A stretch of 64,000 nucleotides of DNA from Ruegeria sp. HKCCD4315 (GCF_013112245.1 NZ_WVRN01000001.1:2484501-2548500); one strand, 5' to 3'; shown: positions 1 through 64,000, numbered from the stretch's first letter. The notes: generated by a model not told the origin, from the sequence alone. Numbers and translations: made by a program.

Positions 1-57
1 GTTTAGTTCCGTAGTGACCAGTGTTGTCTGAGTTGATTGCAACGCCGTTCTCCGAAG

Positions 58-1056
58 CTAGTGCGCAAGCACAACCTTTTCTTCTCGAGGCGCTATGCCG
101 AAGTGCCTTCTGTAGTGTTTGGAGAACACGCTTTGTGTTGAGAATCCGCAGGCCGTAGCAACGTCGATCACGCGCATCTGGGTTTGCTGCAGCAATACGC
201 GTGCCCTCTCGAGCCTTAGAACCATCATGTAGGTTTTTGGGGTCATTCCCAGATATCGGCTAAACAACCTTTCAAGTTGCCGTGTCGATATCCCAACCTG
301 ACGAGCGATAACCGACGGTGAAACAGGCTCTTCCCAGGTTTCCTGCATATAGCTCAGTGCTTTGGACAACTTTTCGTTCCGGTGTTTCGAACCGTAAAGG
401 CTGGACATACTCTGACGACAATTTCCATCACGCATAGAGCCACAAAGGAGTTGGTCAGCGACCTGACTGGATGTTTCCGGGCCCGCCTTTTCGCGGATCA
501 CGGAAGAAAAAAGGTCCAGAGTAGCGGCTCCCCCCCCACAGGAGACGATGTTGGATGTCTCTTCAAAAATTGTGCAGGCAGGCTCCAGATCCAGATAGCC
601 TTCCTCAAAGACAGGCTTCATTCTCCAGTGCGCGCTGATGCGCCCCTCGTTCGCTATGCCGATCCGGGCGAGAAACAGTGCGCCACCTCCCAGTCCGAAA
701 AACCGTGCTCCAAGTCGTGCGGCTTGCCGTAGCCAGGCCGCAGTCTTCCCGGATTTGGGGTAGTCTTGGGAATTAAAGGCGCAGCAAACAACGATGCAAT
801 CCCCACGTCGTACATCAGGCAAGGCGCCATCGGCTGTCACTGTCAGCCCTGAAGAAGATTCTATGCTATCCCCTGTTTCGCTGGCTGTTTTCCATTGAAA
901 GAAAGCCTTACCCAATGCTTCGTTGGCGGCGGCCAGAGAGTCGATACCGGATCCCAGTTCCAATGCAGAGAACCCGGGCATCAATAAGAATACGAAGCGG
1001 TTCACCTCAACAAGTTCACTTAGAACCACATCTATGTCTTTCTCTGGCCGCCCCAT
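58..1056 (-). CDS. GbdR/GlxA-type AraC family regulator
   Basis: Transcriptional regulator of 332 aa with a DJ-1/PfpI (class I amidotransferase-like) sensor domain at about residues 15-190 and a C-terminal AraC double helix-turn-helix at about 230-325 (IARQVGISTRQLERLFSRYL, then a second helix pair ending in FSKHYRRHFGIAP). In known members such as Pseudomonas GbdR this architecture senses glycine betaine or dimethylglycine. It lies 14 nt downstream of the dimethylglycine-dehydrogenase-like gene on the same strand, so it is probably co-transcribed with the demethylation genes. The ATG at 1056 is preferred over an upstream TTG because AGGAG lies 7 nt before it. The ligand is inferred from context only. 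Confidence 0.85.
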   Translation of the reverse strand: MGRPEKDIDVVLSELVEVNRFVFLLMPGFSALELGSGIDSLAAANEALGKAFFQWKTASETGDSIESSSGLTVTADGALPDVRRGDCIVVCCAFNSQDYPKSGKTAAWLRQAARLGARFFGLGGGALFLARIGIANEGRISAHWRMKPVFEEGYLDLEPACTIFEETSNIVSCGGGAATLDLFSSVIREKAGPETSSQVADQLLCGSMRDGNCRQSMSSLYGSKHRNEKLSKALSYMQETWEEPVSPSVIARQVGISTRQLERLFSRYLGMTPKTYMMVLRLERARVLLQQTQMRVIDVATACGFSTQSVFSKHYRRHFGIAPREEKVVLAH

Positions 1057-1070
1057 GGTTTTTCTCCTGA

Positions 1071-3521
1071 TCAAGAACGCATGTTTGCGCCGTTGGCGTC
1101 GTAGATTGGTCCTGCCAGAACCAGCGCATCGTAGAAGTTGCCCAGAATTTCCACTTGAAGCGTCGTTCCCGGCGTTGCGAACTCGGCTGCGACGTAACCC
1201 ATCGCCATCGACTTGCCGACATGGTGCGCATAGCCGCCCGAGCTGACGTAGCCGACCGGTTCACCATCTTTCAGGATCGCCTCGTCATGGGCCACGTCGA
1301 TCCCCTCGACGTCGATGGTCATTGTCACCAACTTCTGCGAGACGCCTTCATCGCGGGCTTTCAGCGTTGCTTCTTTGCCGACGAAGTCCTTCTTCCAGTT
1401 GATGAAGTCATCCATGCCGGATTCGACAGCGTCGAAGTCGGGACGGTATTCCATCGTCCAGACACCCCAGCCCTTCTCGAGTCGCATCGACAGCAACGCA
1501 CGCGCGCCGTACCAGCGATAGCCCAGATCGGCGCCGGCCTCTTCGATGGCGTCTGCCAGACGCATCAGGTATTGCGGTTTGCAATAGATTTCGTAGCCCA
1601 ATTCGCCAGAGAAGCTGATCCGGTTGATGATCACCGGCACGCCGCCGACAAAGGTCTGGCGCAGGTCACGGAACTTGAAGGCTTCGGCTGAAACATCGTC
1701 ACGGGTGATCCGGGCCAGCAGGTCCCGCGATTTCGGGCCGGACAGGGCAATCCCGTGCCAGTCGTCCGAAACGTTGGCATAAGAAATGCCTGCGGGCAGG
1801 TCTTTTTCGAACCAGCGGCGGTGTGCTTCCTGCATTGCGCCGGAACCGAACAGCATAAAGTGATCCTCGGCCAGGCAGGCAACCGTCAGATCGCCGTAAA
1901 GCTTGCCCTTGGGCGTCAGCATCGGCGTCAGCGCCAGGCGTCCGGGCTTGGGAACAAAGCCGGCTAGGATATGGTTCAGGTATTCGCGAACACCATCACC
2001 CTTGAACTCATGCTTGGCAAAGTTGGCGATCTCAATGCCGCCGACAGCTTCGCGCACGGCCTTGATTTCCCGGGCGACATAGTCGTGCGACCGGTTGCGT
2101 TCAAAGGTTGGAACCTCGTGCGCATCTTCCGGGCCGTCGGCATACCAGAGTACGTTTTCGAGGCCGAAACCCTGATCCATCACCGCACCCTTGGCGATCA
2201 TGCGATCATAAAGCGCGGTCGTCTTCTGCTTGCGGCCCTTGGGCAGGGTTTCGTTCGGGAAGGTCATCACGAACCGGCGTTCGTAGTTTTCCGACGACTT
2301 GATTGTGCCCCAGTCCGGTGTCGCGAATTCACCAAAACGCGCCACGTCCATCGCCCAGACATCGATGGATGGCTCGCCGTCGATCATCCATTCCGCAAGG
2401 GTTAGGCCCACGCCGCCGCCCTGGCAGAAGCCTGCCATGACACCAACCGCCACCCAGTAGTTCTTCATGCCCGGAACAGGACCGATCAGCGGGTTGCCAT
2501 CAGGACCAAACGTGAACGGACCGTTGATCACATCCTTGATCCCGGCATTGGCCATGGCCGGAAGACGCTCGAACGCGGTTTCCAGACGATCCGCCACACG
2601 ATCCAGATCCGGTGGCAGCAGTTCATGACCGAAGTCCCAAGGTGTCCCGCCGACTTTCCACGGGGTCGCCTGGGCCTCATAGGTACCCAGCAACATGCCC
2701 TGCCCTTCCTGACGGCAGTACACGTTGGCCTCAAAGTCGATGCCGTGCGGTAGCTGCTGACCAAAGTTCACGACCTCGTCCATGCGCTCGGTGATCAGGT
2801 AATGGTGCTCCATCGGCTGAACCGGCAGATGAAGGCCCGCCATATGGCCCACCTCACGCGCCCACAGACCGCCGCAGTTCACGACGTGCTCGGCATTGAT
2901 CGTGCCTTTGGGGGTGACAATGTCCCAGCTGCCGTCGGGGCGCTGTGTCATATCGGTGGCGCCACAGTGGGTGAAATACTGGGCGCCATGCGCCTTGGCC
3001 GCCTTGGCAAAAGCGTAGGTCGTGCCAGACGGGTCCAGATGGCCGTCCTGCGCGTCCCACAGAACCGCGTGATAGTGGTCCGGATCGATCAGCGGATGAC
3101 GCTCAGCCAGTTCCTTGGGCGAGATGAATTCCTGATCCAGGCCCATGTAACGCGCTTTCGAACGCTCGCCCTTCAGGTAGTCATACCATTCCTTGGTAGA
3201 AGCGGCGTAGAAGCCACCGGTCTGATGCAGACCAACAGATTGGCCGGACAGTTCTTCGATCTCTTTGTAAAGATTGATCGTATATGATTGCAGGCGCGAG
3301 ATATTCGGATCCGAGCTGATGGTGTGGATACCGCCGGCCGCGTGCCAGGATGAGCCGGATGTCAGCTCGTCACGTTCAAGCAGGACCGCATCCTTCCAAC
3401 CGAACTTGGCCAGGTGGAACAGGATCGAGCAACCAACAACGCCGCCGCCAATAACAACGACTTTGGCGTGCGACGGCAGTTTCTTTCCGCCTGTGGACTC
3501 GTCGGTCTGAATAGTAGGCAT
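1071..3521 (-). CDS. Dimethylglycine/sarcosine dehydrogenase-like FAD protein with GcvT domain
   Basis: Flavoprotein of 816 aa. The N-terminal DAO-type FAD domain has the dinucleotide motif VVVIGGGVVG near residues 21-30 and a His60 in SSWHAAGG, the usual site of covalent flavin in this family. The C-terminal half (about 430-810) is a GcvT/aminomethyltransferase-type tetrahydrofolate domain. Family members oxidatively demethylate dimethylglycine or sarcosine and pass the one-carbon unit to THF. GAGGAAA lies upstream of the ATG. The gene follows an MttB homologue on the same strand and precedes a GbdR-like regulator, which fits use of a methylated amine such as betaine. The exact substrate is not visible in the sequence. 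Confidence 0.85.
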   Translation of the reverse strand: MPTIQTDESTGGKKLPSHAKVVVIGGGVVGCSILFHLAKFGWKDAVLLERDELTSGSSWHAAGGIHTISSDPNISRLQSYTINLYKEIEELSGQSVGLHQTGGFYAASTKEWYDYLKGERSKARYMGLDQEFISPKELAERHPLIDPDHYHAVLWDAQDGHLDPSGTTYAFAKAAKAHGAQYFTHCGATDMTQRPDGSWDIVTPKGTINAEHVVNCGGLWAREVGHMAGLHLPVQPMEHHYLITERMDEVVNFGQQLPHGIDFEANVYCRQEGQGMLLGTYEAQATPWKVGGTPWDFGHELLPPDLDRVADRLETAFERLPAMANAGIKDVINGPFTFGPDGNPLIGPVPGMKNYWVAVGVMAGFCQGGGVGLTLAEWMIDGEPSIDVWAMDVARFGEFATPDWGTIKSSENYERRFVMTFPNETLPKGRKQKTTALYDRMIAKGAVMDQGFGLENVLWYADGPEDAHEVPTFERNRSHDYVAREIKAVREAVGGIEIANFAKHEFKGDGVREYLNHILAGFVPKPGRLALTPMLTPKGKLYGDLTVACLAEDHFMLFGSGAMQEAHRRWFEKDLPAGISYANVSDDWHGIALSGPKSRDLLARITRDDVSAEAFKFRDLRQTFVGGVPVIINRISFSGELGYEIYCKPQYLMRLADAIEEAGADLGYRWYGARALLSMRLEKGWGVWTMEYRPDFDAVESGMDDFINWKKDFVGKEATLKARDEGVSQKLVTMTIDVEGIDVAHDEAILKDGEPVGYVSSGGYAHHVGKSMAMGYVAAEFATPGTTLQVEILGNFYDALVLAGPIYDANGANMRS

Positions 3522-3693
3522 ATTTCGTTTTTCCTCAGGAATTCAGCTTTCACTCTGACTGCATTTGGGTGCACACTCCTCGTTTTGACCCAAAGCATCT
3601 ATCTCGGTGAAAAGGGGTTCTCTTCTTTGCAGTGGATTGCTGGTCGGCAGAACGATCCCGGTCATCGCGATCGTCCTGCCGAACCTGCAAATG

Positions 3694-5253
3694 TCAGAAA
3701 TCCGTGGCAGCGCCACCCTCGGCCTTGCGTTTGGCAACAAAGGCGTCAAGCTCGTCTTTTATCGCCGGATCCAGGGCTGGGGCTTCGTAGGAGGCAAGGC
3801 GGTTTTTCCACTCTGCGTTGGCACGCTCGATCGCAATCGGCGATCCGGCCTCCTGCCAGGTCTCAAAGTTGCGCCAGTCACTCAGGATTGGCGAATAGAA
3901 GGCGTCGCGATAACGCGCCTGGGTGTGTTCAGTGCCAAAGAAGTGACCCGCTGGCCCGACCTCATTGATGGCTTCCAGCGCCAGGTCTTCCGGGCTGGTC
4001 GAAACCGGCTGAAGGAATTCCGTGATCATCTGCAGCAGGTCGATATCAAGCATCACCTTCTCATACGAGCAGCACAGCCCTCCTTCGAGCCACCCTGCCC
4101 CGTGCATCAGCATGTTGGCGCCGCCATTGATGGCACCCCAAAGCGAGAAGACCGCCTCGTATGCCGCTTGCGAGTCAACCGTATTGGCCGCGCACACATT
4201 CGAAGAGCGATACGGAATGCCGTAGCGCCGCGCCAGCTGTCCGCCGATATGCTGCGCTTTCATGTATTCCGGCGTACCAAACGCGGGCGAGCCGGTCTTC
4301 ATATCCACGTTCGACGTGAAGCCGCCATACATCACCGGCGCGCCTGGCCGCACCATCTGGGTAAAGGCCACACCCGCCAGAGCTTCGGCGTTTTGCAGGG
4401 TTACGGCACCGGCAATCGTAACGGGCGCCATCGCCCCTGCCAGCGTGAAGGGTGTGATTACAACAGGCTGGCCCATCTCGGACAACGCCATCACGCCCTG
4501 CATCATCGGAATATCGAGCTGCAGAGGAGAGTTCGTGTTGATGATCGAGAACATGCAGGCCTGATCACGCATCTGGTCATGGGTCAGACCATGGGCAATC
4601 CGCGTCATCTCGATTGCATCGGAGACACGCTCCTCACCAAGTGAGTAGATGCAATAGGCCTTGTCGGTCAGCGTGATGTAATCCTGAATACAATCAAGAT
4701 GGCGGATAGACGCGTGAATATCGACGGGTTCCACCGGATATCCACCTGTCACATGCAGAACATTGTGCATCTGGGCCAATCGCAGGAAGTTGCGAAAATC
4801 TTCCTGATTGCCCGCGCGCCGACCCCGATCCGTATCCGAGCAATTCGGCGCGCTTGCCATCATGTTGAATACAATGTTGTTTCCGCCCATGGTCACGTTG
4901 TGCTGGGCGTTTCGCGCGTGCAGTGTGAATTCAGACGGCACGCTTGCAATGGCTTCGTTGATCAGATCGGGATCGAAGCGCACACGCTCTTCACCGTCCC
5001 GGACATCGGCCCCTGCCTTTTTCATCACGGCGCGCGCGTCATCATGCAACACGTCCAGGCCGGTTTCTGAAAGCAGTTTCAGGGATGCCTGGTGAATATG
5101 CTCAACCTGATCATCCGAAATCAGCTCAACGGCCGGATAGGAACGCCTAAGCTGCGCGAACGGGCGCTGTACGATTGCCGGAGCTGGTGCCCCGCCATCA
5201 CGGCGACGCCCTCGGCGTCCGCGCGCCTTTTGGGCCAGTTGATCAGTAGTCAT
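3694..5253 (-). CDS. MttB-family corrinoid methyltransferase, non-pyrrolysine type
   Basis: Protein of 519 aa of the trimethylamine methyltransferase (MttB) TIM-barrel family, which moves a methyl group from a quaternary or tertiary amine to a cob(I)alamin protein. The reading frame is complete with no in-frame amber codon, so it belongs to the non-pyrrolysine (MtgB, glycine-betaine-type) branch rather than true trimethylamine MttB. No MttC-like corrinoid protein is encoded nearby, so the partner must be elsewhere. The Arg/Gly-rich N-terminus (RGRRGRRRDGG) is a common extension. It is transcribed toward the dimethylglycine-dehydrogenase-like gene with a 172-nt gap. Substrate (betaine, proline betaine, carnitine) is undetermined. 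Confidence 0.85.
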   Translation of the reverse strand: MTTDQLAQKARGRRGRRRDGGAPAPAIVQRPFAQLRRSYPAVELISDDQVEHIHQASLKLLSETGLDVLHDDARAVMKKAGADVRDGEERVRFDPDLINEAIASVPSEFTLHARNAQHNVTMGGNNIVFNMMASAPNCSDTDRGRRAGNQEDFRNFLRLAQMHNVLHVTGGYPVEPVDIHASIRHLDCIQDYITLTDKAYCIYSLGEERVSDAIEMTRIAHGLTHDQMRDQACMFSIINTNSPLQLDIPMMQGVMALSEMGQPVVITPFTLAGAMAPVTIAGAVTLQNAEALAGVAFTQMVRPGAPVMYGGFTSNVDMKTGSPAFGTPEYMKAQHIGGQLARRYGIPYRSSNVCAANTVDSQAAYEAVFSLWGAINGGANMLMHGAGWLEGGLCCSYEKVMLDIDLLQMITEFLQPVSTSPEDLALEAINEVGPAGHFFGTEHTQARYRDAFYSPILSDWRNFETWQEAGSPIAIERANAEWKNRLASYEAPALDPAIKDELDAFVAKRKAEGGAATDF

Positions 5254-5445
5254 CCGATAGTACCTTCATTGCCGGAGTTAAGCCTGAGAACGAGTGGTTT
5301 GGGCGTTACGCCTCAAGTCATTTACCGCTTAGGGCGGCAGGCAAAGAAACCTGACCGCGATTCGTCGCTCAATCCTGCGTGGGCCCGCGAACGGAAAAGT
5401 CCGCTATTACTTGGAGGTACCAGTCGCTGTTTCATTTTTGGTTTT

Positions 5446-5476
5446 CCAATATGCCGCACGAGATGCGGTATATTGG
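5446..5476. promoter_or_regulatory. 31-bp inverted repeat upstream of mttB-like gene
   Basis: Two 13-nt arms, CCAATATGCCGCA and TGCGGTATATTGG, separated by CGAGA, pair with one mismatch. The repeat lies between the 3' end of the XRE-cupin gene and the start of the mttB-like gene (5253), in the expected promoter zone. It is a plausible operator. Its right edge TATATTGGAT resembles TATATTAGAT in the xre-thrC intergenic region, so the XRE-cupin protein is one candidate binder and the GbdR-like protein another. A transcription terminator is less likely because no T-run follows on either strand. Confidence 0.45.
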
Positions 5477-5516
5477 ATAAATACCATGATTCAGTCAATA
5501 CACTTTATAGGCCTTC

Positions 5517-6110
5517 TCAGACTGACGCTGTAGGTTCCTGATATTGAGTCGGCTGAGCCACGAGAAGGATGGCCTCCGTTTCTCCATCCGCCTCGTTGTT
5601 AATGCGATGATTGCAGTCACTGCGGTATCGCAATGTATCGCCCGCCTCAGCCCGAACAGTTCGTCCAGCGACCGTTACCGACAGTGAGCCGGACAGGCAG
5701 GTCAGGTGCTCGAAGGTTCCAGGCGCGTGGGGCTTTGAATCAAGCTCTGCTCCGACCTTCATGAGAAGCCTGTGCCACTCTACGGGAAGAACAGTGCGTC
5801 GCGGGCTCAGCATATAAATCTCGCATTTACCGTCCGCACTTCGCTGCATCGGCGTGGAATAGTGATGAAGATGCTCGATTGGATCCTCGCCACCAGGCGT
5901 GCCCTCAAGCAAGCTAAGGTCAACGCCAAGTGCCTGAGAAAGGGCCCAGACTATGGAAAAGGTCGGGTTGGTGGCACCCCTCTCAATGGCGGATAGCATC
6001 GATCGGGACACCCCTGTACGCTCAGAGAGTCGCTCAAGGGTCAAGCCCAGCGATTTCCTGGCTTCCTTCATAATTTTCCCAATTTCAGGTGTAGGTGAAG
6101 GTATGTTCAT
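5517..6110 (-). CDS. XRE family regulator with C-terminal cupin domain
   Basis: Regulator of 197 aa: Cro/C1-type helix-turn-helix at about residues 10-65 (LERLSERTGVSRSMLSAIERG) followed by a small-molecule-binding cupin barrel at about 95-190. This architecture (PuuR/SutR-like) commonly controls amine or amino acid metabolism. It is divergent from threonine synthase with a short shared promoter region holding a 14-bp direct repeat, and it ends just upstream of the mttB-like operon, so it could control either neighbour. The effector is unknown. Confidence 0.88.
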   Translation of the reverse strand: MNIPSPTPEIGKIMKEARKSLGLTLERLSERTGVSRSMLSAIERGATNPTFSIVWALSQALGVDLSLLEGTPGGEDPIEHLHHYSTPMQRSADGKCEIYMLSPRRTVLPVEWHRLLMKVGAELDSKPHAPGTFEHLTCLSGSLSVTVAGRTVRAEAGDTLRYRSDCNHRINNEADGETEAILLVAQPTQYQEPTASV

Positions 6111-6118
6111 TCCGTAGT

Positions 6119-6179
6119 TCCACTATATTAGATTTTTGTTTACGAACGATGGAGGTCTTGCTAAATCCACAATATTAGA
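6119..6179. promoter_or_regulatory. Direct repeat between xre and thrC
   Basis: TCCACTATATTAGA (6119-6132) and TCCACAATATTAGA (6166-6179) match at 13 of 14 positions with starts 47 nt apart, in the shared region between the divergent XRE regulator (start 6110) and threonine synthase (start 6196). Paired sites in such a position commonly bind the divergent regulator. This is inference from position and repetition only. Confidence 0.4.
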
Positions 6180-6195
6180 AATCTTGGAAAATGCC

Positions 6196-7593
6196 ATGCT
6201 CTACTCAAGTACTCGCGGGAACGCACCCGCTCGATCCCTCCGAGAGTTGCTAAGCCGTGGAACTGCAGAAGATGGCGGTCTTTACGTGCCTGAGGCCTGG
6301 CCCGAACTTACATCCAGCGAATTGGCCACGCTGGGCGGACGGGCCTACGACCAGATTGCATCGGATGTTCTGGCACTGTTTGGCGGAGCTGAGTGGCAAC
6401 AGTGCGACTTCCCCACAGGCATAAGAAAAGCGCTGGCCGGTTTCGAACGCAATGATGGCCCACCCCTCTCTCGCCTGAATGACCAGCTGTGGAGCATGGA
6501 GCTTTTCCATGGCCCCACACTCGCTTTCAAGGATTACGCCCTCGCCCCTTTGGCGGAAGCGATCGATCGGGAACTCACAATCACTGACAAACGCGCGACC
6601 GTACTCTGCGCAACGTCGGGAGATACTGGCGCAGCCACCGCAAATGCCTTTGCGGGACGTTCGCGAGCCAATGCAGTAATTCTGTTTCCGGAGGGCCGCG
6701 TCTCTGATGTTCAACGCAAGCAGATGACCTGCCTGGGAGCCGCAAACGTTCAGGCAATTTCCGTTCGAGGCGACTTTGATGACTGCCAAAGCATAGTCAA
6801 AAACCTGTATCAATGCGAAGTTGCCAAAGAATATAGCTATACGGCTGTGAATTCGATCAACCTGGCCCGGATCCTCCTTCAGACGTCCTACTACATTTAC
6901 GCTTCGGTCAAAATCCACAACGATTACGGCCAACACGTGAACTTTGCTGTCCCCAGCGGGAATTTTGGAAATGTCTTTGCGGGCTATATCGCGAAGCAAA
7001 TGGGCGCTCCCATCGGGAAGTTGATCGTCACTTCGAACGAAAATGATGTCCTTCCCCGGCTGTTCGAGACTGGTATGATGTCGAAGGCAGAGACAATACC
7101 GACGATCTCGCCGAGCATGGATATTCAGGTTTCCAGCAACTTTGAACGAATGCTGTGGATTCTGAAAGGACGCGACGGGAACGCAACGCGTGACATGCAA
7201 ACGCAGCTCGCTGAGAGGTCTTTTTACGAACTTTCGCAATCCGAGCATTCAAGACTGACCAAAGACTTCGACGCGATGAAGTGCGGCAAAGACGATGCCT
7301 TAAACACCATGCGCCAGATCCATAAGCAGTTCGGCAAGATCATTTGCCCACATTCGGCAACCGGCTACTTCGCGGCGGATCAGCTGAGGGCAACGCTTAA
7401 CGGACCCATTGTTGTCGCTGAAACAGCCCATCCGGCAAAATTCCCGACGGCAGTTGAAGAAGCGCTTGGAACATTCCCAGAAACTCCGGCGCGGCTGGAA
7501 GACTTGTTTGCCCGCGAAGAAGAGTTCGCAACTGTCGATCCAACGGTTGAAGCGGTGCAAAGTGTGATTGATGGAAAATTCGCAACACCATGA
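6196..7593 (+). CDS. thrC: Threonine synthase
   Basis: PLP enzyme of 465 aa that converts O-phospho-L-homoserine to threonine in the cytoplasm. The N-terminus MLYSSTRG and the PLP lysine motif FHGPTLAFKDYAL (Lys112) are typical of the family, as are SGDTGAATA and the glycine-rich VPSGNFGN phosphate-binding loop. The open frame extends 20 codons further up to a TTG, but the ATG at 6196 with GGAA before it begins exactly at the family N-terminus. It overlaps the following P-loop gene by 4 nt (ATGA), so they are translationally coupled. The divergent XRE-cupin regulator may control it. Confidence 0.92.
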   Translation: MLYSSTRGNAPARSLRELLSRGTAEDGGLYVPEAWPELTSSELATLGGRAYDQIASDVLALFGGAEWQQCDFPTGIRKALAGFERNDGPPLSRLNDQLWSMELFHGPTLAFKDYALAPLAEAIDRELTITDKRATVLCATSGDTGAATANAFAGRSRANAVILFPEGRVSDVQRKQMTCLGAANVQAISVRGDFDDCQSIVKNLYQCEVAKEYSYTAVNSINLARILLQTSYYIYASVKIHNDYGQHVNFAVPSGNFGNVFAGYIAKQMGAPIGKLIVTSNENDVLPRLFETGMMSKAETIPTISPSMDIQVSSNFERMLWILKGRDGNATRDMQTQLAERSFYELSQSEHSRLTKDFDAMKCGKDDALNTMRQIHKQFGKIICPHSATGYFAADQLRATLNGPIVVAETAHPAKFPTAVEEALGTFPETPARLEDLFAREEEFATVDPTVEAVQSVIDGKFATP

Positions 7594-8378
7594 AGCTGAC
7601 GTGTGCAACCCCGGAAGTTCAATCTCTTCTGAGTGAACCGCGTGACATCCTCCTGATCGGGATGTCGGGAATTGGAAAGACGCTCCTTTCGAGCTTTTTG
7701 AACCAATCCGGGGCGTGGCGCTATGTGTCGATAGACGCCCAAATCCAGGGGCAGTATTTGCGCAAGCAGATACTTGATGCATTCAATGCCGAGGTCAGCA
7801 AGGGAGCTATGCTGTCCAAGTTGCAGGAATTGGGCATACTCAACTTGGACGACGAATTGTGCAAGGACACTCTTGCGCCATTGACTTCCTATTTGGGGAT
7901 GCCTGGAGACCCAGACAGAGGCGGGATTGAATTCAACGAATATGTGAAACGGCAGAACTTTCATAGGCAGGCTGAACTCACCGCAGTCGAAGACCTTCTT
8001 AGCCTGGATTCCAGTCAGCCAGTTCTGGCTGATTCAAGCGGGTCGTTCTGCGAATTGTTTGCGGCTGGTGACCCCACATTTTCTGCTTTGAAAGAAAGGT
8101 TCCTTATCGTTTCGCTGAGGGAGAACGACGAACTCGTCCAGAACTTGATAGCGAGGTACGTTGAGAAACCAAAGCCAATCTACTATTCTCCGGACCTGCT
8201 TTCGGAATATTGGCGCGACTATACGGCAAAGGCTGGAGACCGGGATAAAGATGTCGACCCAAAGAAATTCGCGCTTTGGTCGTATCAGAAGCTAATTTCG
8301 GTCAGGCGAGATAAATTTGCGGCACTAGCTAAGCACAGCGACATATCTATTAGTGCCGCAGATTTGCGATACGCCTAA
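7590..8378 (+). CDS. P-loop NTPase/kinase-like protein coupled to thrC
   Basis: Protein of 262 aa with a clear Walker A motif GMSGIGKT (residues 24-31) placed directly after the first beta strand, as in small-molecule kinases of the shikimate/gluconate kinase fold. A later strand VLADSSGSFCEL (about 145-156) sits where shikimate-kinase-type enzymes have a glycine-rich segment. No other domain is recognised. The start overlaps the thrC stop, indicating one operon. Because thrC uses a phosphorylated amino acid, a role as an amino-acid kinase is conceivable but unproven. It could also be a regulatory ATPase. Confidence 0.7.
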   Translation: MKLTCATPEVQSLLSEPRDILLIGMSGIGKTLLSSFLNQSGAWRYVSIDAQIQGQYLRKQILDAFNAEVSKGAMLSKLQELGILNLDDELCKDTLAPLTSYLGMPGDPDRGGIEFNEYVKRQNFHRQAELTAVEDLLSLDSSQPVLADSSGSFCELFAAGDPTFSALKERFLIVSLRENDELVQNLIARYVEKPKPIYYSPDLLSEYWRDYTAKAGDRDKDVDPKKFALWSYQKLISVRRDKFAALAKHSDISISAADLRYA

Positions 8379-8507
8379 GTCTTCATCGACGAACCTGCTA
8401 ACACCACCAAGACGACGCCTCTGTAGGGGCGATCCGCGCGCGGCACCCACAGGCAAGCGGACGCGCTCAGCGAGGCGCCTGCGCCCAAACGCAATCTGGA
8501 ACGAGAC
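8379..8507 (+). pseudogene. IS630-family transposase fragment (degenerate)
   Basis: Reading the frame at 8379 gives VFIDEPANTTKTTPL, a stop, then GRSARG and further residues. This resembles the DDE-domain core of IS630-type transposases (VFIDET...PLRGRSPRG) with an internal stop and a Thr-to-Pro change after FIDE. Neither transposase end nor terminal repeats are visible. It is an isolated decayed piece directly after the P-loop gene, and the rest of the stretch to 8711 has no recognisable gene. Confidence 0.55.
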
Positions 8508-8711
8508 CTAAGTGCGGCCGCAGTGTTTGACCCGGACCGATCTCCCAACTGGAAGCCAATGCTGGAAAAGCCTGCTTTGCGGTTGGAATCCGCCCAAACC
8601 GCCCACGTATGAGCCCGGATGCAACATGCACGAGAAGTTTGCCTGCCTCCAAGCGCCTAGCGGCATCGCTGCGATTACCCAATGAGCTTCGAACGCATAA
8701 CTTCCGTCTTT

Positions 8712-8749
8712 AAGGTTTCTAAAAGTATACTGGTTGATAGATTGCCCCT
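8712..8749. promoter_or_regulatory. HxlR-type operator copy upstream of iorA
   Basis: On the minus strand 8731-8712 reads AGTATACTTT-TA-GAAACCTT, matching AGTATACTTT-n2-GTAACCTACT found upstream of hxlR (21948-21969) and mdaB (19310-19331). The identity with the hxlR upstream region extends further: 8722-8749 matches the reverse complement of 21930-21957 at 26 of 28 positions. It lies about 100 nt before the iorA start, so iorAB-cytochrome c is probably controlled by the HxlR protein encoded at 21993. A further partial half-site, GTAGGTAACCACT, lies at 8757-8769. Confidence 0.6.
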
Positions 8750-8849
8750 GCGAGATGTAGGTAACCACTAAAGGCGACCCCCCAGGCGCTGTAAACCTGA
8801 AGCTCTGCTGAAAATCTTGACGACAAGCCAAAAAGAGGACCTCCCCAAA

Positions 8850-9308
8850 ATGACGGACCTGACCATCAACGGAAAGGACGTGTCGCTCGACGTACCGGGT
8901 GACACACCTTTGCTATGGGCGTTACGCGACAACCTGCGCCTGACCGGAACGAAATTTGGCTGCGGCGTGGCCCAGTGCGGTGCCTGCACCGTCATGGTCG
9001 ATGGCATGCCGGTCCGCTCGTGCATCACCCCGGTCGAAGATCTGGAAGGCTCGGATGTAACAACGATCGAAGCGCTGGAAGGCCCCGAGGCTGATGCGGT
9101 GCGCAAGGCCTGGGTTGATCTGGATGTGCCACAATGCGGGTACTGTCAGTCCGGTCAGATCATTGCCGCTGCTACATTGCTGACTGAGATTCCTCAGCCG
9201 ACGGATGAAGATATCGATTTTGCGATGGCTGGAAACGCCTGCCGCTGCGCCACCTACGTGCGCATCCGCAAGGCGATCCACAATGCTGCCAAGATGCTGG
9301 AGGCCTGA
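8850..9308 (+). CDS. [2Fe-2S] subunit of IorAB-type molybdenum hydroxylase
   Basis: Protein of 152 aa of the xanthine dehydrogenase/isoquinoline 1-oxidoreductase small-subunit family. It has the plant-ferredoxin-type cluster CGVAQCGACTV plus a later Cys, and the second cluster motifs CGYCQSGQI and CRCATY. It passes electrons from the molybdenum subunit to an acceptor, probably the cytochrome c encoded downstream. The ATG at 8850, 10 nt after AGAGGA, starts at the conserved MTDLTINGK; an ATG 33 nt earlier lacks a ribosome site. It is followed 3 nt later by the large subunit. It has no signal peptide of its own and probably rides out with the Tat-exported partner. Confidence 0.9.
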   Translation: MTDLTINGKDVSLDVPGDTPLLWALRDNLRLTGTKFGCGVAQCGACTVMVDGMPVRSCITPVEDLEGSDVTTIEALEGPEADAVRKAWVDLDVPQCGYCQSGQIIAAATLLTEIPQPTDEDIDFAMAGNACRCATYVRIRKAIHNAAKMLEA

Positions 9309-9311
9309 TCC

Positions 9312-11459
9312 ATGACCGCATTCTCTCCCACCCGTCGCGGCTTTCTGGCCGGTGGTGCCGCGCTGATTATTGGGGCGCATCTGCCGATGGGCAACAAGAT
9401 GGCCGCAAAAGCCGCGACCGGCCCCGTTGACCTCAACGCCTTTGTCCGCATCGGCGAAGACAACACGGTTACCGTTATCGTCAAACACATCGAATTCGGC
9501 CAGGGCCCATTCACCGGCTTCGCCACTTTGGTAGCCGAAGAGTTGGACGCCGACTGGTCGCAGATGCGTGCCGAACATGCGCCTGCCGACACCGCAACCT
9601 ATCAGAACTTTGCATTCGGCATTCAGGGCACCGGCGCTTCAACCGCCGTGCGCAACGCCTTTACCCAGATGCGCCAGGCCGGCGCCGCCGCCCGCGCCAT
9701 GCTAGTTGATGCGGCTGCCCGCGAATGGGGTGTTTCGGCTGATGAGATCACCGTCGCAAACGGCGTGATCAGCCACACCGGCAGCGGCAAGACTGCGCAA
9801 TTCGGTGAACTGGTCGCTGCAGCCAGCGAAAGCACACCGCCTGCCGAGCCCAAGCTGAAAGACCCGGCCGAGTTCAATCTGATCGGCAAAGAAGAAATCC
9901 GCCGGCTTGACAGCGCCATCAAGACCACGGGCGAGGCCCAGTTCACGCTGGACGTCTATCGCGACGGCATGCTGACGGTCGTCGTGGCGCATTCGCCCTG
10001 GATCAACGGAAAAGTTGCATCGGTGGACAGTTCGGCCGCTCTGGCGGTCGACGGCGTTGAAAAAGTAGAACAAATCCCGACCGGCGTCGCGGTCTATGCC
10101 AGAAACACTTATTCAGCCCTCAAGGGGCGCGATGCGCTGCTGATCGACTGGGACCTGAGCGAGGCGGAAACCCGCTCGGCCGAAGAACAACTGGAAGAGG
10201 TCGCCACGGCGGCTCGCGATGGTGAAGGCGTCGTTGCCGATACCTATGGCGACCTGAACGCGGCATTCGAAAACGCCGCTCAGGTGATCGAAGCCGAATA
10301 CCGCCTGCCCTTCCTTGCCCACGCACCGCTCGAAGCTCTGGACGGTGTGATCGAGAACCGCGGCGACGCTGTGGAAATCTGGATGGGCAGCCAGATGCAG
10401 AGTGTCGACCAAATGGTCACCTCGGACATCTTCGGCATTCCGCTGGAAAATGTTGAGATCAACACCCTTCTGGGCGGCGGCAGCTTTGGACGGCGCGCGC
10501 AGTATGACGGGCAATTCGCGCAGGAACTGGCACATGTTGCCAAGGCCGGGGGCGAAGGCACTTATAAGCTGGTCTGGACTCGCAGCGATGACATTCAGGG
10601 CGGGTATTACCGGCCGCAGGTCGTTCACCGCCACCGTGCCGCACTGGACGAAACTGGCCGCATTATCGGATGGTTCAACAAATTCGCCACCGAAAGCATC
10701 ATGGGCGGCTCGGCCTTTGAAGCGGTAATCCAGAACGGCGTTGACCCGTTCTCGATCGAGGGCTCCATCCATAAACCTTACGACTTCGGCGCGTTCGAGG
10801 CCCGCTGGGTCCGCACTGACAGCAAGGTGCCGCATCTGTGGTGGCGCTCTGTCGGCCATTCGCACAATGCATTCGCGAACGAAGTGTTCCTGGACGAGGT
10901 GCTGCAAGGCCAGGGAAAGGACCCGGTTCAGGGTCGCCTGGAGCTGCTGGGCGACAAGTCCCCGCGCGACCGCCGGGTGTTGGAGCGCGTCGCTGAGATG
11001 GCGAACTGGAGGGGTGTGCAAGGCGCCGACGGCAAGGCCTTTGGCGTTGCGCTGCATCCCAGCTATGACGCGCACTTCGCCTATATCGCCGAGGTCTCCG
11101 AAGTCGATGGCGAACCCCGCGTGCACAAGGTCTGGGTCGCTGCCGATGTGGGCATTGCGGTCAACCCGGATGTGGTCAAGGCGCAGATCGAAGGCGGGCT
11201 GGGCTATGGCCTCAGCGCAGCGCTGTTCAACGAGATCACCTTTGCCGAGGATGGCCGCGTTGAGCAGGAAAACTTTGACACCTATCGTCTGCTGCGGATC
11301 AACGAAATGCCCGAGGTCGAAATTGATCTTGCGGTGAACACTGAAAAGCCCGGCGGCATTGGTGAGGCTGGTACGCCGCCCATCGCCCCCGCCGTCAGCA
11401 ACGCCTGGCGTATCCTCAAGGGTGAGCCCGTCCGCCGCCTGCCGCTTGTGCGCGTTTGA
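9312..11459 (+). CDS. Molybdopterin subunit of IorB-type aldehyde/heterocycle oxidoreductase
   Basis: Large subunit of 715 aa. A Tat signal is present at the N-terminus (TRRGFLAGG followed by a hydrophobic stretch), so the enzyme acts in the periplasm. The xanthine-oxidase-type cofactor loop GGGSFGRR and the C-terminal GGIGEAGTPP with the base Glu (about residue 685) are visible. Family members hydroxylate aldehydes or N-heterocycles using water. Encoded between the Fe-S subunit and a diheme cytochrome c, it probably forms a three-part dehydrogenase feeding the respiratory chain. Substrate is unknown; shared regulation with electrophile-defence genes suggests aldehyde oxidation. Confidence 0.9.
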   Translation: MTAFSPTRRGFLAGGAALIIGAHLPMGNKMAAKAATGPVDLNAFVRIGEDNTVTVIVKHIEFGQGPFTGFATLVAEELDADWSQMRAEHAPADTATYQNFAFGIQGTGASTAVRNAFTQMRQAGAAARAMLVDAAAREWGVSADEITVANGVISHTGSGKTAQFGELVAAASESTPPAEPKLKDPAEFNLIGKEEIRRLDSAIKTTGEAQFTLDVYRDGMLTVVVAHSPWINGKVASVDSSAALAVDGVEKVEQIPTGVAVYARNTYSALKGRDALLIDWDLSEAETRSAEEQLEEVATAARDGEGVVADTYGDLNAAFENAAQVIEAEYRLPFLAHAPLEALDGVIENRGDAVEIWMGSQMQSVDQMVTSDIFGIPLENVEINTLLGGGSFGRRAQYDGQFAQELAHVAKAGGEGTYKLVWTRSDDIQGGYYRPQVVHRHRAALDETGRIIGWFNKFATESIMGGSAFEAVIQNGVDPFSIEGSIHKPYDFGAFEARWVRTDSKVPHLWWRSVGHSHNAFANEVFLDEVLQGQGKDPVQGRLELLGDKSPRDRRVLERVAEMANWRGVQGADGKAFGVALHPSYDAHFAYIAEVSEVDGEPRVHKVWVAADVGIAVNPDVVKAQIEGGLGYGLSAALFNEITFAEDGRVEQENFDTYRLLRINEMPEVEIDLAVNTEKPGGIGEAGTPPIAPAVSNAWRILKGEPVRRLPLVRV

Positions 11460-11473
11460 CAGGAGATCGAGCT

Positions 11474-12097
11474 ATGAAATTCGACATTCGTGCCACGGCG
11501 CTGACCGCTGCAATCGCGCTGACCGGGCTGCTGCCCGGTAGCGCGGCGCAGGCCGAGGAAGTCAACGGCCTGAAAACCGCGGCGAGCTTTGAAAGCATCG
11601 AATCCGAGCAAGCCCGCTCGGTCGCGATCTTCGAGGAAATGGCCAAGGTCATCACTCATGCGCGCTGCGTCAACTGCCATCCGGTCACCGGTGGCCCGCT
11701 GCAAGGCGAAAACCAGAAACCGCACTCGCCGCCGATTCCGCGGACCGAGGACAATTTCGGTGTGGTCGCAATGCGCTGCACCACCTGTCACGGCGAGGAA
11801 AACCGCCCGTTTCTGGGTGAAACCGGCTCGGTGCCCGGCAACGGTCACTGGCAACTGGCCCCGCAGAGCATGGGTTGGGTCGGCCTGACCGTACCCGAGA
11901 TCTGCGCCCAGTTGAAAGACCCCGAACGCAATGGTGGCCGAACCCTGGAAGAGGTCGCGCATCATATGGGGCATGACACTCTGGTCGGCTGGGCCTGGAC
12001 CCCCGGCGAAGGCCGCGAGCCCGCGCCCGGATCCTGGGAAGGGTTTTCGGAACTGGCCGTAAACTGGATCGAAACCGGCGCGGCCTGCCCGGGCTGA
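11474..12097 (+). CDS. Periplasmic diheme cytochrome c, partner of IorAB
   Basis: Protein of 207 aa with a Sec signal peptide (cleavage near AAQA, residue 27) and two CXXCH haem sites, CVNCH at 65-69 and CTTCH at 102-106. It starts at the ATG 8 nt after AGGAG, 14 nt behind the molybdopterin subunit gene. This family regularly accompanies IorAB-type enzymes and takes their electrons. A strong hairpin follows at 12124, closing the three-gene operon. The many buried Trp/Pro segments suggest a compact globular cytochrome rather than a membrane-anchored one. Confidence 0.85.
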   Translation: MKFDIRATALTAAIALTGLLPGSAAQAEEVNGLKTAASFESIESEQARSVAIFEEMAKVITHARCVNCHPVTGGPLQGENQKPHSPPIPRTEDNFGVVAMRCTTCHGEENRPFLGETGSVPGNGHWQLAPQSMGWVGLTVPEICAQLKDPERNGGRTLEEVAHHMGHDTLVGWAWTPGEGREPAPGSWEGFSELAVNWIETGAACPG

Positions 12098-12123
12098 GGC
12101 GAGTTGATCTGACACGAAATAAT

Positions 12124-12151
12124 CCGGAGGCTTCTGTTAAGCTGCCTCCGG
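12124..12151. terminator. Bidirectional hairpin between convergent operons
   Basis: CCGGAGGC and GCCTCCGG form a perfect 8-bp stem around a 12-nt loop, in the 154-nt gap between the convergent cytochrome c gene (plus) and the haloacid dehalogenase gene (minus). Only a short T/A-rich tail follows on each strand. Its position between convergent genes supports a terminator serving both. Confidence 0.65.
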
Positions 12152-12251
12152 TTCATCTATGGCCAGCATGGTCTGGATCGTGTTTCAAACAATCAAATTC
12201 CGGCTGTCGAACGCGGTTTGAACCGAAAATTGAACTTCAGTTTTGCCCAAC

Positions 12252-12974
12252 CTAAATCTGAAGGGCAGAGGCCAATTCAGTAAAGCTGTCCACTTCGATG
12301 TCATAAGTGCCGGTTTCACCCCGATCCGGCGTCTCGGAAGGCTTGTTGCCCCACTCCAGCGGTCGCCGAACCAGCGCCGTGCGGAACCCTACCTGACTTG
12401 CAGCGTCGAGGTCATAGGGGTGACACGCGACCATCAGGCATTGATCGGGCTGCAGTTGCAAACGTTCAGCGGCCCGCCGATACGCCTCGGGCAGCAGCTT
12501 GTAGACGCCAAGCCCTTCGCAGGACAGGACCCCGTCCCAAACCAGCCCGTTCCTGCGCGAGGTGTCGATAATCAGCCGATAGGACAGCAGCGTGAACGAG
12601 GTCACTATGAACCGCTCGCGCAGCGCTGCCAATCCGGGCCGCACATCCGGCCAGGCGGCAAAGCTATGCGGCGCATCCCACGAGATCGCGCGCCGGTCCT
12701 GCGAGTCGAAAACATCCAGCCCTTCTTCGGTCAGCAGGGCATCCAAACAAAAGCGGTGCGCGTCGTCGAAATTATATTCCGGCGGGCCGCTCTCACCCAG
12801 ATTAAGCATCGCCTGCATCGTCCGGCGACGAAGGTCATTCGCCAGCGCGGCCCAGGCACGGCCGATCCCATGACGCTGCCCCGACGCTGCAAATGCATCA
12901 CGGAAACCGCTGTGCCAGTCCAGCACGGTGCCGCCGGTGTCAAAGGTCAGAGCCTTGATGCCAGAAAGACTCAT
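12252..12974 (-). CDS. HAD-superfamily haloacid dehalogenase type II
   Basis: Protein of 240 aa with the HAD nucleophile motif FDTGGTVLDW (Asp12), motif III lysine in VYKLLPEAYRRA and the acidic motif region VACHPYDLDAASQ. The family hydrolyses L-2-haloacids through an aspartyl ester. In characterised L-DEX enzymes the last motif contains S-x-N-x-x-D; here it reads A-C-H-P-Y-D, so dehalogenase activity is not certain. It is the last gene of the ten-gene operon, overlaps the quinone oxidoreductase gene by 4 nt and ends at a terminator. A second, unrelated dehalogenase (DehI type) is encoded at 22348. Confidence 0.8.
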   Translation of the reverse strand: MSLSGIKALTFDTGGTVLDWHSGFRDAFAASGQRHGIGRAWAALANDLRRRTMQAMLNLGESGPPEYNFDDAHRFCLDALLTEEGLDVFDSQDRRAISWDAPHSFAAWPDVRPGLAALRERFIVTSFTLLSYRLIIDTSRRNGLVWDGVLSCEGLGVYKLLPEAYRRAAERLQLQPDQCLMVACHPYDLDAASQVGFRTALVRRPLEWGNKPSETPDRGETGTYDIEVDSFTELASALQI

Positions 12975-13960
12975 GGGATCAACACCGTCGCGCCCAGCGT
13001 TGTGCCGGATTCGATGGCTTCATGGGCCTTCACCGCATCTTTCAGCGCATATTCGTAGTTGATGTTGGCATCCAGAATACCGTCACCGATAGCCTTGAAC
13101 AGATCGCGCGCGGTCCATTCGAGGTCAGACCGTTTGGCGACGTAATGCATGATTGCCGGGCGCGTGATAAACAACGACCCCCGGCGCCCGAGATCCTGGA
13201 TCACGTCAATGGGATCAGGCGGACCCGAGACGTGACCATAGGCAGCGCAGACGCCCATCAAGCGCAAGGAGTCCAGCGAGTCCTGCAATGTGTCTTTGCC
13301 GATCGCCTCGTACACAACGGCGCAGCCCTCGCCATCAGTCACGTCGCGCACAACGTCTACAAAGCTCTGCTCTGAGCGCACGACCGGGTGGTCGCAACCC
13401 GCTGCATGTGCGACGTCGGCCTTTTCCGGTGTCGAAACAGTGCCCACAATGGTCGCCCCAAGGGCCTTGGCCCATTGGCACAGGATCAATCCCATACCGC
13501 CAGCGGCCGCATGAACGAGAATAGTGTCGCCGGGCTGCACCGCATACGTACGGTGCAACAGGTAGTGCGCGGTCATGCCTTTCATAAGCAAGGCCGCAAC
13601 CTGCTTGTCGTCCAGCCGGTCCGGCAGGTGCAATAGCTTGTCAGCGGGATAGTTGCGGACCTCAGAGTAGCTGCCCAGGGGCGGGATGCCATAAGCGACA
13701 CGGTCGCCAGTCTTGAACTCGGTCACACCCTCTCCGACACCTTCGACGATCCCGACGCCCTCGAAACCGATCACCACCGGTTCGTCTGGCACTGGCCACG
13801 GATGAGAGATGCCGGCGCGGTGGTAAGTGTCGGCGTAGTTCACGCCTACTGCTGTATGGCGCAGGCGTACCTCGCCCGGGGCCGGGTCGGGCACATGCCA
13901 GTCTTCCCATCGCATACAGCTGGGCGGTCCTTTCTTGTGGATCACTTGTGCTTTGCTCAT
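12971..13960 (-). CDS. Zinc-free quinone oxidoreductase (MDR family)
   Basis: NADPH:quinone oxidoreductase-like protein of 329 aa. An N-terminal GroES-like fold (GVNYADTYHRAG, IGFEGVGIVEGVG) is followed by a Rossmann domain with HAAAGGMGLILCQWAKALGA. The catalytic-zinc ligands of alcohol dehydrogenases are absent, as in QorA. It reduces quinones or enones with NADPH. The ATG at 13960 follows a GGAGGGG ribosome site; the upstream extension is not conserved-looking. It overlaps the downstream dehalogenase gene by 4 nt. Confidence 0.85.
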   Translation of the reverse strand: MSKAQVIHKKGPPSCMRWEDWHVPDPAPGEVRLRHTAVGVNYADTYHRAGISHPWPVPDEPVVIGFEGVGIVEGVGEGVTEFKTGDRVAYGIPPLGSYSEVRNYPADKLLHLPDRLDDKQVAALLMKGMTAHYLLHRTYAVQPGDTILVHAAAGGMGLILCQWAKALGATIVGTVSTPEKADVAHAAGCDHPVVRSEQSFVDVVRDVTDGEGCAVVYEAIGKDTLQDSLDSLRLMGVCAAYGHVSGPPDPIDVIQDLGRRGSLFITRPAIMHYVAKRSDLEWTARDLFKAIGDGILDANINYEYALKDAVKAHEAIESGTTLGATVLIP

Positions 13961-14000
13961 CGTCCCCTCCTTCGATGTTAGTGTGTGATAGGTTTGGGTT

Positions 14001-14555
14001 TCAGATTTTGAAAACAGTCCTGAGCACCCGCAAATTCCCGGCAATTCGATTGCCTCCAAGGTCTTTGGCCAAACGTTGCAGAACATCCGGAAAACCATAA
14101 TCCGGGATCGCGTTCTCGACTCTCGACACTTGTGCCTTGCTCAGCCCCTTGCGGATCATCCCTCCGGATGCGTCTATCCAGTCACCCTTGCGGACAGCAT
14201 TCACGACATCCGCGCCGGGGCCGGAATAAGGTGTGATCTTGTGGTGCCAGTGGATTGCGGCACGCAGAATCTCGGGATCGAGGCCAAGCCCAAGCTTGTC
14301 GTTGTCGCGCAGCGCCAGCGTCTGGGAAGGATCGAGATAGGCAAGATTCTTCTCAGACCAGAGCCCGATGTCATGATAGACCAGCGCAGTTTCGACCATG
14401 GGGCGATGGACGTCCGCATTTCCAAGAAAATGCATGGCGTAGGTGATCACGCGATACACATGCCCCCGGTATGCCGGAAAATCGTCGCCAATAGTGTCGC
14501 GATATGGGTCAAAGAGCCCTTCGACCCGATCGCAATAGTCTATGATTTCAATCAT
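14001..14555 (-). CDS. HD domain hydrolase
   Basis: Protein of 184 aa with an HD metal-binding motif, ALVYHDIGLW, preceded by a conserved His in the HRPMVETALVYHD helix and followed by HWHHKITPY. This is the fold of metal-dependent phosphohydrolases, but small single-domain members of unknown substrate are common in catabolic operons. It overlaps the FrnE-like gene by 4 nt. Role in the operon is unknown. Confidence 0.75.
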   Translation of the reverse strand: MIEIIDYCDRVEGLFDPYRDTIGDDFPAYRGHVYRVITYAMHFLGNADVHRPMVETALVYHDIGLWSEKNLAYLDPSQTLALRDNDKLGLGLDPEILRAAIHWHHKITPYSGPGADVVNAVRKGDWIDASGGMIRKGLSKAQVSRVENAIPDYGFPDVLQRLAKDLGGNRIAGNLRVLRTVFKI

Positions 14556-15205
14556 GCCACGACTGTCCTCAGCTGCTTGAGCATATTGGCATAATTCCCT
14601 TCACCCTGCGCGCCGGTGACAAGGTGCTGACGTTCAAAGATCATCGCGGGAACACCCTGAACACCACGGCTGGTCCAGAACTGTTCTTTCTCGCGAACCT
14701 TTTCGCCACGTTCGCCGCTATCCAGCATCGCGCGGGCGGCATCGCGATCCAGCCCAATCTGACCAGCGACCTCGACCAGCACGTCGATATCCGCCACATT
14801 CTCGCGCCGGGTGAAGAAAGCGGCGAACAGCGCCAGCTTGGCCTCATGCGCCTTGCCCTTCTCCTCGGCCCAGTCGATCAGCTGATGGGCGCGAAAGGTG
14901 TTGTACATGCGCATGTCGTCGGCATAGTTGAAGGTGAAGCCAAGCGCGGCCCCCATCTCAGTCAGACGCGCGCGCGCCTTGATCGAGCCTTCCAGCGTGG
15001 TGCCGTATTTCGCGGCAAGGTGTTCGCGCAAGTTCTCACCTTCCTGCACCATATGCGGGTTCAGCTCGAACGGGTGCCAGTGGATATCGACGTCGATGCC
15101 GGTCTCCTGAACTGCACGGGCCAGTTGGTAATAGCCGATAGCGCACCATGGGCAGACAACGTCCGAGACGATGTCAACGCGAATAGGCTGGGATTGGTCG
15201 GACAT
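14552..15205 (-). CDS. FrnE-like DsbA family oxidoreductase
   Basis: Thioredoxin-fold protein of 217 aa with CPWC at the start of the fold (VDIVSDVVCPWCAIG) and the family C-terminal segment GVQGVPAMIFERQHLVTGAQ. FrnE-type proteins are cytoplasmic disulfide or glutathione-dependent isomerases found with GSTs in detoxification or aromatic degradation operons. The ATG at 15205 is preceded by AAGGAGTAA; longer in-frame extensions lack support. It follows a GST gene by 4 nt, consistent with glutathione-linked chemistry. Confidence 0.85.
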   Translation of the reverse strand: MSDQSQPIRVDIVSDVVCPWCAIGYYQLARAVQETGIDVDIHWHPFELNPHMVQEGENLREHLAAKYGTTLEGSIKARARLTEMGAALGFTFNYADDMRMYNTFRAHQLIDWAEEKGKAHEAKLALFAAFFTRRENVADIDVLVEVAGQIGLDRDAARAMLDSGERGEKVREKEQFWTSRGVQGVPAMIFERQHLVTGAQGEGNYANMLKQLRTVVA

Positions 15206-15209
15206 CGGG

Positions 15210-15920
15210 TTACTCCTTGTAATTAGCGGCATTTTCGGCGGCAGCGGCCTCGGTATCGCCTGCGCCAAAGACGGATGGTCTGGGTTTCGGCAGTTGCAGC
15301 GCTGCCTGCGTGGCCGGACGTGCATCAATCCGCTCAAACCAGGCGTTCAGATGGTCCAGGCCCGCGACATCAACCCCGGCCCAGAAATGCGAGCGCGCCC
15401 AGGGATAGGTCGCAATATCGGCGATGGACATGGCATCGCCCACCAGCCAGTCACGCCCGTTCAGTCGGGAATCCAACACCTCGAGCAGGCGGCGGGATTC
15501 ATCGACATAGCGCTTGATGGCATAGGGATCGTCATGACCGTTGGGTCGCGCGATACGCTGGAAGAACATCGCCTGCCCCATCATCGGCCCGATGCCGCCC
15601 ATCTGGAACATCAGCCACTGGATCGTCTCGGACCGCTCTTTGGGATCATGGCTCAGGAACCTGTCATATTTCTCGGCCAGATAAAGCAGGATCGCACCGC
15701 TTTCGAACACCGCAAAATCGTTGTTGCCACGATCAACGATGGTTGGGATGCGACCGTTTGGATTCAGCGTCAGATAATCCGGCGCCTTCTGTTCCTTTTT
15801 CGAAAAATCGACCGGCACCAGTTCATAGGGCAGATCAGCCTCGTGGAGGAAGATCAGTGGCTTCCACCCATTCATCGTAGGGGCGGTATAAAGCAGAATA
15901 TCGGGCCGGTCGGTCTTCAA
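15210..15920 (-). CDS. Glutathione S-transferase (YghU/YfcG-like), TTG start
   Basis: GST of 236 aa: thioredoxin-like N-terminal domain with NPNGRIPTI and ESGAILLYLAEKY (glutathione-binding Ser), and an all-helical C-terminal domain. The best start is TTG at 15920: it sits 10 nt after the stop of the upstream GST gene, with GAGG overlapping that stop, and it produces LKTDRPDILLYTAPTMNG, which aligns with the N-terminus MSQPDIHLYTAATMNG of its paralogue at 16622-17338. No ATG gives the full first beta strand. The two paralogues flank a third, different GST. Confidence 0.85.
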   Translation of the reverse strand: MKTDRPDILLYTAPTMNGWKPLIFLHEADLPYELVPVDFSKKEQKAPDYLTLNPNGRIPTIVDRGNNDFAVFESGAILLYLAEKYDRFLSHDPKERSETIQWLMFQMGGIGPMMGQAMFFQRIARPNGHDDPYAIKRYVDESRRLLEVLDSRLNGRDWLVGDAMSIADIATYPWARSHFWAGVDVAGLDHLNAWFERIDARPATQAALQLPKPRPSVFGAGDTEAAAAENAANYKE

Positions 15921-15930
15921 GAATTCAACC

Positions 15931-16617
15931 TCACACGGTGGCGCCGTATCGCGAGCGGGCCCAGCGGACGACCTCTGTCCCCTCTTCGCTGTCGATGACG
16001 CGGGCATATCCCGGTTGGGCAAAGCACCGGTTAAGCCAGCGTTGAATCGAGGGCCAGCGTTCGGCATCCAGCGCGAACCCGGCCAGTTCCGCCCCGCGCA
16101 GCCAGCTTGACATCGCGATGTCAGCAACGCTGAACGACCCAGCGGCGTAGTCGGCATCGCCCAGCAGGTTGCCAATGGCGTCCAGCAATTGCGGCGCGTA
16201 GTCGGTCATGGCCTGAGCGACCATATCCTCTTTTCCGTGGTCCTTGCCAAAGTAATAAGGCACCACGATCCGCTGACCGAACATCATACCGCCAAAGACC
16301 TGCGCCATCTGGCTATCGGCGAATTGCTGAATCTGCAACGCGCGTTGGCGCAGTTCTGGTTGTGGTGGGATAAGGCCGGGCAAAGGCACGGTCTCTTCCG
16401 CCCAGGCGACGATGTCCGCGCTTTCTGTGATGGGTGCCTGCCCCTCAGCGGGCAGCAGAACCGGCACGGTTCCAGCCGGGTTGATCGGCAGAACTTTTTC
16501 TCGCTCGGTATAGGGGACGACCGGGTCCAGATCGTACCCGATACCTTTCAATTCCAGCGCCACCCGAACCTTGCGGACAAAGGGCGACACCGGGTAACCG
16601 ACAAGTTTCACAGTCAT
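15931..16617 (-). CDS. Glutathione S-transferase family protein
   Basis: GST of 228 aa with N-terminal thioredoxin fold (MTVKLVGYPVSPFVRKVRVALELKGI, cis-Pro in NPAGTVPVL, glutathione-binding TESADIVAWAEE) and a helical C-terminal domain. The SPFVRK start resembles maleylacetoacetate-isomerase/beta-like GSTs and differs from the two neighbouring paralogues, so this is not a product of the local duplication. It is tightly packed between them (4 nt and 10 nt gaps) in the detoxification operon. Confidence 0.85.
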   Translation of the reverse strand: MTVKLVGYPVSPFVRKVRVALELKGIGYDLDPVVPYTEREKVLPINPAGTVPVLLPAEGQAPITESADIVAWAEETVPLPGLIPPQPELRQRALQIQQFADSQMAQVFGGMMFGQRIVVPYYFGKDHGKEDMVAQAMTDYAPQLLDAIGNLLGDADYAAGSFSVADIAMSSWLRGAELAGFALDAERWPSIQRWLNRCFAQPGYARVIDSEEGTEVVRWARSRYGATV

Positions 16618-16621
16618 CGCC

Positions 16622-17338
16622 TCAAGCCTTTTTCACGTCGCCGGCGAAGCGCGCGGCGTTTTCCTTGAGGAAGGCATCAGCATCTGCGTTTTCGTCCCAG
16701 AATTGCGGCTGCGCCTTGGGGATGGTCAGCGCCTTCTGCACGGCCGGGCGCGCGTCGATCCGGTCGAACCAGGCCTTGAGGTTCGGCAGATCGTCAACCT
16801 CGACCCGTGCCCAGGGGTAAGCCCGCGCCCAGGGGTAGATCATCATATCGACGATGGAGTAGTCGCCTACGATATAGTCACGTCCGTCCAACTGGGTGTT
16901 CAGAACTTCCATCAGGCGGCGGGATTCGTCGACATAACGCTTGATCGAGAACGGCTCCTCATGCCCGTTGGGCGCTGCGATACGCTGGAAGTACATCGCC
17001 TGCCCCATCATCGGACCCACATGGCCGACCTGAAAGAACAGCCATTGCAGCGTTTCCGACCGGGTAAGCGGATCGTCTGACAGGAACTTGCCGTATTTCT
17101 CGGCCAGATGCCAAAGGATTGCGCCGGATTCGAAAATGGCCCGCCCCTCGGCCCGGTCATAGATCGTGGGGATCTTGCCGTTCGGGTTCAGGTTGAGGAA
17201 CTCGGGGGCCTTCTGTTCCTGTTTCGAAAAATCAATGAAGGTCAGGTCATAGGGTACACCGGCTTCTTCCAGAAAAATGACCGGTTTGTAACCGTTCATG
17301 GTGGCGGCGGTGTAAAGGTGAATGTCCGGTTGGCTCAT
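16622..17338 (-). CDS. Glutathione S-transferase (YghU/YfcG-like)
   Basis: GST of 238 aa closely similar throughout to the protein at 15210-15920 (DFSKQEQKAPEFLNLNPNGKIPTI, RYVDESRRLMEVLNTQLDGRD). YghU/YfcG relatives act as disulfide-bond oxidoreductases or peroxidases using two glutathiones. The ATG at 17338 follows AGGAGACAGCC. The C-terminal tail is longer and more acidic than in the paralogue. Operon member; a G+C-rich hairpin lies just upstream. Confidence 0.88.
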   Translation of the reverse strand: MSQPDIHLYTAATMNGYKPVIFLEEAGVPYDLTFIDFSKQEQKAPEFLNLNPNGKIPTIYDRAEGRAIFESGAILWHLAEKYGKFLSDDPLTRSETLQWLFFQVGHVGPMMGQAMYFQRIAAPNGHEEPFSIKRYVDESRRLMEVLNTQLDGRDYIVGDYSIVDMMIYPWARAYPWARVEVDDLPNLKAWFDRIDARPAVQKALTIPKAQPQFWDENADADAFLKENAARFAGDVKKA

Positions 17339-17363
17339 GGCTGTCTCCTCAGGGGCAAAGTTC

Positions 17364-17389
17364 GGGCCCGCGCGGTGTCGCGCAGGCCC
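17364..17389 (-). terminator. Hairpin between SDR and GST genes (possible attenuator)
   Basis: GGGCC-c-GCGCG and CGCGC-a-GGCCC form an 11-position stem with one mismatch and a GTGT loop in the 58-nt gap between the SDR stop and the next GST start. No T-run follows on the minus strand, so it may be an mRNA-stabilising or partially terminating element inside the operon rather than a full terminator. Confidence 0.4.
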
Positions 17390-17396
17390 GGTTGGT

Positions 17397-18200
17397 TCAG
17401 ATTTCCAGCGTCCAGTGTTTCTGCTGGTAGTCCAGCACGTCCTTGATCGCCTCTTCCGGGAACACCGTGCGGAACTTGTGGTTATCGGCAGCAATGACCT
17501 CGGCCATTTTGTCGATCATCGGCTGCGGGTCCATCTGTAGCTCGTCGCCGGCGAACAGGGCGCGGACCTTGCGGATCGCTTCCGGCGGCGTAATGCTGGT
17601 CGCCGGATCGTACCACTCGTCCATCTTGTCATACATCCGGTCATTGAACCCGGTCCGGTACGCGCCCGGATTGAGGGTCGCGACCTGAACACCCATCGGT
17701 TCCAGTTCCTCGCGCATCAGTTCCGCGATGGCCTCCAGCGCGTGCTTGGACGCGGTATAGGGGGCCAGATAGGGGAAGGTCAGGAACCCGGCGATCGACG
17801 AGACGAACACCACCTTGCCGCGGCCACCGCGGGCAAAAGCCTGCGCATAGGGCTGCACGAATTCGACGGTCGAGAACACATTGGTTTCGAACACGTTCCG
17901 GATGCGGTTCACGTCAACCTCAGCAATCGGTCCGGTATCTCCGATGGCGGCGTTTGCCACCACGACATCCACATCGGCACCGAAGCGGTCAAAGGCGGCC
18001 TGACGGTCCTCGGCGCTGGTAATGTCCAGCTTGACTGTTTCCAGCGTCAGACCCAGCGCGTCCGCTTCTGCCTTGAGCGTTTCCGCCCCTTCCGCGCCGT
18101 GGGTCGTCGCGATCACGCGATGGCCCTGTTTCGCCAGTTCGAACGCCGCACCTTTGCCAAGCCCGGTGCCCGCACCCGTAATCAGGATAGTTTTGCTCAT
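17397..18200 (-). CDS. Short-chain dehydrogenase/reductase
   Basis: Classical SDR of 267 aa: cofactor motif TGAGTGLGKG (residues 8-17), VVVANAAIGD, catalytic Ser in FVSSIAGF and YTASKHAL with the Tyr-Lys pair. It reduces or oxidises a carbonyl/alcohol using NAD(P). Located between the cupin gene (16-nt gap) and GSTs in an operon of quinone and electrophile enzymes; substrate is not predictable from the sequence. Confidence 0.88.
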   Translation of the reverse strand: MSKTILITGAGTGLGKGAAFELAKQGHRVIATTHGAEGAETLKAEADALGLTLETVKLDITSAEDRQAAFDRFGADVDVVVANAAIGDTGPIAEVDVNRIRNVFETNVFSTVEFVQPYAQAFARGGRGKVVFVSSIAGFLTFPYLAPYTASKHALEAIAELMREELEPMGVQVATLNPGAYRTGFNDRMYDKMDEWYDPATSITPPEAIRKVRALFAGDELQMDPQPMIDKMAEVIAADNHKFRTVFPEEAIKDVLDYQQKHWTLEI

Positions 18201-18215
18201 TTGTCGTTTCTCGCC

Positions 18216-18569
18216 TCAGTCCTTCAGTTCCACGTCATTGTCCAGACGCTCGAACAGCACGGCCTCAACCGTAGTCGTTCCGACATTGCTGACCTGATGG
18301 GTCCAGGGGCCGTTATGCATGTAATCGCCATCCGCCACCTCTTTCACGACAGTCGAACCGTCTTCGAGCTTGATGGACAGCGTGCCGCCCTTGATGAAAT
18401 AGACGATTTCCTCGGGGTGGCGGTGCGGCTCATCCGTCGCACCAGGGGGCATTTTCATGCGGACCAGACGCGTGATGCCGGTGTTCACCAGCTCTTCATA
18501 CATGTCGGGCGATGCCTCGTCGGCCAGCGGTGCACGCTGGCCTTCGGTGATCAGGGGAGAGTTGCTCAT
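18216..18569 (-). CDS. Single-domain cupin protein
   Basis: Cupin of 117 aa with the two conserved motifs PHRHPEEIVYFIKGG and DYMHNGPWTHQVSN, giving metal-binding His residues in each. The ATG at 18569 is chosen because GGAGG precedes it at 8 nt; an ATG five codons upstream contains that site. Small cupins like this occur in quinone and aromatic stress operons, as dioxygenases or isomerases. Function here is unknown. Confidence 0.8.
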   Translation of the reverse strand: MSNSPLITEGQRAPLADEASPDMYEELVNTGITRLVRMKMPPGATDEPHRHPEEIVYFIKGGTLSIKLEDGSTVVKEVADGDYMHNGPWTHQVSNVGTTTVEAVLFERLDNDVELKD

Positions 18570-18611
18570 CTCATGAGCCTCCATTTTTGGAATGATTTCC
18601 GCAGGCGCCGA

Positions 18612-19223
18612 TCAGGCTACTTCCGAAACGGAATTGGCACCGAAGACACGGGCCAGATGCGCGTCAAAACGGGCGAAATCCGATTCTACATCGGCGTTCT
18701 TCATCACATCAAAGGCGCCATAGGTCGGCAGCTGCGACATGCCAAAGAACTTGGCGTTCAAGTGCATCGGGCGCAGCAGATCGTCCAGCGATGCGCCTTC
18801 AAAGAACGGCTCGGCGGGGTTGTCGAAAGATTCGGCTGGTGCGTTCAACGTGACGGACAGCATGTAGTTGGTGCCGGTCAGGGCGCCGCCCATACCGTAG
18901 TTTTCTTTCGGGGCTTCAGCCACGCGGCCATCACCATTGGTCAAACGACCATCCATGCCGACCGTGTAAACCTCGTCCATGTACTTCTTGAACGACCACG
19001 GGACACCCATCCAGTTTACCGGGAACTGCATGATAACGGTGTCGGCCCATTGGTGGTTGGCGATTTCCTGCTCGACGTCATAACCTTCGGCGATCTTTGT
19101 CACACGCACGTCATGTCCGGCGGCTTTCAGGAACTCGGCTGCCCGGTTAATCAGCGCTGCGTTCAGCTCGCCCTTGGCGAAGGGATAAGGCTGGTGGCCG
19201 TTCAGAATAAAAATGTTGCTCAT
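18612..19223 (-). CDS. MdaB-like NAD(P)H:quinone reductase, flavodoxin fold
   Basis: Protein of 203 aa with the MdaB signature: MSNIFILNGHQPYPFAKGELN at the N-terminus, MQFPVNWMGVPWSFKKYMDEV, and GGALTGTNYMLSVTLNAPAE. MdaB reduces quinones by two electrons using an FAD cofactor, avoiding semiquinone radicals. It is the first gene of the ten-gene minus-strand operon, and an HxlR-type operator lies 87 nt before its start. HxlR regulators such as QorR and YodB are known to control quinone reductases, which fits. Confidence 0.88.
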   Translation of the reverse strand: MSNIFILNGHQPYPFAKGELNAALINRAAEFLKAAGHDVRVTKIAEGYDVEQEIANHQWADTVIMQFPVNWMGVPWSFKKYMDEVYTVGMDGRLTNGDGRVAEAPKENYGMGGALTGTNYMLSVTLNAPAESFDNPAEPFFEGASLDDLLRPMHLNAKFFGMSQLPTYGAFDVMKNADVESDFARFDAHLARVFGANSVSEVA

Positions 19224-19309
19224 GGTCTCGTCCTTGCGGTTTTCAGTGATTCAGCGGGCCTTTCCGCTGTTCAGGTGACAACTTGCTCACTGTGGAGGAA
19301 AAGACAATT

Positions 19310-19331
19310 AGTATACTTTTTGTAACCTACT
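19310..19331. promoter_or_regulatory. HxlR-type operator upstream of the ten-gene operon
   Basis: AGTATACTTT-TT-GTAACCTACT. It is identical at 20 of 22 positions to the site in front of hxlR (21948-21969), and similar to the one before iorA. AGTA at the left and TACT at the right make it an imperfect palindrome, as expected for a dimeric winged-helix repressor. The remaining sequence from 19332 to 19618 holds no gene I can support. Confidence 0.65.
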
Positions 19332-19618
19332 ACTTGGGTGGACCTGCGACCCACTCGCTTGCGTGCAAGGGAGCCGTGCCAATAACCTCAATGATCCCGG
19401 ACCGCACGCTAATCAGCGTTGGAATTGAAAAGATCGAAAAACCCCTGAAACCAACGTATTCCTGCCCCAGGAACACACCGCCCGTATGGCGCAGCCGGCG
19501 ACCGCAAAACACGCTTCGAGCCTATATCGTTCTGGATGATTGGGCCACGAAAGGTCAGGCCATGCATTTTGGAATGATCGAATATGCCTCGTCGTCATAG
19601 CGGCGGGAATTGTGGCAC

Positions 19619-20575
19619 TCACAAAGGTTCGGAGAGTACTTTTCCGCAATGAGGGCAATGTCCCCGTCTGGCCTCAGCTTCAGCGTGGATGCGATCCCGG
19701 ATCTGATCTGCAGCCCGGCGTGACAGGCCCAGTTGCTTGCGCAGCGCCTCGATCTCGGCCTCTTCGGCCTCACAGATCGTGCCATCCTCTAACGCTTTGC
19801 GGAATTCGCGCTCCAGACTGGCACGCCGACGGTGCAATTGATCGTTGAGACCGCTGGCGATGATACCGGCAGGCAAGGCAGCCATTCCGATGCCGATGAC
19901 CGTGATAACAGCTCCGAACATCTTTCCGGCCACCGTCACAGGCGTCACGTCGCCATATCCTACGGTTGTCAACGTCGCCATCGCCCACCACATGGCCGCC
20001 GGGATCGAGCCGAACGCGTCGGGCTGAACTTCGTGCTCGGCCAGCCAGGCGCCGCTGGCGGCAAAGATCAGCATTACCATCAGGATGAAAAACCCGGCAA
20101 AGAAAGCGCCTGCCTCTTCCTCGAACACGGCAAGCAACATGCCAAGCGCGGGTGAATACCGGGTAAGCTTGAGCAGGCGCAGCATCCGGAACGCGCGCAG
20201 AATGCGCAGATCGATGGGAATGAACAGGTACAGCAGAGCGGGCAATATCGCCAGCAGGTCGATCAGTGCCAATGGAGACGTCGCCCAGGACAGCCTGGAC
20301 TCATATTCAGGATTTTCCGGCGCTGCCCACAGTCTTGCCGCGTATTCCACAACGAACACGGTCAGCGAGAAGCTTTCGAACAGCTCAAACGCTGCATTCC
20401 ATTCGAAATAGATGGAATCTACCGTTTCCAGAATGACCGCCGCGACATTCAGCGTAATCAGGACGATCAGGGCAATGTCCAGAAACCGGGGGCCGTCTGC
20501 GTCCCGGTTGGGACGCTCCAGCCACCAATAGACCCCGGCGCGCAGACTTTTCAGGTCCTGTACAAAGCTACTCAT
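19619..20575 (-). CDS. Voltage-gated-type potassium channel (ion transporter)
   Basis: Membrane protein of 318 aa with the six-helix voltage-gated channel plan: S1-S4 in residues about 25-150, including an Arg-rich S4 segment (LRILRAFRMLRLLKLTR), pore helix and K+ selectivity filter TVGYGD, then S6. The C-terminus has a charged coiled-coil segment and a short CPHCGK zinc-ribbon-like knuckle. It overlaps the ltrA-like gene by 8 nt, so the two membrane proteins are co-translated. Role may be response of membrane potential to stress; this is inference. Confidence 0.85.
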   Translation of the reverse strand: MSSFVQDLKSLRAGVYWWLERPNRDADGPRFLDIALIVLITLNVAAVILETVDSIYFEWNAAFELFESFSLTVFVVEYAARLWAAPENPEYESRLSWATSPLALIDLLAILPALLYLFIPIDLRILRAFRMLRLLKLTRYSPALGMLLAVFEEEAGAFFAGFFILMVMLIFAASGAWLAEHEVQPDAFGSIPAAMWWAMATLTTVGYGDVTPVTVAGKMFGAVITVIGIGMAALPAGIIASGLNDQLHRRRASLEREFRKALEDGTICEAEEAEIEALRKQLGLSRRAADQIRDRIHAEAEARRGHCPHCGKVLSEPL

Positions 20576-21758
20576 GGCGGAATGTCAGCCAGGCCCGGGA
20601 AACGGGCACAACAATCTGCGACAGCAGCGCCGTGCCCCAGATCAGGTTGGCCACCAGAGCCGGGACGTGCGGAACAATGAAGAAACAGGCGATTGCCAAC
20701 ACAATGCCAAACAGGCGCACATCCCCTCGTCCGAAGTCGGAGGCAACACGATGCTCAATGATTGACCTCAGCACCCAGAGCATGGCGATATAGCCTGCGA
20801 GGCCGAAACATCCGATGGCGGCGTATTCGGTCGGATAAGGATCCCAGAATCCGATTTTGACCTCTGCGGCCAGTGCCACACCGACCAACACACCGCATAC
20901 CATCAGAACAAGATGGGCCAACCACCAGATCACCAGGGTCGCGGGTTTCCTGTCCTTCGGCTTGGCATTGCCGGCAAAGTCGAAATAGATCCAGCACATG
21001 ACAAACATCGACACTCCACCGATGACGAAATTGACCAGAACGTCCGGGGATACCTTGTAGATGCCCTTTTCCGACAGTGTGACGACGAGCTTGAAGAACC
21101 CCTCGCCCAGCACGATCAGTGTCAGCAGTGCAAAACGCTCGGACATATGCCCCAGTCGTGGCGCGAACCGCTCAAACCGCAGGACAGATATGCCCGGGAT
21201 CATGTAGATCGCCTGTGTTGCCACCATTGCGATGCCAAACGCCCAATAGGCCAGCGGTTTCGGCAAAAATGCGATGATGGCAAAAACGATGGCGAAGAAC
21301 GAGAAGTTACGGACTTTCTCGGACGTCATTGAGCGACCGGTAATATTCACCCGCCGCGCCCTGAAATACAGCGCCGCCAACATGGCCCGGTTGGCCGCAA
21401 AACCTAGTACGAAGAATGTCCAGCCTTTTCCTTCGATGGCTGGAATGGACGCCGCCATGAACATCACCGTACAGATCATCACGCACATGATCACACGGTG
21501 CCAGACATCGGTGCTCACATAGATCGAGTTGAAGATGCTAAGCTCGCCCCACGCGTACCAAAGCGCAATGAACACCCCCGTAAACACCAGGAATCCGTGC
21601 CAATCCAGGTGATGCGAGAGGTAGTTCCCAAGCAGGAATATGGTCACGACGTGAATCAGGTCATAGAATAGCTCGGCCCAGTGAACATGTTCATGCGCGT
21701 GGTCGAGGTCGTGATGATGCTGCGGCTTGCGCCACATCGGGTGGTCTTGCAGTGCCAT
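20568..21758 (-). CDS. LtrA family membrane protein
   Basis: Integral membrane protein of 396 aa of the low-temperature-requirement A family: conserved N-terminal HVHWAELFYDLIHVVTIFLLG, ALWYAWGELSIFNS, ERFALLTLIVLGEGF and about ten hydrophobic helices. The molecular function of LtrA proteins is not established. The His-rich N-terminus (HHHDLDHAHEHVHW) could bind metal. It is divergent from hxlR and shares its operator-containing promoter region, so it may also belong to the HxlR regulon. Confidence 0.85.
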   Translation of the reverse strand: MALQDHPMWRKPQHHHDLDHAHEHVHWAELFYDLIHVVTIFLLGNYLSHHLDWHGFLVFTGVFIALWYAWGELSIFNSIYVSTDVWHRVIMCVMICTVMFMAASIPAIEGKGWTFFVLGFAANRAMLAALYFRARRVNITGRSMTSEKVRNFSFFAIVFAIIAFLPKPLAYWAFGIAMVATQAIYMIPGISVLRFERFAPRLGHMSERFALLTLIVLGEGFFKLVVTLSEKGIYKVSPDVLVNFVIGGVSMFVMCWIYFDFAGNAKPKDRKPATLVIWWLAHLVLMVCGVLVGVALAAEVKIGFWDPYPTEYAAIGCFGLAGYIAMLWVLRSIIEHRVASDFGRGDVRLFGIVLAIACFFIVPHVPALVANLIWGTALLSQIVVPVSRAWLTFRHE

Positions 21759-21929
21759 GAGGGTATCATTCTTTCTTCTGGGATCTTTCCGCGCGCCGCA
21801 CGGGACATATTTGCTTGTAGCCCGAAAGCTTCGATTTAATTGTCATCGGTGCCGGGGCTTTCCACACCCTCCATCGCTGCTTCCCTGAACTACTTGACAT
21901 GCTGGCGGTTTGCGGCCACTTAAGTTAGT

Positions 21930-21969
21930 AGGGGCAATAGATCAACCAGTATACTTTAGGTAACCTACT
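21930..21969. promoter_or_regulatory. HxlR autoregulatory operator region
   Basis: AGTATACTTT-AG-GTAACCTACT occupies 21948-21969, ending 23 nt before the hxlR ATG. The adjoining block 21930-21957 recurs, inverted, upstream of iorA. The position between divergent ltrA and hxlR fits autoregulation plus control of ltrA. Confidence 0.65.
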
Positions 21970-21992
21970 GTTGAAATAAATGGAGGCGACAG

Positions 21993-22367
21993 ATGCGAGC
22001 ACGCGTGGAACAAGACGAAAAAGGCCGTCGCACCGCACATGATGCATGTGTCGAGCCGTGCGCAATTGAACGTGGCATGCGGATTATTGGTGGCAAATGG
22101 ACCGGCTCTATCCTGTGGCACCTGAAGGACGAGCCCGTTCGCTTCAATGACTTGGCGCGCATGGTCGGCGGCGCCAGCAAAAAGATGATCACAGAACGAC
22201 TGCGTCAATTGGAATCTCAGGGCCTGGTCCAGCGTCAGGTTCTCGACACAGCACCGGTATCGGTCCAGTATGAGATTACCGAGCTTGGCTGCACTGCTCT
22301 GGGTTTCCTCGACGAATTGCGCAAATGGAGCGAAGGCTTGCCAAAGAGTGTCACTGTTGACGCCTGA
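21993..22367 (+). CDS. HxlR family winged-helix regulator
   Basis: Protein of 124 aa with the HxlR/MarR-like winged-helix core (CAIERGMRIIGGKWTGSILWHLKDEPVRFNDLARMV, then MITERLRQLESQGLVQR). The two N-terminal cysteines (Cys18/Cys22 in ACVEPC) sit where redox- or quinone-sensing HxlR members carry their reactive Cys. GGAGGCG lies before the ATG. It overlaps the DehI-type gene. Three copies of one operator-like motif in the window mark its probable regulon. Confidence 0.9.
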   Translation: MRARVEQDEKGRRTAHDACVEPCAIERGMRIIGGKWTGSILWHLKDEPVRFNDLARMVGGASKKMITERLRQLESQGLVQRQVLDTAPVSVQYEITELGCTALGFLDELRKWSEGLPKSVTVDA

Positions 22368-23241
22368 TCAATTGCAACGACTGAAACCGAACTCCATTCC
22401 ACCTATACGTCCGGTGCCCGAACGGGCTGCGACGGCAGATTTGGCGCGAGTTTATGATCGCACCAAACGCGGCTTCGGCGTACCGTGGATGGGCGTCGTT
22501 GCCATGGCGTTTGCCCACTATCCCGAATTCTACCAGCGCCTATGGTCTTCGATCGAACCCGTCGTAGCGACAAACGCCTTTGGTGATGCTTGCCGCGAGC
22601 TCCGCGACTGCGTCGAGGCGCAGGCGGGTGTTTTTGCGCCACCTGCGATCAGCGCACGGCTGGCTGCGATCGGATATGACACCACCGAGGTCACGCAGAT
22701 CACTACCTGCAACGAGGTGTTCTCCGCCGGAAACATGCCCTATTTGCTGTTGGCGTCACTGGCCCGGGCGCTGCTAGAAGGTCATGAATGGACTGGTCGA
22801 GGCCACGGCTCCACGCTGCCCCGCCCGGCTGATGACATGACACATCCGGTTCTGATGGAACCGCATCATGCTGACCCGGAAACGGCGGCGCTCTATGATG
22901 ACATTCGTGAAACACTGGGGCTGCCCTTCGTCAATACGGACTATCGGGCATTTGCGCGCTGGCCAAGTTACTTCAATTTGGCATGGCACGATCTGAAGCC
23001 TGTGATCCAGTCTACCGCCTACGAACCAGCGGTTTCGCTAATCCATAGCCGCTCGGTTGCACTGGCTGTCGCTTTGCCAAATGTTACCAGTTTGTCATCC
23101 GAAGACCTGATCGAAGCCGCCGCCCGCGACGCAGATCCGGCAGAAGTTCTGGCTGTTGTGCAGCTGTTTCAATGGCTGCTTCCGGGTTTGGCGTTCAATG
23201 TTGCTTATTTCCGCGCTCAGCTCATCCGCTCAACTTTGTAA
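22348..23241 (+). CDS. DehI-type 2-haloacid dehalogenase
   Basis: Protein of about 297 aa of the group I (DehI) dehalogenase family, which hydrolyses both D- and L-2-haloacids by direct water attack and is unrelated to the HAD type. It has the internally repeated all-helical architecture: the segments VYDRTKRGFGVPWMGVVAMAFAHYP and LYDDIRETLGLPFVNTDYRAFARWP are recognisably the two repeats. The frame opens further upstream inside hxlR; GTG at 22348 (or TTG at 22357) overlapping the hxlR stop gives the usual family length of about 296. Co-transcribed with hxlR. Confidence 0.82.
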   Translation: MSLLTPDQLQRLKPNSIPPIRPVPERAATADLARVYDRTKRGFGVPWMGVVAMAFAHYPEFYQRLWSSIEPVVATNAFGDACRELRDCVEAQAGVFAPPAISARLAAIGYDTTEVTQITTCNEVFSAGNMPYLLLASLARALLEGHEWTGRGHGSTLPRPADDMTHPVLMEPHHADPETAALYDDIRETLGLPFVNTDYRAFARWPSYFNLAWHDLKPVIQSTAYEPAVSLIHSRSVALAVALPNVTSLSSEDLIEAAARDADPAEVLAVVQLFQWLLPGLAFNVAYFRAQLIRSTL

Positions 23242-23316
23242 GCCGGGCGAGCGTAACCGCCTCCAGGATATCTCGGCTCGACCGGTCTCCTTTTTCCAGT
23301 TAACGGCCTCGCGCTC

Positions 23317-23604
23317 CTAAGTCCTCGAGGCTTCGAAAGCCGCCCATGCTTTTTCGAAGGCGTCGAAATCGAACCCTGATGCGCGGGCGGGATCCAGGAT
23401 CAGTTTTTCGGTTTCAAGCAGCTTGATGATCGCCCGTTCAAACTCGTCCACCACCTCGGGCGGGATCACCAGAGCGCCATGCCGGTCGGCATGAACAAGG
23501 TCACCGTCCTTGATCGACAGGCCGAAGATCGTAACCGGCGTTCCAACCTCTTTCACGTGCACGAACCCGTGGCTTGGCCCAACAGACCCGGAAAAATTCG
23601 ACCC
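23317..23604 (-). pseudogene. RraA-like aldolase, N-terminus lost
   Basis: C-terminal half of an RraA/4-hydroxy-4-methyl-2-oxoglutarate aldolase-like protein: NFSGSVGPSHGFVHVKEVG, GLSIKDGDLVHADRHGALVIP and a helical tail to the stop. RraA-family proteins are about 200-230 aa, so the first half is missing. The homology stops near 23600, exactly where the remains of a LysR gene begin on the other strand, so a deletion has removed both N-terminal coding parts and whatever lay between. Confidence 0.7.
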
Positions 23605-24241
23605 ACTTTCCACTGCGACCGACCTCAGGATCGGCGCGTTCGATTACGAACTGACGAGTGTGATACCAAAGCTTGTTGCCGAAATGTGCAACCTCAGCCC
23701 AAACATTGATGTACAGGCCTATCCATTCGTCTATAGCGAGGCGCTCGACGCTCTTGTGCATGGACGGATCGACCTCGCCATTGGATACTTTGATATTCCA
23801 CAAAAAAGCGGGGCGTCTTTTGTTGTCGAGGACCTCTATACAGAGCACTACGTTCTGGCTGGTCGCCGCGACCACCCTCTCTTGACTGCAAACCCGACAC
23901 TCGATGACATGGCGCAAGTGGACCACCTGCTTGTGTCGCCCCACGGTCTGATCAGAAACAGGGTGGACGAAGCGTTGCGAATTCAAGGCTACAAAAGAAA
24001 TATTCGCACGGTCGTTCCCTCGCTTTTTTCGGCGCTCTCGATCATCGAAAAACCGGATCTTTTCGTAACGCTGCCCGAGCGTGTCGCCCAAACCAATGGA
24101 CAACATTTCGATATCGTCCACAGACCATTGCCGATTGAGGTCGGCGGTTTTCAACTGCAAGCTGTTCGACACGCACGCAATGCCAACAGTCCGCTCCACT
24201 TTTGGCTGCTCGAAAACATGCGCCGGGTTGCGTCCCTTTAG
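23605..24241 (+). pseudogene. LysR-type regulator, DNA-binding domain lost
   Basis: Effector-binding domain of a LysR regulator beginning at ATDLRIGAFDYEL and running through VEDLYTEHYVLAGRRDHPL, SPHGLIRNRVDEAL and VTLPERVAQ to a normal stop at 24241. The N-terminal helix-turn-helix is absent; upstream the sequence changes directly to the inverse of the RraA fragment. The remaining frame is intact, which suggests the deletion is fairly recent. Confidence 0.75.
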
Positions 24242-24449
24242 GTGTTCGGGACTGCGACCAGAACAGCCCTATCTTAACCTTTTGTCTCTCAAGGCGTCTC
24301 GGAACTTGTCGCTACCAAAGTGCGGTCCCCCAGCAAGCAGTCAGCTTTTGGTAAGCCGCTGAGAAGTGCCCGCGCGCCAATGCGATCGCTAATTCTCCAA
24401 ATTTACACCCACTCCCGGGAAAATCTCGATGTAATCATTTTTCCGGCTT

Positions 24450-25031
24450 CTAAGCTTTGTGCACTGCGTTCAAAGTCCGTGCTGCTGCTTGCAGCGCATG
24501 CAGCACATCACTGACCACTGAAACAGGTCCAATGATTTCATATTCAATTGCTTTTTGGCGACATAGGACAAAGCAGCCAGTATGCTCAATCAAAGTTTTG
24601 ACGACCTGCCCTTGCACCAAAGCAGAAACATCAACAGTGCAAAGGAACTGAAAAATTTCAACGCTTCGTGGGCCACTTAACCGGAAGCGACACCAGCCAT
24701 CTGTCTGATCTGTCACAGACGCCGCGTCATCGACAATCTCTTTTATCTTATCGGCAAGGCAACTTTTTGCATCATGCGGTGCGTCAAACATCCACTGATC
24801 CGAGGCAGTCCAGAATGCGCCGAAGTCCCCATTCTCGATAAACTCCGAAACGCCGGGCAACTTTAGGTCCAGCTTTTCGGACAGGCACGACATCAAATCC
24901 TGATTTCGGCCATGGCGGCTGCTGATCGATACCATTGCCCGGTCAAAGACTTCGCCGATCATAAGGCCTTCGTACTGCTCTTGATGCAGAGTTGTTGCCC
25001 CCAAAGGGGTGATTGGGTTCAGGTCAAGCAC
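24450..25031 (-). CDS. soxG: Sarcosine oxidase gamma subunit
   Basis: Protein of 193 aa at the end of the soxBDAG operon, overlapping soxA by 8 nt. The sequence shows the GcvT-like gamma fold (GWCRFRLSGPRSVEIFQFLCTVDV, then EYEIIGP near the C-terminus). The gamma subunit packs against alpha in heterotetrameric sarcosine oxidase. The gene is diverged compared with alpha and beta, which is usual for soxG. The 208 nt after the preceding LysR remnant contain no recognisable gene. Confidence 0.85.
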   Translation of the reverse strand: MLDLNPITPLGATTLHQEQYEGLMIGEVFDRAMVSISSRHGRNQDLMSCLSEKLDLKLPGVSEFIENGDFGAFWTASDQWMFDAPHDAKSCLADKIKEIVDDAASVTDQTDGWCRFRLSGPRSVEIFQFLCTVDVSALVQGQVVKTLIEHTGCFVLCRQKAIEYEIIGPVSVVSDVLHALQAAARTLNAVHKA

Positions 25032-27981
25032 GGAGACGGTCTCCTTCTGGATCCACGAAATGGGCGCTTACGACTTCGACTTCGATTTCGCTATCTTGCA
25101 GTGGGTTTACTGCCCGAACCAGCTCACCGATCCGCCCGGATCCGTTTTTCAGGAACCCGATCGCAATCGAGTGCCCCAAGGTCGCCGAGAAACCGGCTGA
25201 GGTGATGTAACCCTGATCGTTTTTGATGTCAGTCGGTTCGTCCTTGTTCATCAAGTGCGCGCCCCCAACAATATTGTCAGTGCGATTGACGGGTTTGAAC
25301 CCAACCAATCGCAGCCCTTCAGGGTCAGCCAATTCTTCGCGGGTACTTAGAACCTGGCCTATACAGTCCTTTTTCCTGTTCACCATTTTCCCCAGACCGA
25401 GGTTCAGCGCGGTAGTGGTTCCGTTCAATTCGTTGCCGATGGCATGACCTTTTTCGATCCGAAGAACGTCAAGCGCCTCGGTGCCATAGGGTGCAACGCC
25501 AAACTCTTCTCCGGCGGCCATCAGGGCGCGGATCAGCGCGTCACCATATCGGCGGGGAACCGCAATTTCATAAGCCAGCTCGCCGCTGAACGAGATCCGG
25601 AACAAACGGGCCTTGAAACCGCCGCACACCGTAATTTCGCCACATGCCATGAACGGAAATGCTTCATTCGAAATATCAAACTCGGCATCCACGATCTTTC
25701 GCAACAGATCACGTGACCGGGGACCAGCGACGGCGTATTGAGCCCAGGCTTCCGTGGTCGAAATGAGCTGCACATCCAGTTCCGGCCACAGGCATTGCCG
25801 GGCAAATTCCATGTTTCGGTATACAAGCACAGCATTTGCCGTGGTTGTCGTTACGACAAAATGATCCTCTGCAAGTCGCGCGGCTGTGCCGTCGTCATAG
25901 ACGATACCATCTTCGCGCAACATCAAGCCATAGCGCGTCTTACCTACCGGCAGTTTGGCGAATGCGTTTGCGTATACTTTGTTCAAGAACTCTGCGGCGT
26001 CGGTACCCTGCACGTCAATCTTGCCAAGGGTCGAAACATCGCAGAGACCTACCCGAGATCGGACGGTCGTGACTTCCCGGTTCACAGTTTCGTGCCAGGT
26101 CTTTTCGCCGGGCTTCTTGAACCAACGCGCGCGCAGCCAATTTCCGGCCTCAACAAACTCGGCACCAAGCTCTTGCGCCCAGACATGACTAGGTGTTTTG
26201 CGCGTTGGCGCCAGATGCCTGCCTGTTGTGCTTCCGGCCAATGTGCCAAGAGCGATTGGCGTATAAGGCGGACGGAAGATCGTTGTCCCAGTTTCCGGGA
26301 TCGACGCCCCGGTCATCTCTGACATAACCGCCAGCCCTAGAACATTGGCCGTTTTCCCTTGATCCGTCGCCATACCAAGGGTGGTGTAGCGTTTCAGATG
26401 CTCAGGGGATTTGTAACCTTCCTGATGCGCCAGTCGCACATCCTTGACTGTCACATCATTCTGATAATCTAGCCATGCCCGTCCACGCCCCTCTTTGACA
26501 AACCAGAAGGGCTTGAGGTTCATGACCGAATCCTCGGCCTCGGGCAGAGCAATCGTGGGTGCCTGAATATCAAGATCTAAAAGCACTTTCTGCGCGGTTT
26601 TCTTACCAGTTTCCAGCGCAGCAGCGGTCGAGAAGACACCATTGGCTGCACCCGCCACCGACAACCCAACCGGCAACTTTGTATCGGGTACGAAGGCGGC
26701 TATTTCGTCATCCCATATAGGTCGGCCGCGTTGATGACAGGTCAGATGAACGTTAGGGTTCCACCCTCCTGACACAGCCAGAGCGCCACAGTCGATGGTT
26801 CTGGTTTCACCGTTGGATAGGCGCAGTTTGACACTTTCGAGCCCCAACTTGCCCGTGCTGTCGACGACCTGAGCCCCCTTGAACAGTTCGGCACCATCCA
26901 CATCGGGCGCGTCGTGACGCACATCGATAACTGCTGAAACATTGACACCTTTGGCAAGCAGGTCTTTTGCCGTGCGGTGGCCATCGTCATTATTGGTAAA
27001 AACCGCAACGGTTTGAGCCGGTGCAGCAGCCCATCGGTTGACGTAGGCCCGCACCGCACCAGCCAGCATAATCCCTGGTCGATCATTGTTTTCGAACGCA
27101 ATGGGTCGCTCTGTTGCACCCGCACATAGCACCGCCTTTCGGGCATAGATGCGCCAGTGGATTTGCCGGGGTGTCCCGGCGGGTGGTTCTGCCAAATGGT
27201 CTGCCACACGCTCGACAACGCCATAGGTACCATGGTCATAAGCACCGTGAACGGTTGCACGCTTCATCAAACGCACGTTTGGCAGGGCACCCAGTTCTTC
27301 CAGAACCCCGGCGACCCATTCGGCGCCGGACTGGTTGACGAAAGAAGAACTTTCAGCAATCAGTCGCCCTCCCATCTCAAAATCTTCTTCCACAAGAACC
27401 ACGCGCGCGCCCGCGCGCGCAGCTGTCAGCGCCGCCGCCAGACCCGCAGGGCCCGACCCAATAATCAGCAAATCGCAGTGCAGATAACCATGCTCATACG
27501 TATCCGGGTCAGGATCAAGCGACACGCTCCCGAGACCTGCGGCTTTGCGGATGATCGGCTCGTAAAGCTTTTCCCACAAGGGGGCCGGCCACATGAATGT
27601 CTTGTAATAGAAACCTGCCGACAGAAAATTGCTAAGCCGATCATTGATCGCCATAAAGTCATGCTTCAATGACGGAAATCGGTTCTGCGAACGGGCGGAA
27701 AGGCCGCCAAACAGCTCGGTAACAGTTGCACGTGTATTCGGTTCCTGCCGTCCCCGAGTGCGGAGTTCGACCAAAGCGTTCGGCTCTTCAGACCCAGACG
27801 CAATAACACCGCGAGGCCGGTGATACTTGAACGATCGTCCCATGAGCCGGACGCCATTGGCCAAAAGTGCGGACGCAAGGGTATCTCCTTGGTATCCGGC
27901 GTACTCTTTTCCATCAAAGGTGAAGTTCAGGGGGCTGCCGCGACTAATCAGGCCACCGTTCAAACGATTCAACTGAGTCAT
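25024..27981 (-). CDS. soxA: Sarcosine oxidase alpha subunit
   Basis: Protein of 985 aa: N-terminal 2Fe-2S-like fold remnant (FTFDGKEYAGYQGDTLASALLANG), dinucleotide domain LLIIGSGPAGLAAALTAARAGARVVLVEED, and C-terminal GcvT folate domain (about 590-985, GLCDVSTLGKIDVQG, GEITVCGGFKARLFRISFSGELAYEIAVP). It holds NAD and routes formaldehyde-level carbon to THF. The ATG at 27981 overlaps soxD by 4 nt and matches the family N-terminus; a further 39-codon extension is within soxD and unsupported. Together with SoxBDG it converts sarcosine to glycine. Confidence 0.93.
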   Translation of the reverse strand: MTQLNRLNGGLISRGSPLNFTFDGKEYAGYQGDTLASALLANGVRLMGRSFKYHRPRGVIASGSEEPNALVELRTRGRQEPNTRATVTELFGGLSARSQNRFPSLKHDFMAINDRLSNFLSAGFYYKTFMWPAPLWEKLYEPIIRKAAGLGSVSLDPDPDTYEHGYLHCDLLIIGSGPAGLAAALTAARAGARVVLVEEDFEMGGRLIAESSSFVNQSGAEWVAGVLEELGALPNVRLMKRATVHGAYDHGTYGVVERVADHLAEPPAGTPRQIHWRIYARKAVLCAGATERPIAFENNDRPGIMLAGAVRAYVNRWAAAPAQTVAVFTNNDDGHRTAKDLLAKGVNVSAVIDVRHDAPDVDGAELFKGAQVVDSTGKLGLESVKLRLSNGETRTIDCGALAVSGGWNPNVHLTCHQRGRPIWDDEIAAFVPDTKLPVGLSVAGAANGVFSTAAALETGKKTAQKVLLDLDIQAPTIALPEAEDSVMNLKPFWFVKEGRGRAWLDYQNDVTVKDVRLAHQEGYKSPEHLKRYTTLGMATDQGKTANVLGLAVMSEMTGASIPETGTTIFRPPYTPIALGTLAGSTTGRHLAPTRKTPSHVWAQELGAEFVEAGNWLRARWFKKPGEKTWHETVNREVTTVRSRVGLCDVSTLGKIDVQGTDAAEFLNKVYANAFAKLPVGKTRYGLMLREDGIVYDDGTAARLAEDHFVVTTTTANAVLVYRNMEFARQCLWPELDVQLISTTEAWAQYAVAGPRSRDLLRKIVDAEFDISNEAFPFMACGEITVCGGFKARLFRISFSGELAYEIAVPRRYGDALIRALMAAGEEFGVAPYGTEALDVLRIEKGHAIGNELNGTTTALNLGLGKMVNRKKDCIGQVLSTREELADPEGLRLVGFKPVNRTDNIVGGAHLMNKDEPTDIKNDQGYITSAGFSATLGHSIAIGFLKNGSGRIGELVRAVNPLQDSEIEVEVVSAHFVDPEGDRLRA

Positions 27982-28265
27982 TTCTTGTGATCTTTCCGAA
28001 CAGCGACGTCCTGCGCCAGCTCGACCTTGGAGATTTCGTGGGTAAGTGTGTTGCGCGTCACCACCAGCCACGAACGATCCCCGGCTTCGTGATACCACAA
28101 CTCTCTGTGCTCGCCGGCCGGATTGTCACGCAGATAAAGATAGTCGTGGAATTTCTGCAGAGCACTCTCGTCCTGCCAATCCGGACGATCCAACAGACTC
28201 GCATCGCCCAGATAGGTGAATTCCTGAGAATCCCGCGGCCCCAAAAGCGGATGATTTATAATCAT
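27978..28265 (-). CDS. soxD: Sarcosine oxidase delta subunit
   Basis: Small subunit of 95 aa with LLGPRDSQEFTYLGDA and HEAGDRSWLVVTRNTLTHEI, characteristic of SoxD. The zinc-binding Cys and His found in many SoxD proteins are partly lacking: the usual N-terminal P-x-C-G motif reads HPLLGPRD here, so zinc binding is doubtful. The ATG at 28265 follows a G-rich ribosome site; it overlaps soxA by 4 nt. Confidence 0.88.
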   Translation of the reverse strand: MIINHPLLGPRDSQEFTYLGDASLLDRPDWQDESALQKFHDYLYLRDNPAGEHRELWYHEAGDRSWLVVTRNTLTHEISKVELAQDVAVRKDHKK

Positions 28266-28278
28266 GATACGCCCCCCG

Positions 28279-29529
28279 TCAGTGCAAGTTTGGTTGGGCG
28301 CCCTGGCCCGCCTCATCTATCATCCGGCCGCTCATGAAGCGATCCAAACGATAAGCTTGTGCATTCGCATGTGGTCTGCCGGTACTGAGAAGATGCGCAA
28401 AGCACATACCCGATGCAGGGGTTGCTTTGAAACCGCCGTAGCACCAGCCACCATTGAAGTAGAGGCCGTCTATGGGAGTGCGATCAATGAACGGCGACCC
28501 GTCCATTGACATGTCCATGATGCCACCCCATGACCGAAGCATCCTCACTCGGCTGAGTGCCGGGAACAAGGACGCGCCGATTGCGGCAACATGCTCTACA
28601 ATAGGCATATTTCCGCGTTGAGCGTAAGAGTTGTAGCCATCAAGATCTCCGCCAAACACCAAGCCACCCTTATCCGACTGGGTTGCATAGAAATGCCCGA
28701 CACCAAAGGTGATAACGCCAGGCAGGACCGGCTTCAGACCTTCCGAAACAAAGGCCTGCAATACATGGCTTTCGATCGGAAGTCGCATGCCAGCCATCTG
28801 CATCACACGGCTGGAAGACCCGGCCACGACACACCCGACCTTTCGGGCACCAATATATCCGCGCGAGGTCTCAACGCCGAGGACCTTGCCGTTTTCAATC
28901 TTGAAGCCCGTGACCTCACAGTTCTGGATGATATCGACGCCACGCTGATCGGCACCACGCGCATACCCCCACGCAACCGCGTCGTGACGCACTGTACCGC
29001 CGCGACGATGAAGCAAACCGCCATAGATCGGAAAGCGCTGATTTTCAAAATCCAGGAATGGATACAGCTTGCGCACACCTTCAGGTGTCAAAAGCTCTGC
29101 GTCGGACCCATTCAGGATCATTGCATTGCCGCGCCGGCGTGCTGCATCGACCTGTGAGTCAGAGTGCAAAAGATTCAATAGCCCGCGCTGGGATACCATC
29201 GCGTTGAAATTGAAATCCTGCTCCAACCCTTCCCAAAGCTTGAGGGACATTTCATAGAAAGGTTCGTTCCCATCTAGCAGGTAGTTCGAACGGATCATCG
29301 TGGTGTTACGCCCAACGTTCCCACCGCCGATCCAACCCTTTTCGAGCACCGCAATACGGCTCTCGCCGAACTCTTTGGCAAGGTAATAGGCTGTTGCAAG
29401 CCCATGACCCCCGCCACCTATGATGACGAAGTCATAGTCCTTTTGAGGGGATGGATCCCGCCAGGCAGGTTTCCAGCCTTTATGCCCGCCGAAGGCTTCT
29501 TTGATTACTCGGAAACCAGAATAGCGCAT
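28279..29529 (-). CDS. soxB: Sarcosine oxidase beta subunit
   Basis: FAD/FMN-binding catalytic subunit of 416 aa. After a short leader the DAO-type motif FVIIGGGGHGLATAYYLAKEFG appears near residue 35, and the C-terminus has YFNGGWCYGGFKATPASG typical of SoxB. It carries the non-covalent FAD where sarcosine is oxidised and covalent FMN at the interface with alpha. The ATG at 29529 gives the family N-terminus MRYSGFRVIKEAFGGHKGW. First gene of soxBDAG. Confidence 0.93.
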   Translation of the reverse strand: MRYSGFRVIKEAFGGHKGWKPAWRDPSPQKDYDFVIIGGGGHGLATAYYLAKEFGESRIAVLEKGWIGGGNVGRNTTMIRSNYLLDGNEPFYEMSLKLWEGLEQDFNFNAMVSQRGLLNLLHSDSQVDAARRRGNAMILNGSDAELLTPEGVRKLYPFLDFENQRFPIYGGLLHRRGGTVRHDAVAWGYARGADQRGVDIIQNCEVTGFKIENGKVLGVETSRGYIGARKVGCVVAGSSSRVMQMAGMRLPIESHVLQAFVSEGLKPVLPGVITFGVGHFYATQSDKGGLVFGGDLDGYNSYAQRGNMPIVEHVAAIGASLFPALSRVRMLRSWGGIMDMSMDGSPFIDRTPIDGLYFNGGWCYGGFKATPASGMCFAHLLSTGRPHANAQAYRLDRFMSGRMIDEAGQGAQPNLH

Positions 29530-29857
29530 GAGAGTCTCGCAGTAAGTTCGACAGACTTCTTGCGAGTTTCTGTGCCTAAGAGATACATACTCATTCGACA
29601 AAAAAGCCACAAAGACGACATGAACTGCAGAAAGTTCGCTGCGTTGCTGTCAAACGTCCGATTTGCGGACAAACCCGCCGTTCTCCACGAAAACGGATAG
29701 GCATACCTTTTGAATAATCGCCTCCACACGTCTTCCGACAATTCGAGACCTTAGCTACTGATCTTTCCACCGCACGTTCACAGGTATTAGGCAAGTTGCC
29801 GGTTCTAACAATTTATGAAAGTGGTAGTGTCTTCGAGCCATCTTGCGAGAAGTAACT
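29530..29857. other. Intergenic promoter region of soxB and cyclase gene
   Basis: A 328-nt stretch between the divergent soxB and cyclase-hydrolase genes. No gene or strong repeat is evident; it must contain the promoters of both neighbours. Confidence 0.5.
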
Positions 29858-31252
29858 ATGAGCCAACGTCGCCTTGCTGCAATCGTGTCTCTCGATGTCG
29901 TCGGCTTCAGTCGGATGATGCAGGGCGGCTCCAAGCTACTTCTCAAAACACTGAACACCTTGTACCGCGATTTGGTTACGCCGATCGTTGAACAAAAATC
30001 TGGCAGGGTGGTCAAGCTGTTGGGCGATGGAGCATTGATTGAATTTCCGTCAGCAGGGAACGCTTTAGAAGCGGCAATTGCGATTCAAACCGAACTAAGA
30101 GATCCAGACCATCACTATTTGGTTCCGGAACGTATTCAGCTTAGAGCGGGTTTGCATGTCGGCGACGTTACCGTCGATGGCGAAGATATCTTCGGAGACG
30201 GCGTTAACATCGCTGCGCGGCTCCAATCGGCAGCAGACCCCGGGGGCATTTTGGCCTCAAAGGTACTTTGTGATCTTGCCGGAGCGGATTACGCCAAACG
30301 TTTGCGCCGAGAAGGGCTACACACGTTCAAAGGGATTGAAAAGCCGATCGAAGTGTTGTCGATCAACTTCACCGATGAACGTGTGTCCAAATCGCGTGCC
30401 AACTTCGCCAAAACACAGGAAATTCGTTATTGTAAAACTGACGACAACATTAGTCTGGCCTGGAGCTCAGTTGGAGACGGTCCTCCAGTCGTGAAGGCGC
30501 CAAGTTGGATTGGACACTTGGAACTTGACTGGCGCAATCCTGGGAAAGCTCCAATTTACACTTCCATCGCTCAAAGGCATCGCTTGGTTCGTTTTGACGC
30601 CAGGCTCAACGGTCTATCCGACTGGGACGCCGAAACTTGTACGTTCGAACGGTTCGTTGATGACTTGGAAACCGTTTTCGACGCAGCGGGTATAAGGCGC
30701 GCGCCGATACTTGCGATATCGCAGGGGTCCGCAGTGGCAGCCGCCTTCGCAGCGCGCCGACCTGACCGCGTGTCTGCGATCGTAATGATAGGTGGGTTCC
30801 CCGTTGGTCGGGCAAAAAGAACATCGCAAAAAGATGTGGAACGCGCCAACGCAATTAAGCAAATGATGACTGCCGGGTGGGACGATGATTATCCGTCTCT
30901 GCGTGATTTGATGGCGCAAATCATCGTGCCAGGCGCGAGCCAAGAAGAACGGCGGCAATATGCCGAAGACATGCGCAAGATGATTTCACCCGAAAACATG
31001 GGGCGGTATCGCGGCGTGATTGATAACATCGATATCTCACCGATATTGTCCAAGGTCGAGGTGCCGTGCCTTGTTTGTCATGGGAACAGTGACAGGATGC
31101 AACCGGTCGAACAAGGACGATTGTTTGCAAAGGGATTACCCAACGCGAAATTCATCGCCTACGAAAGCTCGAACCATACCATCCCGGACAACGACCCGGA
31201 ATGGCCACGATTTGAGAGGGATGCCCTGGCTTTCTTGGCTGAACACAGCTGA
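29858..31252 (+). CDS. Class III nucleotide cyclase fused to alpha/beta hydrolase
   Basis: Protein of 464 aa. Residues 1-170 form a class III adenylate/guanylate cyclase catalytic domain: SLDVVGFSRMM with the first metal Asp, VKLLGDGALIEFPS with the second Asp, and FGDGVNIAARLQS. Residues about 190-464 form an alpha/beta hydrolase with nucleophile elbow AISQGSA (Ser in I-S-Q-G), acid in HGNSDRMQP and His in SSNHTIPD. Cyclase-hydrolase fusions are known in rhizobia and relatives, where the hydrolase may act as sensor. The ATG at 29858 follows GAGAAG. Cytoplasmic; no membrane segment. Confidence 0.85.
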   Translation: MSQRRLAAIVSLDVVGFSRMMQGGSKLLLKTLNTLYRDLVTPIVEQKSGRVVKLLGDGALIEFPSAGNALEAAIAIQTELRDPDHHYLVPERIQLRAGLHVGDVTVDGEDIFGDGVNIAARLQSAADPGGILASKVLCDLAGADYAKRLRREGLHTFKGIEKPIEVLSINFTDERVSKSRANFAKTQEIRYCKTDDNISLAWSSVGDGPPVVKAPSWIGHLELDWRNPGKAPIYTSIAQRHRLVRFDARLNGLSDWDAETCTFERFVDDLETVFDAAGIRRAPILAISQGSAVAAAFAARRPDRVSAIVMIGGFPVGRAKRTSQKDVERANAIKQMMTAGWDDDYPSLRDLMAQIIVPGASQEERRQYAEDMRKMISPENMGRYRGVIDNIDISPILSKVEVPCLVCHGNSDRMQPVEQGRLFAKGLPNAKFIAYESSNHTIPDNDPEWPRFERDALAFLAEHS

Positions 31253-31514
31253 ACTATTGCTCCAAGTGCCTTCGGGTTCGGCGCTATATCTCTCAAAACA
31301 AATGCTACAAGATTGCCTCGCCAGAGCAATGGAACACAGAGTTTCGATAAGTGCAGTCAGGCCAAAGTAGCCGTTTGGTTTCGCCACTCGCTGACTACCT
31401 TTCGTTGAAATGTAACTAAGACCTTTCGAAGAGCACTTTTCCATAAGTTGGGGGATGGCCCACTCACAAACCACCCCCCAGCCGCACTGGACTGCAATTG
31501 TCCAGGACGGTTGA

Positions 31515-32777
31515 CTAAAAGCCTTCAATTGCGGTTTCGACCTGGCCACAAAACTTATCAATATCGCGCTCAAGCATATCGCTTTCTCGGGTCTCATCTC
31601 TGACCGCAGATAGTTCATCTACAACAGCCAGCAAATCTTCTTCTGGAGCTGCCTCTGCGATGCGCACCAAAGCGCGAATAAGGGCGGCCGTTACGAGGCC
31701 ATTACCCCGGGCAGCGCGTCTTAGAGCTGGCATCGAGTCGTGAAACAGTGCCTCAGCCGTGATGGACGGGTAAATCACCCGCACGTTTCCGTCATCATCC
31801 CGATACACACCCGTGCAGAGCTTTGACGACCACGCTCGAGCCAGAGACGCCGACAGTCGGTCGATGCAGACTATTGCGGTAAACGTGTCGTTGACACCCG
31901 GTGACAACGCCCGAAGTGCGATTTCAACGAGAAGATGGACAGAAAAGCGGATATCGCCATTAGGATCTCGCGCGGAGATTAACGGAGCTGCCGCTTGCAC
32001 CAGATCATTAAGACTTTCGTCACTATCACCATAAACATTGGCCAAAGTGTCCGTTGGAACCATGAAGTCACCTGGCTGCACATCAAAAGCGACGACTGCT
32101 CCTGCCTTCTTGGCCGCACTCACCAGACCTTCGGTATTGATGGAGTTCACATATCCAGTGCCCGAAGACAAGACTTGGCGCTTGTCTCCCACCTCAGGGA
32201 CTGCCACTGAAGATGGGATATCTGCACTGTTTTCGATTGCGGTGCTCACTTGGCGATCCAAGGCTTCCGAAATCCGCGCCGCCTCCTGATCAATGGTTAC
32301 GCGCGTCGATACTGTATGAACGAAGAGCAACAGCAAAAGAACTGAGATGATCGAATAGACTATTCCAATTGCAACGGCCAAATTTACGGATGTGTCATCG
32401 CGTATCAGCCACAAGACCAACAAGCTGTATAAAAACGTCGCTCCAAGTGAGCCAACTGCAATCTGATTTACCCTGTCTTCGCCAAAGCGCTGCAAGAGCC
32501 TGGGCCCAATTGATCCGGCTGCTAAGGTGTAGACCAGCAAAACAATGGAATAGACCATGACCAACGCGGACATGGATGCTGCCGAGATTGCGCTTAGTAC
32601 ATCGCTCGCAGTACGATTAGAAACGCTCAGCCAATCGGAAGCGGACCAACCCCAACTCGCGAGCGCTTGCTCCGTCTTGAAGACAATCCCAGCCACCAAA
32701 AGCCCTGAAAGACTAATGGCGGCAGGGATAGTTAGGAACCCGCGAAAGTACCTCACTAATTCTCTAGGTGTTTGCAT
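31515..32777 (-). CDS. DUF2254 membrane protein
   Basis: Protein of 420 aa with four predicted membrane helices in the first 170 residues (FLTIPAAISLSGLLVAGIVF, MSALVMVYSIVLLVYTLAAG, IAVGSLGATFLYSLLVLWL, VAIGIVYSIISVLLLLLFVH), followed by a large soluble domain (VLSSGTGYVNSINTEGLV, RSVHLL-like LLVEIALRALSPGVNDTFTA). DUF2254 proteins have no established function. The ATG at 32777, with GGGGA 6 nt upstream, is preferred to one four codons earlier. Genes after it on the same strand upstream encode stress proteins. Confidence 0.82.
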   Translation of the reverse strand: MQTPRELVRYFRGFLTIPAAISLSGLLVAGIVFKTEQALASWGWSASDWLSVSNRTASDVLSAISAASMSALVMVYSIVLLVYTLAAGSIGPRLLQRFGEDRVNQIAVGSLGATFLYSLLVLWLIRDDTSVNLAVAIGIVYSIISVLLLLLFVHTVSTRVTIDQEAARISEALDRQVSTAIENSADIPSSVAVPEVGDKRQVLSSGTGYVNSINTEGLVSAAKKAGAVVAFDVQPGDFMVPTDTLANVYGDSDESLNDLVQAAAPLISARDPNGDIRFSVHLLVEIALRALSPGVNDTFTAIVCIDRLSASLARAWSSKLCTGVYRDDDGNVRVIYPSITAEALFHDSMPALRRAARGNGLVTAALIRALVRIAEAAPEEDLLAVVDELSAVRDETRESDMLERDIDKFCGQVETAIEGF

Positions 32778-32821
32778 TCCGGTCCCCATTTACGACACGA
32801 GCTTTGTTCACAAACACAGCT

Positions 32822-33106
32822 CTACGAGAACCGGTCGGCTGCTTTTTTCAAAGCACTCTGCATATCGCTCCATGCAGCCTCGTAGCCCTTTTTGACATCT
32901 TCCCAGGCCTCGTCGCTAGTCGACTTCAAATCATTCAGTTGAGCCTCTGCGTCAGATCTTGCCTTGTAGAGCTTGCTGAGCTGCTCCTCGAGCTCGAGTT
33001 TGGCGTCCGCTTCGGCCACCTTCAGCTTGGCTTCGAGAACATCAATCTGGGCATTCCAACTATCCAGTTGCAGCTGTGCCTTTTTCTCGTACCCAACACG
33101 TGTCAT
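32822..33106 (-). CDS. Small coiled-coil stress protein (sll1863-like)
   Basis: Protein of 94 aa, almost entirely heptad-repeat coiled coil (QLQLDSWNAQIDVLEAKLKV, LEEQLSKLYKARSDAEAQLNDLK) with an amphipathic C-terminal helix DVKKGYEAAWSDMQSALKKA. It resembles sll1863-type stress-response and apolipoprotein-like small proteins. It sits between dps and the DUF2254 gene on the same strand, suggesting a stress-induced cluster. Confidence 0.75.
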   Translation of the reverse strand: MTRVGYEKKAQLQLDSWNAQIDVLEAKLKVAEADAKLELEEQLSKLYKARSDAEAQLNDLKSTSDEAWEDVKKGYEAAWSDMQSALKKAADRFS

Positions 33107-33156
33107 CGTTTTTCCTTTCTTCGCAAACCTTGGTTCAAATCGAGGGGAGCCGCCAA

Positions 33157-33657
33157 TTAGGCCGCAACAATTGCCTTGAGCATCCAGACAGCTTCCTCAT
33201 GCTTCGCCATCCTGGCGTTCATCAGATCCTCTGTAGCTCCATCGCCATAACGGGCTGCGGTCGCGGCAGTCTCACGCAGGTTCCGAGCAATCGCTTCGTT
33301 GTCTGCGACCAATTGTTTGATCATGCCCTCTGCATCTTTAACCGTCTCTTCTTCGGTCAGCTTGGCTTGGCTAACCATGTCCGTGAACGAGATCGGTGCC
33401 ACCTGACCCAACGCACGCACACGCTCGGCCAATTCATCCGCAGCTTCGAACAGGTCGCGATACTGACGCTCTGTTAGTTCATGGATCGGCAGGAATAGCG
33501 GGCCCACGACGTTCCAATGTGTGCCTTGTGTTTTCACCATCAGAACCATGGTATCGGCCAGTACTTCCGTCACCGCGTTGGCGATCCAGGCGTTTTTGTC
33601 GATGCCTGTGTCGTTCGTTTCTTCCTGAACTTCAGACTTCAAAACTTGCTGTATCAT
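33157..33657 (-). CDS. dps: Dps family DNA-protecting ferritin-like protein
   Basis: Protein of 166 aa with the Dps signature: TQGTHWNVVGPLFLPIHELTERQYRDLFEAADELAERVRALG, containing the ferroxidase His, His, Asp and Glu residues at the dimer interface. Dps dodecamers oxidise Fe(II) with peroxide and bind DNA. The ATG at 33657 follows GGAGTG; the N-terminal tail is acidic rather than Lys-rich, so DNA binding may be weak. Confidence 0.9.
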   Translation of the reverse strand: MIQQVLKSEVQEETNDTGIDKNAWIANAVTEVLADTMVLMVKTQGTHWNVVGPLFLPIHELTERQYRDLFEAADELAERVRALGQVAPISFTDMVSQAKLTEEETVKDAEGMIKQLVADNEAIARNLRETAATAARYGDGATEDLMNARMAKHEEAVWMLKAIVAA

Positions 33658-33862
33658 TTTCACTCCGTTTCGTTGCTTGTGGAGTAACACCTAAGAGTAA
33701 CTCATAAAATTTCAAATAAAATCATATACTTAATATAGGTATCCGACACATCATGGGGCGCTTCATGATCCTGGGTATCCGGCACAACATGCCAAGATTG
33801 ATGTAGACACGCAGGCCCATTGGCATACATGCTTGGAGTAACTGACGTAAGCTACTGAGGTC

Positions 33863-34087
33863 ATGCCAGTGTCTGATCCAAATCGACCGCCAAAACGCAC
33901 GGAAAAACTGCAACTGATGCTCGACCTCGAAGAGCTTAAAGCCATAGATGATTGGCGGTTCGAGAACAGACTGCCATCCAGAGCGGCCGCCATTCGAGAA
34001 CTCATCCGTCGTGGTCTGATTTCCAATGAGTTTGAAGAACCACCAACTGACGCGCCTTCTGGTGAGTTTCGTGTTGTGGACGAGTGA
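33863..34087 (+). CDS. Ribbon-helix-helix-like small protein
   Basis: Protein of 74 aa with a ribbon-helix-helix pattern: EKLQLMLDLEELKAIDDWRFENRLPSRAAAIRELIRRGL, i.e. one beta strand, two helices and the conserved SRAAAIRELI of Arc/CopG-type proteins. Probably a small DNA-binding regulator. No toxin gene is next to it. Confidence 0.75.
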   Translation: MPVSDPNRPPKRTEKLQLMLDLEELKAIDDWRFENRLPSRAAAIRELIRRGLISNEFEEPPTDAPSGEFRVVDE

Positions 34088-34339
34088 CAAGAACATCCAT
34101 AGAGCATTCGACTAAAGCCCCGAGACGTTTCGCAGTGCCGCGCTAAGCTGGCTGTTAAGCAGAATTCAGTGAATGTCTGCATTGTGGACACTTCTACCAT
34201 TCGCGAAAAAGCTTGGTGAATTTGAGGCTTGAACGATTGCGTTGAGACCAGAGAGTAACTCCAGCGACAAGCCTGACTTGCTTTCAATAAACTACTCGCG
34301 CAACATCTGTGAATGTCCTGAACCAACTGGGGGGGTGGC

Positions 34340-35284
34340 ATGGCAGAGCTACGCGAAATTGGCAAGACTGGGATACGGGTTCCTCGCATCGGGTTTGGAT
34401 CGACGGGGTTGGGAAGTATCCCGGAAATCTATGGGTATGAAGTTGAGGAAGACCGCGCGATTGATACAATTCGGGCAATTCTTTCGCAGCCAAATGCGTT
34501 CCTGGACACTTCCCGTTGCTATGCCATGGGACGAAGTGAAGAGCGCATAGGCAAAGTCATTCGTGAGCTTGGTGGTTGGCCGGAAGGGCGAGTGCTTTCC
34601 ACCAAAATCGACCGGGACATGGAAACCGGTGCTTTTGATGGTTCTCAGGCACGTAGATCATTCGAGGAAAGTCTTACGGCCTTAAGCGTCGACAGCGTTG
34701 ATATACTCCACGTCCATGATTTCGAATATGCAAGTGACCTATCTGAGGTCAAAGGGCGGGGTGGCGCGATTGAAGAGTTGTTCCGTATCAAGGAGGAAGG
34801 TCTGGCCAAGGCGGTCGGAATCGCGGCGGGACGTATCGACTTGATGATGCCAATTTTGGAGAGTTGGGATTTTGACGTGGTCCTAACACACAACAGGCAT
34901 ACTGTGGTAAACGATAACGCGGCACCTCTAATAAAACTCGCGAAATCACGAGGCGTTTCGATATTGAACGCGGCACCGTATTCCGGAGGTGCACTGGCCC
35001 GAGGCAGCGCGATCCATCGCTTTTATGTCTATCGACCTGCAGATGATGAAGTACTTGCGCCAATACGTGCTGTTGAAGAGGTATGCGGGCACTACGATGT
35101 CCCAGTCGGAGCGGTCGCGTTGCAATACTCTTTAAAAAACGACGACATTACTTCGACGGTTTGCGGAGTGACATGGCCTCAGCATGTTCAACAGGCAATG
35201 GAATGGGCAGAGTGGCCCATCCCTGAAGGCGTTTGGGACGACCTCGCCAAGCTCGGGAGTTCTTCGGAGAATCCTGAGGCTTAG
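34340..35284 (+). CDS. Aldo/keto reductase
   Basis: TIM-barrel oxidoreductase of 314 aa. The catalytic tetrad is visible: Asp in FLDTSRCY, Tyr in RCYAMGRSE, Lys in STKIDRD, His in LHVHDFEY. Close in outline to the L-fucose/D-threo-aldose dehydrogenase group. Substrate is not determinable; no obvious operon partners. It is the last gene before the phage-like remnant. Confidence 0.87.
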   Translation: MAELREIGKTGIRVPRIGFGSTGLGSIPEIYGYEVEEDRAIDTIRAILSQPNAFLDTSRCYAMGRSEERIGKVIRELGGWPEGRVLSTKIDRDMETGAFDGSQARRSFEESLTALSVDSVDILHVHDFEYASDLSEVKGRGGAIEELFRIKEEGLAKAVGIAAGRIDLMMPILESWDFDVVLTHNRHTVVNDNAAPLIKLAKSRGVSILNAAPYSGGALARGSAIHRFYVYRPADDEVLAPIRAVEEVCGHYDVPVGAVALQYSLKNDDITSTVCGVTWPQHVQQAMEWAEWPIPEGVWDDLAKLGSSSENPEA

Positions 35285-35527
35285 AGTCGATTTTCGGAAA
35301 GGATACTGTTCTACCAATTGACCGCTTTGGGCTCACTGCCGTCATCTGAGGCTTTTCGTCGGATGACCGGTTCGCCGCTCTGAGCGGCCATCCGCGCTGA
35401 TGTGGTTTAGGTGATGTCTTCGCATTGGCTTGTCTCTCACGTTTGCGCTTGGTCATCAGATCAACCCGTATTTCTGCGGCGTGGCTGGCCAGTCTTGCGG
35501 GTCGGTCTTGATCAGTTTGATGATGCC

Positions 35528-35806
35528 TTACAACCCGGTCGGCCAGCCGTGGTGGATGTGATAGCCGTTGATCTTGGCCAGCGTGCGCAAAGCCGTGTGA
35601 ACTTTGTGGGCGGTGTCTTGGTTGCCGTGTGATCCAATCAGTAACGCTTGGTCCATCCGTTCCTGTTCAACGAAGGTCTGAAGGTTCGACCGAAGCCAAA
35701 GCACATAGGCGATCCGTTGCAACGGATCGTTCGGCCATTCGAGCGGCTTGCCACCGTTGGCTAGGATCATTTCGCTTTCGGTGATGTCCGACGGTAAGTG
35801 GACCAC
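35528..35806 (-). CDS. Small protein of phage-like remnant, unknown function
   Basis: Protein of 92 aa with no recognised domain; sequence is mixed alpha (PLQRIAYVLWLRSNLQTFVEQERMDQALLIGS, TAHKVHTALRTLAKINGYHIHH). The GTG start overlaps the stop region of the terminase-like gene (2 nt apart) and follows GGGGGG, so the two are one operon. Likely a phage-element protein by association. Confidence 0.6.
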   Translation of the reverse strand: MVHLPSDITESEMILANGGKPLEWPNDPLQRIAYVLWLRSNLQTFVEQERMDQALLIGSHGNQDTAHKVHTALRTLAKINGYHIHHGWPTGL

Positions 35807-35807
35807 A

Positions 35808-36305
35808 TTACCCCCCGTTGATCGCGTTATTCAGGAAGTCTTCGAAGCTGGTCACATTGTCGGGTGTGTCGGGGCTGGCGCTGGCTGTGTCGGGTGCTTT
35901 GACCGATGATGCCGCCAAGGCGATACCATCCTTGGTGCGCAAACCCAGATCGCGGGCCAGTGCCTGCATCTGTCGGCTTAGTTCCTGCTGATGTGCGTGG
36001 ATCGGGCTGCGTCCTGACGATCCGTTCACGTGCGTCACGATGGCGGGTGTCATCATGCACAGGATGCGGTTGTCGGCCATCTGCTGCGTCACGAACGCCA
36101 GTTCAACGGTCATGTTCAGATCGGCTTCGGTCCATTTGTCCGGTGCGGATCGATAGAGGTTCGCAAACGTACGCTTGCCCAGATCGTTCAACACTTCCAA
36201 TCCGGCCACATCCGGCACAGCCACGCTGGCGGGTTCGTCGGCCTGTGCGGCCTGTCGTAAGCCGGTCAGGCTGTCATTGCGTGTCTTGTGCTGTTTACGG
36301 GGCAT
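35808..36305 (-). CDS. Terminase-small-subunit-like phage protein
   Basis: Protein of 165 aa. The central segment FANLYRSAPDKWTEADLNMTVELAFVTQQMADN resembles P27-type phage terminase small subunits, which recognise DNA ends for packaging. No large terminase, portal or capsid gene follows, so it is a leftover or part of a satellite. It is divergent from the integrase with a 380-nt gap. Confidence 0.55.
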   Translation of the reverse strand: MPRKQHKTRNDSLTGLRQAAQADEPASVAVPDVAGLEVLNDLGKRTFANLYRSAPDKWTEADLNMTVELAFVTQQMADNRILCMMTPAIVTHVNGSSGRSPIHAHQQELSRQMQALARDLGLRTKDGIALAASSVKAPDTASASPDTPDNVTSFEDFLNNAINGG

Positions 36306-36687
36306 TCGTGCAAATCCTGTCTAATTGCGCGTAAATCATCCTGAATCAGTGTGTTCCAACGGTATTATTGTGGCGTCAAATTACTATCTGTTGCAAGATT
36401 TTTGCGTGAACCCCGGTCAAATCTGAAATTAGTACGAAAAGTTTTGGACCCACGCCGGTGACGAACTCCCTATCGATGCTTCACTCGACCCCCGCCCTAG
36501 ATCGATCAGCTACCGTCCATCAAACGTATATACATCGTCACGTCATCGATCAGTGATCAGTCATCATCGTTGCATTGCGTGAAGATAGTGATGGGGATGG
36601 ATGGTGTGTGCGTCACTGTGCGTGCGTCACATCAGATCACAATCAATCAACGAACAATCAGTCACGTGTCGCTGTCGATGCAAGCTA
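36306..36687. other. Intergenic region upstream of integrase
   Basis: A 382-nt gene-free stretch between divergent phage-like genes. Near its right end are repeated short words (ATCGATCAG, GATCAGTCATC, CAATCAGTCACG, GCGTCACTGTG, GCGTCACATC at about 36547-36670), which could be integrase or excisionase arm sites. No gene is seen. Confidence 0.35.
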
Positions 36688-37818
36688 ATGGCAACAGCAA
36701 CTGAAAAGAAACCGGGCCAATGGCTCATGCGGTGGACCGTCACCGACCCGGTGACGGGTAAGCGGTCCAAACGGTCGAAGATGTTCACCGGGTCCGGTGG
36801 CAAACGCGCAGCCGTGGCCGAAGCCAACCACATCGAAGCGACCGAACGGGCCGCACCAACGGCCACAGAAGGCCGCAAGACAACACTGCGGGGTTTCATC
36901 ACCGACAAGTGGTTGCTGCACGTGCGGGCGCACACGTCCGTCACCACAGCCAGGACGAATGAACAGCGGGTCGCGCGGGTTCTCGAATACATTGGCGACA
37001 AGCCATTGGACAAAGTGACCGGGCAGGTGATCGACGCAATGGTTGCCCAGATGGTGACCGATGGCGTTTCGGATTTCATGCGGCGTCACTTCTATGACGT
37101 GTTGCGCACCGCGCTTCGTCAGGCGCGAAAGTGGAAACTGATTTCGGGTGAACCGTGGATCGATGCCACGCGCCCAAAGATCACCAAGAAGCGGGCCAAG
37201 GTCGCATCGCTGGATGACAGCTACACCCTTGCCGATCACTTTTGGTTAGCCGGGAAACCCATTGCCGCGACCTATGTCGAAACCATCGCGGACAGTGGCG
37301 CACGACCGGGTGAAGTTCTCGCGCTGATGTGGGATGCGGTTGATCTGGATGCGGGTGTCATCGACATATGGCGGGCGCAGGAACGCATCAGTGCCAACCA
37401 TTACCAGATCAAAGAAACGCCGAAGAATGATGTGTCCGTTCGCCGGGTCGCGCTGTCACAGCGGACCATCGCATCGCTGCGGAAACTGAAGGCGCACCAC
37501 GCAGAACTGCACCTAGCTTCGGGCGGCATCTGGCCGAAAGACGGGCTGGTCTTTCCGTCGCAGTCCGCACAGCTTTGGACGGTCCGACAGGCGGGTCAGG
37601 TCATCAAACGGATGGCGGACAAGCACGGCCTGACGACGGGCAGCTACAGCAGGCGTCACGGCATGGCGTCGGAAATGCTGGCCCATCAGGTGCCGGTCGC
37701 GGTCGTCTCGGAACGCATGGGACATGCTAGCAACAAACAGACCTTGGACACATACACGCACGCCCTGCCCCAGCACGCGGATGCTGCGGTCGATTGGCTC
37801 AACAACCGGGGCAAGTAG
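36688..37818 (+). CDS. Tyrosine site-specific integrase (phage type)
   Basis: Integrase of 376 aa with an N-terminal arm-binding/SAM-like domain (RAHTSVTTARTNEQRVARVL) and C-terminal catalytic domain: Arg in DSGARPGEVLALMW, His/Arg box YSRRHGMASEML, GHAS and the nucleophile Tyr in TLDTYTHALP. The ATG at 36688 is the first with family-like sequence after it. Its gene ends 100 nt before the tRNA-Gln 3' half at 37918, the expected position relative to an attachment site. Confidence 0.87.
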   Translation: MATATEKKPGQWLMRWTVTDPVTGKRSKRSKMFTGSGGKRAAVAEANHIEATERAAPTATEGRKTTLRGFITDKWLLHVRAHTSVTTARTNEQRVARVLEYIGDKPLDKVTGQVIDAMVAQMVTDGVSDFMRRHFYDVLRTALRQARKWKLISGEPWIDATRPKITKKRAKVASLDDSYTLADHFWLAGKPIAATYVETIADSGARPGEVLALMWDAVDLDAGVIDIWRAQERISANHYQIKETPKNDVSVRRVALSQRTIASLRKLKAHHAELHLASGGIWPKDGLVFPSQSAQLWTVRQAGQVIKRMADKHGLTTGSYSRRHGMASEMLAHQVPVAVVSERMGHASNKQTLDTYTHALPQHADAAVDWLNNRGK

Positions 37819-37917
37819 GTGTCCAGTTTGGTGTCCATAGTGTCCACGCGCATTGGACACTTGTGCCGCACCTGTTGATTTTTGTGCAATAAAAACAACT
37901 ACATGAGCACAATGGAC

Positions 37918-37966
37918 CGGTTTTTGGTACCGTGTATCGTAGATTCGAATCCTACCACCCCAGCCA
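37918..37966 (+). other. Attachment site: 3' half of tRNA-Gln(TTG)
   Basis: From the 3' part of the anticodon stem-loop (CGGTTTTTGGTACCG, anticodon TTG) through the T-arm (GTAGATTCGAATCCTAC) to the acceptor 3' strand CACCCCA, discriminator G and CCA, the sequence is that of tRNA-Gln. The 5' half is absent, so it is not a functional gene but a duplicated 3' end created by integration. One T-stem pair is mismatched (A-C). It lies between one integrase and the remains of another. Confidence 0.75.
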
Positions 37967-38022
37967 CCTTTTCCAGAAAAGCCAGGAAAATAAGGGGCGA
38001 CAGAGCCTCCGGAAAATCCAAT

Positions 38023-38062
38023 GTGTCACAGCATTCGGAAACTGTGACACATGCTGTGACAC
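38023..38062. repeat. CTGTGACAC repeats beside att site
   Basis: Three copies of the 9-mer CTGTGACAC: inverted at 38023-38031, direct at 38042-38050 and 38054-38062. Such clustered repeats next to an attachment site and the start of an integrase gene are typical of integrase/excisionase arm sites or an operator. They precede the broken integrase. Confidence 0.5.
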
Positions 38063-38100
38063 CGCCAGCAAGAAATCGACCCGGCGCGCGGTCGCGCAAA

Positions 38101-38220
38101 CCCCGTTATTATGCGGGCCCCTACCTCATGCGCCGCGGCCGTATTTTCTATTTCCGAAAACGCCTGCCAAAAAAACTATCAAACCAGGTCCCAAACCAGT
38201 TTCTTTGCCTGTCGCTTTGA
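38101..38220 (+). pseudogene. N-terminal fragment of a second integrase
   Basis: Reads PRYYAGPYLMRRGRIFYFRKRLPKKL and ends FLCLSL followed by a stop. YLMRRGRxFYFRRRLP and FLCLSLRT are the conserved N-terminus of DUF6538-type phage integrases of Rhodobacteraceae. Everything after that point is lost. It lies on the right side of the tRNA-Gln repeat, marking a second integration event at the same site. Confidence 0.65.
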
Positions 38221-38354
38221 AACCGTGCAAGTGCACCGCTCGCAATGCCCGGTCCGCCAAGCCTCGGATATAAGACTTGCCAGCCAAGACGGGTCGGAGC
38301 ATCTACAGACTGAGCTGTAACTGGTGCGGTGAGGATATGCTTCCCTCGGCGTAC

Positions 38355-39077
38355 TCAGTTATTGTCCTCCGCTCCACCTTCCCAGCGCTGCAGATCCTCT
38401 TCGGACATTGGCTCGAGAAAGTCGGGGGAAGAAAGCCGAGGTAACCCGGATCTATACGCGTGGGCCATATTTGCGGCATCTGCGCCTGCTCGATGTGTTG
38501 TTGGACGCTCCGCTCGCGTTTCGTAGACTTGCTCGATCGCACCGGGTGCAACAACGCCGTCTTCCTGAGAAAACGAGACCCAGACGATCCGGTCAAAGTC
38601 ATCGATCTGCCTCGCACGTTCACCGAGCGTTGCGAGAAGACAGTCAAGCCAGCGTTGGTCGAGCTCAGGAGCGTCGCTGACAAGGACGTTATCGCCTACA
38701 ATTTCTTTCAACCAGCGTGCTACATCTTCCGCGGGTTCCGCCGTCTTCAAGGCGCTGAAAGGAATATTTTGTACGGCAGCGCTTTTCTCTGACCAATCAT
38801 CGAGCAACCAGTCAGGATCTGGCTGTATGAGCTTGCTTTCGACAACGACGTCTTGCTGTTCGATCCACGCAATACCAAGTTCGATCGGCCAGCTTTCAGG
38901 GCTAAACGAGGATGCCTCGAAGTCGATGAATACGAGCTTTTTCGGATAGACTATTTTCCCATGCTCATCGAGCCCGACACCGAGACCAAGGGAGCGACGT
39001 TTGGCGAAAAATGCTTCTTCTTCCGGCGTCGGCCGGCTGATAGAGTGCAATAGGTTTTTCAGGTCATCCTGAGACAT
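38355..39077 (-). CDS. DEDDh-type 3'-5' exonuclease domain protein
   Basis: Protein of 240 aa with an exonuclease fold: motif I VFIDFEASSF (Asp-x-Glu), motif II LVSDAPELDQRWLD, motif III THRAGADAANMAHA (His...Asp). This is the DnaQ-like nuclease set. A 30-residue Glu-rich N-terminus precedes it. DnaQ-fold stand-alone proteins trim nucleic acids; the target here is unknown. It is isolated between integrase remnants and the catabolic cluster. Confidence 0.72.
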   Translation of the reverse strand: MSQDDLKNLLHSISRPTPEEEAFFAKRRSLGLGVGLDEHGKIVYPKKLVFIDFEASSFSPESWPIELGIAWIEQQDVVVESKLIQPDPDWLLDDWSEKSAAVQNIPFSALKTAEPAEDVARWLKEIVGDNVLVSDAPELDQRWLDCLLATLGERARQIDDFDRIVWVSFSQEDGVVAPGAIEQVYETRAERPTTHRAGADAANMAHAYRSGLPRLSSPDFLEPMSEEDLQRWEGGAEDNN

Positions 39078-39188
39078 GATCTTTCAGTGGCAAGTTGGGC
39101 TCAGACCCACAGGTTCCGGTTTTCGTCAAGTGTCATGGCAGGTTCTGCGGTTACGGGAATGCAACTTATCAATTGTGGGAACATCAAA

Positions 39189-39374
39189 ATGACAACGTGG
39201 GAAATCGCCTTCAATATTGCGGCCGCGGGAGCGACAATCATTCTTCTTCTTCACCTATGGCGGCTACTGAAAACGTGCGAGCGGGACCGTTCAAACGACG
39301 CTGAACTCGTGAAACAGTTTAGGGACACCGCGCCATATGACAATCTCGAAGACCTATTATCGAACAAAGAATGA
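39189..39374 (+). CDS. Putative small membrane protein
   Basis: Possible 61-aa protein starting MTTWEIAFNIAAAGATIILLLHLWRLLKTCERDR: a single membrane helix and a charged C-terminal tail (VKQFRDTAPYDNLEDLL). The frame is open further upstream; the ATG at 39189 starts just before the helix. No homologue recognised and the ribosome site is weak, so the call is tentative. Confidence 0.4.
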   Translation: MTTWEIAFNIAAAGATIILLLHLWRLLKTCERDRSNDAELVKQFRDTAPYDNLEDLLSNKE

Positions 39375-39805
39375 ATTTTGTTCGGTGACGAGTAAGCACC
39401 TCTCATCTGTCTTTTAACAGCACGAAAACCTCGAGTTCGGATCCCAGCATGTCGTCAATTAGGTCGCAGTGCTTGAACCGTGCTCCGTCAATCGCGCCCA
39501 GGCCCTTTGCCTTCCGGTCAGGCAACCTTGCCCAACTGGCATAACAGTACACTTACTGATCCAGTGCATGTGCGCTGGATCAGCCAAAATACAAAGCTTT
39601 TTTGAATTTGGATAGACATGTTCAATGAAGAGGTTCGCCTCAGGTTTTCTTTCTGTCTTTCTTTCAGCCAACGCCAATTGATGTCAGACCGCGACTAACC
39701 TTCGGCTTGCCATGGCAACCTTTGCAACACTAAGACGGGTATTTCCTCGAGCACGGATGTGCATTCGCACAAGAAACGGGACGCGCCTGAACGCGCCCAG
39801 TTTCG
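39375..39805. other. Gene-poor stretch before the catabolic cluster
   Basis: About 430 nt downstream of both the small membrane protein and (on the other strand) the TPP-enzyme gene. A 72-codon frame on the minus strand (39459-39677) shows no recognisable feature. I see no RNA gene or terminator-quality hairpin. Confidence 0.4.
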
Positions 39806-41587
39806 TCAAGTCGCGACGTGAGATATGTCTTTGTCCGGCGAGTATATGTCCAAAATGTTCCAATGTCCGGTCGTTGGTGTTGGGTTGTTGATCATTGGCA
39901 CATCGAGCACGGTTGGTTTGCCACTGGCGATTGCCGCTTCCAGTGCGGGCAACAGTTCGTCGGCAGCACTGAGCCTGTGCCCTTCCGCGCCGTAGGCTCG
40001 CGCTATGTCGGCATAGCCCGGTCCGTTTGCGGGCGCGGCGGCTGATCCGGGGAACGTGGTTCCATAGGTCAATCCGTAGTGCGCTTTTTGAAGGCCGGCG
40101 ATTGTTCCGAAGGCGTTGTTGTTCATAACCAGCCAGATGATGCCCAGATCGAGTTCGACGGCCGTTGCGAGCATCGACGGGTTTTGACCGAAGCCACCAT
40201 CGCCGACCAGACTGATCACCACGCGATCTGGCGCTGCCAGTTTCGCGCCGATCGCGCCGGGGGGGCCAAAGCCCATCGTGGCGAACCCGCCTGGGGTAAG
40301 TATTGAACCGGGCGTCAGGATATCGAACTGTTGCCCGACACCGTTCTTGTTCCACCCGACGTCCGTGGTGATGATGGCATCCTCGGGCAGTGCCTTGCGG
40401 GTGTCTGCCAGAATACGCTCGGGCATCATTGGAAAGGCCGATGAGGTCGCCATTTCCACGTTGTGCGCTTTGAAATCCGTTCGGAAGTCGGCGATCTTCT
40501 GTTCCAGAGCGGGGCGTTTGAAACCGTCCGGATACATCTCGCGGGCGACCCGGTTGAGGACGCGCAAAGCGGCATTGGCGTCAGCAACGACGCCGATCTC
40601 GGTGGGATAGTTCCGACCGATCTCCTGCGGCTCAATGTCGATGTGAATGACCTTCGAACCGGGAATGTTGAATGTGTATCCGGGATACCAGCTGGAACAA
40701 TCGGCCTCTTTGAACCGGGTTCCCACCGCAAAGATGTAATCCGCATTCAGGCAAGACTGGTTGACCAACTCGGTGCCCCAAAACCCAGTCATTCCCAGCA
40801 CAAGCGGATGGTCGTCTCGCAGCGCGCCTTTACCCATCAGGGAATGCGCGACTGGCAGACCCATATGTTCAACAAATTCTCGCAACTCCTCGCTGGCCTG
40901 TGCCAGAAGAATACCACCTCCGACATAGGCAACCGGGTTTTCGGCCTTCGCCAACACTTCGACGATCTCACGCGCTGTCTCGTCGTCAATCGATGGTTTC
41001 TTGAACGCGCGCGTGTTGTCGCGGATACGGTCGAAACTGTCCGAGGGGATCACCTCCGAAAAGACGTCCATGGGGACATTGACCAGTACCGGCCCGGGCT
41101 GGCCGCTTTCAGCGAGATGAAACGCCTTTTCCAAGATTTCGGCCATCAGGTCTGCGCGATCCACCCGCCAGGCACGTTTGACAAAAGGGCGGTAAATCTC
41201 CCACTGGGCCGCGTCTGCGTGCAGATTCACCTCCTGATGCGGATGTTTGCCGTAGTAATGCGTAGGAATGTCGCCTGCGATCACAACCATCGGGATACAG
41301 TCCAGCGCGGCATTGGCGACCCCGGTGGCACAGTTTGTCAAACCTGGGGAGAGGTGTGACAACACCACCGAGGCCTTGCCCGTCACGCGGGCGTAAGCGT
41401 CTGCCGCGTGGCTGGCGATCTGTTCGTGCCGCACCGTGACGAAATCAATCGGGCTTTCGGCCAAAGCGGCCAGAACCGCGATATTCGTATGTCCGCACAG
41501 GCCGAACACATGTTTGACCTCACGACGTTCGAGAAAGTCGATGATATGTTCAGCGACGGTTTTGCCTTCCAGTTTTGCCCCGTCCAT
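39806..41587 (-). CDS. Thiamine-diphosphate-dependent enzyme, acetolactate-synthase-like
   Basis: Protein of 593 aa with the three-domain ThDP plan: PYR domain with catalytic Glu in VTVRHEQIASHAADAYARVTGK (about residue 48), central Rossmann-like domain, and PP domain with GDGGFGQNPSMLATAVELDLGIIWLVMNN (Gly-Asp-Gly...Asn-Asn for Mg-ThDP). Family members join or cleave C-C bonds next to a carbonyl. Last of three genes; the ATG at 41587 overlaps the aldehyde dehydrogenase stop by one nt (TGATG). The reaction is unknown; its company with a CoA-type aldehyde dehydrogenase suggests 2-keto acid or hydroxyketone cleavage to an aldehyde. Confidence 0.82.
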   Translation of the reverse strand: MDGAKLEGKTVAEHIIDFLERREVKHVFGLCGHTNIAVLAALAESPIDFVTVRHEQIASHAADAYARVTGKASVVLSHLSPGLTNCATGVANAALDCIPMVVIAGDIPTHYYGKHPHQEVNLHADAAQWEIYRPFVKRAWRVDRADLMAEILEKAFHLAESGQPGPVLVNVPMDVFSEVIPSDSFDRIRDNTRAFKKPSIDDETAREIVEVLAKAENPVAYVGGGILLAQASEELREFVEHMGLPVAHSLMGKGALRDDHPLVLGMTGFWGTELVNQSCLNADYIFAVGTRFKEADCSSWYPGYTFNIPGSKVIHIDIEPQEIGRNYPTEIGVVADANAALRVLNRVAREMYPDGFKRPALEQKIADFRTDFKAHNVEMATSSAFPMMPERILADTRKALPEDAIITTDVGWNKNGVGQQFDILTPGSILTPGGFATMGFGPPGAIGAKLAAPDRVVISLVGDGGFGQNPSMLATAVELDLGIIWLVMNNNAFGTIAGLQKAHYGLTYGTTFPGSAAAPANGPGYADIARAYGAEGHRLSAADELLPALEAAIASGKPTVLDVPMINNPTPTTGHWNILDIYSPDKDISHVAT

Positions 41588-42996
41588 CACGCGACCTCCT
41601 GTCCGTAGAACTCACCGAACAGGTCCGGCTCCGAGGGGCGATCCTCAGGGATCGGGCGGCTGACCCAAGTGTAGTTCATCATATGTTTCATGGTGACGTT
41701 TTCATTGGTGATGTTGCCGCCCCAGATGCCGCAACCCAAGCTGCTGGTCATAGGCATGCCATTAGTCCAGGCACCCGCGTTGGCCTTGGATTGCGGCTGC
41801 CGCACCATCATGCGGCTGACCGGGGCCAAACGCGCGAGCTGATCGATGTGATCATCATTGTGGCTATAAATCCCGCAGGAATGGCCTTTACCCCCGGTGT
41901 TGTAGATCAGGCTGACCGTTTCCAGCGCGTCATCGAACGTGTCAAAGTGATAAAGCGCCATCAATGTGGTCAGCTTTTCCTTGGAGAACTTGTGCTGCGG
42001 GCCAATTTGCCCCTGATTTTCAACCATCAGAAACTTGCGATCTTCGGGAATGCTGAAACCGGCGACCTTGGCCGTTTGCTGCGGCGGACAGGCGATGGTC
42101 GGAAACGTACGGTTTCCCTTTTCGTCCCACATGGCCGCTTCGAGCATGGCCTTCTCTTCATCCGAACACAGGTAGCCGCCCTCGGCTTGAAGCGCCTTGA
42201 GCATATCGTCGTAAACTGAGCGCTGGATGATGATGTTGCCGTCGGCCGAGCAGCCCGACCCAAAGTCGGAGGTCTTTGAAATGCGAGTGTTCTGCGCGGC
42301 GATGTCCAGATCGGCGGTTTCATCGATGACGATGGACGAATTGCCCGCGCCAACGCCATAGGCCGGGCGCCCAGAACTGTAGGCCGCTTTGACCATCGGC
42401 TTGCCACCCGTTGCCAGAGTCAGGTCACAAATCTCCATGAGGTGCTGTGTTAACGGGATCGATGGTTTGCGGATCGACTGGAATAGGTCTTCGGGGGCAC
42501 CGGCGGCACGGCAGGCTGCGCGCATGACCTCGACCATCTCAAAGGTGGTATGGGCGGTTCGCGGGTGCGGGCTGAAGATGACCGCATTCCGGGCGTTCGC
42601 GGCGGACACGCCGGTCACCGGTGGCGTCATCGCAGGGTTGGTCATGGGAATCAAGGATGCGATCACACCCGCAGGTTTGGCGTATTTCACGAGCCCCTTT
42701 TCTTCGTCGACTTCGACGATCCCCGTCGAGGGCGTGCGCAGAACATCACGCAGCACCATGTGAATCTTAAATCGCTTCGCAGGGCGCCCTTCGCGATCTC
42801 CGATACCGCTTTCGTCCACGCCTTGCTGGGCCAGACGCGTGAAGGTCTTCTCGTTCCCAGCATACCACGCAATGGCCTGAGATAGACGGTCCAGCTTGTC
42901 CTGATCCCAATCCTCGATCTCGGCCATAGCAGCGCGGGCGCGTGCCAGCATATCGGCCGCCATGTTGCGGTCGTTTTCAGTGAGCTCTTTGCCCAT
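41587..42996 (-). CDS. Aldehyde dehydrogenase, CoA-acylating type (SauS-like)
   Basis: Protein of 469 aa of the ALDH superfamily. The catalytic Cys is in FGSGCSADGNIIIQ, and the nearby VIDETADLDIAAQ and GVGAGNSS are features of the acylating group (EutE, SauS, AdhE N-domain), which lack the general-base Glu of hydrolytic ALDHs and release acyl-CoA. Overlaps the isomerase gene by 20 nt and the ThDP gene by one, so the three are co-translated. Likely oxidises the aldehyde produced by the ThDP enzyme. Confidence 0.82.
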   Translation of the reverse strand: MGKELTENDRNMAADMLARARAAMAEIEDWDQDKLDRLSQAIAWYAGNEKTFTRLAQQGVDESGIGDREGRPAKRFKIHMVLRDVLRTPSTGIVEVDEEKGLVKYAKPAGVIASLIPMTNPAMTPPVTGVSAANARNAVIFSPHPRTAHTTFEMVEVMRAACRAAGAPEDLFQSIRKPSIPLTQHLMEICDLTLATGGKPMVKAAYSSGRPAYGVGAGNSSIVIDETADLDIAAQNTRISKTSDFGSGCSADGNIIIQRSVYDDMLKALQAEGGYLCSDEEKAMLEAAMWDEKGNRTFPTIACPPQQTAKVAGFSIPEDRKFLMVENQGQIGPQHKFSKEKLTTLMALYHFDTFDDALETVSLIYNTGGKGHSCGIYSHNDDHIDQLARLAPVSRMMVRQPQSKANAGAWTNGMPMTSSLGCGIWGGNITNENVTMKHMMNYTWVSRPIPEDRPSEPDLFGEFYGQEVA

Positions 42997-43891
42997 GATG
43001 ATCCTCTTGGTGTTTTAGAATTGCAGCATCGGGCACACGACGCTGTGACCGCGCCTCGCCGAATGTTCGCTTGGCGTGGCTGAGACAGCGACGCGCGTGT
43101 TCTTCATATCCCAACTCGGCAACGCGGCTTTGGTTGGGCAGTTCGATGGAATAGTCGACGGGCGGCATCCGTTCGATGATGCCGGTGAAATCGATCCAAC
43201 CTTCGCCGGGATAGAGCCGCGCATCGCGCGCCAACTGGATCATGCCCTCGCGCGTATCGGCGATGCCGGGCAGGCAATCGGAGATATGCAGGAAGTGAAA
43301 CAACTCCGAGGGGACGTGCAGAAGCTCTCCGAGATCAACGCGACTGAGGTGCAGATAAAGCGTATCGACCAGAATACCGCCATTCGGTTGATCAGAGGCG
43401 CGGACAATATCCAGGGCCTCATCCAGAGTGCGCAAGCGAGAGAAGCTTGGGAATTCCAAGTCCACTGTTAGCCCGTAGGGCGCCGCCAGTTCGCAGGTTT
43501 CGGAATAGACGTCGATCAGAAAGTCACGATCATCGCGGGTGTTGGTCCACGCGCTCATGATCATGCGTTTGGCGCCCAGTTCCCCGCCGATCTCCAGAGA
43601 AGGCTCAAAACTGCGTGGGTCAACATCTTCGGTGATACGCGCAATCTCGATATCCAGAACCTTTAGACCAGTGGTGGAAAGAGCAGCTTTGGTGGCCTGC
43701 ACCTGCGCCTTGTCGATCGGGGATTGAGTGAACTCTCCGGGCACATGCATCGGAATGAACCGAGGGCTGACAGCGTCATAGCCTGCCCGCGCGGCGATAT
43801 AGACCAACTCGGGCGGCGTACAGCCAATCAGCGTCAGATGCGCCAAGGAATAGAGAGAGGGGCCTGCGCCAGCCTCTTCGGGTTTCACCAT
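42977..43891 (-). CDS. Xylose-isomerase-like TIM barrel protein
   Basis: Protein of 304 aa of the AP-endonuclease-2/sugar-phosphate-isomerase family: HLTLIGCTPPELVYIAARAGYDAVS at the N-terminus, metal-ligand-like Glu in LTVDLEFPSF, a second set in ILVDTLYLHLSRV and FLHISDCLPG, and a final Glu in IELPNQSRV. Members isomerise or dehydrate polyhydroxylated compounds. First gene of its operon; the GntR-type palindrome lies 50-77 nt upstream. The ATG at 43891 with GGAG 9 nt before it is preferred over an upstream GTG. Confidence 0.8.
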   Translation of the reverse strand: MVKPEEAGAGPSLYSLAHLTLIGCTPPELVYIAARAGYDAVSPRFIPMHVPGEFTQSPIDKAQVQATKAALSTTGLKVLDIEIARITEDVDPRSFEPSLEIGGELGAKRMIMSAWTNTRDDRDFLIDVYSETCELAAPYGLTVDLEFPSFSRLRTLDEALDIVRASDQPNGGILVDTLYLHLSRVDLGELLHVPSELFHFLHISDCLPGIADTREGMIQLARDARLYPGEGWIDFTGIIERMPPVDYSIELPNQSRVAELGYEEHARRCLSHAKRTFGEARSQRRVPDAAILKHQEDHHGQRAH

Positions 43892-43940
43892 GAACGACAG
43901 CTCCACGTGTCTGCGAATCTCAAATTCATCACACGTAGTA

Positions 43941-43968
43941 AAAAATATCTGATATTTTTAAAAATATC
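43941..43968. promoter_or_regulatory. GntR-type palindromic operator of isomerase operon
   Basis: AAAAATATC-T-GATATTTTT is a perfect 19-bp palindrome (43941-43959), followed at once by another AAAAATATC half-site (43960-43968). The same core recurs in front of dctP (52789-52805), and a half-site lies before the gfo/gntR pair (54001). A single regulator, most simply the GntR protein at 54095, would explain this. Confidence 0.6.
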
Positions 43969-43996
43969 AACTTTTAATACTGAGCAGAAAATGAAA

Positions 43997-44020
43997 ACGC
44001 CCGAGCAATAGCCCGGGCGT
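43997..44020 (-). terminator. Rho-independent terminator of the dctP-gfo operon
   Basis: A 10-position stem (ACGCCCGAGC with GCCCGGGCGT, one mismatch) around AATA, followed on the minus strand by TTTCATTTT and on the plus strand by GTTTTATCTTT. It lies 26 nt after the stop of the last gene of the dctP operon and before the isomerase promoter, separating the two transcription units. Confidence 0.8.
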
Positions 44021-44045
44021 GTTTTATCTTTGTGCTGGCGCGGCT

Positions 44046-45236
44046 TTAGACGGTGACCCAGTCGCCTCCGGACTGGTGAGAGCGCACAGAGGCATCTATG
44101 AATCGGACGCCATCCGCGCCTTGACCGACACCGGGATACGCCAGCCAATTGGCCGGAACGGCGACCCCATCCCGACGCGCGGCTACGGCCATGGCAAATT
44201 CCGTATAGAGGTTGGCCCAGGCTTCGATAATCCCTTCAGGGAAGCCGCGCGCGGTACGGATCAGACGTTCTGCGCCGGGGCCGATGCCATGCCCGTGACC
44301 TCGGCTGATGATACGATCCGGCTCACCGAACCGATTGAACTTCAGCTGCTCCGAATTCTCCAGATCCCACTCGAGACCTCCTTCGTTCCCGAATATGCGC
44401 AAACGCAACCCTCCCCGATTCCCGGGGGCAAGGCGTGTCGCCATCAAGGTTCCGGGAACTTTGTTTTGATAACGGGTGAGCATGAACACCGTGTCTTCCA
44501 AAGGCTTGGGCGCGCCGCAGACATGGAACTCGGCCCGTAGGTTGGTCAAGGGCAGGCCCGAGACAAAACTGGCCAAATGCGCGGCATGGGTTCCAATATC
44601 GCCGACACAGCTGGTCGGGCCAGAAATCTTTGGGTCCAGCCGCCATTTGACGTGGGGCGCATCAGCCACATCATCGGGCGTCATCCAGTCTTGCATGAAC
44701 TCGACGTGGATTTGGTTGATTTTACCGATGCCTCCTTCCGCCACGATTTGTTTGGCTTGCCGGATAACTGGAAAGCACGACATCGCATATCCGACGGCAA
44801 AGACCTGTCCCGCGCGCGCGGTGATCTCCTCAAGCCCCTCTGCCTCGGCGACTTCATTGGTCAGGGGCTTGTCGCACAGCACGTCAATGCCCGCCTCCAG
44901 AAAGGCTTTGGCCGCGTCGAAGTGAACGTGGTTCGGGGTGGTGATCATCACCGCGTCCACACCATCCGGGCGTGCCGCCTCGGCCTTTGCCATCTCGTCG
45001 AAGGACGCGTAGCACCGGTCGGCCGGCAGATACCAATCGGCCCCACGCACCTTGCTGCGCGCAGCGTCGGAACTGAGCGCACCTGCAGCGACCTCCCACC
45101 GGTCGGTCATCCGGGCCGCCGTTGCCTGCGTGACCGAGATACGCCCACCGCCAACAACGCCCAGCCGCAAACGGCGAGACAACTGGGGGAAAGGGCCGTC
45201 AAAGTTCAGGTCTTCGGGCAATAGTCTCTCAGCCAT
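44046..45236 (-). CDS. Gfo/Idh/MocA family oxidoreductase (1)
   Basis: NAD(P)-dependent dehydrogenase of 396 aa: Rossmann motif LGVVGGGRISVTQ near residue 26 and the family signature DVLCDKPLTNEVAEAE with the catalytic Lys (Glu-Lys-Pro replaced by Asp-Lys-Pro). It oxidises or reduces sugars, cyclitols or related polyols. The ATG at 45236 overlaps the upstream gene by 8 nt and follows GGAGA. Last gene of the eight-gene TRAP operon. Confidence 0.85.
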   Translation of the reverse strand: MAERLLPEDLNFDGPFPQLSRRLRLGVVGGGRISVTQATAARMTDRWEVAAGALSSDAARSKVRGADWYLPADRCYASFDEMAKAEAARPDGVDAVMITTPNHVHFDAAKAFLEAGIDVLCDKPLTNEVAEAEGLEEITARAGQVFAVGYAMSCFPVIRQAKQIVAEGGIGKINQIHVEFMQDWMTPDDVADAPHVKWRLDPKISGPTSCVGDIGTHAAHLASFVSGLPLTNLRAEFHVCGAPKPLEDTVFMLTRYQNKVPGTLMATRLAPGNRGGLRLRIFGNEGGLEWDLENSEQLKFNRFGEPDRIISRGHGHGIGPGAERLIRTARGFPEGIIEAWANLYTEFAMAVAARRDGVAVPANWLAYPGVGQGADGVRFIDASVRSHQSGGDWVTV

Positions 45237-45903
45237 TCTGAATCTCCATTTCCGGGACCCGTACGCCTTCCGGCAGCATTTCCACCGCCATGAAAATGCT
45301 GGGGGTAATCGTCTCGTACTGATGCCAGGGATAGTTGCCTTCAGCGTCATACATCGGCCTGTGCGTCGTGCCGGGGGCCATGAATTCTTCCAGGTAAAGA
45401 GTTTCAACGTCCCGTTCGCGGCATTGCTGCATTTTGCCAAAGCCTACGATTTGCGTATGCACTTCGCGAAACCCCGGTACCGGGCAGAAAGGATGATCCT
45501 TGTGCAATCCGACATTCAATGGGACCGAACCGGAATGGTACATGGTCAGCCCAACGTTACCCACGAAGACCTTTGGCGACATGTAGTGGCTGACACCGCG
45601 CAAACGCTCCTCTTGGCGAACATCAAAAGCGGATGGCCAGGTGTCTTTCACCCATGCGAACAACTCGTTTTCATCGGCATGGAAGTCGAAACCGTGGACA
45701 ATGACTGCGCGTTCCACGCCGCCAAGCGTGCTGTCTTGCACGATCACGGAGGAAAGCGGTGCAACGGTTTGATCCTCGACAGAGAGGCCCCTCTCCCCGA
45801 GATTCAGAACAATGGCGCGACCCTCGACAGATACTCTGTCTTCATCAGTGATGTGCTGGACGCGAAAAAATGGCTGGGCAAAGTCAAGAGTCTGAATAGG
45901 CAT
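45229..45903 (-). CDS. Unrecognised 224-aa protein of the TRAP operon
   Basis: I do not recognise the family. The sequence has a beta-rich, cupin-like look with potential metal ligands in its second half: NVGLHKDHPFCPVPGF, REVHTQIVGFGKMQQ, YLEEFMAPGTTHRPMY and YPWHQYETITPSIFMAVEM. There is no signal peptide or membrane helix. It overlaps both neighbouring dehydrogenase genes (20 nt and 8 nt), so it is a committed operon member. The ATG at 45903 follows AAGGAG. An isomerase or dioxygenase of cupin type is the best guess, held loosely. Confidence 0.65.
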   Translation of the reverse strand: MPIQTLDFAQPFFRVQHITDEDRVSVEGRAIVLNLGERGLSVEDQTVAPLSSVIVQDSTLGGVERAVIVHGFDFHADENELFAWVKDTWPSAFDVRQEERLRGVSHYMSPKVFVGNVGLTMYHSGSVPLNVGLHKDHPFCPVPGFREVHTQIVGFGKMQQCRERDVETLYLEEFMAPGTTHRPMYDAEGNYPWHQYETITPSIFMAVEMLPEGVRVPEMEIQNG

Positions 45904-47083
45904 AGACCAGCTCCTTCCTCTCATCGTTGAGGAAATCGACAGGCAGAGGCATCGGCGCTTCGCACCGGCTTTCTATAGTCTGATAGGCGCCGAATCTTGG
46001 TGCCCGTTCAATTGCGTCCATGACTTCAAAAACATGGTAGGCAAGCGCTCCACTTGCACGGGGTTGGCGTCCTTCTTGCGCCGCCAGGGCCAGATCCAAA
46101 AGGCCGAGCCCGCGGCTGTCTTCATTGAACCCGTGTTTGTTTTCGACCACCTGCCAGTCTTCGCGACCGGTTGGACGAGGCTGATGAGACCAGCGTGAGG
46201 TCTCCTGCGTTTTCAGCCAGACATCCCCTTGAAAGATATTGGCACCATGAACCGGGTCTGGATCAGGAATGCTGATGGTGCCGTTTTCTCCGTAGATCTC
46301 GAACCGCGGCGTTTCGCTGTCCCAGACGTCAAAGCTCATGGTCATCGACCCTATAGCTCCGGAGGAGAACTGCAGCAGGCTAAGGGAGTGCGTGTCGACC
46401 TCGACGTCCATCCATTCGCCGTTGCGAGGGCCGTTTTCGATCATCCTTTTGTCAAACGTGCATCGCGCCATTCCGGCGACCCGGTCAACGGGACCAAGGC
46501 AGCAGATCATGGCGGTCAGGTAGTACGGCCCAAGGTCCAGCAAGGGCCCACCACCCGCCTTATAGTAGAAATCCGGATTGGGATGGTGGCGTTCTGTCCC
46601 GTGGGTGCCGACATGGGCAAAAACCCCTGTCGGTTTGCCAATGGCACCCTCGTCGATCAAGCGCCGAACGGTCTGCCAGCGACCGCCCAAAAACGTGTCG
46701 GGCGCGCAACCGACCAGTAACCCCTTTTCAGAGGCCATGTGCAGGATCGCCTTACCATCCGTTCGATTCATAACCAACGGCTTCTCGGAATAGACGTGCT
46801 TGCCCGCCTCTAACCCGCGCAAACTGATTTCCGCATGCGCCGCGGGAATTGTCAGGTTCAGAACGCAGTCAATCGTCGGATCGTCAAACACTTCATCTGG
46901 CGTGCAGGCCTTGGCGACACCGTATTGATCCGCTTTGACGCGGCTTTCCGAAGGATCAAGGCTTGCGCAAGCCACGACCTCAACGTTTGAGAATTTGGAT
47001 AGTGTCTTTAGATAAATATCACTGATACGACCACAGCCGATAAGGCCGACCCGGAAGGATTTCGATGTCTCACGTGTCATCAT
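45884..47083 (-). CDS. Gfo/Idh/MocA family oxidoreductase (2)
   Basis: Dehydrogenase of 399 aa with NAD-binding VGLIGCGRISDIYL and the catalytic motif HVYSEKPLVM (Glu-Lys-Pro), plus a long C-terminal alpha/beta substrate domain (GGGPLLDLGPYYLTAMICCLGP). Two adjacent ATGs (47083, 47080) follow ACAGGA. It overlaps the citryl-CoA-lyase-like gene by 14 nt. The residues GGxxxDxGxxY typical of sugar/inositol dehydrogenases are present. Confidence 0.85.
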   Translation of the reverse strand: MMTRETSKSFRVGLIGCGRISDIYLKTLSKFSNVEVVACASLDPSESRVKADQYGVAKACTPDEVFDDPTIDCVLNLTIPAAHAEISLRGLEAGKHVYSEKPLVMNRTDGKAILHMASEKGLLVGCAPDTFLGGRWQTVRRLIDEGAIGKPTGVFAHVGTHGTERHHPNPDFYYKAGGGPLLDLGPYYLTAMICCLGPVDRVAGMARCTFDKRMIENGPRNGEWMDVEVDTHSLSLLQFSSGAIGSMTMSFDVWDSETPRFEIYGENGTISIPDPDPVHGANIFQGDVWLKTQETSRWSHQPRPTGREDWQVVENKHGFNEDSRGLGLLDLALAAQEGRQPRASGALAYHVFEVMDAIERAPRFGAYQTIESRCEAPMPLPVDFLNDERKELVYAYSDS

Positions 47084-47906
47084 TCCTGTCTTCGTAGAGG
47101 GGTAAGTAATTCGGGGGCATCGGCCCTTTGTTGCGGCCACCCTGGTTCATCTGTTCCCAAGCGTGGGCGAGTATTCCGACCGAGCGGGACAGGCAAAACA
47201 GCCCCCGCGACAAGGGCGCAGGAAAGCCAAGTTCGCAGAAGATCACAGCTGTCGCGCCGTCAATATTCATGGCAATTGGCCGACCGCCTCGTTGACGACC
47301 GAGTTCGGCTTGAACCTCTTCTCCGATATCGGCAAACCGGCCAGAAACTGTGCCTTCTGCCGCCGCATCTCGAACAAGTTGCATCAATCGTGGTGCGCGT
47401 GGGTCAACGGGCTTGTGAAACCTGTGACCAAAGCCCGATACGATCTTGCCGTAGGTCTCGCGCCAGCTGTCCAAGCCATCCCGAACAGCGTCATTCAGCG
47501 AAGCTTCCGCATCCATGCGGACTTCGATATCATAGTACAGCTCTGCACACTGCTCTCCTGCCCCGCCGTGCACGTCGCCCAGCATGTTCACCGCGGTCGC
47601 CATCGCATTATTGAGACCTACCCCGCAGGTGGCGGCCATACGCGCAGCCGCGATTGAGGGAGCCTGTGGGCCGTGATCCACGCCTGCGACCAAAGCAGCT
47701 TCGAACAGGCGCGCTTGTGCGTCGCTGGGCAGATCATCCCGCACCATCAGCCAGATCATTTGCGGGAAAGATACGTTCCCGATCAGGTCCTCTATGGCGT
47801 TGCCACGAAACGCGATCTGACCGGGCTTCATGTCGATGATGGAGGTACGCCACCATTGGCGAACGGCGCGCTCATCCATCGTCATGTTTTCATCCAGCAC
47901 AGTCAT
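47070..47906 (-). CDS. Citrate-synthase-fold protein, citryl-CoA-lyase-like
   Basis: Protein of 278 aa, shorter than citrate synthase (about 430), corresponding to the small stand-alone citryl-CoA lyase group. It has NMLGDVHGGAGEQ and SGFGHRFHKPVDPRAPRL, which contain the two His of the citrate synthase active site, and a CoA-site-like segment GLFCLSRSVGILAHAWEQ. Such proteins cleave or form C-C bonds in CoA thioesters. Overlaps the quiC-like gene by 4 nt. It implies the pathway passes through a CoA ester. Confidence 0.8.
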   Translation of the reverse strand: MTVLDENMTMDERAVRQWWRTSIIDMKPGQIAFRGNAIEDLIGNVSFPQMIWLMVRDDLPSDAQARLFEAALVAGVDHGPQAPSIAAARMAATCGVGLNNAMATAVNMLGDVHGGAGEQCAELYYDIEVRMDAEASLNDAVRDGLDSWRETYGKIVSGFGHRFHKPVDPRAPRLMQLVRDAAAEGTVSGRFADIGEEVQAELGRQRGGRPIAMNIDGATAVIFCELGFPAPLSRGLFCLSRSVGILAHAWEQMNQGGRNKGPMPPNYLPLYEDRNDDT

Positions 47907-49795
47907 TGAGTCTTCACCTCTTTGAACGTCTGGGTTTTGCTTTGTGCGGCGAGGCGAATGGGCGCGTTACGCGCACCGTAACCGGCATAACCCATGCGGC
48001 GTTCAACAATTTCGAAGAAGAAGCCGTTAAAGATGGGGCGGCTGTATATCTGAAAATACTCGGAACCCGCTGCCCGATCGTAAAGAATGTTGCCTCGGCG
48101 CAGTTGGGCAACCAATTCGTCATCTAATCCGAATGTCGCTTGCAGATCAGCGTAGTAGTTTTCTGGGATGGACAGGCTGGGAAAACCGGACTTCCGCAAT
48201 TGGGCTGAGGTTTCAAATATGTCGTCCGACTGGAAGGCGATGTGCTGAACACCGGCATCAAATCCGTCTTCAAGGAATGAAGCCGCCAGTGTTCGACGCC
48301 CAACTGCACCATTCAGGTTTAAACGCACTTCGCCTTCGGGGCTTTCGATGGCTTGGCTTTGCACAACACCCGACGGGTCGGCAACGTTCACGATCGGGGA
48401 TTTTGCCATCTCAAAAGTCGAAATGTAGTAGAGCAGCCAGCTTTGCATCTCATCGTGACGCATCGTCTGTGCCAGATGGTCGATACAACGCAGACCGGCA
48501 GGTTGGGTGGCTTTGGTTTTCGCAACCGGCTCGAACTCTATGTCCCAAACCCGATGCAGATCGGATTTCTCATCTATGAAATGGACAACATTGCCACCAA
48601 CGCCCCGAATAGCCGGGATATCCAGTTCCCCGGCCCCTACAGGCTGTGCGAAATTCGGCGCGCCCAACGCGGTCGCTCGCTGAACCGTCTGATCCGCATC
48701 TTTGACACGCAACCCCATATCACAAACGGAGGGGCCGTGGCCCAGAAACGCCGAATGGGCAAATCCTTCCTTTTCGGTATTCACGACGATGTTTATCGCG
48801 CCCTGCCGCCACAGCTCGACGGACTTGCTCACATGCTTTCGCTCCATTCGAAAACACATTGCTGACAGCATATCTGCCAGTTGCGCGCCGCTTACTTCAT
48901 CAGCTGTAAATTCGACGAACTCAAAGCCTGATGCATAGACGCGTTCCGGCAGTTCCGGGATGCCGAAATCGGTTCCCGGCTCGGTCCGTGATACCTCATC
49001 CAGGAGGTTCACCAGAGACCTGTAGCTGTCTCGGGCCAGTGTTCGGCCACCAGGTTGAGGAGCTGCTTCGTTGACGCGTGCAACCGACCAAGGCCCTTTG
49101 TATCCGGCGCGGGACAAAACGCGAACGAAGCCCGCAAGGTTCAGCGACCCAAGCCCCGGCAGAAGTCCAAAGTGCCGTTTGAGCCGACGTATATCCATCT
49201 CAAGCCGGGGTGCATCGGACAGTTGCACATGGAACAGCCGCTCTCCGGGAATGTCCCGAAGGCGGGCTGGTTTGGATCCGTCGGCAAGCGAGAAGAAGGA
49301 ATTCAAAGCCAACCCCAGATTAGGGCTGTCGACAGCATCAACGACGCCTAACGCCTGTTCATCCGAGTGACTAAGATCCGACCATGGTAAACCCAAATAG
49401 GCCAGACGCATCCCCATTTCTTTAGCGATCTGGGCCGCCTCGCTAAGATCTGCGATTACCTGTTCTTCGGTCGCGGCGACATCGACCTCGAAGGCAGACC
49501 CGATAAGCAGCAATTCCGTGCCCAACTCGCTCATCAGGTCGAGTTTGCGCTTCAGTCGATCAAAAGCGCGCTCACGTCCGACATCGGGCTGGCCTTCAAG
49601 ATTATGGAAGGGTTGCAGCAGGCAAATCTTCAAGCCGAGGTCCGATGCAATTTTGCGGACTTGCGATGGCGATCCGTCAAAAGCGGTCAAATCCGGTTCG
49701 TGTAATTCGACACCCCCGAATCCCGCGTCAGCGATAGCACTCAGCTTTTCAGCCAGATCACCGGGGATCGACGTTGTCGAAACCGAGAGGCACAT
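47903..49795 (-). CDS. QuiC-type 3-dehydroshikimate dehydratase-like fusion protein
   Basis: Protein of 630 aa with two parts: residues 1-280, a sugar-phosphate-isomerase-like TIM barrel (MCLSVSTTSIPGDLAEKLSAIADAGFGGVELHE), and residues 290-620, a hydroxyphenylpyruvate-dioxygenase-like VOC region (FVEFTADEVSG, RCIDHLAQTMRHDEMQSWLLYYISTF, FNGFFFEIVERRMGYAGYGARNAPIRL). This is the architecture of QuiC, which turns 3-dehydroshikimate into protocatechuate. The ATG at 49795 overlaps the dctM stop (TAATG) and follows AAGGA. No protocatechuate dioxygenase genes are in the cluster, so the true substrate may differ. Confidence 0.85.
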   Translation of the reverse strand: MCLSVSTTSIPGDLAEKLSAIADAGFGGVELHEPDLTAFDGSPSQVRKIASDLGLKICLLQPFHNLEGQPDVGRERAFDRLKRKLDLMSELGTELLLIGSAFEVDVAATEEQVIADLSEAAQIAKEMGMRLAYLGLPWSDLSHSDEQALGVVDAVDSPNLGLALNSFFSLADGSKPARLRDIPGERLFHVQLSDAPRLEMDIRRLKRHFGLLPGLGSLNLAGFVRVLSRAGYKGPWSVARVNEAAPQPGGRTLARDSYRSLVNLLDEVSRTEPGTDFGIPELPERVYASGFEFVEFTADEVSGAQLADMLSAMCFRMERKHVSKSVELWRQGAINIVVNTEKEGFAHSAFLGHGPSVCDMGLRVKDADQTVQRATALGAPNFAQPVGAGELDIPAIRGVGGNVVHFIDEKSDLHRVWDIEFEPVAKTKATQPAGLRCIDHLAQTMRHDEMQSWLLYYISTFEMAKSPIVNVADPSGVVQSQAIESPEGEVRLNLNGAVGRRTLAASFLEDGFDAGVQHIAFQSDDIFETSAQLRKSGFPSLSIPENYYADLQATFGLDDELVAQLRRGNILYDRAAGSEYFQIYSRPIFNGFFFEIVERRMGYAGYGARNAPIRLAAQSKTQTFKEVKTQ

Positions 49796-51090
49796 TATCC
49801 TTGATATCCAAACAAACGCGGCAACCACAGGACTAGATCCGGCATCAGCATCATGATCACCAAGGCGAAGATGAGAACCGCGAGGAAAGCCCAGATTTCC
49901 GAGATGATTTCTCGCAGCGGAATGTCCGTCACGGCGTTGATCACAAAGAGTAGAATGCCGTAGGGCGGCGTGATCAGACCGATCATCGAGTTCACGACGA
50001 CCAGCACTCCGAAATGCACCAGATCAATCCCAAGCGCTTCGCAGGTTGGAATGAACAGGGGCACAATCACCAGGATGATCGTTGTTGCGTCTAACACGCA
50101 TCCCAGCGCGAGGATCAGCAGGTTAACCAGGATCAGGAACACAATCGGGCTGACATCCGAACCTTCCAGTAAGGCTGAGATCGACTGAGGAATTTGCTCC
50201 TGAATGACGATGAAGTTCAGAATGAACGCGCCACCAATGACCACCCCGACGGCGGCAGAAGAACGCGCGCTGTCGACGAACACTTGGTAAAGGCCACGGA
50301 AGGTCAGTGCGCGGTAGAACAACGCTGCCAGTAGCAGGGCGTAGAATGCAGCAACTGCGGCGGCCTCGGTCGGCGTAGTGACGCCTCCATATATACCGTA
50401 GAGCAGAATTGCTGGCATCAGCAGTGCCGGGAACGCGTTGGCGGTTTTTGCAGGCAATTCGCGCAGTGGAACAGGTTCTTCCAATGCAAAGTTCCGCTTG
50501 CCGGCAAGATAGTAGTTCATCGCCATGAGGACGACGCCCATGATCAGGCCCGGCAGAATCCCTGCCAGGAACAGCGACCCGATAGAGGCCTTGGAAACAA
50601 GCGCGTACAAAACCATTGGAATCGAGGGCGGAATAATAGGGCCGATCGTTGCCGACGCCGCCGTGATTGCAGCTGCGTAGCCTCGGCTGTAGCGGCCGTC
50701 CTTGGTCATCATCTCAATGATGATCTTGCCGATCCCGGCAGCATCCGCGACGGCAGAGCCGGACATGCCGGAGAAAATCAACGACGCAACCACGTTGACG
50801 TGCCCGAGGCCGCCCTTGAACCGACCGACCGCAGCGACGCAGAAGTTCAGCAAGCGGTCTGTGATCGACCCAGCGTTCATTATATTAGCGGCGACGATAA
50901 ACAAAGGCACGGCAAGCAGAATCGTGCTTTTGTAGAAGCCTTGCAGGATCTTCTCACCCGCGAGGGCGACGTCCAATCCGGCCGTGCCAAGGTACACCAA
51001 TGAGGCCAAGAGGATGGAATAGCCGATAGGTGTCCCGATGCCTGCCAGAAGAAAGAGAGCGAGCAGGCAGGAAAGAAGTTCAAAACTCAT
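49795..51090 (-). CDS. dctM: TRAP transporter large membrane subunit
   Basis: Protein of 431 aa with about 12 membrane helices and DctM signatures (GMSGSAVADAAGIGKIIIEMM, IGPIIPPSIPMVLYA, LILALGCVLDATTIILVIVPLFIP, GLITPPYGILLFV). It forms the Na+-driven channel of a TRAP transporter. Overlaps dctQ by 4 nt. Substrate is not readable from the membrane subunits. Confidence 0.93.
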   Translation of the reverse strand: MSFELLSCLLALFLLAGIGTPIGYSILLASLVYLGTAGLDVALAGEKILQGFYKSTILLAVPLFIVAANIMNAGSITDRLLNFCVAAVGRFKGGLGHVNVVASLIFSGMSGSAVADAAGIGKIIIEMMTKDGRYSRGYAAAITAASATIGPIIPPSIPMVLYALVSKASIGSLFLAGILPGLIMGVVLMAMNYYLAGKRNFALEEPVPLRELPAKTANAFPALLMPAILLYGIYGGVTTPTEAAAVAAFYALLLAALFYRALTFRGLYQVFVDSARSSAAVGVVIGGAFILNFIVIQEQIPQSISALLEGSDVSPIVFLILVNLLILALGCVLDATTIILVIVPLFIPTCEALGIDLVHFGVLVVVNSMIGLITPPYGILLFVINAVTDIPLREIISEIWAFLAVLIFALVIMMLMPDLVLWLPRLFGYQG

Positions 51091-51662
51091 TTGTCTGCTT
51101 CCTCGTCGTATTCACCGTCGACGCGGGGATGATCGTCAACCACGTTGTACCCAACGACCAGTTCCAACTCGGTCTTAGGTGGGCCATTACGCAGGATGTC
51201 AAAGAACAGCCATCCATACCGCGCAGCCACGACCAGCATGAACACCGCATAAATTGAGAACACGGTGCGCAGCGGTATCTTCTCACCCGAGAACGGGTTT
51301 CGCACGGTCGAGGTTTTGCGGATTTTCATCCAGTCGATGTAGTCCCATGTCGGAAGGAAGCTGTAGAGCATCCCAACCACAATCGCTGCGGCCGCCAGCA
51401 TCGCAAAGACCTGCCGCACGCGCATCGGCACCGAAAGGTAGATGATGTCGAACTTCACGTGATCCCTCTCACGCACGATGAAGGCGCAGCTAAAAAAAAT
51501 CACCCAGACCCAGAGGATGCCGATCAGTTCAAGCGTCCAACCGGCGGGGGTAAAGAAATACCGCAAGAGAATTTGCAGAAGGAAGATCAGGAAGATTGCC
51601 GCCAGCATCCCGCCGGCAATCGCTTCGGTCAGTCGGGAGAACCCCTTGACAAAGGCTTTCAT
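51087..51662 (-). CDS. dctQ: TRAP transporter small membrane subunit
   Basis: Protein of 191 aa with four membrane helices (GGMLAAIFLIFLLQILLRYFF, LIGILWVWVIFFSCAFIV, VFAMLAAAAIVVGMLYSFLP, FSIYAVFMLVVAARYGWLF) typical of DctQ, which pairs with DctM. It lies between dctP (30-nt gap) and dctM (overlap). The acidic C-terminal tail is cytoplasmic. Confidence 0.9.
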   Translation of the reverse strand: MKAFVKGFSRLTEAIAGGMLAAIFLIFLLQILLRYFFTPAGWTLELIGILWVWVIFFSCAFIVRERDHVKFDIIYLSVPMRVRQVFAMLAAAAIVVGMLYSFLPTWDYIDWMKIRKTSTVRNPFSGEKIPLRTVFSIYAVFMLVVAARYGWLFFDILRNGPPKTELELVVGYNVVDDHPRVDGEYDEEADK

Positions 51663-51692
51663 AGTGGTTCTCCCTCCCTCGATTTACTGGAT

Positions 51693-52703
51693 TCAGTTGC
51701 CCAGCGCGTTGATCTGGTCCAGAACACCATCCGGCCAGGAACCCGCAAATTCGCTATCCAGATACATGGACTGTACCTGATTGCGGAAGGCTGCCAGATC
51801 AGGTTCGTAGATTTCCATCCCCTGCTCTTTCAGGAAACTGACCAGATCCTCTTCTTTCTGAAGTTGCTTCTGACGGCCTGATTCCGCTGCTGCGTCCGCA
51901 GCTTCCTGAACCTTGGCTTGTTGTTCCGGCGTCAACCCGTCCCAAACTTCTTTGCCAATGGCGATATAGTTCAAGTCGACCAAGTGCGATGTCAGGATGA
52001 TCTGATTGGTCACTTCGTAAAACTTGGCATCAACCACGGTCGGCAGCGGGTTGTCCTGACCGTCAACGGCGCCGGTCGACAGAGCTGTATAAACCTCTGA
52101 GAACGCCATTGGTGTCGGGGCGGCACCCAGCGCTTTGCCAAGGAACTGCCACGCATCGGTGCCCGGCATCCGCAGGTTCACACCCTCCAGATCAGCCGGG
52201 GTGCTGACGGTCAGTTCATCCTTGGGTTGGCGCAGGTTCACCTGACGACGGCCCAAATACATGACCGACAGCAGTTTGACGCCCAGTTCTTCTTCGGCCT
52301 TTTGCTTGAAGGCATCCATCAAGGGATCGTTGAAGACAGCCACCTGATGCGCGGCGTCCTGATGGACATAGCCTGCTGTAAATATCGAAAACTCGGGGAA
52401 GAACTGTGCCAGTTCTTGCGCCGAGGTGATCGACATTTCCAGGTTACCCCGGCTGATGGCGTCCAACTCGGTTCCTTGGGCGAAGATGGTTCCATTATAG
52501 CTGGGCTCGTAGCTTGCGAAATCAGCGACCATGGGCGCGAAAACCTCGGCCATAGCGACCGAGCGTTGATCGGTCTCTGATCCTGATGTTGCGAGGCGAA
52601 GTTGCACTTTGTCTTCCGCCAGCGCACCACTTGTTGCGCTAAACAGAACACCGGTTGCAACCAGGGCTGATACAGCAGCCCGGCGGGTAAGTTTGGTAAT
52701 CAC
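51693..52703 (-). CDS. dctP: TRAP transporter periplasmic binding protein
   Basis: Solute receptor of 336 aa with a signal peptide (RRAAVSALVATGVLFSATSGALA, cleavage near residue 29) and the DctP fold: VNLRMPGTDAWQFLGKALGAAPTPMAFSEVYTALSTGAVDGQDNPL, where the Arg (L-R-M-P) is the carboxylate-binding Arg of the family. The ligand is therefore probably an organic acid. It starts with GTG at 52703 behind GGGAGGAG. First gene of an eight-gene operon whose promoter holds the GntR palindrome. Confidence 0.92.
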   Translation of the reverse strand: MITKLTRRAAVSALVATGVLFSATSGALAEDKVQLRLATSGSETDQRSVAMAEVFAPMVADFASYEPSYNGTIFAQGTELDAISRGNLEMSITSAQELAQFFPEFSIFTAGYVHQDAAHQVAVFNDPLMDAFKQKAEEELGVKLLSVMYLGRRQVNLRQPKDELTVSTPADLEGVNLRMPGTDAWQFLGKALGAAPTPMAFSEVYTALSTGAVDGQDNPLPTVVDAKFYEVTNQIILTSHLVDLNYIAIGKEVWDGLTPEQQAKVQEAADAAAESGRQKQLQKEEDLVSFLKEQGMEIYEPDLAAFRNQVQSMYLDSEFAGSWPDGVLDQINALGN

Positions 52704-52788
52704 TTTGCTCCTCCCTGAGACATCATGATGCTTCTTTTTTGCGATTCAGAGTTTTGACCTATTTTGGACATTTTGCAAGATGTTTTAC

Positions 52789-52805
52789 AAAATATCAGAT
52801 ATTTT
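52789..52805. promoter_or_regulatory. GntR-type palindromic operator of dctP operon
   Basis: AAAATATC-A-GATATTTT, a perfect 17-bp palindrome, 86 nt before the dctP start and overlapping the stop codon of the upstream gfo gene. Same core as 43941-43959. Confidence 0.6.
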
Positions 52806-53886
52806 TCATTACTTGCAATCTCTGTTGCTGCGTTTCCTGAAGGTTTCTTATCCTGACTGTTTCACCTGTTCTGCAGGAATTCTGAATAGCTTCAATAACT
52901 TGAAGTGTTTTTAAACCTTCCCATCCAGACACAATCGGCTCTGCTTCGTGTCGAGCTACTTCAACAAAGTGCCTAAGCTGATTGACCAGAGGGTCAGACG
53001 CCCCCTTCTTCAGCGCGGTTGATGAGATTGGCGTCCACCAGTCCCTTTGCTCACCCTGGTAACTCCACAATCGAAGATCGGGAACGGACAACGAACCATG
53101 AGAGCCACCTATCATGTAGCTACTCTCAGTGGTTGAAGGATAGATTGGATATTCCTGAGACGTCATCTCCCAGCTCCATGGAGCGACGATGCTGTCGGAC
53201 ACACTTATGGTTCCAATCGCCCCGCTTTCGAACGTCAACAGAGCACCGGCAACATCTTCGTTGTCGTAACCGCGCTTGGATACAGCCGACTGAGCCTGAA
53301 CGGTCAAGACTTCTCCGGCCAGGTACCGCAGCAGATCCACATCGTGGACAAGATTGACCGAGATGGGCCCTGCACCGGGTTTCTTTCTCCAGGGCGCAGC
53401 ATCAAAATACTCGTCTGGCTTATAAAACCAGCAATTCGCATGGACAGCGCGCACATCTCCAATCTTCCCATCGACAATGGCTTCCTTAGCCGACCGGATC
53501 AGAGGATTGTGTCGACGATGGTGTCCGACCATCAGTGGCACATTGGCCTTCTCCGCTGCTTCAACAAGCTCAAGTGCAGCGGTGGCTTCCACGGCGATCG
53601 GCTTTTCGACAAGAAGAGGACAACCATGTCGAACACACGTGAGGCCTTGTTCAACATGAAGCGTGGTCGGGGTCGCAAGGACAGCTCCGTCCGGCGTCTG
53701 ATTTACAAACATTTCCTCAAGGGTCTCGTAACATGCGACCCCGTGCTCAACGGCGTAAGCACGACCTTCATCGCTGGGGTCGACCACCGCGACGAGATCA
53801 ACATGGCGCAACGCTCGGATAGCGTCCGCGTGGCGGCGTCCAACAAGACCAATGCCGACAATGGCAATGCGAAAGTTCTTAGACAC
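52795..53886 (-). CDS. Gfo/Idh/MocA family oxidoreductase (3), GTG start
   Basis: Dehydrogenase of 363 aa: IAIVGIGLVGRRHADAIRAL at residues 7-26, catalytic CPLLVEKPIAVEA (Glu-Lys-Pro), VGHHRRHNPLIRSAKEAI and VNLVHDVDLLRYL as in myo-inositol-2-dehydrogenase-like enzymes. The GTG at 53886 follows GGAAGGAAG and begins exactly at the Rossmann strand; longer in-frame extension upstream is not supported. It is transcribed away from the GntR gene and directly precedes the dctP operon, possibly with read-through. Confidence 0.85.
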   Translation of the reverse strand: MSKNFRIAIVGIGLVGRRHADAIRALRHVDLVAVVDPSDEGRAYAVEHGVACYETLEEMFVNQTPDGAVLATPTTLHVEQGLTCVRHGCPLLVEKPIAVEATAALELVEAAEKANVPLMVGHHRRHNPLIRSAKEAIVDGKIGDVRAVHANCWFYKPDEYFDAAPWRKKPGAGPISVNLVHDVDLLRYLAGEVLTVQAQSAVSKRGYDNEDVAGALLTFESGAIGTISVSDSIVAPWSWEMTSQEYPIYPSTTESSYMIGGSHGSLSVPDLRLWSYQGEQRDWWTPISSTALKKGASDPLVNQLRHFVEVARHEAEPIVSGWEGLKTLQVIEAIQNSCRTGETVRIRNLQETQQQRLQVMKNI

Positions 53887-53994
53887 TTTGCTTCCTTCCG
53901 GAGGGCCCGGCGAATCCCGAAACCGATGATTGCGATCGGGCTGCTTTGCCCAACTTGGCCACGACCGTATTGGGGTTTTCGCGATTCCGCAATA

Positions 53995-54024
53995 ATGTAT
54001 GATATTTTTATTTTTACCATACAT
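53995..54024. promoter_or_regulatory. Inverted repeat between gfo (3) and gntR
   Basis: ATGTATG and CATACAT, 16 nt apart, flank GATATTTTT, which is one half of the palindrome seen at 43941 and 52789. It lies in the shared promoter region of the divergent gfo and gntR genes and could serve autoregulation. Confidence 0.45.
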
Positions 54025-54094
54025 CAGTTTGGATTGCTGATGTCTCTGAAAAATGCTAATTGAACGAGGAAACTGATAATATCGGGTGAAACGC

Positions 54095-54748
54095 ATGGCG
54101 AAACAGCCGTCTACGATAGGTGCAAGCACCTATCAGCGAATCAAGCGGGACATCATCTTCGGGGAGTTGCAGCCCGGCTCCAAACTGAAGCTGGACGCCT
54201 TGAAGGAACGCTACTCGGCAAGCCTTTCGACACTTCGTGAAACGCTGAACAGGCTCGCCAGCGACGGATTTGTTGAAGCTCCTGAGCAACGGGGGTTCCT
54301 GGTCACACCGGTTTCACGAGAAGACCTGACCGAGATATCAGAGCTGCGAGTCTTGTTGGAATGCCACGCGTTGGAGTTGTCCATCGCGAATGGCGACACA
54401 GACTGGGAAGGCAACCTTGTTGCCGCACACCACAAACTGCATCTGATGGAACAGCAGCTTCTCAAAGGCGACGAGTCCGAGAAAGAAACCTGGAAACGAT
54501 ATGATTGGGAGTTTCACCAAGCGATGATCGCAGCCTGTAACTCCAAGAACCTTCTGTCTCTGCATTCAATCATCTACGACAAGTACCTGCGGTATCAGAT
54601 GCTTGTGCTGACTTATCGCGGCGAAGAGGCGGTCAAGGAGCACAAGGGCATGTTCGATGCCGCGCTGGCCAGAGACGCCGACACGGCCAAGAAACTGTTG
54701 GAGGATCACATCCGAAACGGCCTCACCCACACGTTACAGGCTATGTAA
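54095..54748 (+). CDS. GntR family regulator, FadR-type
   Basis: Regulator of 217 aa: winged helix at residues 8-70 (TYQRIKRDIIFGELQPGSKLKLDALKERYSASLSTLRETLNRLASDGFV) and an all-helical FCD ligand-binding domain (VLLECHALELSIANG, DWEFHQAMIAACNSKNL, EHKGMFDAALARDADTAKKLLEDHI) with Asp/His metal-ligand positions. FCD proteins usually bind small organic acids. Divergent from the gfo gene; GTG at 54086 is an alternative start. Likely controls the isomerase, dctP and gfo transcription units. Confidence 0.87.
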   Translation: MAKQPSTIGASTYQRIKRDIIFGELQPGSKLKLDALKERYSASLSTLRETLNRLASDGFVEAPEQRGFLVTPVSREDLTEISELRVLLECHALELSIANGDTDWEGNLVAAHHKLHLMEQQLLKGDESEKETWKRYDWEFHQAMIAACNSKNLLSLHSIIYDKYLRYQMLVLTYRGEEAVKEHKGMFDAALARDADTAKKLLEDHIRNGLTHTLQAM

Positions 54749-55012
54749 GGCGGCATGCTGATTGCGTGCTTCGACGTCTTCAGGTCGACTTGGCAGTGAA
54801 AATCTCAAAATTCTAAGTCTAAATCGAGAAGTTTGTGAACGGCCCTTAGCTGCCCTTTGGCCCGGCCACCTGACGCGGCTGTGCGGCCCTTCAGAGGAGA
54901 AATTCGCCACGAGCGCTACATCCAATTCAACCCGAACTCGTGGATTGCGGGACTTTTGCCTGTCGTCGTATTGAGAACAGACAAGCATTTGGCAACATCT
55001 CTAAATGAAACG

Positions 55013-55960
55013 ATGACCTCTGCCGAACCCATACCTCAATCTCCGGATCGCACCCTTGTTGGCGTTGCGCTGATGCTGGGGTTTTGTCTAACCGCTCCTT
55101 TGCTGGATGTGTCTGCGAAACTCGCGTCGACCAGTGTGCCGGTTGGGCAGATTACGGCTGCTCGGTTTGTGGTGCAATGTGTGCTAATGGCGCCTTTCAT
55201 CTGGATAATGGGACTGTCGTTGCGCGTGGCGAAAGATCAGGTGATGGTGATGGTTTTCCGCTCATTGCTGCTGGTGTTCGCAACATTTTGCTTCATTGCC
55301 GCGATCCGGGTGATGCCCCTTGCCGATGCGCTGGCAATCGTGTTCGTTGCCCCTTTCATCGTCTTGTTGGTCGGCAAGTTCTATCTTGGAGAAGCCGTTG
55401 GCCCGCGTCGCGTTGGCGCGGCGCTTGTGGGGTTTGTCGGGGTGTTGTTCGTCATCCAGCCAAGTTTCGCAGCTTTCGGCGCTGTTGCTATTATTCCGCT
55501 TGGCACGGCAGTTGCCTTCGCTTTCTACATTCTTTTAACCCGGGGGTTGTCGCGTCGGGTGCACCCTGTGACCCTGCAATTCCACACCGGCCTGATCGCC
55601 AGCCTGGTTTGCATTCCAGCTCTAATTGTTGCGCAAGGTTCCGGCTCTGATTTGTTTGATCCCGTTTGGCCGACAGATATCGCGTTGTTGTGGCTTTTGG
55701 GCGCTGGCTTTTTCGCGACGGTGAGCCACATGATGATGACCTATGCGCTGTCTTTTGCACCTTCCGTCACGCTGGCACCGCTGCAGTATTTTGAGCTGCC
55801 GGTCGCAACCTTGTTCGGCTATCTTGTCTTCAATGATTTCCCGAACACGCTTAGCCTGCTTGGCATTGCGATCATCATCAGTGCGGGGCTGTATATGATA
55901 CATCGCGAAAGGATGGCGGCCAGGCAGTTGGTCACCGTACGTGCCGTACCTCCAATCTAA
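55013..55960 (+). CDS. EamA/DMT family transporter
   Basis: Membrane protein of 315 aa with ten hydrophobic helices arranged as two EamA repeats (LDVSAKLASTSVPVGQITAARFVVQ; ATFCFIAAIRVMPLADALAIVFVAPFIVLLVG; second repeat MTYALSFAPSVTLAPLQYFELPVATLFGY). DMT transporters export metabolites or amino acids. The frame is open for 52 codons further upstream, but the ATG at 55013 gives a normal length. Last gene before the second tRNA-Gln repeat. Confidence 0.85.
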   Translation: MTSAEPIPQSPDRTLVGVALMLGFCLTAPLLDVSAKLASTSVPVGQITAARFVVQCVLMAPFIWIMGLSLRVAKDQVMVMVFRSLLLVFATFCFIAAIRVMPLADALAIVFVAPFIVLLVGKFYLGEAVGPRRVGAALVGFVGVLFVIQPSFAAFGAVAIIPLGTAVAFAFYILLTRGLSRRVHPVTLQFHTGLIASLVCIPALIVAQGSGSDLFDPVWPTDIALLWLLGAGFFATVSHMMMTYALSFAPSVTLAPLQYFELPVATLFGYLVFNDFPNTLSLLGIAIIISAGLYMIHRERMAARQLVTVRAVPPI

Positions 55961-56113
55961 GGCTACTCGCTCGGTCCGTTCCGGACATACAAAGTGCAAA
56001 CACAAAGTCAAAAGCAGAAAAGTGAGGCACAATACTGGACTTAAACCAATTTCCGAACACTACCCATTGACCCCATTTCCTTTATTTTGTTAATTTTCAA
56101 CATGTTGACAAAA

Positions 56114-56132
56114 AATCCTACCACCCCAGCCA
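56114..56132 (+). repeat. Second copy of tRNA-Gln 3' end (candidate attR)
   Basis: AATCCTACCACCCCAGCCA is identical to 37948-37966, the last 19 nt of the tRNA-Gln fragment. The T-loop and anticodon arm are absent here. It is flanked by unrelated sequence, as expected for the far end of an integrated element. A related stretch, CCACCACCCGAGCCA, occurs 73-87 nt further on (56205-56219). The 324 nt from 55961 to 56284 hold no gene. Confidence 0.6.
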
Positions 56133-56284
56133 GTTCATCAGAACATGGAACGACGACAGGCACTTGGGGCTAAACGCTCCGGGAAATGCCCCCGTTTATG
56201 CCCCCACCACCCGAGCCACTTGTTAACAGCCCTGGGGGAATCTTTGGGGCGGACCCTCTCTACTTGCGGGAGGAGAGGGTAGCC

Positions 56285-57142
56285 TCATTGAAGGTATCTG
56301 TTTCGTAGAGAGTCCAAGTCCTCATCTGTAAGACCAAGACCTTCGCGAAGGTAGCCTTCGACCGAACCATAGCTCTTTTCAACGCTGTTGTAGAACTCGT
56401 CGAGATAGGAATCCCGAACCCCGAGCGAAGGCCAGACGGCTGCTGCCGTCATATTTGTGCCGTAAGCCGCATTGACTTCCGCCGCGATCTGTTCGGCCTT
56501 GTTGTCAGCATCTTTAAGCACGTTGCTCATCATGAAATCGGCTTGAATGTCTTCCTTTGTGACACCAAGCGCGGTCAGGACAAGCGCGGTCGCGACACCG
56601 GTGCGATCCTTCCCGCCGGAGCAATGAAATAGAACTGCCTCCCCTTCCGGCTGGCCAAGCAAAACGTCGAACAGATCGCGGTATTCGTCTGTATAATCCG
56701 TTGCGATGTAACCAAAGGCACCGGCAAACAAGGCATCTGTTCCCTCCGCGGTGGCCGTCCCTGACTTTATGCTGGCGCGCATGTCTTCAATCATCTGACT
56801 TTCACTTTCCATCACAGGGAAATTATGGCGTTTGGGTCCCTCCCCTTCTGGCCATTGCGCCGGGTGGGCCGTCGCTTCGGATGTGGTTCTGAGATCAACA
56901 ATTGCGCTGACCCCCATGTCGTCCAGGCGCTGTTTGCTGCGCTCACTGATCTCGTCTATCTCGCCGGATCTGATGAGTTGCCCCGCACGTACAACGCGAC
57001 CGTCCTCCGTTTTCAAGCCACCGAGGTCTCGGGTGTTGAGGACACCTTCCAGGGGAACAGCCCGCTCCTCATCCGCGATAACGGGAAATGTGCCAACCGT
57101 CATCAGAAGGAGGGTAACGCCAATTGATCTAACCAGGTTCAT
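56285..57142 (-). CDS. Periplasmic tyrosine phosphatase (Y_phosphatase3-like)
   Basis: Protein of 285 aa with a signal peptide (MNLVRSIGVTLLLMTVGTFPVIADE) and the atypical protein-tyrosine/lipid phosphatase fold. N-terminal NTRDLGG and RSGEI motifs are followed by the active-site loop FHCSGGKDRTG (Cys-x5-Arg). Family members dephosphorylate phosphotyrosine or phosphoinositides outside the cytoplasm. The ATG at 57142 is preceded by GGAGAG. It points away from the arylsulfatase gene's 5' side but lies on the same strand downstream of it. Confidence 0.85.
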   Translation of the reverse strand: MNLVRSIGVTLLLMTVGTFPVIADEERAVPLEGVLNTRDLGGLKTEDGRVVRAGQLIRSGEIDEISERSKQRLDDMGVSAIVDLRTTSEATAHPAQWPEGEGPKRHNFPVMESESQMIEDMRASIKSGTATAEGTDALFAGAFGYIATDYTDEYRDLFDVLLGQPEGEAVLFHCSGGKDRTGVATALVLTALGVTKEDIQADFMMSNVLKDADNKAEQIAAEVNAAYGTNMTAAAVWPSLGVRDSYLDEFYNSVEKSYGSVEGYLREGLGLTDEDLDSLRNRYLQ

Positions 57143-57223
57143 GTCTCTCTCCATTGCCGTGTAGGACTTAGGTCTTTGATGTCTTTGCCCCGCGTAGATC
57201 GACGAGGTCTGACATTGGTTGGC

Positions 57224-57600
57224 TCAAAACCCGCCAAAAACGGCGACCTGCGTGTCAGTGCTGTCGACAAGATCATAGCCAACAGAGTCGGAAAATACTG
57301 TCCCGCGCACTTCGGCATCCGCATTGGCTGGAATGCCTGGACCCACGGCGGCGTCCTGGTCATCACTCAGATCCAGATACAACGTGTCCGCAAAAAACCA
57401 ACAATTTGCCACGCCGCGCCTCGACCGCGCCCATCTATGCGAAATCGAGATTGTCGAGTATTTCGCTGAAGCTGATGTCAATGCTGCGACCGGTTGTTGT
57501 TTCGCCGCTCAGTGCCGGGCCCCAGAGGTATAGGTAGCCTGTGAAATCCCAGTCCGCGTCTTGCGCATTCCCATTTGCTGACCAGCCTAAAAAAGGGCAA
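57224..57600 (-). pseudogene. Decayed outer-membrane beta-barrel-like protein
   Basis: Reading from 57600 down gives WSANGNAQDADWDFTGYLYL, then WGPALSGETTTGR, SFSEILDNLDFA and a stop, then MGAVEARRGK. After an apparent indel near the GTGGCAAATTG stretch another frame continues FADTLYLDLSDD and AVGPGIPANADAEVRGTVF, GYDLVDSTDTQVAVFGGF and a stop. This is one ancestral coding sequence with a nonsense codon, a frameshift and a truncated C-terminus. The segments resemble alphaproteobacterial outer-membrane proteins often found beside arylsulfatases. Confidence 0.6.
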
Positions 57601-57744
57601 CGCTTGTGACGGCCAGATGTTGTCTTTGGGTTGGTGTGGTTCTTTCAATCATGACATTGACCTGTTGATGTGCTGGCTACTCATCGCGATGCACTTTCGT
57701 TACCTTTGAGGCGCGCGTGGACAGCCCCGCGCGCCCTTGGGGCT

Positions 57745-59403
57745 TCACTCTTGCCAGCTCATGAAGACCTGTCGTGCTTCTTCGCTTTCGGGGCGCAGGT
57801 TTTCGATACCGCCGTAAGGGATGTCTTTGCCGATCTCAGAGTTCGGATACTTGGCGATCATCTTCTGGTGGCGCTTGATCATGTCCTGAAACGACGCGCC
57901 GGCCCAAAGCGAGTACCCCACAAGCGGATGCTGCTCGCGCGGGTCGCGATAGATGTTGTAAGTGGGTGCTGCGGCTCCGGGTGCGCCTGGTGCCGGCAGG
58001 TGCATCTTGAACTCCTGCTTTACGACCGAGCGCAGGACCGGACCTTCGTACACATAAACGTAGTCTCTGCGCCCATTGCCTTCACCTTCCAGCAGCAATG
58101 CTGTCTGGTCGATGCCATCGATCACCCGGTCACGCGGGATATAGTCCGTAGCGCCCGCGATACGCGCGATTGTGGTGTAGATATCCGAGACGTGAAAAAT
58201 GTCACCAGCAGCGCTGTCAGCTTCAATCACACCGGGCCAGCGAATGAACGCATCAGTGCGCACCCCCCCTTCGAGGTGTTGGGTTTTGCCCCCCCGGTAT
58301 ATCAGCTGGTTCAAGCCGGATGTCCCTTCGTAATGGTACATCAACCCGTTATCAGCCATGATCATGACTATGGTGTTGTCCGCCTCGCCGGTTTGTTCCA
58401 GCGCGGCGAGGACCTCACCTATCCAGCCGTCCAGAAGCTGCAACTTGTCCGCGTGAAACCCTCCGTTACGCGACAGTGCTTGATCAGGATAGGCAAAGTT
58501 CAGCGGATACAGCGGCCAGTATTGGAGAAAAAACGGTTCATCCAGGGTTGCAACGCGCTCAAGCTGCTCGATCGCCTGTGCCTGATAGCGTTCGTTCATC
58601 TCTTCATACTTGGCTTGAGTCCATTCTTCACCCACAGCCATTTCGACCTCGCGCGCTGGCCCGCCTGCTTCCGCCTCGACGCCCGTTACCAAACCGTAGG
58701 GTTTGAACCGCTCATCCAATAGAAACGCATTGTTCTGTCCGGACGCATGGTATCCCAGCATATTATTCGCTTGCATCGCTTCGCGCGTCATCAGGCTTAG
58801 CTGAACCTGTTGATGCAACGGGAAAGCCGCCCAGTCGAAGCCTTGATTGTGCGGGTAGGCCTCCTCGATATCGCCCTGGTGCCACTTTCCGACGTGGGTT
58901 GTATTGTAACCCGCCTGTTTCAGGATTTCCGGCAGCGTCACTTCGCTGGCAGGCAGCCCTTCCCCGACCAAAGCAACTTTCACTTCTTCCACACCGGCCC
59001 TGATCGGATGGCGTCCGGTCAACATGGCCGTACGCGTTGGAGTGCAAGAGGGCTCGGTGTACATACGCATCAACGACATGCCTTCGCTGGCAAAATCATT
59101 GATATTCGGGGTTTCTATCCCCATCACGTAGTTCATCTTGCGCTCGCCCATCTGGCCGAAGCTGATGTCATCGATAAGGATGTACAGAAAGTTCGGTGGC
59201 TTGCCGCCGTTGGCGTCCCGGATTTCCGCCAACCTCGCTTCAATCTCGGTGTCCTGCGCATCCCATTGTTCGCCAAATTGAGCGCGCAGGAACTCATACT
59301 CGCCATCATGCACAATTGCGTCTTGTTGTGCGACCGCTGGCACCGCACTTAGCACTGTAAGCATACAGGCAGCGATACCAATCTTCTGTGTAACGTTAGT
59401 CAC
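57745..59403 (-). CDS. Arylsulfatase, secreted
   Basis: Sulfatase of 552 aa with a signal peptide (IGIAACMLTVLSAVPAVAQ) and the formylglycine motif C-T-P-T-R in EPSCTPTRTAMLTGR, with metal ligands in LIDDISFGQMGE and MADNGLMYHYEG. It hydrolyses sulfate esters in the periplasm and needs a formylglycine-generating enzyme, not encoded here. It overlaps the small DNA-binding gene upstream by 8 nt. In marine bacteria such enzymes release sulfate from aromatic or carbohydrate sulfates. Confidence 0.9.
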   Translation of the reverse strand: MTNVTQKIGIAACMLTVLSAVPAVAQQDAIVHDGEYEFLRAQFGEQWDAQDTEIEARLAEIRDANGGKPPNFLYILIDDISFGQMGERKMNYVMGIETPNINDFASEGMSLMRMYTEPSCTPTRTAMLTGRHPIRAGVEEVKVALVGEGLPASEVTLPEILKQAGYNTTHVGKWHQGDIEEAYPHNQGFDWAAFPLHQQVQLSLMTREAMQANNMLGYHASGQNNAFLLDERFKPYGLVTGVEAEAGGPAREVEMAVGEEWTQAKYEEMNERYQAQAIEQLERVATLDEPFFLQYWPLYPLNFAYPDQALSRNGGFHADKLQLLDGWIGEVLAALEQTGEADNTIVMIMADNGLMYHYEGTSGLNQLIYRGGKTQHLEGGVRTDAFIRWPGVIEADSAAGDIFHVSDIYTTIARIAGATDYIPRDRVIDGIDQTALLLEGEGNGRRDYVYVYEGPVLRSVVKQEFKMHLPAPGAPGAAAPTYNIYRDPREQHPLVGYSLWAGASFQDMIKRHQKMIAKYPNSEIGKDIPYGGIENLRPESEEARQVFMSWQE

Positions 59404-59617
59404 TCTTAGATCCCCCTTGAGTACTCATGGATTCCATGGCCTGAACAATCAGTGCGTGGCACGTGGCCGAGAGCGATTGCTTTGATCTCTGCGCCAACTC
59501 CAAAAGGCGTTGGTGCTCAGGTGGCGTAAGGAACGTCACGACCCGCTCTGACCGCGCATCGGCTTCAGCAAGCCGCGGGCGACCCATAGTCGTATCGTTT
59601 GAGGACCCCCCAGTCAC
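59396..59617 (-). CDS. Small DNA-binding-like protein upstream of arylsulfatase
   Basis: Protein of 73 aa: MGRPRLAEADARSERVVTFL then a helix pair PPEHQRLLELAQRSKQSLSATCHALIVQAME, a pattern like ribbon-helix-helix/CopG proteins. The GTG at 59617 is favoured because GAGGTG lies 6 nt before it; ATG at 59587 is the alternative. Overlaps the sulfatase gene by 8 nt. It may regulate the sulfatase. Confidence 0.65.
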   Translation of the reverse strand: MTGGSSNDTTMGRPRLAEADARSERVVTFLTPPEHQRLLELAQRSKQSLSATCHALIVQAMESMSTQGGSKSD

Positions 59618-59673
59618 TTGACACCTCGCCTATCGAATTAGCTACATTACCGGTAAACTGTCAGGCTCTGTAA

Positions 59674-60645
59674 ATGGACCACATCAAAAATTCGCCAAAT
59701 TTGCAGAATACTGCCCCCCCCAGATGGGAAGGGGTGGCACCGGCAATCGCGCTGGATTTTGACCATCCCAATATGATCGGTGACTTTACACCTTGGGAGA
59801 TCGACTTTCGACAGCTTGACCCAGGTCGATTGTCTACGAGAATAAAAGTGCGCTCAGGGCACTCGGTGTCCGCTTTGAACATCGCGATGAATCAACGTGT
59901 ACACCAGCGGGGTGTATCTCCAAGCGGATGGATAACATTTGGCATTCCATCACAGGGTGCTGTCGAAAGATGGCAAACAAAGGACGTAACCGATAGCGCA
60001 TTCTTGTCTTTTGGAGATAGCGACGGGTTTGATGGTGTTTCTACGGCCGGATTTACGGGCAATGTTGTTTCGTTTGAAACCCGGCGGCTGGAAAAGTTGG
60101 CTGAGACCTGTGGATTTCACCTGGATGGCGACAAACCGGATGCTCGAAAATTGAGCTCAAAAGAAGGCTTAGCCAGCCTAATGCAGTTGGAGCGTCGTGT
60201 ATCCCACTTGCTTACCTGTACCGATGCGCGATGGTCTCAAGAGACTGAGGGAACTCTGATGCTTGACGCCCTGAACATCCTGACTGACAACGAAGCACAT
60301 TTCGACAAAAGTCAGGTCGATACCCGACGGCGCGTTCTTGGCCGTGCAATCGACCTCATGTTCGTCAATCTGGAAGAGCCAAAATCGATAGAAGAGATAT
60401 GCAAGGAAAGCGGGGCGTCCTGGCGAACACTGGATCGCGCGTTCAAAGAACAGTTCGGACAAGGCCCCAAGTCATACTATTTGCGGCTTCGGTTGAACCG
60501 AGTTCGTGAAGACCTTCTTGCAGGGCACTCAGAGGGCACAATAACCGACGCTGCCAACCGGCACGGATTTTGGCACATGGGACAGTTCGCACGCGACTAC
60601 AGGATGTTCTTTGGCGAGTTGCCATCCCAGACGAAGAGCGAGTAG
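59674..60645 (+). CDS. AraC family regulator
   Basis: Regulator of 323 aa with a C-terminal AraC DNA-binding domain at about 235-320 (SIEEICKESGASWRTLDRAFKEQFGQGPKSYYLRLRLNRVRED, ITDAANRHGFWHMGQFARDYRMFFGELP). The N-terminal 200 residues resemble the cupin-like effector domain of OruR/FeaR-type proteins. It is divergent from the small DNA-binding protein and arylsulfatase genes, which it probably controls. Confidence 0.85.
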   Translation: MDHIKNSPNLQNTAPPRWEGVAPAIALDFDHPNMIGDFTPWEIDFRQLDPGRLSTRIKVRSGHSVSALNIAMNQRVHQRGVSPSGWITFGIPSQGAVERWQTKDVTDSAFLSFGDSDGFDGVSTAGFTGNVVSFETRRLEKLAETCGFHLDGDKPDARKLSSKEGLASLMQLERRVSHLLTCTDARWSQETEGTLMLDALNILTDNEAHFDKSQVDTRRRVLGRAIDLMFVNLEEPKSIEEICKESGASWRTLDRAFKEQFGQGPKSYYLRLRLNRVREDLLAGHSEGTITDAANRHGFWHMGQFARDYRMFFGELPSQTKSE

Positions 60646-60959
60646 ATCAACAAAGTTTCTCTGCAATTCGTGTTGGTCGCGACACCCAGCCCAAAGCGGC
60701 TGCACGTCGCTCGACTTCTCGACATTTTGAACGCCTTGCGCCGCCGGCAACAACCGAGAGGTGCGACGCATATCTTCCTAAACTCCCCTAAGAAAGTAGT
60801 AAACACCACCCACTTTCTTCTGAGTAACGTACTTCGCTGAGATCAAAGTCGCTCCAAATTCAGCGATGACTAGATGCATAGCGTCACCTTGCATGTCACC
60901 TTCGAATCCAGCGAATGCGCTTTAACACGATGAAATTTAATATTTTTTATGATTTAAAG

Positions 60960-61008
60960 TGGTGCCCCCACACGGACTCGAACCGCGGACCTACTGATTA
61001 CAAATCAG
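60960..61008 (-). other. Attachment site: 3' half of tRNA-Thr(TGT)
   Basis: On the minus strand the sequence runs from the anticodon stem-loop (CTGATTTGTAATCAG, anticodon TGT) through the T-arm (CCGCGGTTCGAGTCCGTG) to the acceptor end GGGGGC-A-CCA. The 5' half of the tRNA is missing: beyond 61008 the sequence does not form a D-arm or acceptor strand. This is the displaced native 3' end left by integration; the intact tRNA-Thr should lie at the far end of the element, to the right of the window. The rest of 60646-61177 shows no gene. Confidence 0.72.
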
Positions 61009-61177
61009 AAATACCGAAACTTAAGCCTAAAGCCTCGGGCAACCTCACGTCGTCGCAACTAGTCGCAAAGAACCTTTAAAACAAAGCCGTTTTAGGGTTT
61101 GGCCGGTTGCCCACTGAGTAAATGACGTCTAGTATAGTCGCAATCCATATCATTCAATCTTGGGCATTTTGTCCCCC

Positions 61178-62515
61178 ATGAGTCCCCCAGAGGCAAAAAC
61201 TGTGAGAAAAGAGCTTACCAACGCTTACCTTATGAAAATCAAGCCGCCAGCGGATGGGCGGAACGAGATATCAGACACAAAGCGCATCGGTTTGCGGCTG
61301 AGGGTTTACCCGGCCCGCGCGGTTTGGATGTACGAAAAACGGGTAAAGGGCGGAGCAAAGCGCAAGCATACCTTTGGCACCTATTGCAACTGGTCCCCAA
61401 CCGGAAAACGTGAGGATGGCGCACTTGGGTTGGCTGAGGCTCGTTCACTCGCTCTGGAAATTGAAGCCGAAGCAGCGCGTGGTTTTGACCGCGTGTTGGA
61501 GGCCCAACAGACCCGCAGAGAACAGGAAAGAGCCATAGCCACGGCTCAAACGCTACAAGACGTATTGGACGCTTATGACGAACTGCATTTGTCCAATTTG
61601 AAGCGTCAAGGTGAAAGAAAGCGCCAGCTTGAAGACGCACTAGGGAAACACCTTGCCCTGCCTATCGGGGATCTGTCACGCGCCAGCTTGCAAAGGCCAA
61701 TCGATGAAAAGGCTAAAGAGGGCAAGCTGTTCATGGCCAACCGCATCCGGGCCGCTCTAAAGCACTTCACACGCTGGGCATGGCGTCGGGAATATCTGGA
61801 ACAGGATCTCGGGGACCGCCTTGAGCGCGCAACTGAGGAGCAAATCCGGGAGCGCGTTCTCAGCCTGGATGAAATCCGATCCATTTGGCGGAAAACCTCC
61901 GAGCTCGGGGACTTGTGGGGTCCGCCAGTTCGGCTCTTGATCCTAACGGTTCAGCGGCGCACCTCGATCAATAACTTGCGCGAAAGCGAACTGGAACTTT
62001 CAAAGGCCCGCTTCAAAAAGGCTATTTCACAGGAAAAGAACGACCGTGGGCACATTACCCACCTTTCACCCCCTGCGCTGTCCGAGATTCAAGCCTTGTT
62101 GTTCCGTCAAAAACAAGCAAAGACCGAGGCCAGAAAAAGTAAGAAATCGGGTAGGACCCCTTCTACATCCGCTACATCCGACCTCTTGTTCACGACCACG
62201 GGACGCACTCCAATTTCCGGTTGGAGCAAAATGAAAGCACGTCTTGATGAGCTTCTTGGCGAAGACTTTGAGCCGTGGCGGCTTCACGATTTCAGGACTG
62301 CATTCGCAACTCACATGGCCGAGCGTGGTGTATCGGAATCTGTGGTGGATCGAGTGCTGAACCACGCTGCGACTGGATCAAAGCCAAGCGCCGTTGCTCG
62401 TATCTACAATCAGGCCGAATTGCTGGCAGAGCGCGCGGTAGCGCTGGATAAGTGGGCAGAGCTGGTAACTCGGGATAGTGCTGAAGTGATAGAAATTAGA
62501 GGGACAGGACCATGA
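61178..62515 (+). CDS. Tyrosine integrase of tRNA-Thr element
   Basis: Integrase of 445 aa of the DUF4102/P4-like type: N-terminal arm domain (RIGLRLRVYPARAVWMYEKRVKGGAKRKHTFGTY), core-binding segment, and catalytic domain with Arg in LTVQRRTSINNL, H-x-x-R in LHDFRTAFATHMAERG, NHAA and a terminal Tyr in VARIYNQ. The first Arg motif is unusual (VQRRTS rather than TGxRxxE). It lies 170 nt from the tRNA-Thr att site. The ATG at 61178 is preferred over a TTG six codons upstream. Confidence 0.85.
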   Translation: MSPPEAKTVRKELTNAYLMKIKPPADGRNEISDTKRIGLRLRVYPARAVWMYEKRVKGGAKRKHTFGTYCNWSPTGKREDGALGLAEARSLALEIEAEAARGFDRVLEAQQTRREQERAIATAQTLQDVLDAYDELHLSNLKRQGERKRQLEDALGKHLALPIGDLSRASLQRPIDEKAKEGKLFMANRIRAALKHFTRWAWRREYLEQDLGDRLERATEEQIRERVLSLDEIRSIWRKTSELGDLWGPPVRLLILTVQRRTSINNLRESELELSKARFKKAISQEKNDRGHITHLSPPALSEIQALLFRQKQAKTEARKSKKSGRTPSTSATSDLLFTTTGRTPISGWSKMKARLDELLGEDFEPWRLHDFRTAFATHMAERGVSESVVDRVLNHAATGSKPSAVARIYNQAELLAERAVALDKWAELVTRDSAEVIEIRGTGP

Positions 62516-63381
62516 GCGAACCACTGCTCCCCCCCAGAGGTCTAGTGAAGGCCCTCATGCCCCCCGAGCGTTCAGCAAAATACTACGGATGGGTGCATCT
62601 GCCGACGCCAAGAATACAGAAAATTGTTGACGAGCTTAACGAGCGTGGGATTGAGACAAAGATAACAGAAACTGAGCAATTCAAAGCCGTTGCTTGGCTG
62701 CAAGGCCTAAGCCTCGACAATATGGTTCTGCTAAACACCGCAAGGTCGGAAGAATTGTTTTGCCGGATCGCCACAATTCAAATGCTCTTTGTTTCTGATG
62801 GCGTACCCAGCGTCGGAGAATTGAGAAAGGCGCGGGAGGCATTGCTAGACGCGCTAGCGCATCAGAAACAAGTAGCTGTGAAAGTAAATGCAGTCCCTCG
62901 AAGCGTTCGTAGGTTTGCGTACAAGATTCAGTTTGAAGACGCCATGGAGGGGGCGCTGTCAGCGATTACCGCCCGATTGGAGATTGTAGAGAGCGAGTTA
63001 GGCACCGTAGAGGCATTTATTGCGGCATTCTCGGGTAAAATAAATACCAGGGGCGCTCCGCCAAACTGGGTACACCACTACCTCGTTCGCGACGCCGCTG
63101 ATATTTTCCTGAGTGTTACGGGTTACAGGCCCGCGCGAAACCTTCCCGTTCGGAGCTTTGAAGGGTTTTTGACACGCTTTTGTAATGGAATTCCCGGCAT
63201 GGATAGTGAGAATTTTGGGCGATTGGCCGATATTGCCATTAAATCAAACGGCTACAAGGGTACGTTTTTTCCCTTCGGAAGTGAGGCCGAAAAGAACTTG
63301 TGGCTCTCTACAGGAAAGAGGGGGACAGAATATCAAAATTCTGGGCAATTCTGTAGGGACAGAAAGCCCGCACTTTCCTAA
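62512..63381 (+). CDS. Unknown protein coupled to the integrase
   Basis: Protein of 289 aa, no recognised domain, ATGA-overlapping the integrase gene. It is largely helical (LRKAREALLDALAHQKQVAV, FEDAMEGALSAITARLEIVESELGTVEAFIAAF) with a C-terminal segment ending RDRKPALS. No signal peptide or membrane helix. Position suggests an accessory function of the integrative element. A+T content seems higher in its 3' end than in neighbouring core genes. Confidence 0.65.
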   Translation: MSEPLLPPRGLVKALMPPERSAKYYGWVHLPTPRIQKIVDELNERGIETKITETEQFKAVAWLQGLSLDNMVLLNTARSEELFCRIATIQMLFVSDGVPSVGELRKAREALLDALAHQKQVAVKVNAVPRSVRRFAYKIQFEDAMEGALSAITARLEIVESELGTVEAFIAAFSGKINTRGAPPNWVHHYLVRDAADIFLSVTGYRPARNLPVRSFEGFLTRFCNGIPGMDSENFGRLADIAIKSNGYKGTFFPFGSEAEKNLWLSTGKRGTEYQNSGQFCRDRKPALS

Positions 63382-63461
63382 TTTTTGTCATTATTTTATT
63401 TATTTATCAATGCTTTAGCGTTTCTTATCTTATCCTTGCAATCAGTCGCAAGGGGGCGAGA

Positions 63462-63662
63462 ATGAACGCAATTACAGGAGACCGCCTACTTTCGGTAAGG
63501 GATACCGCAGCAATTCTTGGCTGCAGCGTCGCTACCGTCTGGCGCAGGACCGCCGCAAGGAAAATCCCCCCGCCGGTTAAACTGGACGGGACTACACGTT
63601 GGTTCGAATCCGAAATCTATAATCTAGTTGAGAAGGCCAAGGCGCAACGCGCTGCCACATAA
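63462..63662 (+). CDS. AlpA-like excisionase/regulator
   Basis: Protein of 66 aa with a MerR/AlpA-type winged helix: LLSVRDTAAILGCSVATVWRRTAARKIPPPVKLDGTTRWFESEIYNLVEKAK. AlpA-like proteins act as excisionases or activators of integrases in P4-like elements. It follows the integrase and unknown gene in the same orientation, with an AG-rich ribosome site (GGGGCGAGA) before the ATG. Confidence 0.8.
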   Translation: MNAITGDRLLSVRDTAAILGCSVATVWRRTAARKIPPPVKLDGTTRWFESEIYNLVEKAKAQRAAT

Positions 63663-63722
63663 ACGAAACCCGCACACCATAGGTCACCATGGGCTCGAGG
63701 CATTTCGTTTTTAGTCGGCTCA

Positions 63723-63884
63723 ATGACTAAGAGAAATGTAACGTGTTCTGACCTAAAGCGCAAGCTTGAGGAATTGAGCATGAATACCAAAACACGCGAA
63801 CTACTCGTAAGAAACGCATTGTGGGTTACCGCATGGCGTGACCTGTCGCCAGACACCGACAGACCTTGCGCGGGACGGGGGTAA
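63723..63884 (+). CDS. Possible 53-aa protein of the element
   Basis: Short frame MTKRNVTCSDLKRKLEELSMNTKTRELLVRNALWVTAWRDLSPDT...: helical N-terminus, no recognised family. No clear ribosome site. It is listed because small genes are common between alpA and the replication gene in such elements and because the same frame reopens after its stop. Confidence 0.35.
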   Translation: MTKRNVTCSDLKRKLEELSMNTKTRELLVRNALWVTAWRDLSPDTDRPCAGRG

Positions 63885-63926
63885 GCAATAACGGCAATTG
63901 TTCGTAACCCCTTGCCTCAAATCCCA

Positions 63927-64000
63927 GTGAAAGAGATTGCCCGGCTTCACGGTGCCGGGTTCGATTTGTTGCCCCTGGGTGGAGGGTCCGATGCAAAGGC
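63927..64000 (+). CDS. Start of a primase-polymerase-like protein (cut by window edge)
   Basis: A frame beginning at GTG 63927 (or TTG 63912) reads KEIARLHGAGFDLLPLGGGSDAK and runs off the window. The pattern of a short helix then FDLLPLxxGxKxP matches the N-terminus of bifunctional primase/polymerase proteins of plasmids and integrative elements. The fragment is too short to be sure. Confidence 0.35.
   Translation, partial: MKEIARLHGAGFDLLPLGGGSDAK

Follow-up and report, generated by a model that had tools for sequence, protein, structure and literature searches.

A gene cluster that may import and degrade quinate/shikimate-type ring acids under GntR control, passing through homocitryl-CoA and never forming an aromatic ring, was found in a 64-kb window of Ruegeria sp. 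HKCCD4315 (the window is the whole stretch of 64,000 nucleotides analyzed). We give this reading nearly an even chance of being right. The fuller proposal, a non-aromatic, O2-independent route from quinate or shikimate via homocitryl-CoA to acetyl-CoA and 2-oxoglutarate, with two unrelated lyase families serving as the last step according to lineage, is possible and falls somewhat short of even. The substrate class is likely, and the intermediates are less certain. A literature search found no description of such a system.

For this route, we infer the substrate, each reaction, the regiochemistry and the direction as follows. DctPQM would take up the ring acid, and a dehydrogenase would produce 3-dehydroquinate, the enzyme being a Gfo/Idh protein here and a member of the shikimate/quinate-dehydrogenase family in many relatives. 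Shikimate would enter as 3-dehydroshikimate, followed by dehydroquinate dehydratase acting in reverse. A TIM-barrel protein, TIM2, would then take C4-H and C5-OH off 3-dehydroquinate, as QuiC does with dehydroshikimate. Since C1 of dehydroquinate is sp3 and no aromatization is possible, the product would be a 1,2-dione, 1-hydroxy-3,4-dioxocyclohexane-1-carboxylate. The ThDP enzyme would hydrolyze its C3-C4 bond to homocitrate semialdehyde, the acylating aldehyde dehydrogenase (ALDH) would form homocitryl-CoA, and the citryl-CoA-lyase-like protein (CCL) would release acetyl-CoA and 2-oxoglutarate. By our own derivation, quinate, CoA and 2 NAD+ would give acetyl-CoA, 2-oxoglutarate and 2 NADH without O2. 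Protocatechuate genes would be absent because such a route is non-aromatic.

Gene content and a shared palindrome

Every gene listed for the cluster by the initial annotation was found in place: TRAP DctP/DctQ/DctM, three Gfo/Idh/MocA dehydrogenases, a QuiC-family fusion, a second TIM barrel, CCL, the ThDP enzyme, ALDH and a GntR/FCD regulator. These are genuine genes, and they make up a single cluster that is conserved across marine Rhodobacterales. Eight of the 11 ORF junctions overlap, and the two widest gaps, before TIM2 (139 bp) and before DctP (91 bp), fit the proposed division into three adjacent units. The regulator (54086..54748, plus strand; PF00392 and PF07729) is divergent from the cluster, whose other genes are all on the minus strand.

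The three Gfo/Idh/MocA ORFs were recognized by Pfam. For GfoA (44046..45440), whose domains begin at about residue 91, translation probably starts near 45236; as an ORF, it shares 212 bp with the cupin-like gene. GfoB spans 45884..47140. In GfoC (52795..54129), the Pfam match begins at residue 86 and, therefore, the true start lies downstream. The "cupin-like" protein of the initial annotation is probably the 231-aa ORF at 45229..45924, for which a Pfam search up to E=1 gave no match. This ORF is a real gene because 33 of the fetched loci (32 distinct, as L117 is the same genome as L056) match it at 56-94% identity. Two observations count against the route as drawn: three Gfo/Idh proteins exceed its need, and neither the cupin-like protein nor the HPPD-like domain of the QuiC-like fusion has a role in it.

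A motif search found the palindrome ATATCNGATAT in the gap before TIM2, ahead of the TIM2-ALDH-ThDP unit (ATATCTGATAT, 43945..43955), and at the end of the GfoC ORF, where the gap before DctPQM borders on GfoC (ATATCAGATAT, 52792..52802). Both copies are proposed GntR operators. Across the loci, the palindrome was found upstream of TIM2 in 41/68, of DctP in 13/26, of GfoC in 13/21 and of ALDH in 0/76. The sum over TIM2, DctP and GfoC is 67, compared to a mean of 1.4 (largest 7) for 29 control palindromes. The GntR protein presumably binds this sequence. An imperfect inverted repeat, ATGTATGATAT...TTACCATACAT, between GntR and GfoC (53995..54024) differs from the palindrome by more than one mismatch and is possibly a diverged operator.

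Conservation and lyase replacement among relatives

A comparison set of 80 loci was fetched with the ThDP gene as query. A core recurred beside this gene, with TIM2 in 71 loci and ALDH in 78. The set, therefore, co-occurs in relatives, and the single catabolic system first suggested for it, with uptake, oxidation, dehydration, cleavage by the ThDP enzyme and acyl-CoA formation in that general order, was supported. The accompanying statement that the cluster does not match quinate catabolism was not supported by the relatives, whose clusters hold genes of the shikimate/quinate-dehydrogenase family (29/80 loci) and for type II dehydroquinate dehydratase (8/80), or by some transporter relatives that lack the ThDP unit and adjoin shikimate/quinate genes. 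In the window's genome, each of the two families has a single member, far from the cluster; at that gene density, we estimate fewer than one such locus per 80 by chance, for loci that are related to one another. Pfam and profile searches of the window cluster found no dedicated quinate/shikimate dehydrogenase and no dehydroquinate dehydratase. That the link to these genes comes from relatives and not from the window cluster counts against a quinate reading.

Beyond the main group, an Azoarcus locus has genes for the ThDP enzyme, citryl-CoA lyase, a TIM barrel, shikimate dehydrogenase and AroD side by side, and two actinobacterial loci combine the ThDP gene and CCL with the shikimate-dehydrogenase family. 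In the Azoarcus and actinobacterial versions, a CoA-transferase gene is present and no acylating dehydrogenase was matched, which counts against the route.

CCL (47070..47906; 278 aa) is proposed from its sequence to be a homocitryl-CoA lyase. Like citryl-CoA lyase (6hxp, NF004864, PRK06224), it passes the family cut-off (NF004864, 432.2 bits against 261), and it matches 6hxp with E=1.3e-41. H113, H161 and D216, the catalytic His, His and Asp of the citrate-synthase fold, are invariant in 6hxp and in 55/55 aligned rows (51 from the 80 loci and one each from the window, its re-fetched copy, Azoarcus and Nonomuraea). It differs from citryl-CoA lyase in its proposed substrate, homocitryl-CoA, and in its place in a ring-acid operon. 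Since C1 of quinate has the citrate core, a citryl-CoA-lyase-like gene would be explained.

Among the 80 loci, 55 have CCL, 13 have a lyase of the HMG-CoA-lyase type (HMGL) and none has both. The HMGL gene lies directly upstream of TIM2 in 12 of the 13 and of ALDH in the 13th, always on the ThDP strand; HMGL replaces CCL in the operon. All four HMGL proteins tested passed the NF004283 cut-off (302-311 bits against 246), and the motifs RDGLQ (13/13), HLHD (13/13) and GGLGGCP (12/13), the catalytic motifs of HMG-CoA lyase, are kept. Both lyase types cleave a 3-hydroxyacyl-CoA to acetyl-CoA and a keto acid. Neither was found in 12 loci, of which nine are short or cut contigs and three (L039, L050 and L084) are full length; one of the nine, L085, carries part of an HMGL gene at its edge. 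In L008, a Streptomyces locus that is not among the 80, CCL is accompanied by an HMGL-like gene on the opposite strand, about 6 kb away from the ThDP gene. Both this locus and the loci without either lyase count against the proposed route.

Candidate enzymes and competing readings

The QuiC-like fusion (47903..49828; 641 aa) has an N-terminal TIM domain resembling dehydroshikimate dehydratase and a C-terminal HPPD-like domain, as seen from NF042435 and alignment to 5hmq, and scored 536 bits against the NF042435 equivalog cut-off of 1200. The active-site residues named for QuiC are R64, E134, D165, H168, Q191, S206, R210 and E239 (PMC7442255). At these positions, the window's protein has H, L, N, F, Q, K, G and A, and E134 and E239 are gone in 51/51 CCL-type loci having the protein. 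The window's dehydratase domain has lost its metal site and most of its active-site residues (R64, E134, D165, H168, S206, R210 and E239), and the dehydratase role given to the QuiC-type protein in the initial annotation is not supported. The metal triad of the HPPD-like domain is retained.

TIM2 (42977..43906; 309 aa; PF01261), a xylose-isomerase-like TIM barrel, is a better dehydratase candidate. Its metal ligands are kept in 73/73 rows, with E151, D181 and E255 in every row and H (69) or Q (4) at position 207. At the QuiC active-site positions, the window's TIM2 keeps R64, E134, D165, R210 and E239 and has H168 changed to Y, Q191 to H and S206 to A. The Tyr in place of the dehydratase active-site His168 is seen in 69/73 rows, which counts against a dehydratase role. 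In searches with a predicted model (pLDDT 86), Lmo2234 and IolI tied as best structural matches and QuiC1 was third; the placing of QuiC1 supports a dehydratase role, and that of IolI, an isomerase, counts against it. TIM2 is the second TIM barrel of the initial annotation, which called it an isomerase, a role that is possible.

If TIM2 were an isomerase or epimerase, the route could proceed without dehydration. A second Gfo/Idh protein would oxidize C4 with the C5 hydroxyl kept, the ThDP enzyme would open the dione, the lyase would give acetyl-CoA and 4-hydroxy-2-oxoglutarate (or its semialdehyde), and an aldolase would yield pyruvate and glyoxylate. The IolI tie would suit this, as would the Gfo/Idh genes in 59/80 loci and 53/55 CCL loci and an HpaI-type aldolase gene after the ThDP gene in nine loci. 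We consider it unlikely: 9/13 HMGL loci have no Gfo match, so that just one oxidation is easily explained there, no HpaI gene lies beside the window's ThDP gene, and a search of the 80 loci with the aldolase gave matches in only nine. A shikimate-dehydrogenase-family gene is also present in 9/13 HMGL loci, and the two counts together fit a single oxidation. An HpaI-type aldolase is more in keeping with a 4-hydroxy-2-oxo acid than with 2-oxoglutarate, which counts against the homocitryl-CoA route.

The ThDP enzyme (39806..41590; 594 aa; three TPP Pfam domains) is proposed by analogy to be a 1,2-dione ring hydrolase with a reaction like that of IolD or cyclohexane-1,2-dione hydrolase. It shares ThDP dependence, a sequence match of 3.6e-51 and the proposed reaction type with the latter (2pgn); acetolactate synthases and glyoxylate carboligase are matched more strongly. 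Among the best 25 of its 52 NCBIfam matches, no cut-off was reached (top TIGR00118, 412.6 against 538), and the IolD equivalog, TIGR04377, was absent from these 25. Glu56, the ThDP Glu, is present in 76/76 aligned rows, a few of which are paralogues, and identity to eight paralogues in its own genome is 26-33%. ALDH (41587..42996; 469 aa; SauS/AdhE-type) has its catalytic Cys249 in 76/76 aligned rows. Its nearest NCBIfam model is the acylating sulfoacetaldehyde dehydrogenase SauS (NF047625), but its 427.5 bits missed the cut-off of 600, and none of the cluster's proteins passes the cut-off of a family that would indicate sulfonate metabolism.

The same ring-opening logic could serve another hydroxylated cyclohexane carboxylate (a quinate epimer, a substituted quinate or a cyclitol acid), with the GfoB-cupin-GfoA cassette as adaptor. 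This is rather unlikely. The cupin-like gene occurs in only part of the relatives (the 33 matches, 32 distinct, above), in loci with GfoA/GfoB matches, suggesting an accessory substrate, and the window cluster is without a shikimate dehydrogenase. Nothing counts directly against this substrate; GfoC, DctPQM, CCL, TIM2, ALDH and the ThDP enzyme occur without the cassette too (e.g. L028).

The transporter comprises DctP (51693..52703; PF03480), the small permease DctQ (51087..51662; PF04290) and the large permease DctM (49795..51090; PF06808; TIGR00786, 396.8 bits against 268). DctP is proposed to bind a quinate/shikimate-type acid. Its best match was 4pf6 (RD1_0742; E=2.4e-157, 72% identity), whose ligand we take to be KDO, and SiaP proteins came next by sequence and fold; DctP would differ from these in its carbocyclic ligand. 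The same matches would fit a 3-deoxy-2-ulosonic acid substrate, e.g. KDO, which the ThDP enzyme would decarboxylate, ALDH would convert to a 3-hydroxyacyl-CoA and the lyase would split into acetyl-CoA and an aldose (D-arabinose for KDO) for TIM2 to isomerize. DapA-like genes near DctP in L003, L004, L005, L123 and L127 would fit an ulosonic acid and count against the quinate reading. The KDO reading is improbable, as it gives no reason for the presence of shikimate/quinate-dehydrogenase-family, AroQ and AroD genes by the ThDP unit. Quinate and pyranose KDO share C(OH)(COOH)-CH2-CHOH-CHOH and, by this chemical reasoning, KDO binding is compatible with quinate. Nine DctP loci have no genes of this cluster; shikimate/quinate genes were found in five, in favor of the quinate reading, and not in the other four, which count against it. 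In genome G222 (L119), DctPQM is followed by CCL with no close ThDP gene, which counts against the proposed route.

Ordinary aromatic quinate catabolism, with QuiC or TIM2 taking dehydroshikimate to protocatechuate and the remaining genes unrelated, is very improbable: a QuiC-family protein is in the cluster and three intradiol dioxygenase matches and one LigB match lie elsewhere in the genome, but the QuiC-like domain lacks the seven residues above, Pfam and profile searches found no dioxygenase gene in the cluster, and the conserved ThDP/ALDH/lyase operon is left unexplained.

Comparison with known pathways

Plants commonly contain quinate and shikimate, whose textbook breakdown runs via oxygenases and protocatechuate. 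The cluster probably has its substrates and first steps in common with that route (QuiC1 of Pseudomonas putida, QsuB of Corynebacterium glutamicum), which it resembles in its QuiC-family protein and in the dehydrogenase and dehydroquinate dehydratase genes of relatives. The metal site of the QuiC-like dehydratase domain is lost in the window and in CCL-type relatives, no ring-cleaving dioxygenase was found in the cluster and, unlike in the protocatechuate route, ring opening is predicted to be hydrolytic, ThDP-dependent and O2-free. If enzyme tests confirm the route, it would be a second microbial way to use a common plant acid. A ring opening ending in a retro-Claisen step would, if true, be a second entry to central metabolism that yields NADH instead of consuming O2. 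Acetolactate-synthase-like, SauS-like and "citryl-CoA lyase" genes now named after other pathways would also gain functions, and the cluster would offer candidate enzymes to make homocitrate-type acids. Anaerobic fermenters reportedly degrade quinate without aromatic intermediates, an old observation for which the route, if true, would supply genes to test.

In myo-inositol catabolism (IolG-IolE-IolD), a Gfo/Idh dehydrogenase and a TIM-barrel dehydratase lead to a cyclic 1,2-dione, whose ring is hydrolyzed by a ThDP enzyme. The proposed order of dehydrogenase, TIM-barrel dehydratase and ThDP enzyme is alike. The differences are a carbocyclic acid instead of a cyclitol and an ending by CoA-thioester lyase instead of kinase and aldolase. 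In addition, the genome's own IolD, 30% identical to the cluster's ThDP enzyme, is encoded elsewhere by a separate gene (L099), which scored 833 bits against the cut-off of 715.

Composition and conservation of the cluster

Twelve tightly spaced genes on the minus strand (39806-54129) were found together with a divergent GntR/FCD regulator gene (54086-54748), which bears out the gene list of the initial annotation. In order of transcription, they encode a Gfo/Idh/MocA dehydrogenase (GfoC), the TRAP transporter proteins DctP, DctQ and DctM, a QuiC-like fusion protein, a citryl-CoA-lyase-like protein (CCL), GfoB, a cupin-like protein, GfoA, a xylose-isomerase-like TIM barrel (TIM2), a CoA-acylating aldehyde dehydrogenase (ALDH) and a thiamine-diphosphate (ThDP) enzyme. 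With genes taken as open reading frames (ORFs), 8 of the 11 junctions overlap, and the widest gaps lie ahead of TIM2 (139 bp) and DctP (91 bp). The host genome has been assembled to 4.74 Mb in four contigs.

Conservation was assessed by scanning a ThDP alignment against a named genome collection. Genes in relatives were called mechanically as ORFs and took the label of their top BLAST match. Of at least 577 loci, the 80 best were kept, and the sample therefore leans to close relatives. For the ThDP gene, the closest named matches listed belong to Ruegeria species and to Rhodobacteraceae KLH11 and reach 98%. Among these best 80 loci, the neighbourhood proposed earlier proved to be conserved: the ThDP gene recurs with ALDH in 78 and with TIM2 in 71, and a QuiC-like gene is present in 65, Gfo/Idh in 59, CCL in 55, an HMG-CoA-lyase-type (HMGL) gene in 13, a shikimate/quinate-dehydrogenase-family gene in 29 and a type II dehydroquinate dehydratase gene in 8. 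A close ThDP gene was found in only 5 of 398 genomes sampled from the phylum. Aliiruegeria lutimaris has two ThDP loci in its genome (L050 and L073), which represent the two branches of the family.

Three known pathways were judged unlikely. The initial annotation had already seen no match to sulfonate or inositol catabolism; here, the former was set aside as the SauS cut-off was not reached, and the latter as the genome has a separate IolD elsewhere. The protocatechuate route was set aside on the loss of the dehydratase site: the QuiC-like fusion (47903-49828) keeps the His/His/Glu triad of its HPPD-like domain, and its fused dehydratase domain is decaying. The aligned residues indicate that this site is not fully intact in HMGL-type loci either, with E134 kept in 12/12, E239 in 11/12 and D165 in only 6/12. 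An HPPD-like domain is also part of QuiC1/QsuB (PMC7442255).

The cupin-like protein (45229-45924, 231 aa) is without any Pfam match and perhaps represents an unnamed family. Its gene recurs in 32 distinct loci, each time together with GfoA/GfoB matches, and GfoB, the cupin-like gene and GfoA resemble an accessory cassette.

A proposed route to acetyl-CoA and 2-oxoglutarate

We favor a non-aromatic, O2-free route for a ring acid of the quinate/shikimate type. Quinate would be oxidized to 3-dehydroquinate, from which TIM2 would remove the C4 hydrogen and C5 hydroxyl to give 1-hydroxy-3,4-dioxocyclohexane-1-carboxylate. The ThDP enzyme would then hydrolyze the C3-C4 bond of this dione to yield homocitrate semialdehyde, ALDH would convert the semialdehyde to homocitryl-CoA, and CCL or HMGL would split the latter into acetyl-CoA and 2-oxoglutarate. 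By our own derivation, the atom balance closes (C7H12O6 to C7H10O6 to C7H8O5 to C7H10O6 to C7H10O7, free acid). In chemical terms, C1 of quinate, with its hydroxyl, its carboxyl and a CH2 on either side, is a citrate core, so opening of the ring beside it and activation with CoA would produce an analogue of citryl-CoA. Three Gfo/Idh proteins exceed what this route needs, and it gives no place to the cupin-like protein or to the HPPD-like domain.

The logic of the route is a hybrid, with ring opening as in inositol catabolism and a cleavage of the citrate-lyase type. Since each enzyme family is already known, we regard it as a variant of known pathway logic. No description of it was found among the titles and abstract openings listed, which is weak evidence as most subscription papers lay outside the literature searched. 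The term "homocitryl-CoA" gave no literature match, for which spelling or coverage may account. Earlier work is said to have dealt with anaerobic quinate fermentation.

The two lyases appear to replace one another in the sample. All 13 HMGL loci among the best 80 lack CCL, and the HMGL gene lies directly upstream of TIM2 in 12 of them and directly upstream of ALDH in the other (L088); outside these 13, L085 has an HMGL fragment at a contig edge. The four HMGL proteins scored all passed the HMG-CoA lyase cut-off, and the catalytic motifs are retained. A single switch suffices on the ThDP tree, with weak support, and the exchange was therefore counted as one event. The exclusion is not universal, because in a Streptomyces locus outside the 80 (L008) CCL occurs along with an HMGL-like gene that lies further away and on the opposite strand.

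More distant versions of the cluster may differ in the activation step. In Azoarcus sp. KH32C, a beta-proteobacterium, genes for ThDP, citryl-CoA lyase, a CoA-transferase, a TIM barrel, shikimate dehydrogenase and AroD adjoin one another, and two actinobacterial loci (L008 and L009) have ThDP, CCL, a CoA-transferase and a shikimate-dehydrogenase-family gene. The CoA-transferase stands in place of a matched acylating dehydrogenase and could activate homocitrate or a C3 acid. Azoarcus also has an HPPD-like protein as a stand-alone gene; by eye, Asp replaces its second metal His, and it is therefore no proof of a shared reaction.

The strongest competing explanation is two oxidations without dehydration. 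It arises from an HpaI-type aldolase gene that follows ThDP in 9 loci (for example, 11810-12574 in L028), directly in 8 of them and as a shorter ORF further along in L033. This gene suggests that some family members make a 4-hydroxy-2-oxo acid. Both of the two aldolases scored were under the NCBIfam cut-off. The gene counts against the proposed route and hints that part of the family ends in another product.

Transporter neighborhoods and the substrate

DctP shares 72% identity with 4pf6 from Roseobacter denitrificans, with sialic-acid binders next closest; its structure model is of low confidence (pLDDT 66). The ligand of 4pf6 is, we assume, KDO. KDO as the substrate, an idea prompted by this match, is kept as an unlikely alternative. 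Quinate and pyranose KDO have in common a ring carbon bearing hydroxyl and carboxyl groups, followed by CH2 and CHOH groups. The Marinovum orthologue of the transporter (73%) has as neighbors two shikimate dehydrogenases, a type II dehydroquinate dehydratase and a QuiC-type protein whose site residues are intact; the ThDP unit is absent beside it.

Of 289 genomes from the window's class, 14 gave a close match to DctP (E <= 1e-90) and 4 to ThDP (E <= 1e-150). All four ThDP-bearing genomes, the window's own counted, are within the 14. The DctP neighborhoods of the other 13 genomes include 4 with genes of this cluster. In one of these, L119 (9255-13091, genome G222), DctPQM is followed by CCL, these being the only cluster genes, and G222 has no close ThDP gene at that threshold. 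The L119 and L008 cases lower our confidence in the quinate/shikimate-type route slightly. Shikimate/quinate genes were found in 5 of the remaining 9 neighborhoods, and none were seen in the other 4. A single stretch of L121 (7547-16054), from a very small 1.4-Mb genome, brings together GntR, GfoC, DctPQM, shikimate dehydrogenase, AroQ and an aldehyde dehydrogenase that belongs to the ordinary Pfam type.

Two dehydrogenases of the shikimate/quinate family were scored against a shikimate dehydrogenase subfamily cut-off of 235: the one inserted at L012 passed with 313.9, and the Marinovum protein (L003) was just under it with 219.7. Chance presence of such a gene in a 21.8-kb locus is estimated at about 0.5% for one copy per 4.7 Mb, the loci being related. 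The window's genome has a single shikimate dehydrogenase N-domain gene (C1:3466028) and a single dehydroquinase gene (C1:1572692), both away from the cluster (C1:2484501-2548500).

A shared palindrome and the surrounding genes

The motif ATGTATGATAT occurred 11 times against a mean of 6.75 expected, which is not clearly over chance. The palindrome ATATCNGATAT occurs without mismatch at 43945 and 52792; in the window alone this is not decisive (2 against 0.63 expected, equaled in 13 of 100 shuffles), and the case for it comes from the relatives. Allowing one mismatch at most, and from 150 bp upstream of a gene to 60 bp into its ORF, it was found ahead of TIM2 in 41/68 loci, DctP in 13/26 and GfoC in 13/21, a sum of 67 to which many loci close to the window contribute non-independently. 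The 29 arm-permuted control palindromes gave a mean of 1.4 and a largest value of 7. Ahead of the other genes it was rare or absent (ALDH 0/76, QuiC-like 2/48, CCL 1/54, GfoB 0/32, GfoA 0/32). It precedes TIM2 in 40 of 52 CCL-type loci compared to 0 of 13 HMGL-type loci. A LysR-type regulator adjoins the operon in all four HMGL-type loci tested, and a GntR match is present in 4 of the 13.

The initial annotation described three adjacent units. The gaps before DctP and TIM2 agree with that division, and the shared placement of ATATCNGATAT makes the units look like one regulon, presumably controlled by the GntR protein.

Tyrosine-recombinase genes of the phage integrase family (36601-37818 and 61160-62515) lie on either side of the cluster-bearing stretch, and no tRNA was found in the 64-kb window. 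The stretch between them is possibly a mobile island. A sulfatase-family protein is encoded close to the cluster (57745-59403). Elsewhere in the window, a nucleotide-cyclase domain is fused to an alpha/beta hydrolase domain in one protein (29843-31252), and 25024-29610 encodes a sarcosine-oxidase-alpha-like protein of 1024 aa with a DAO-family oxidoreductase next to it.
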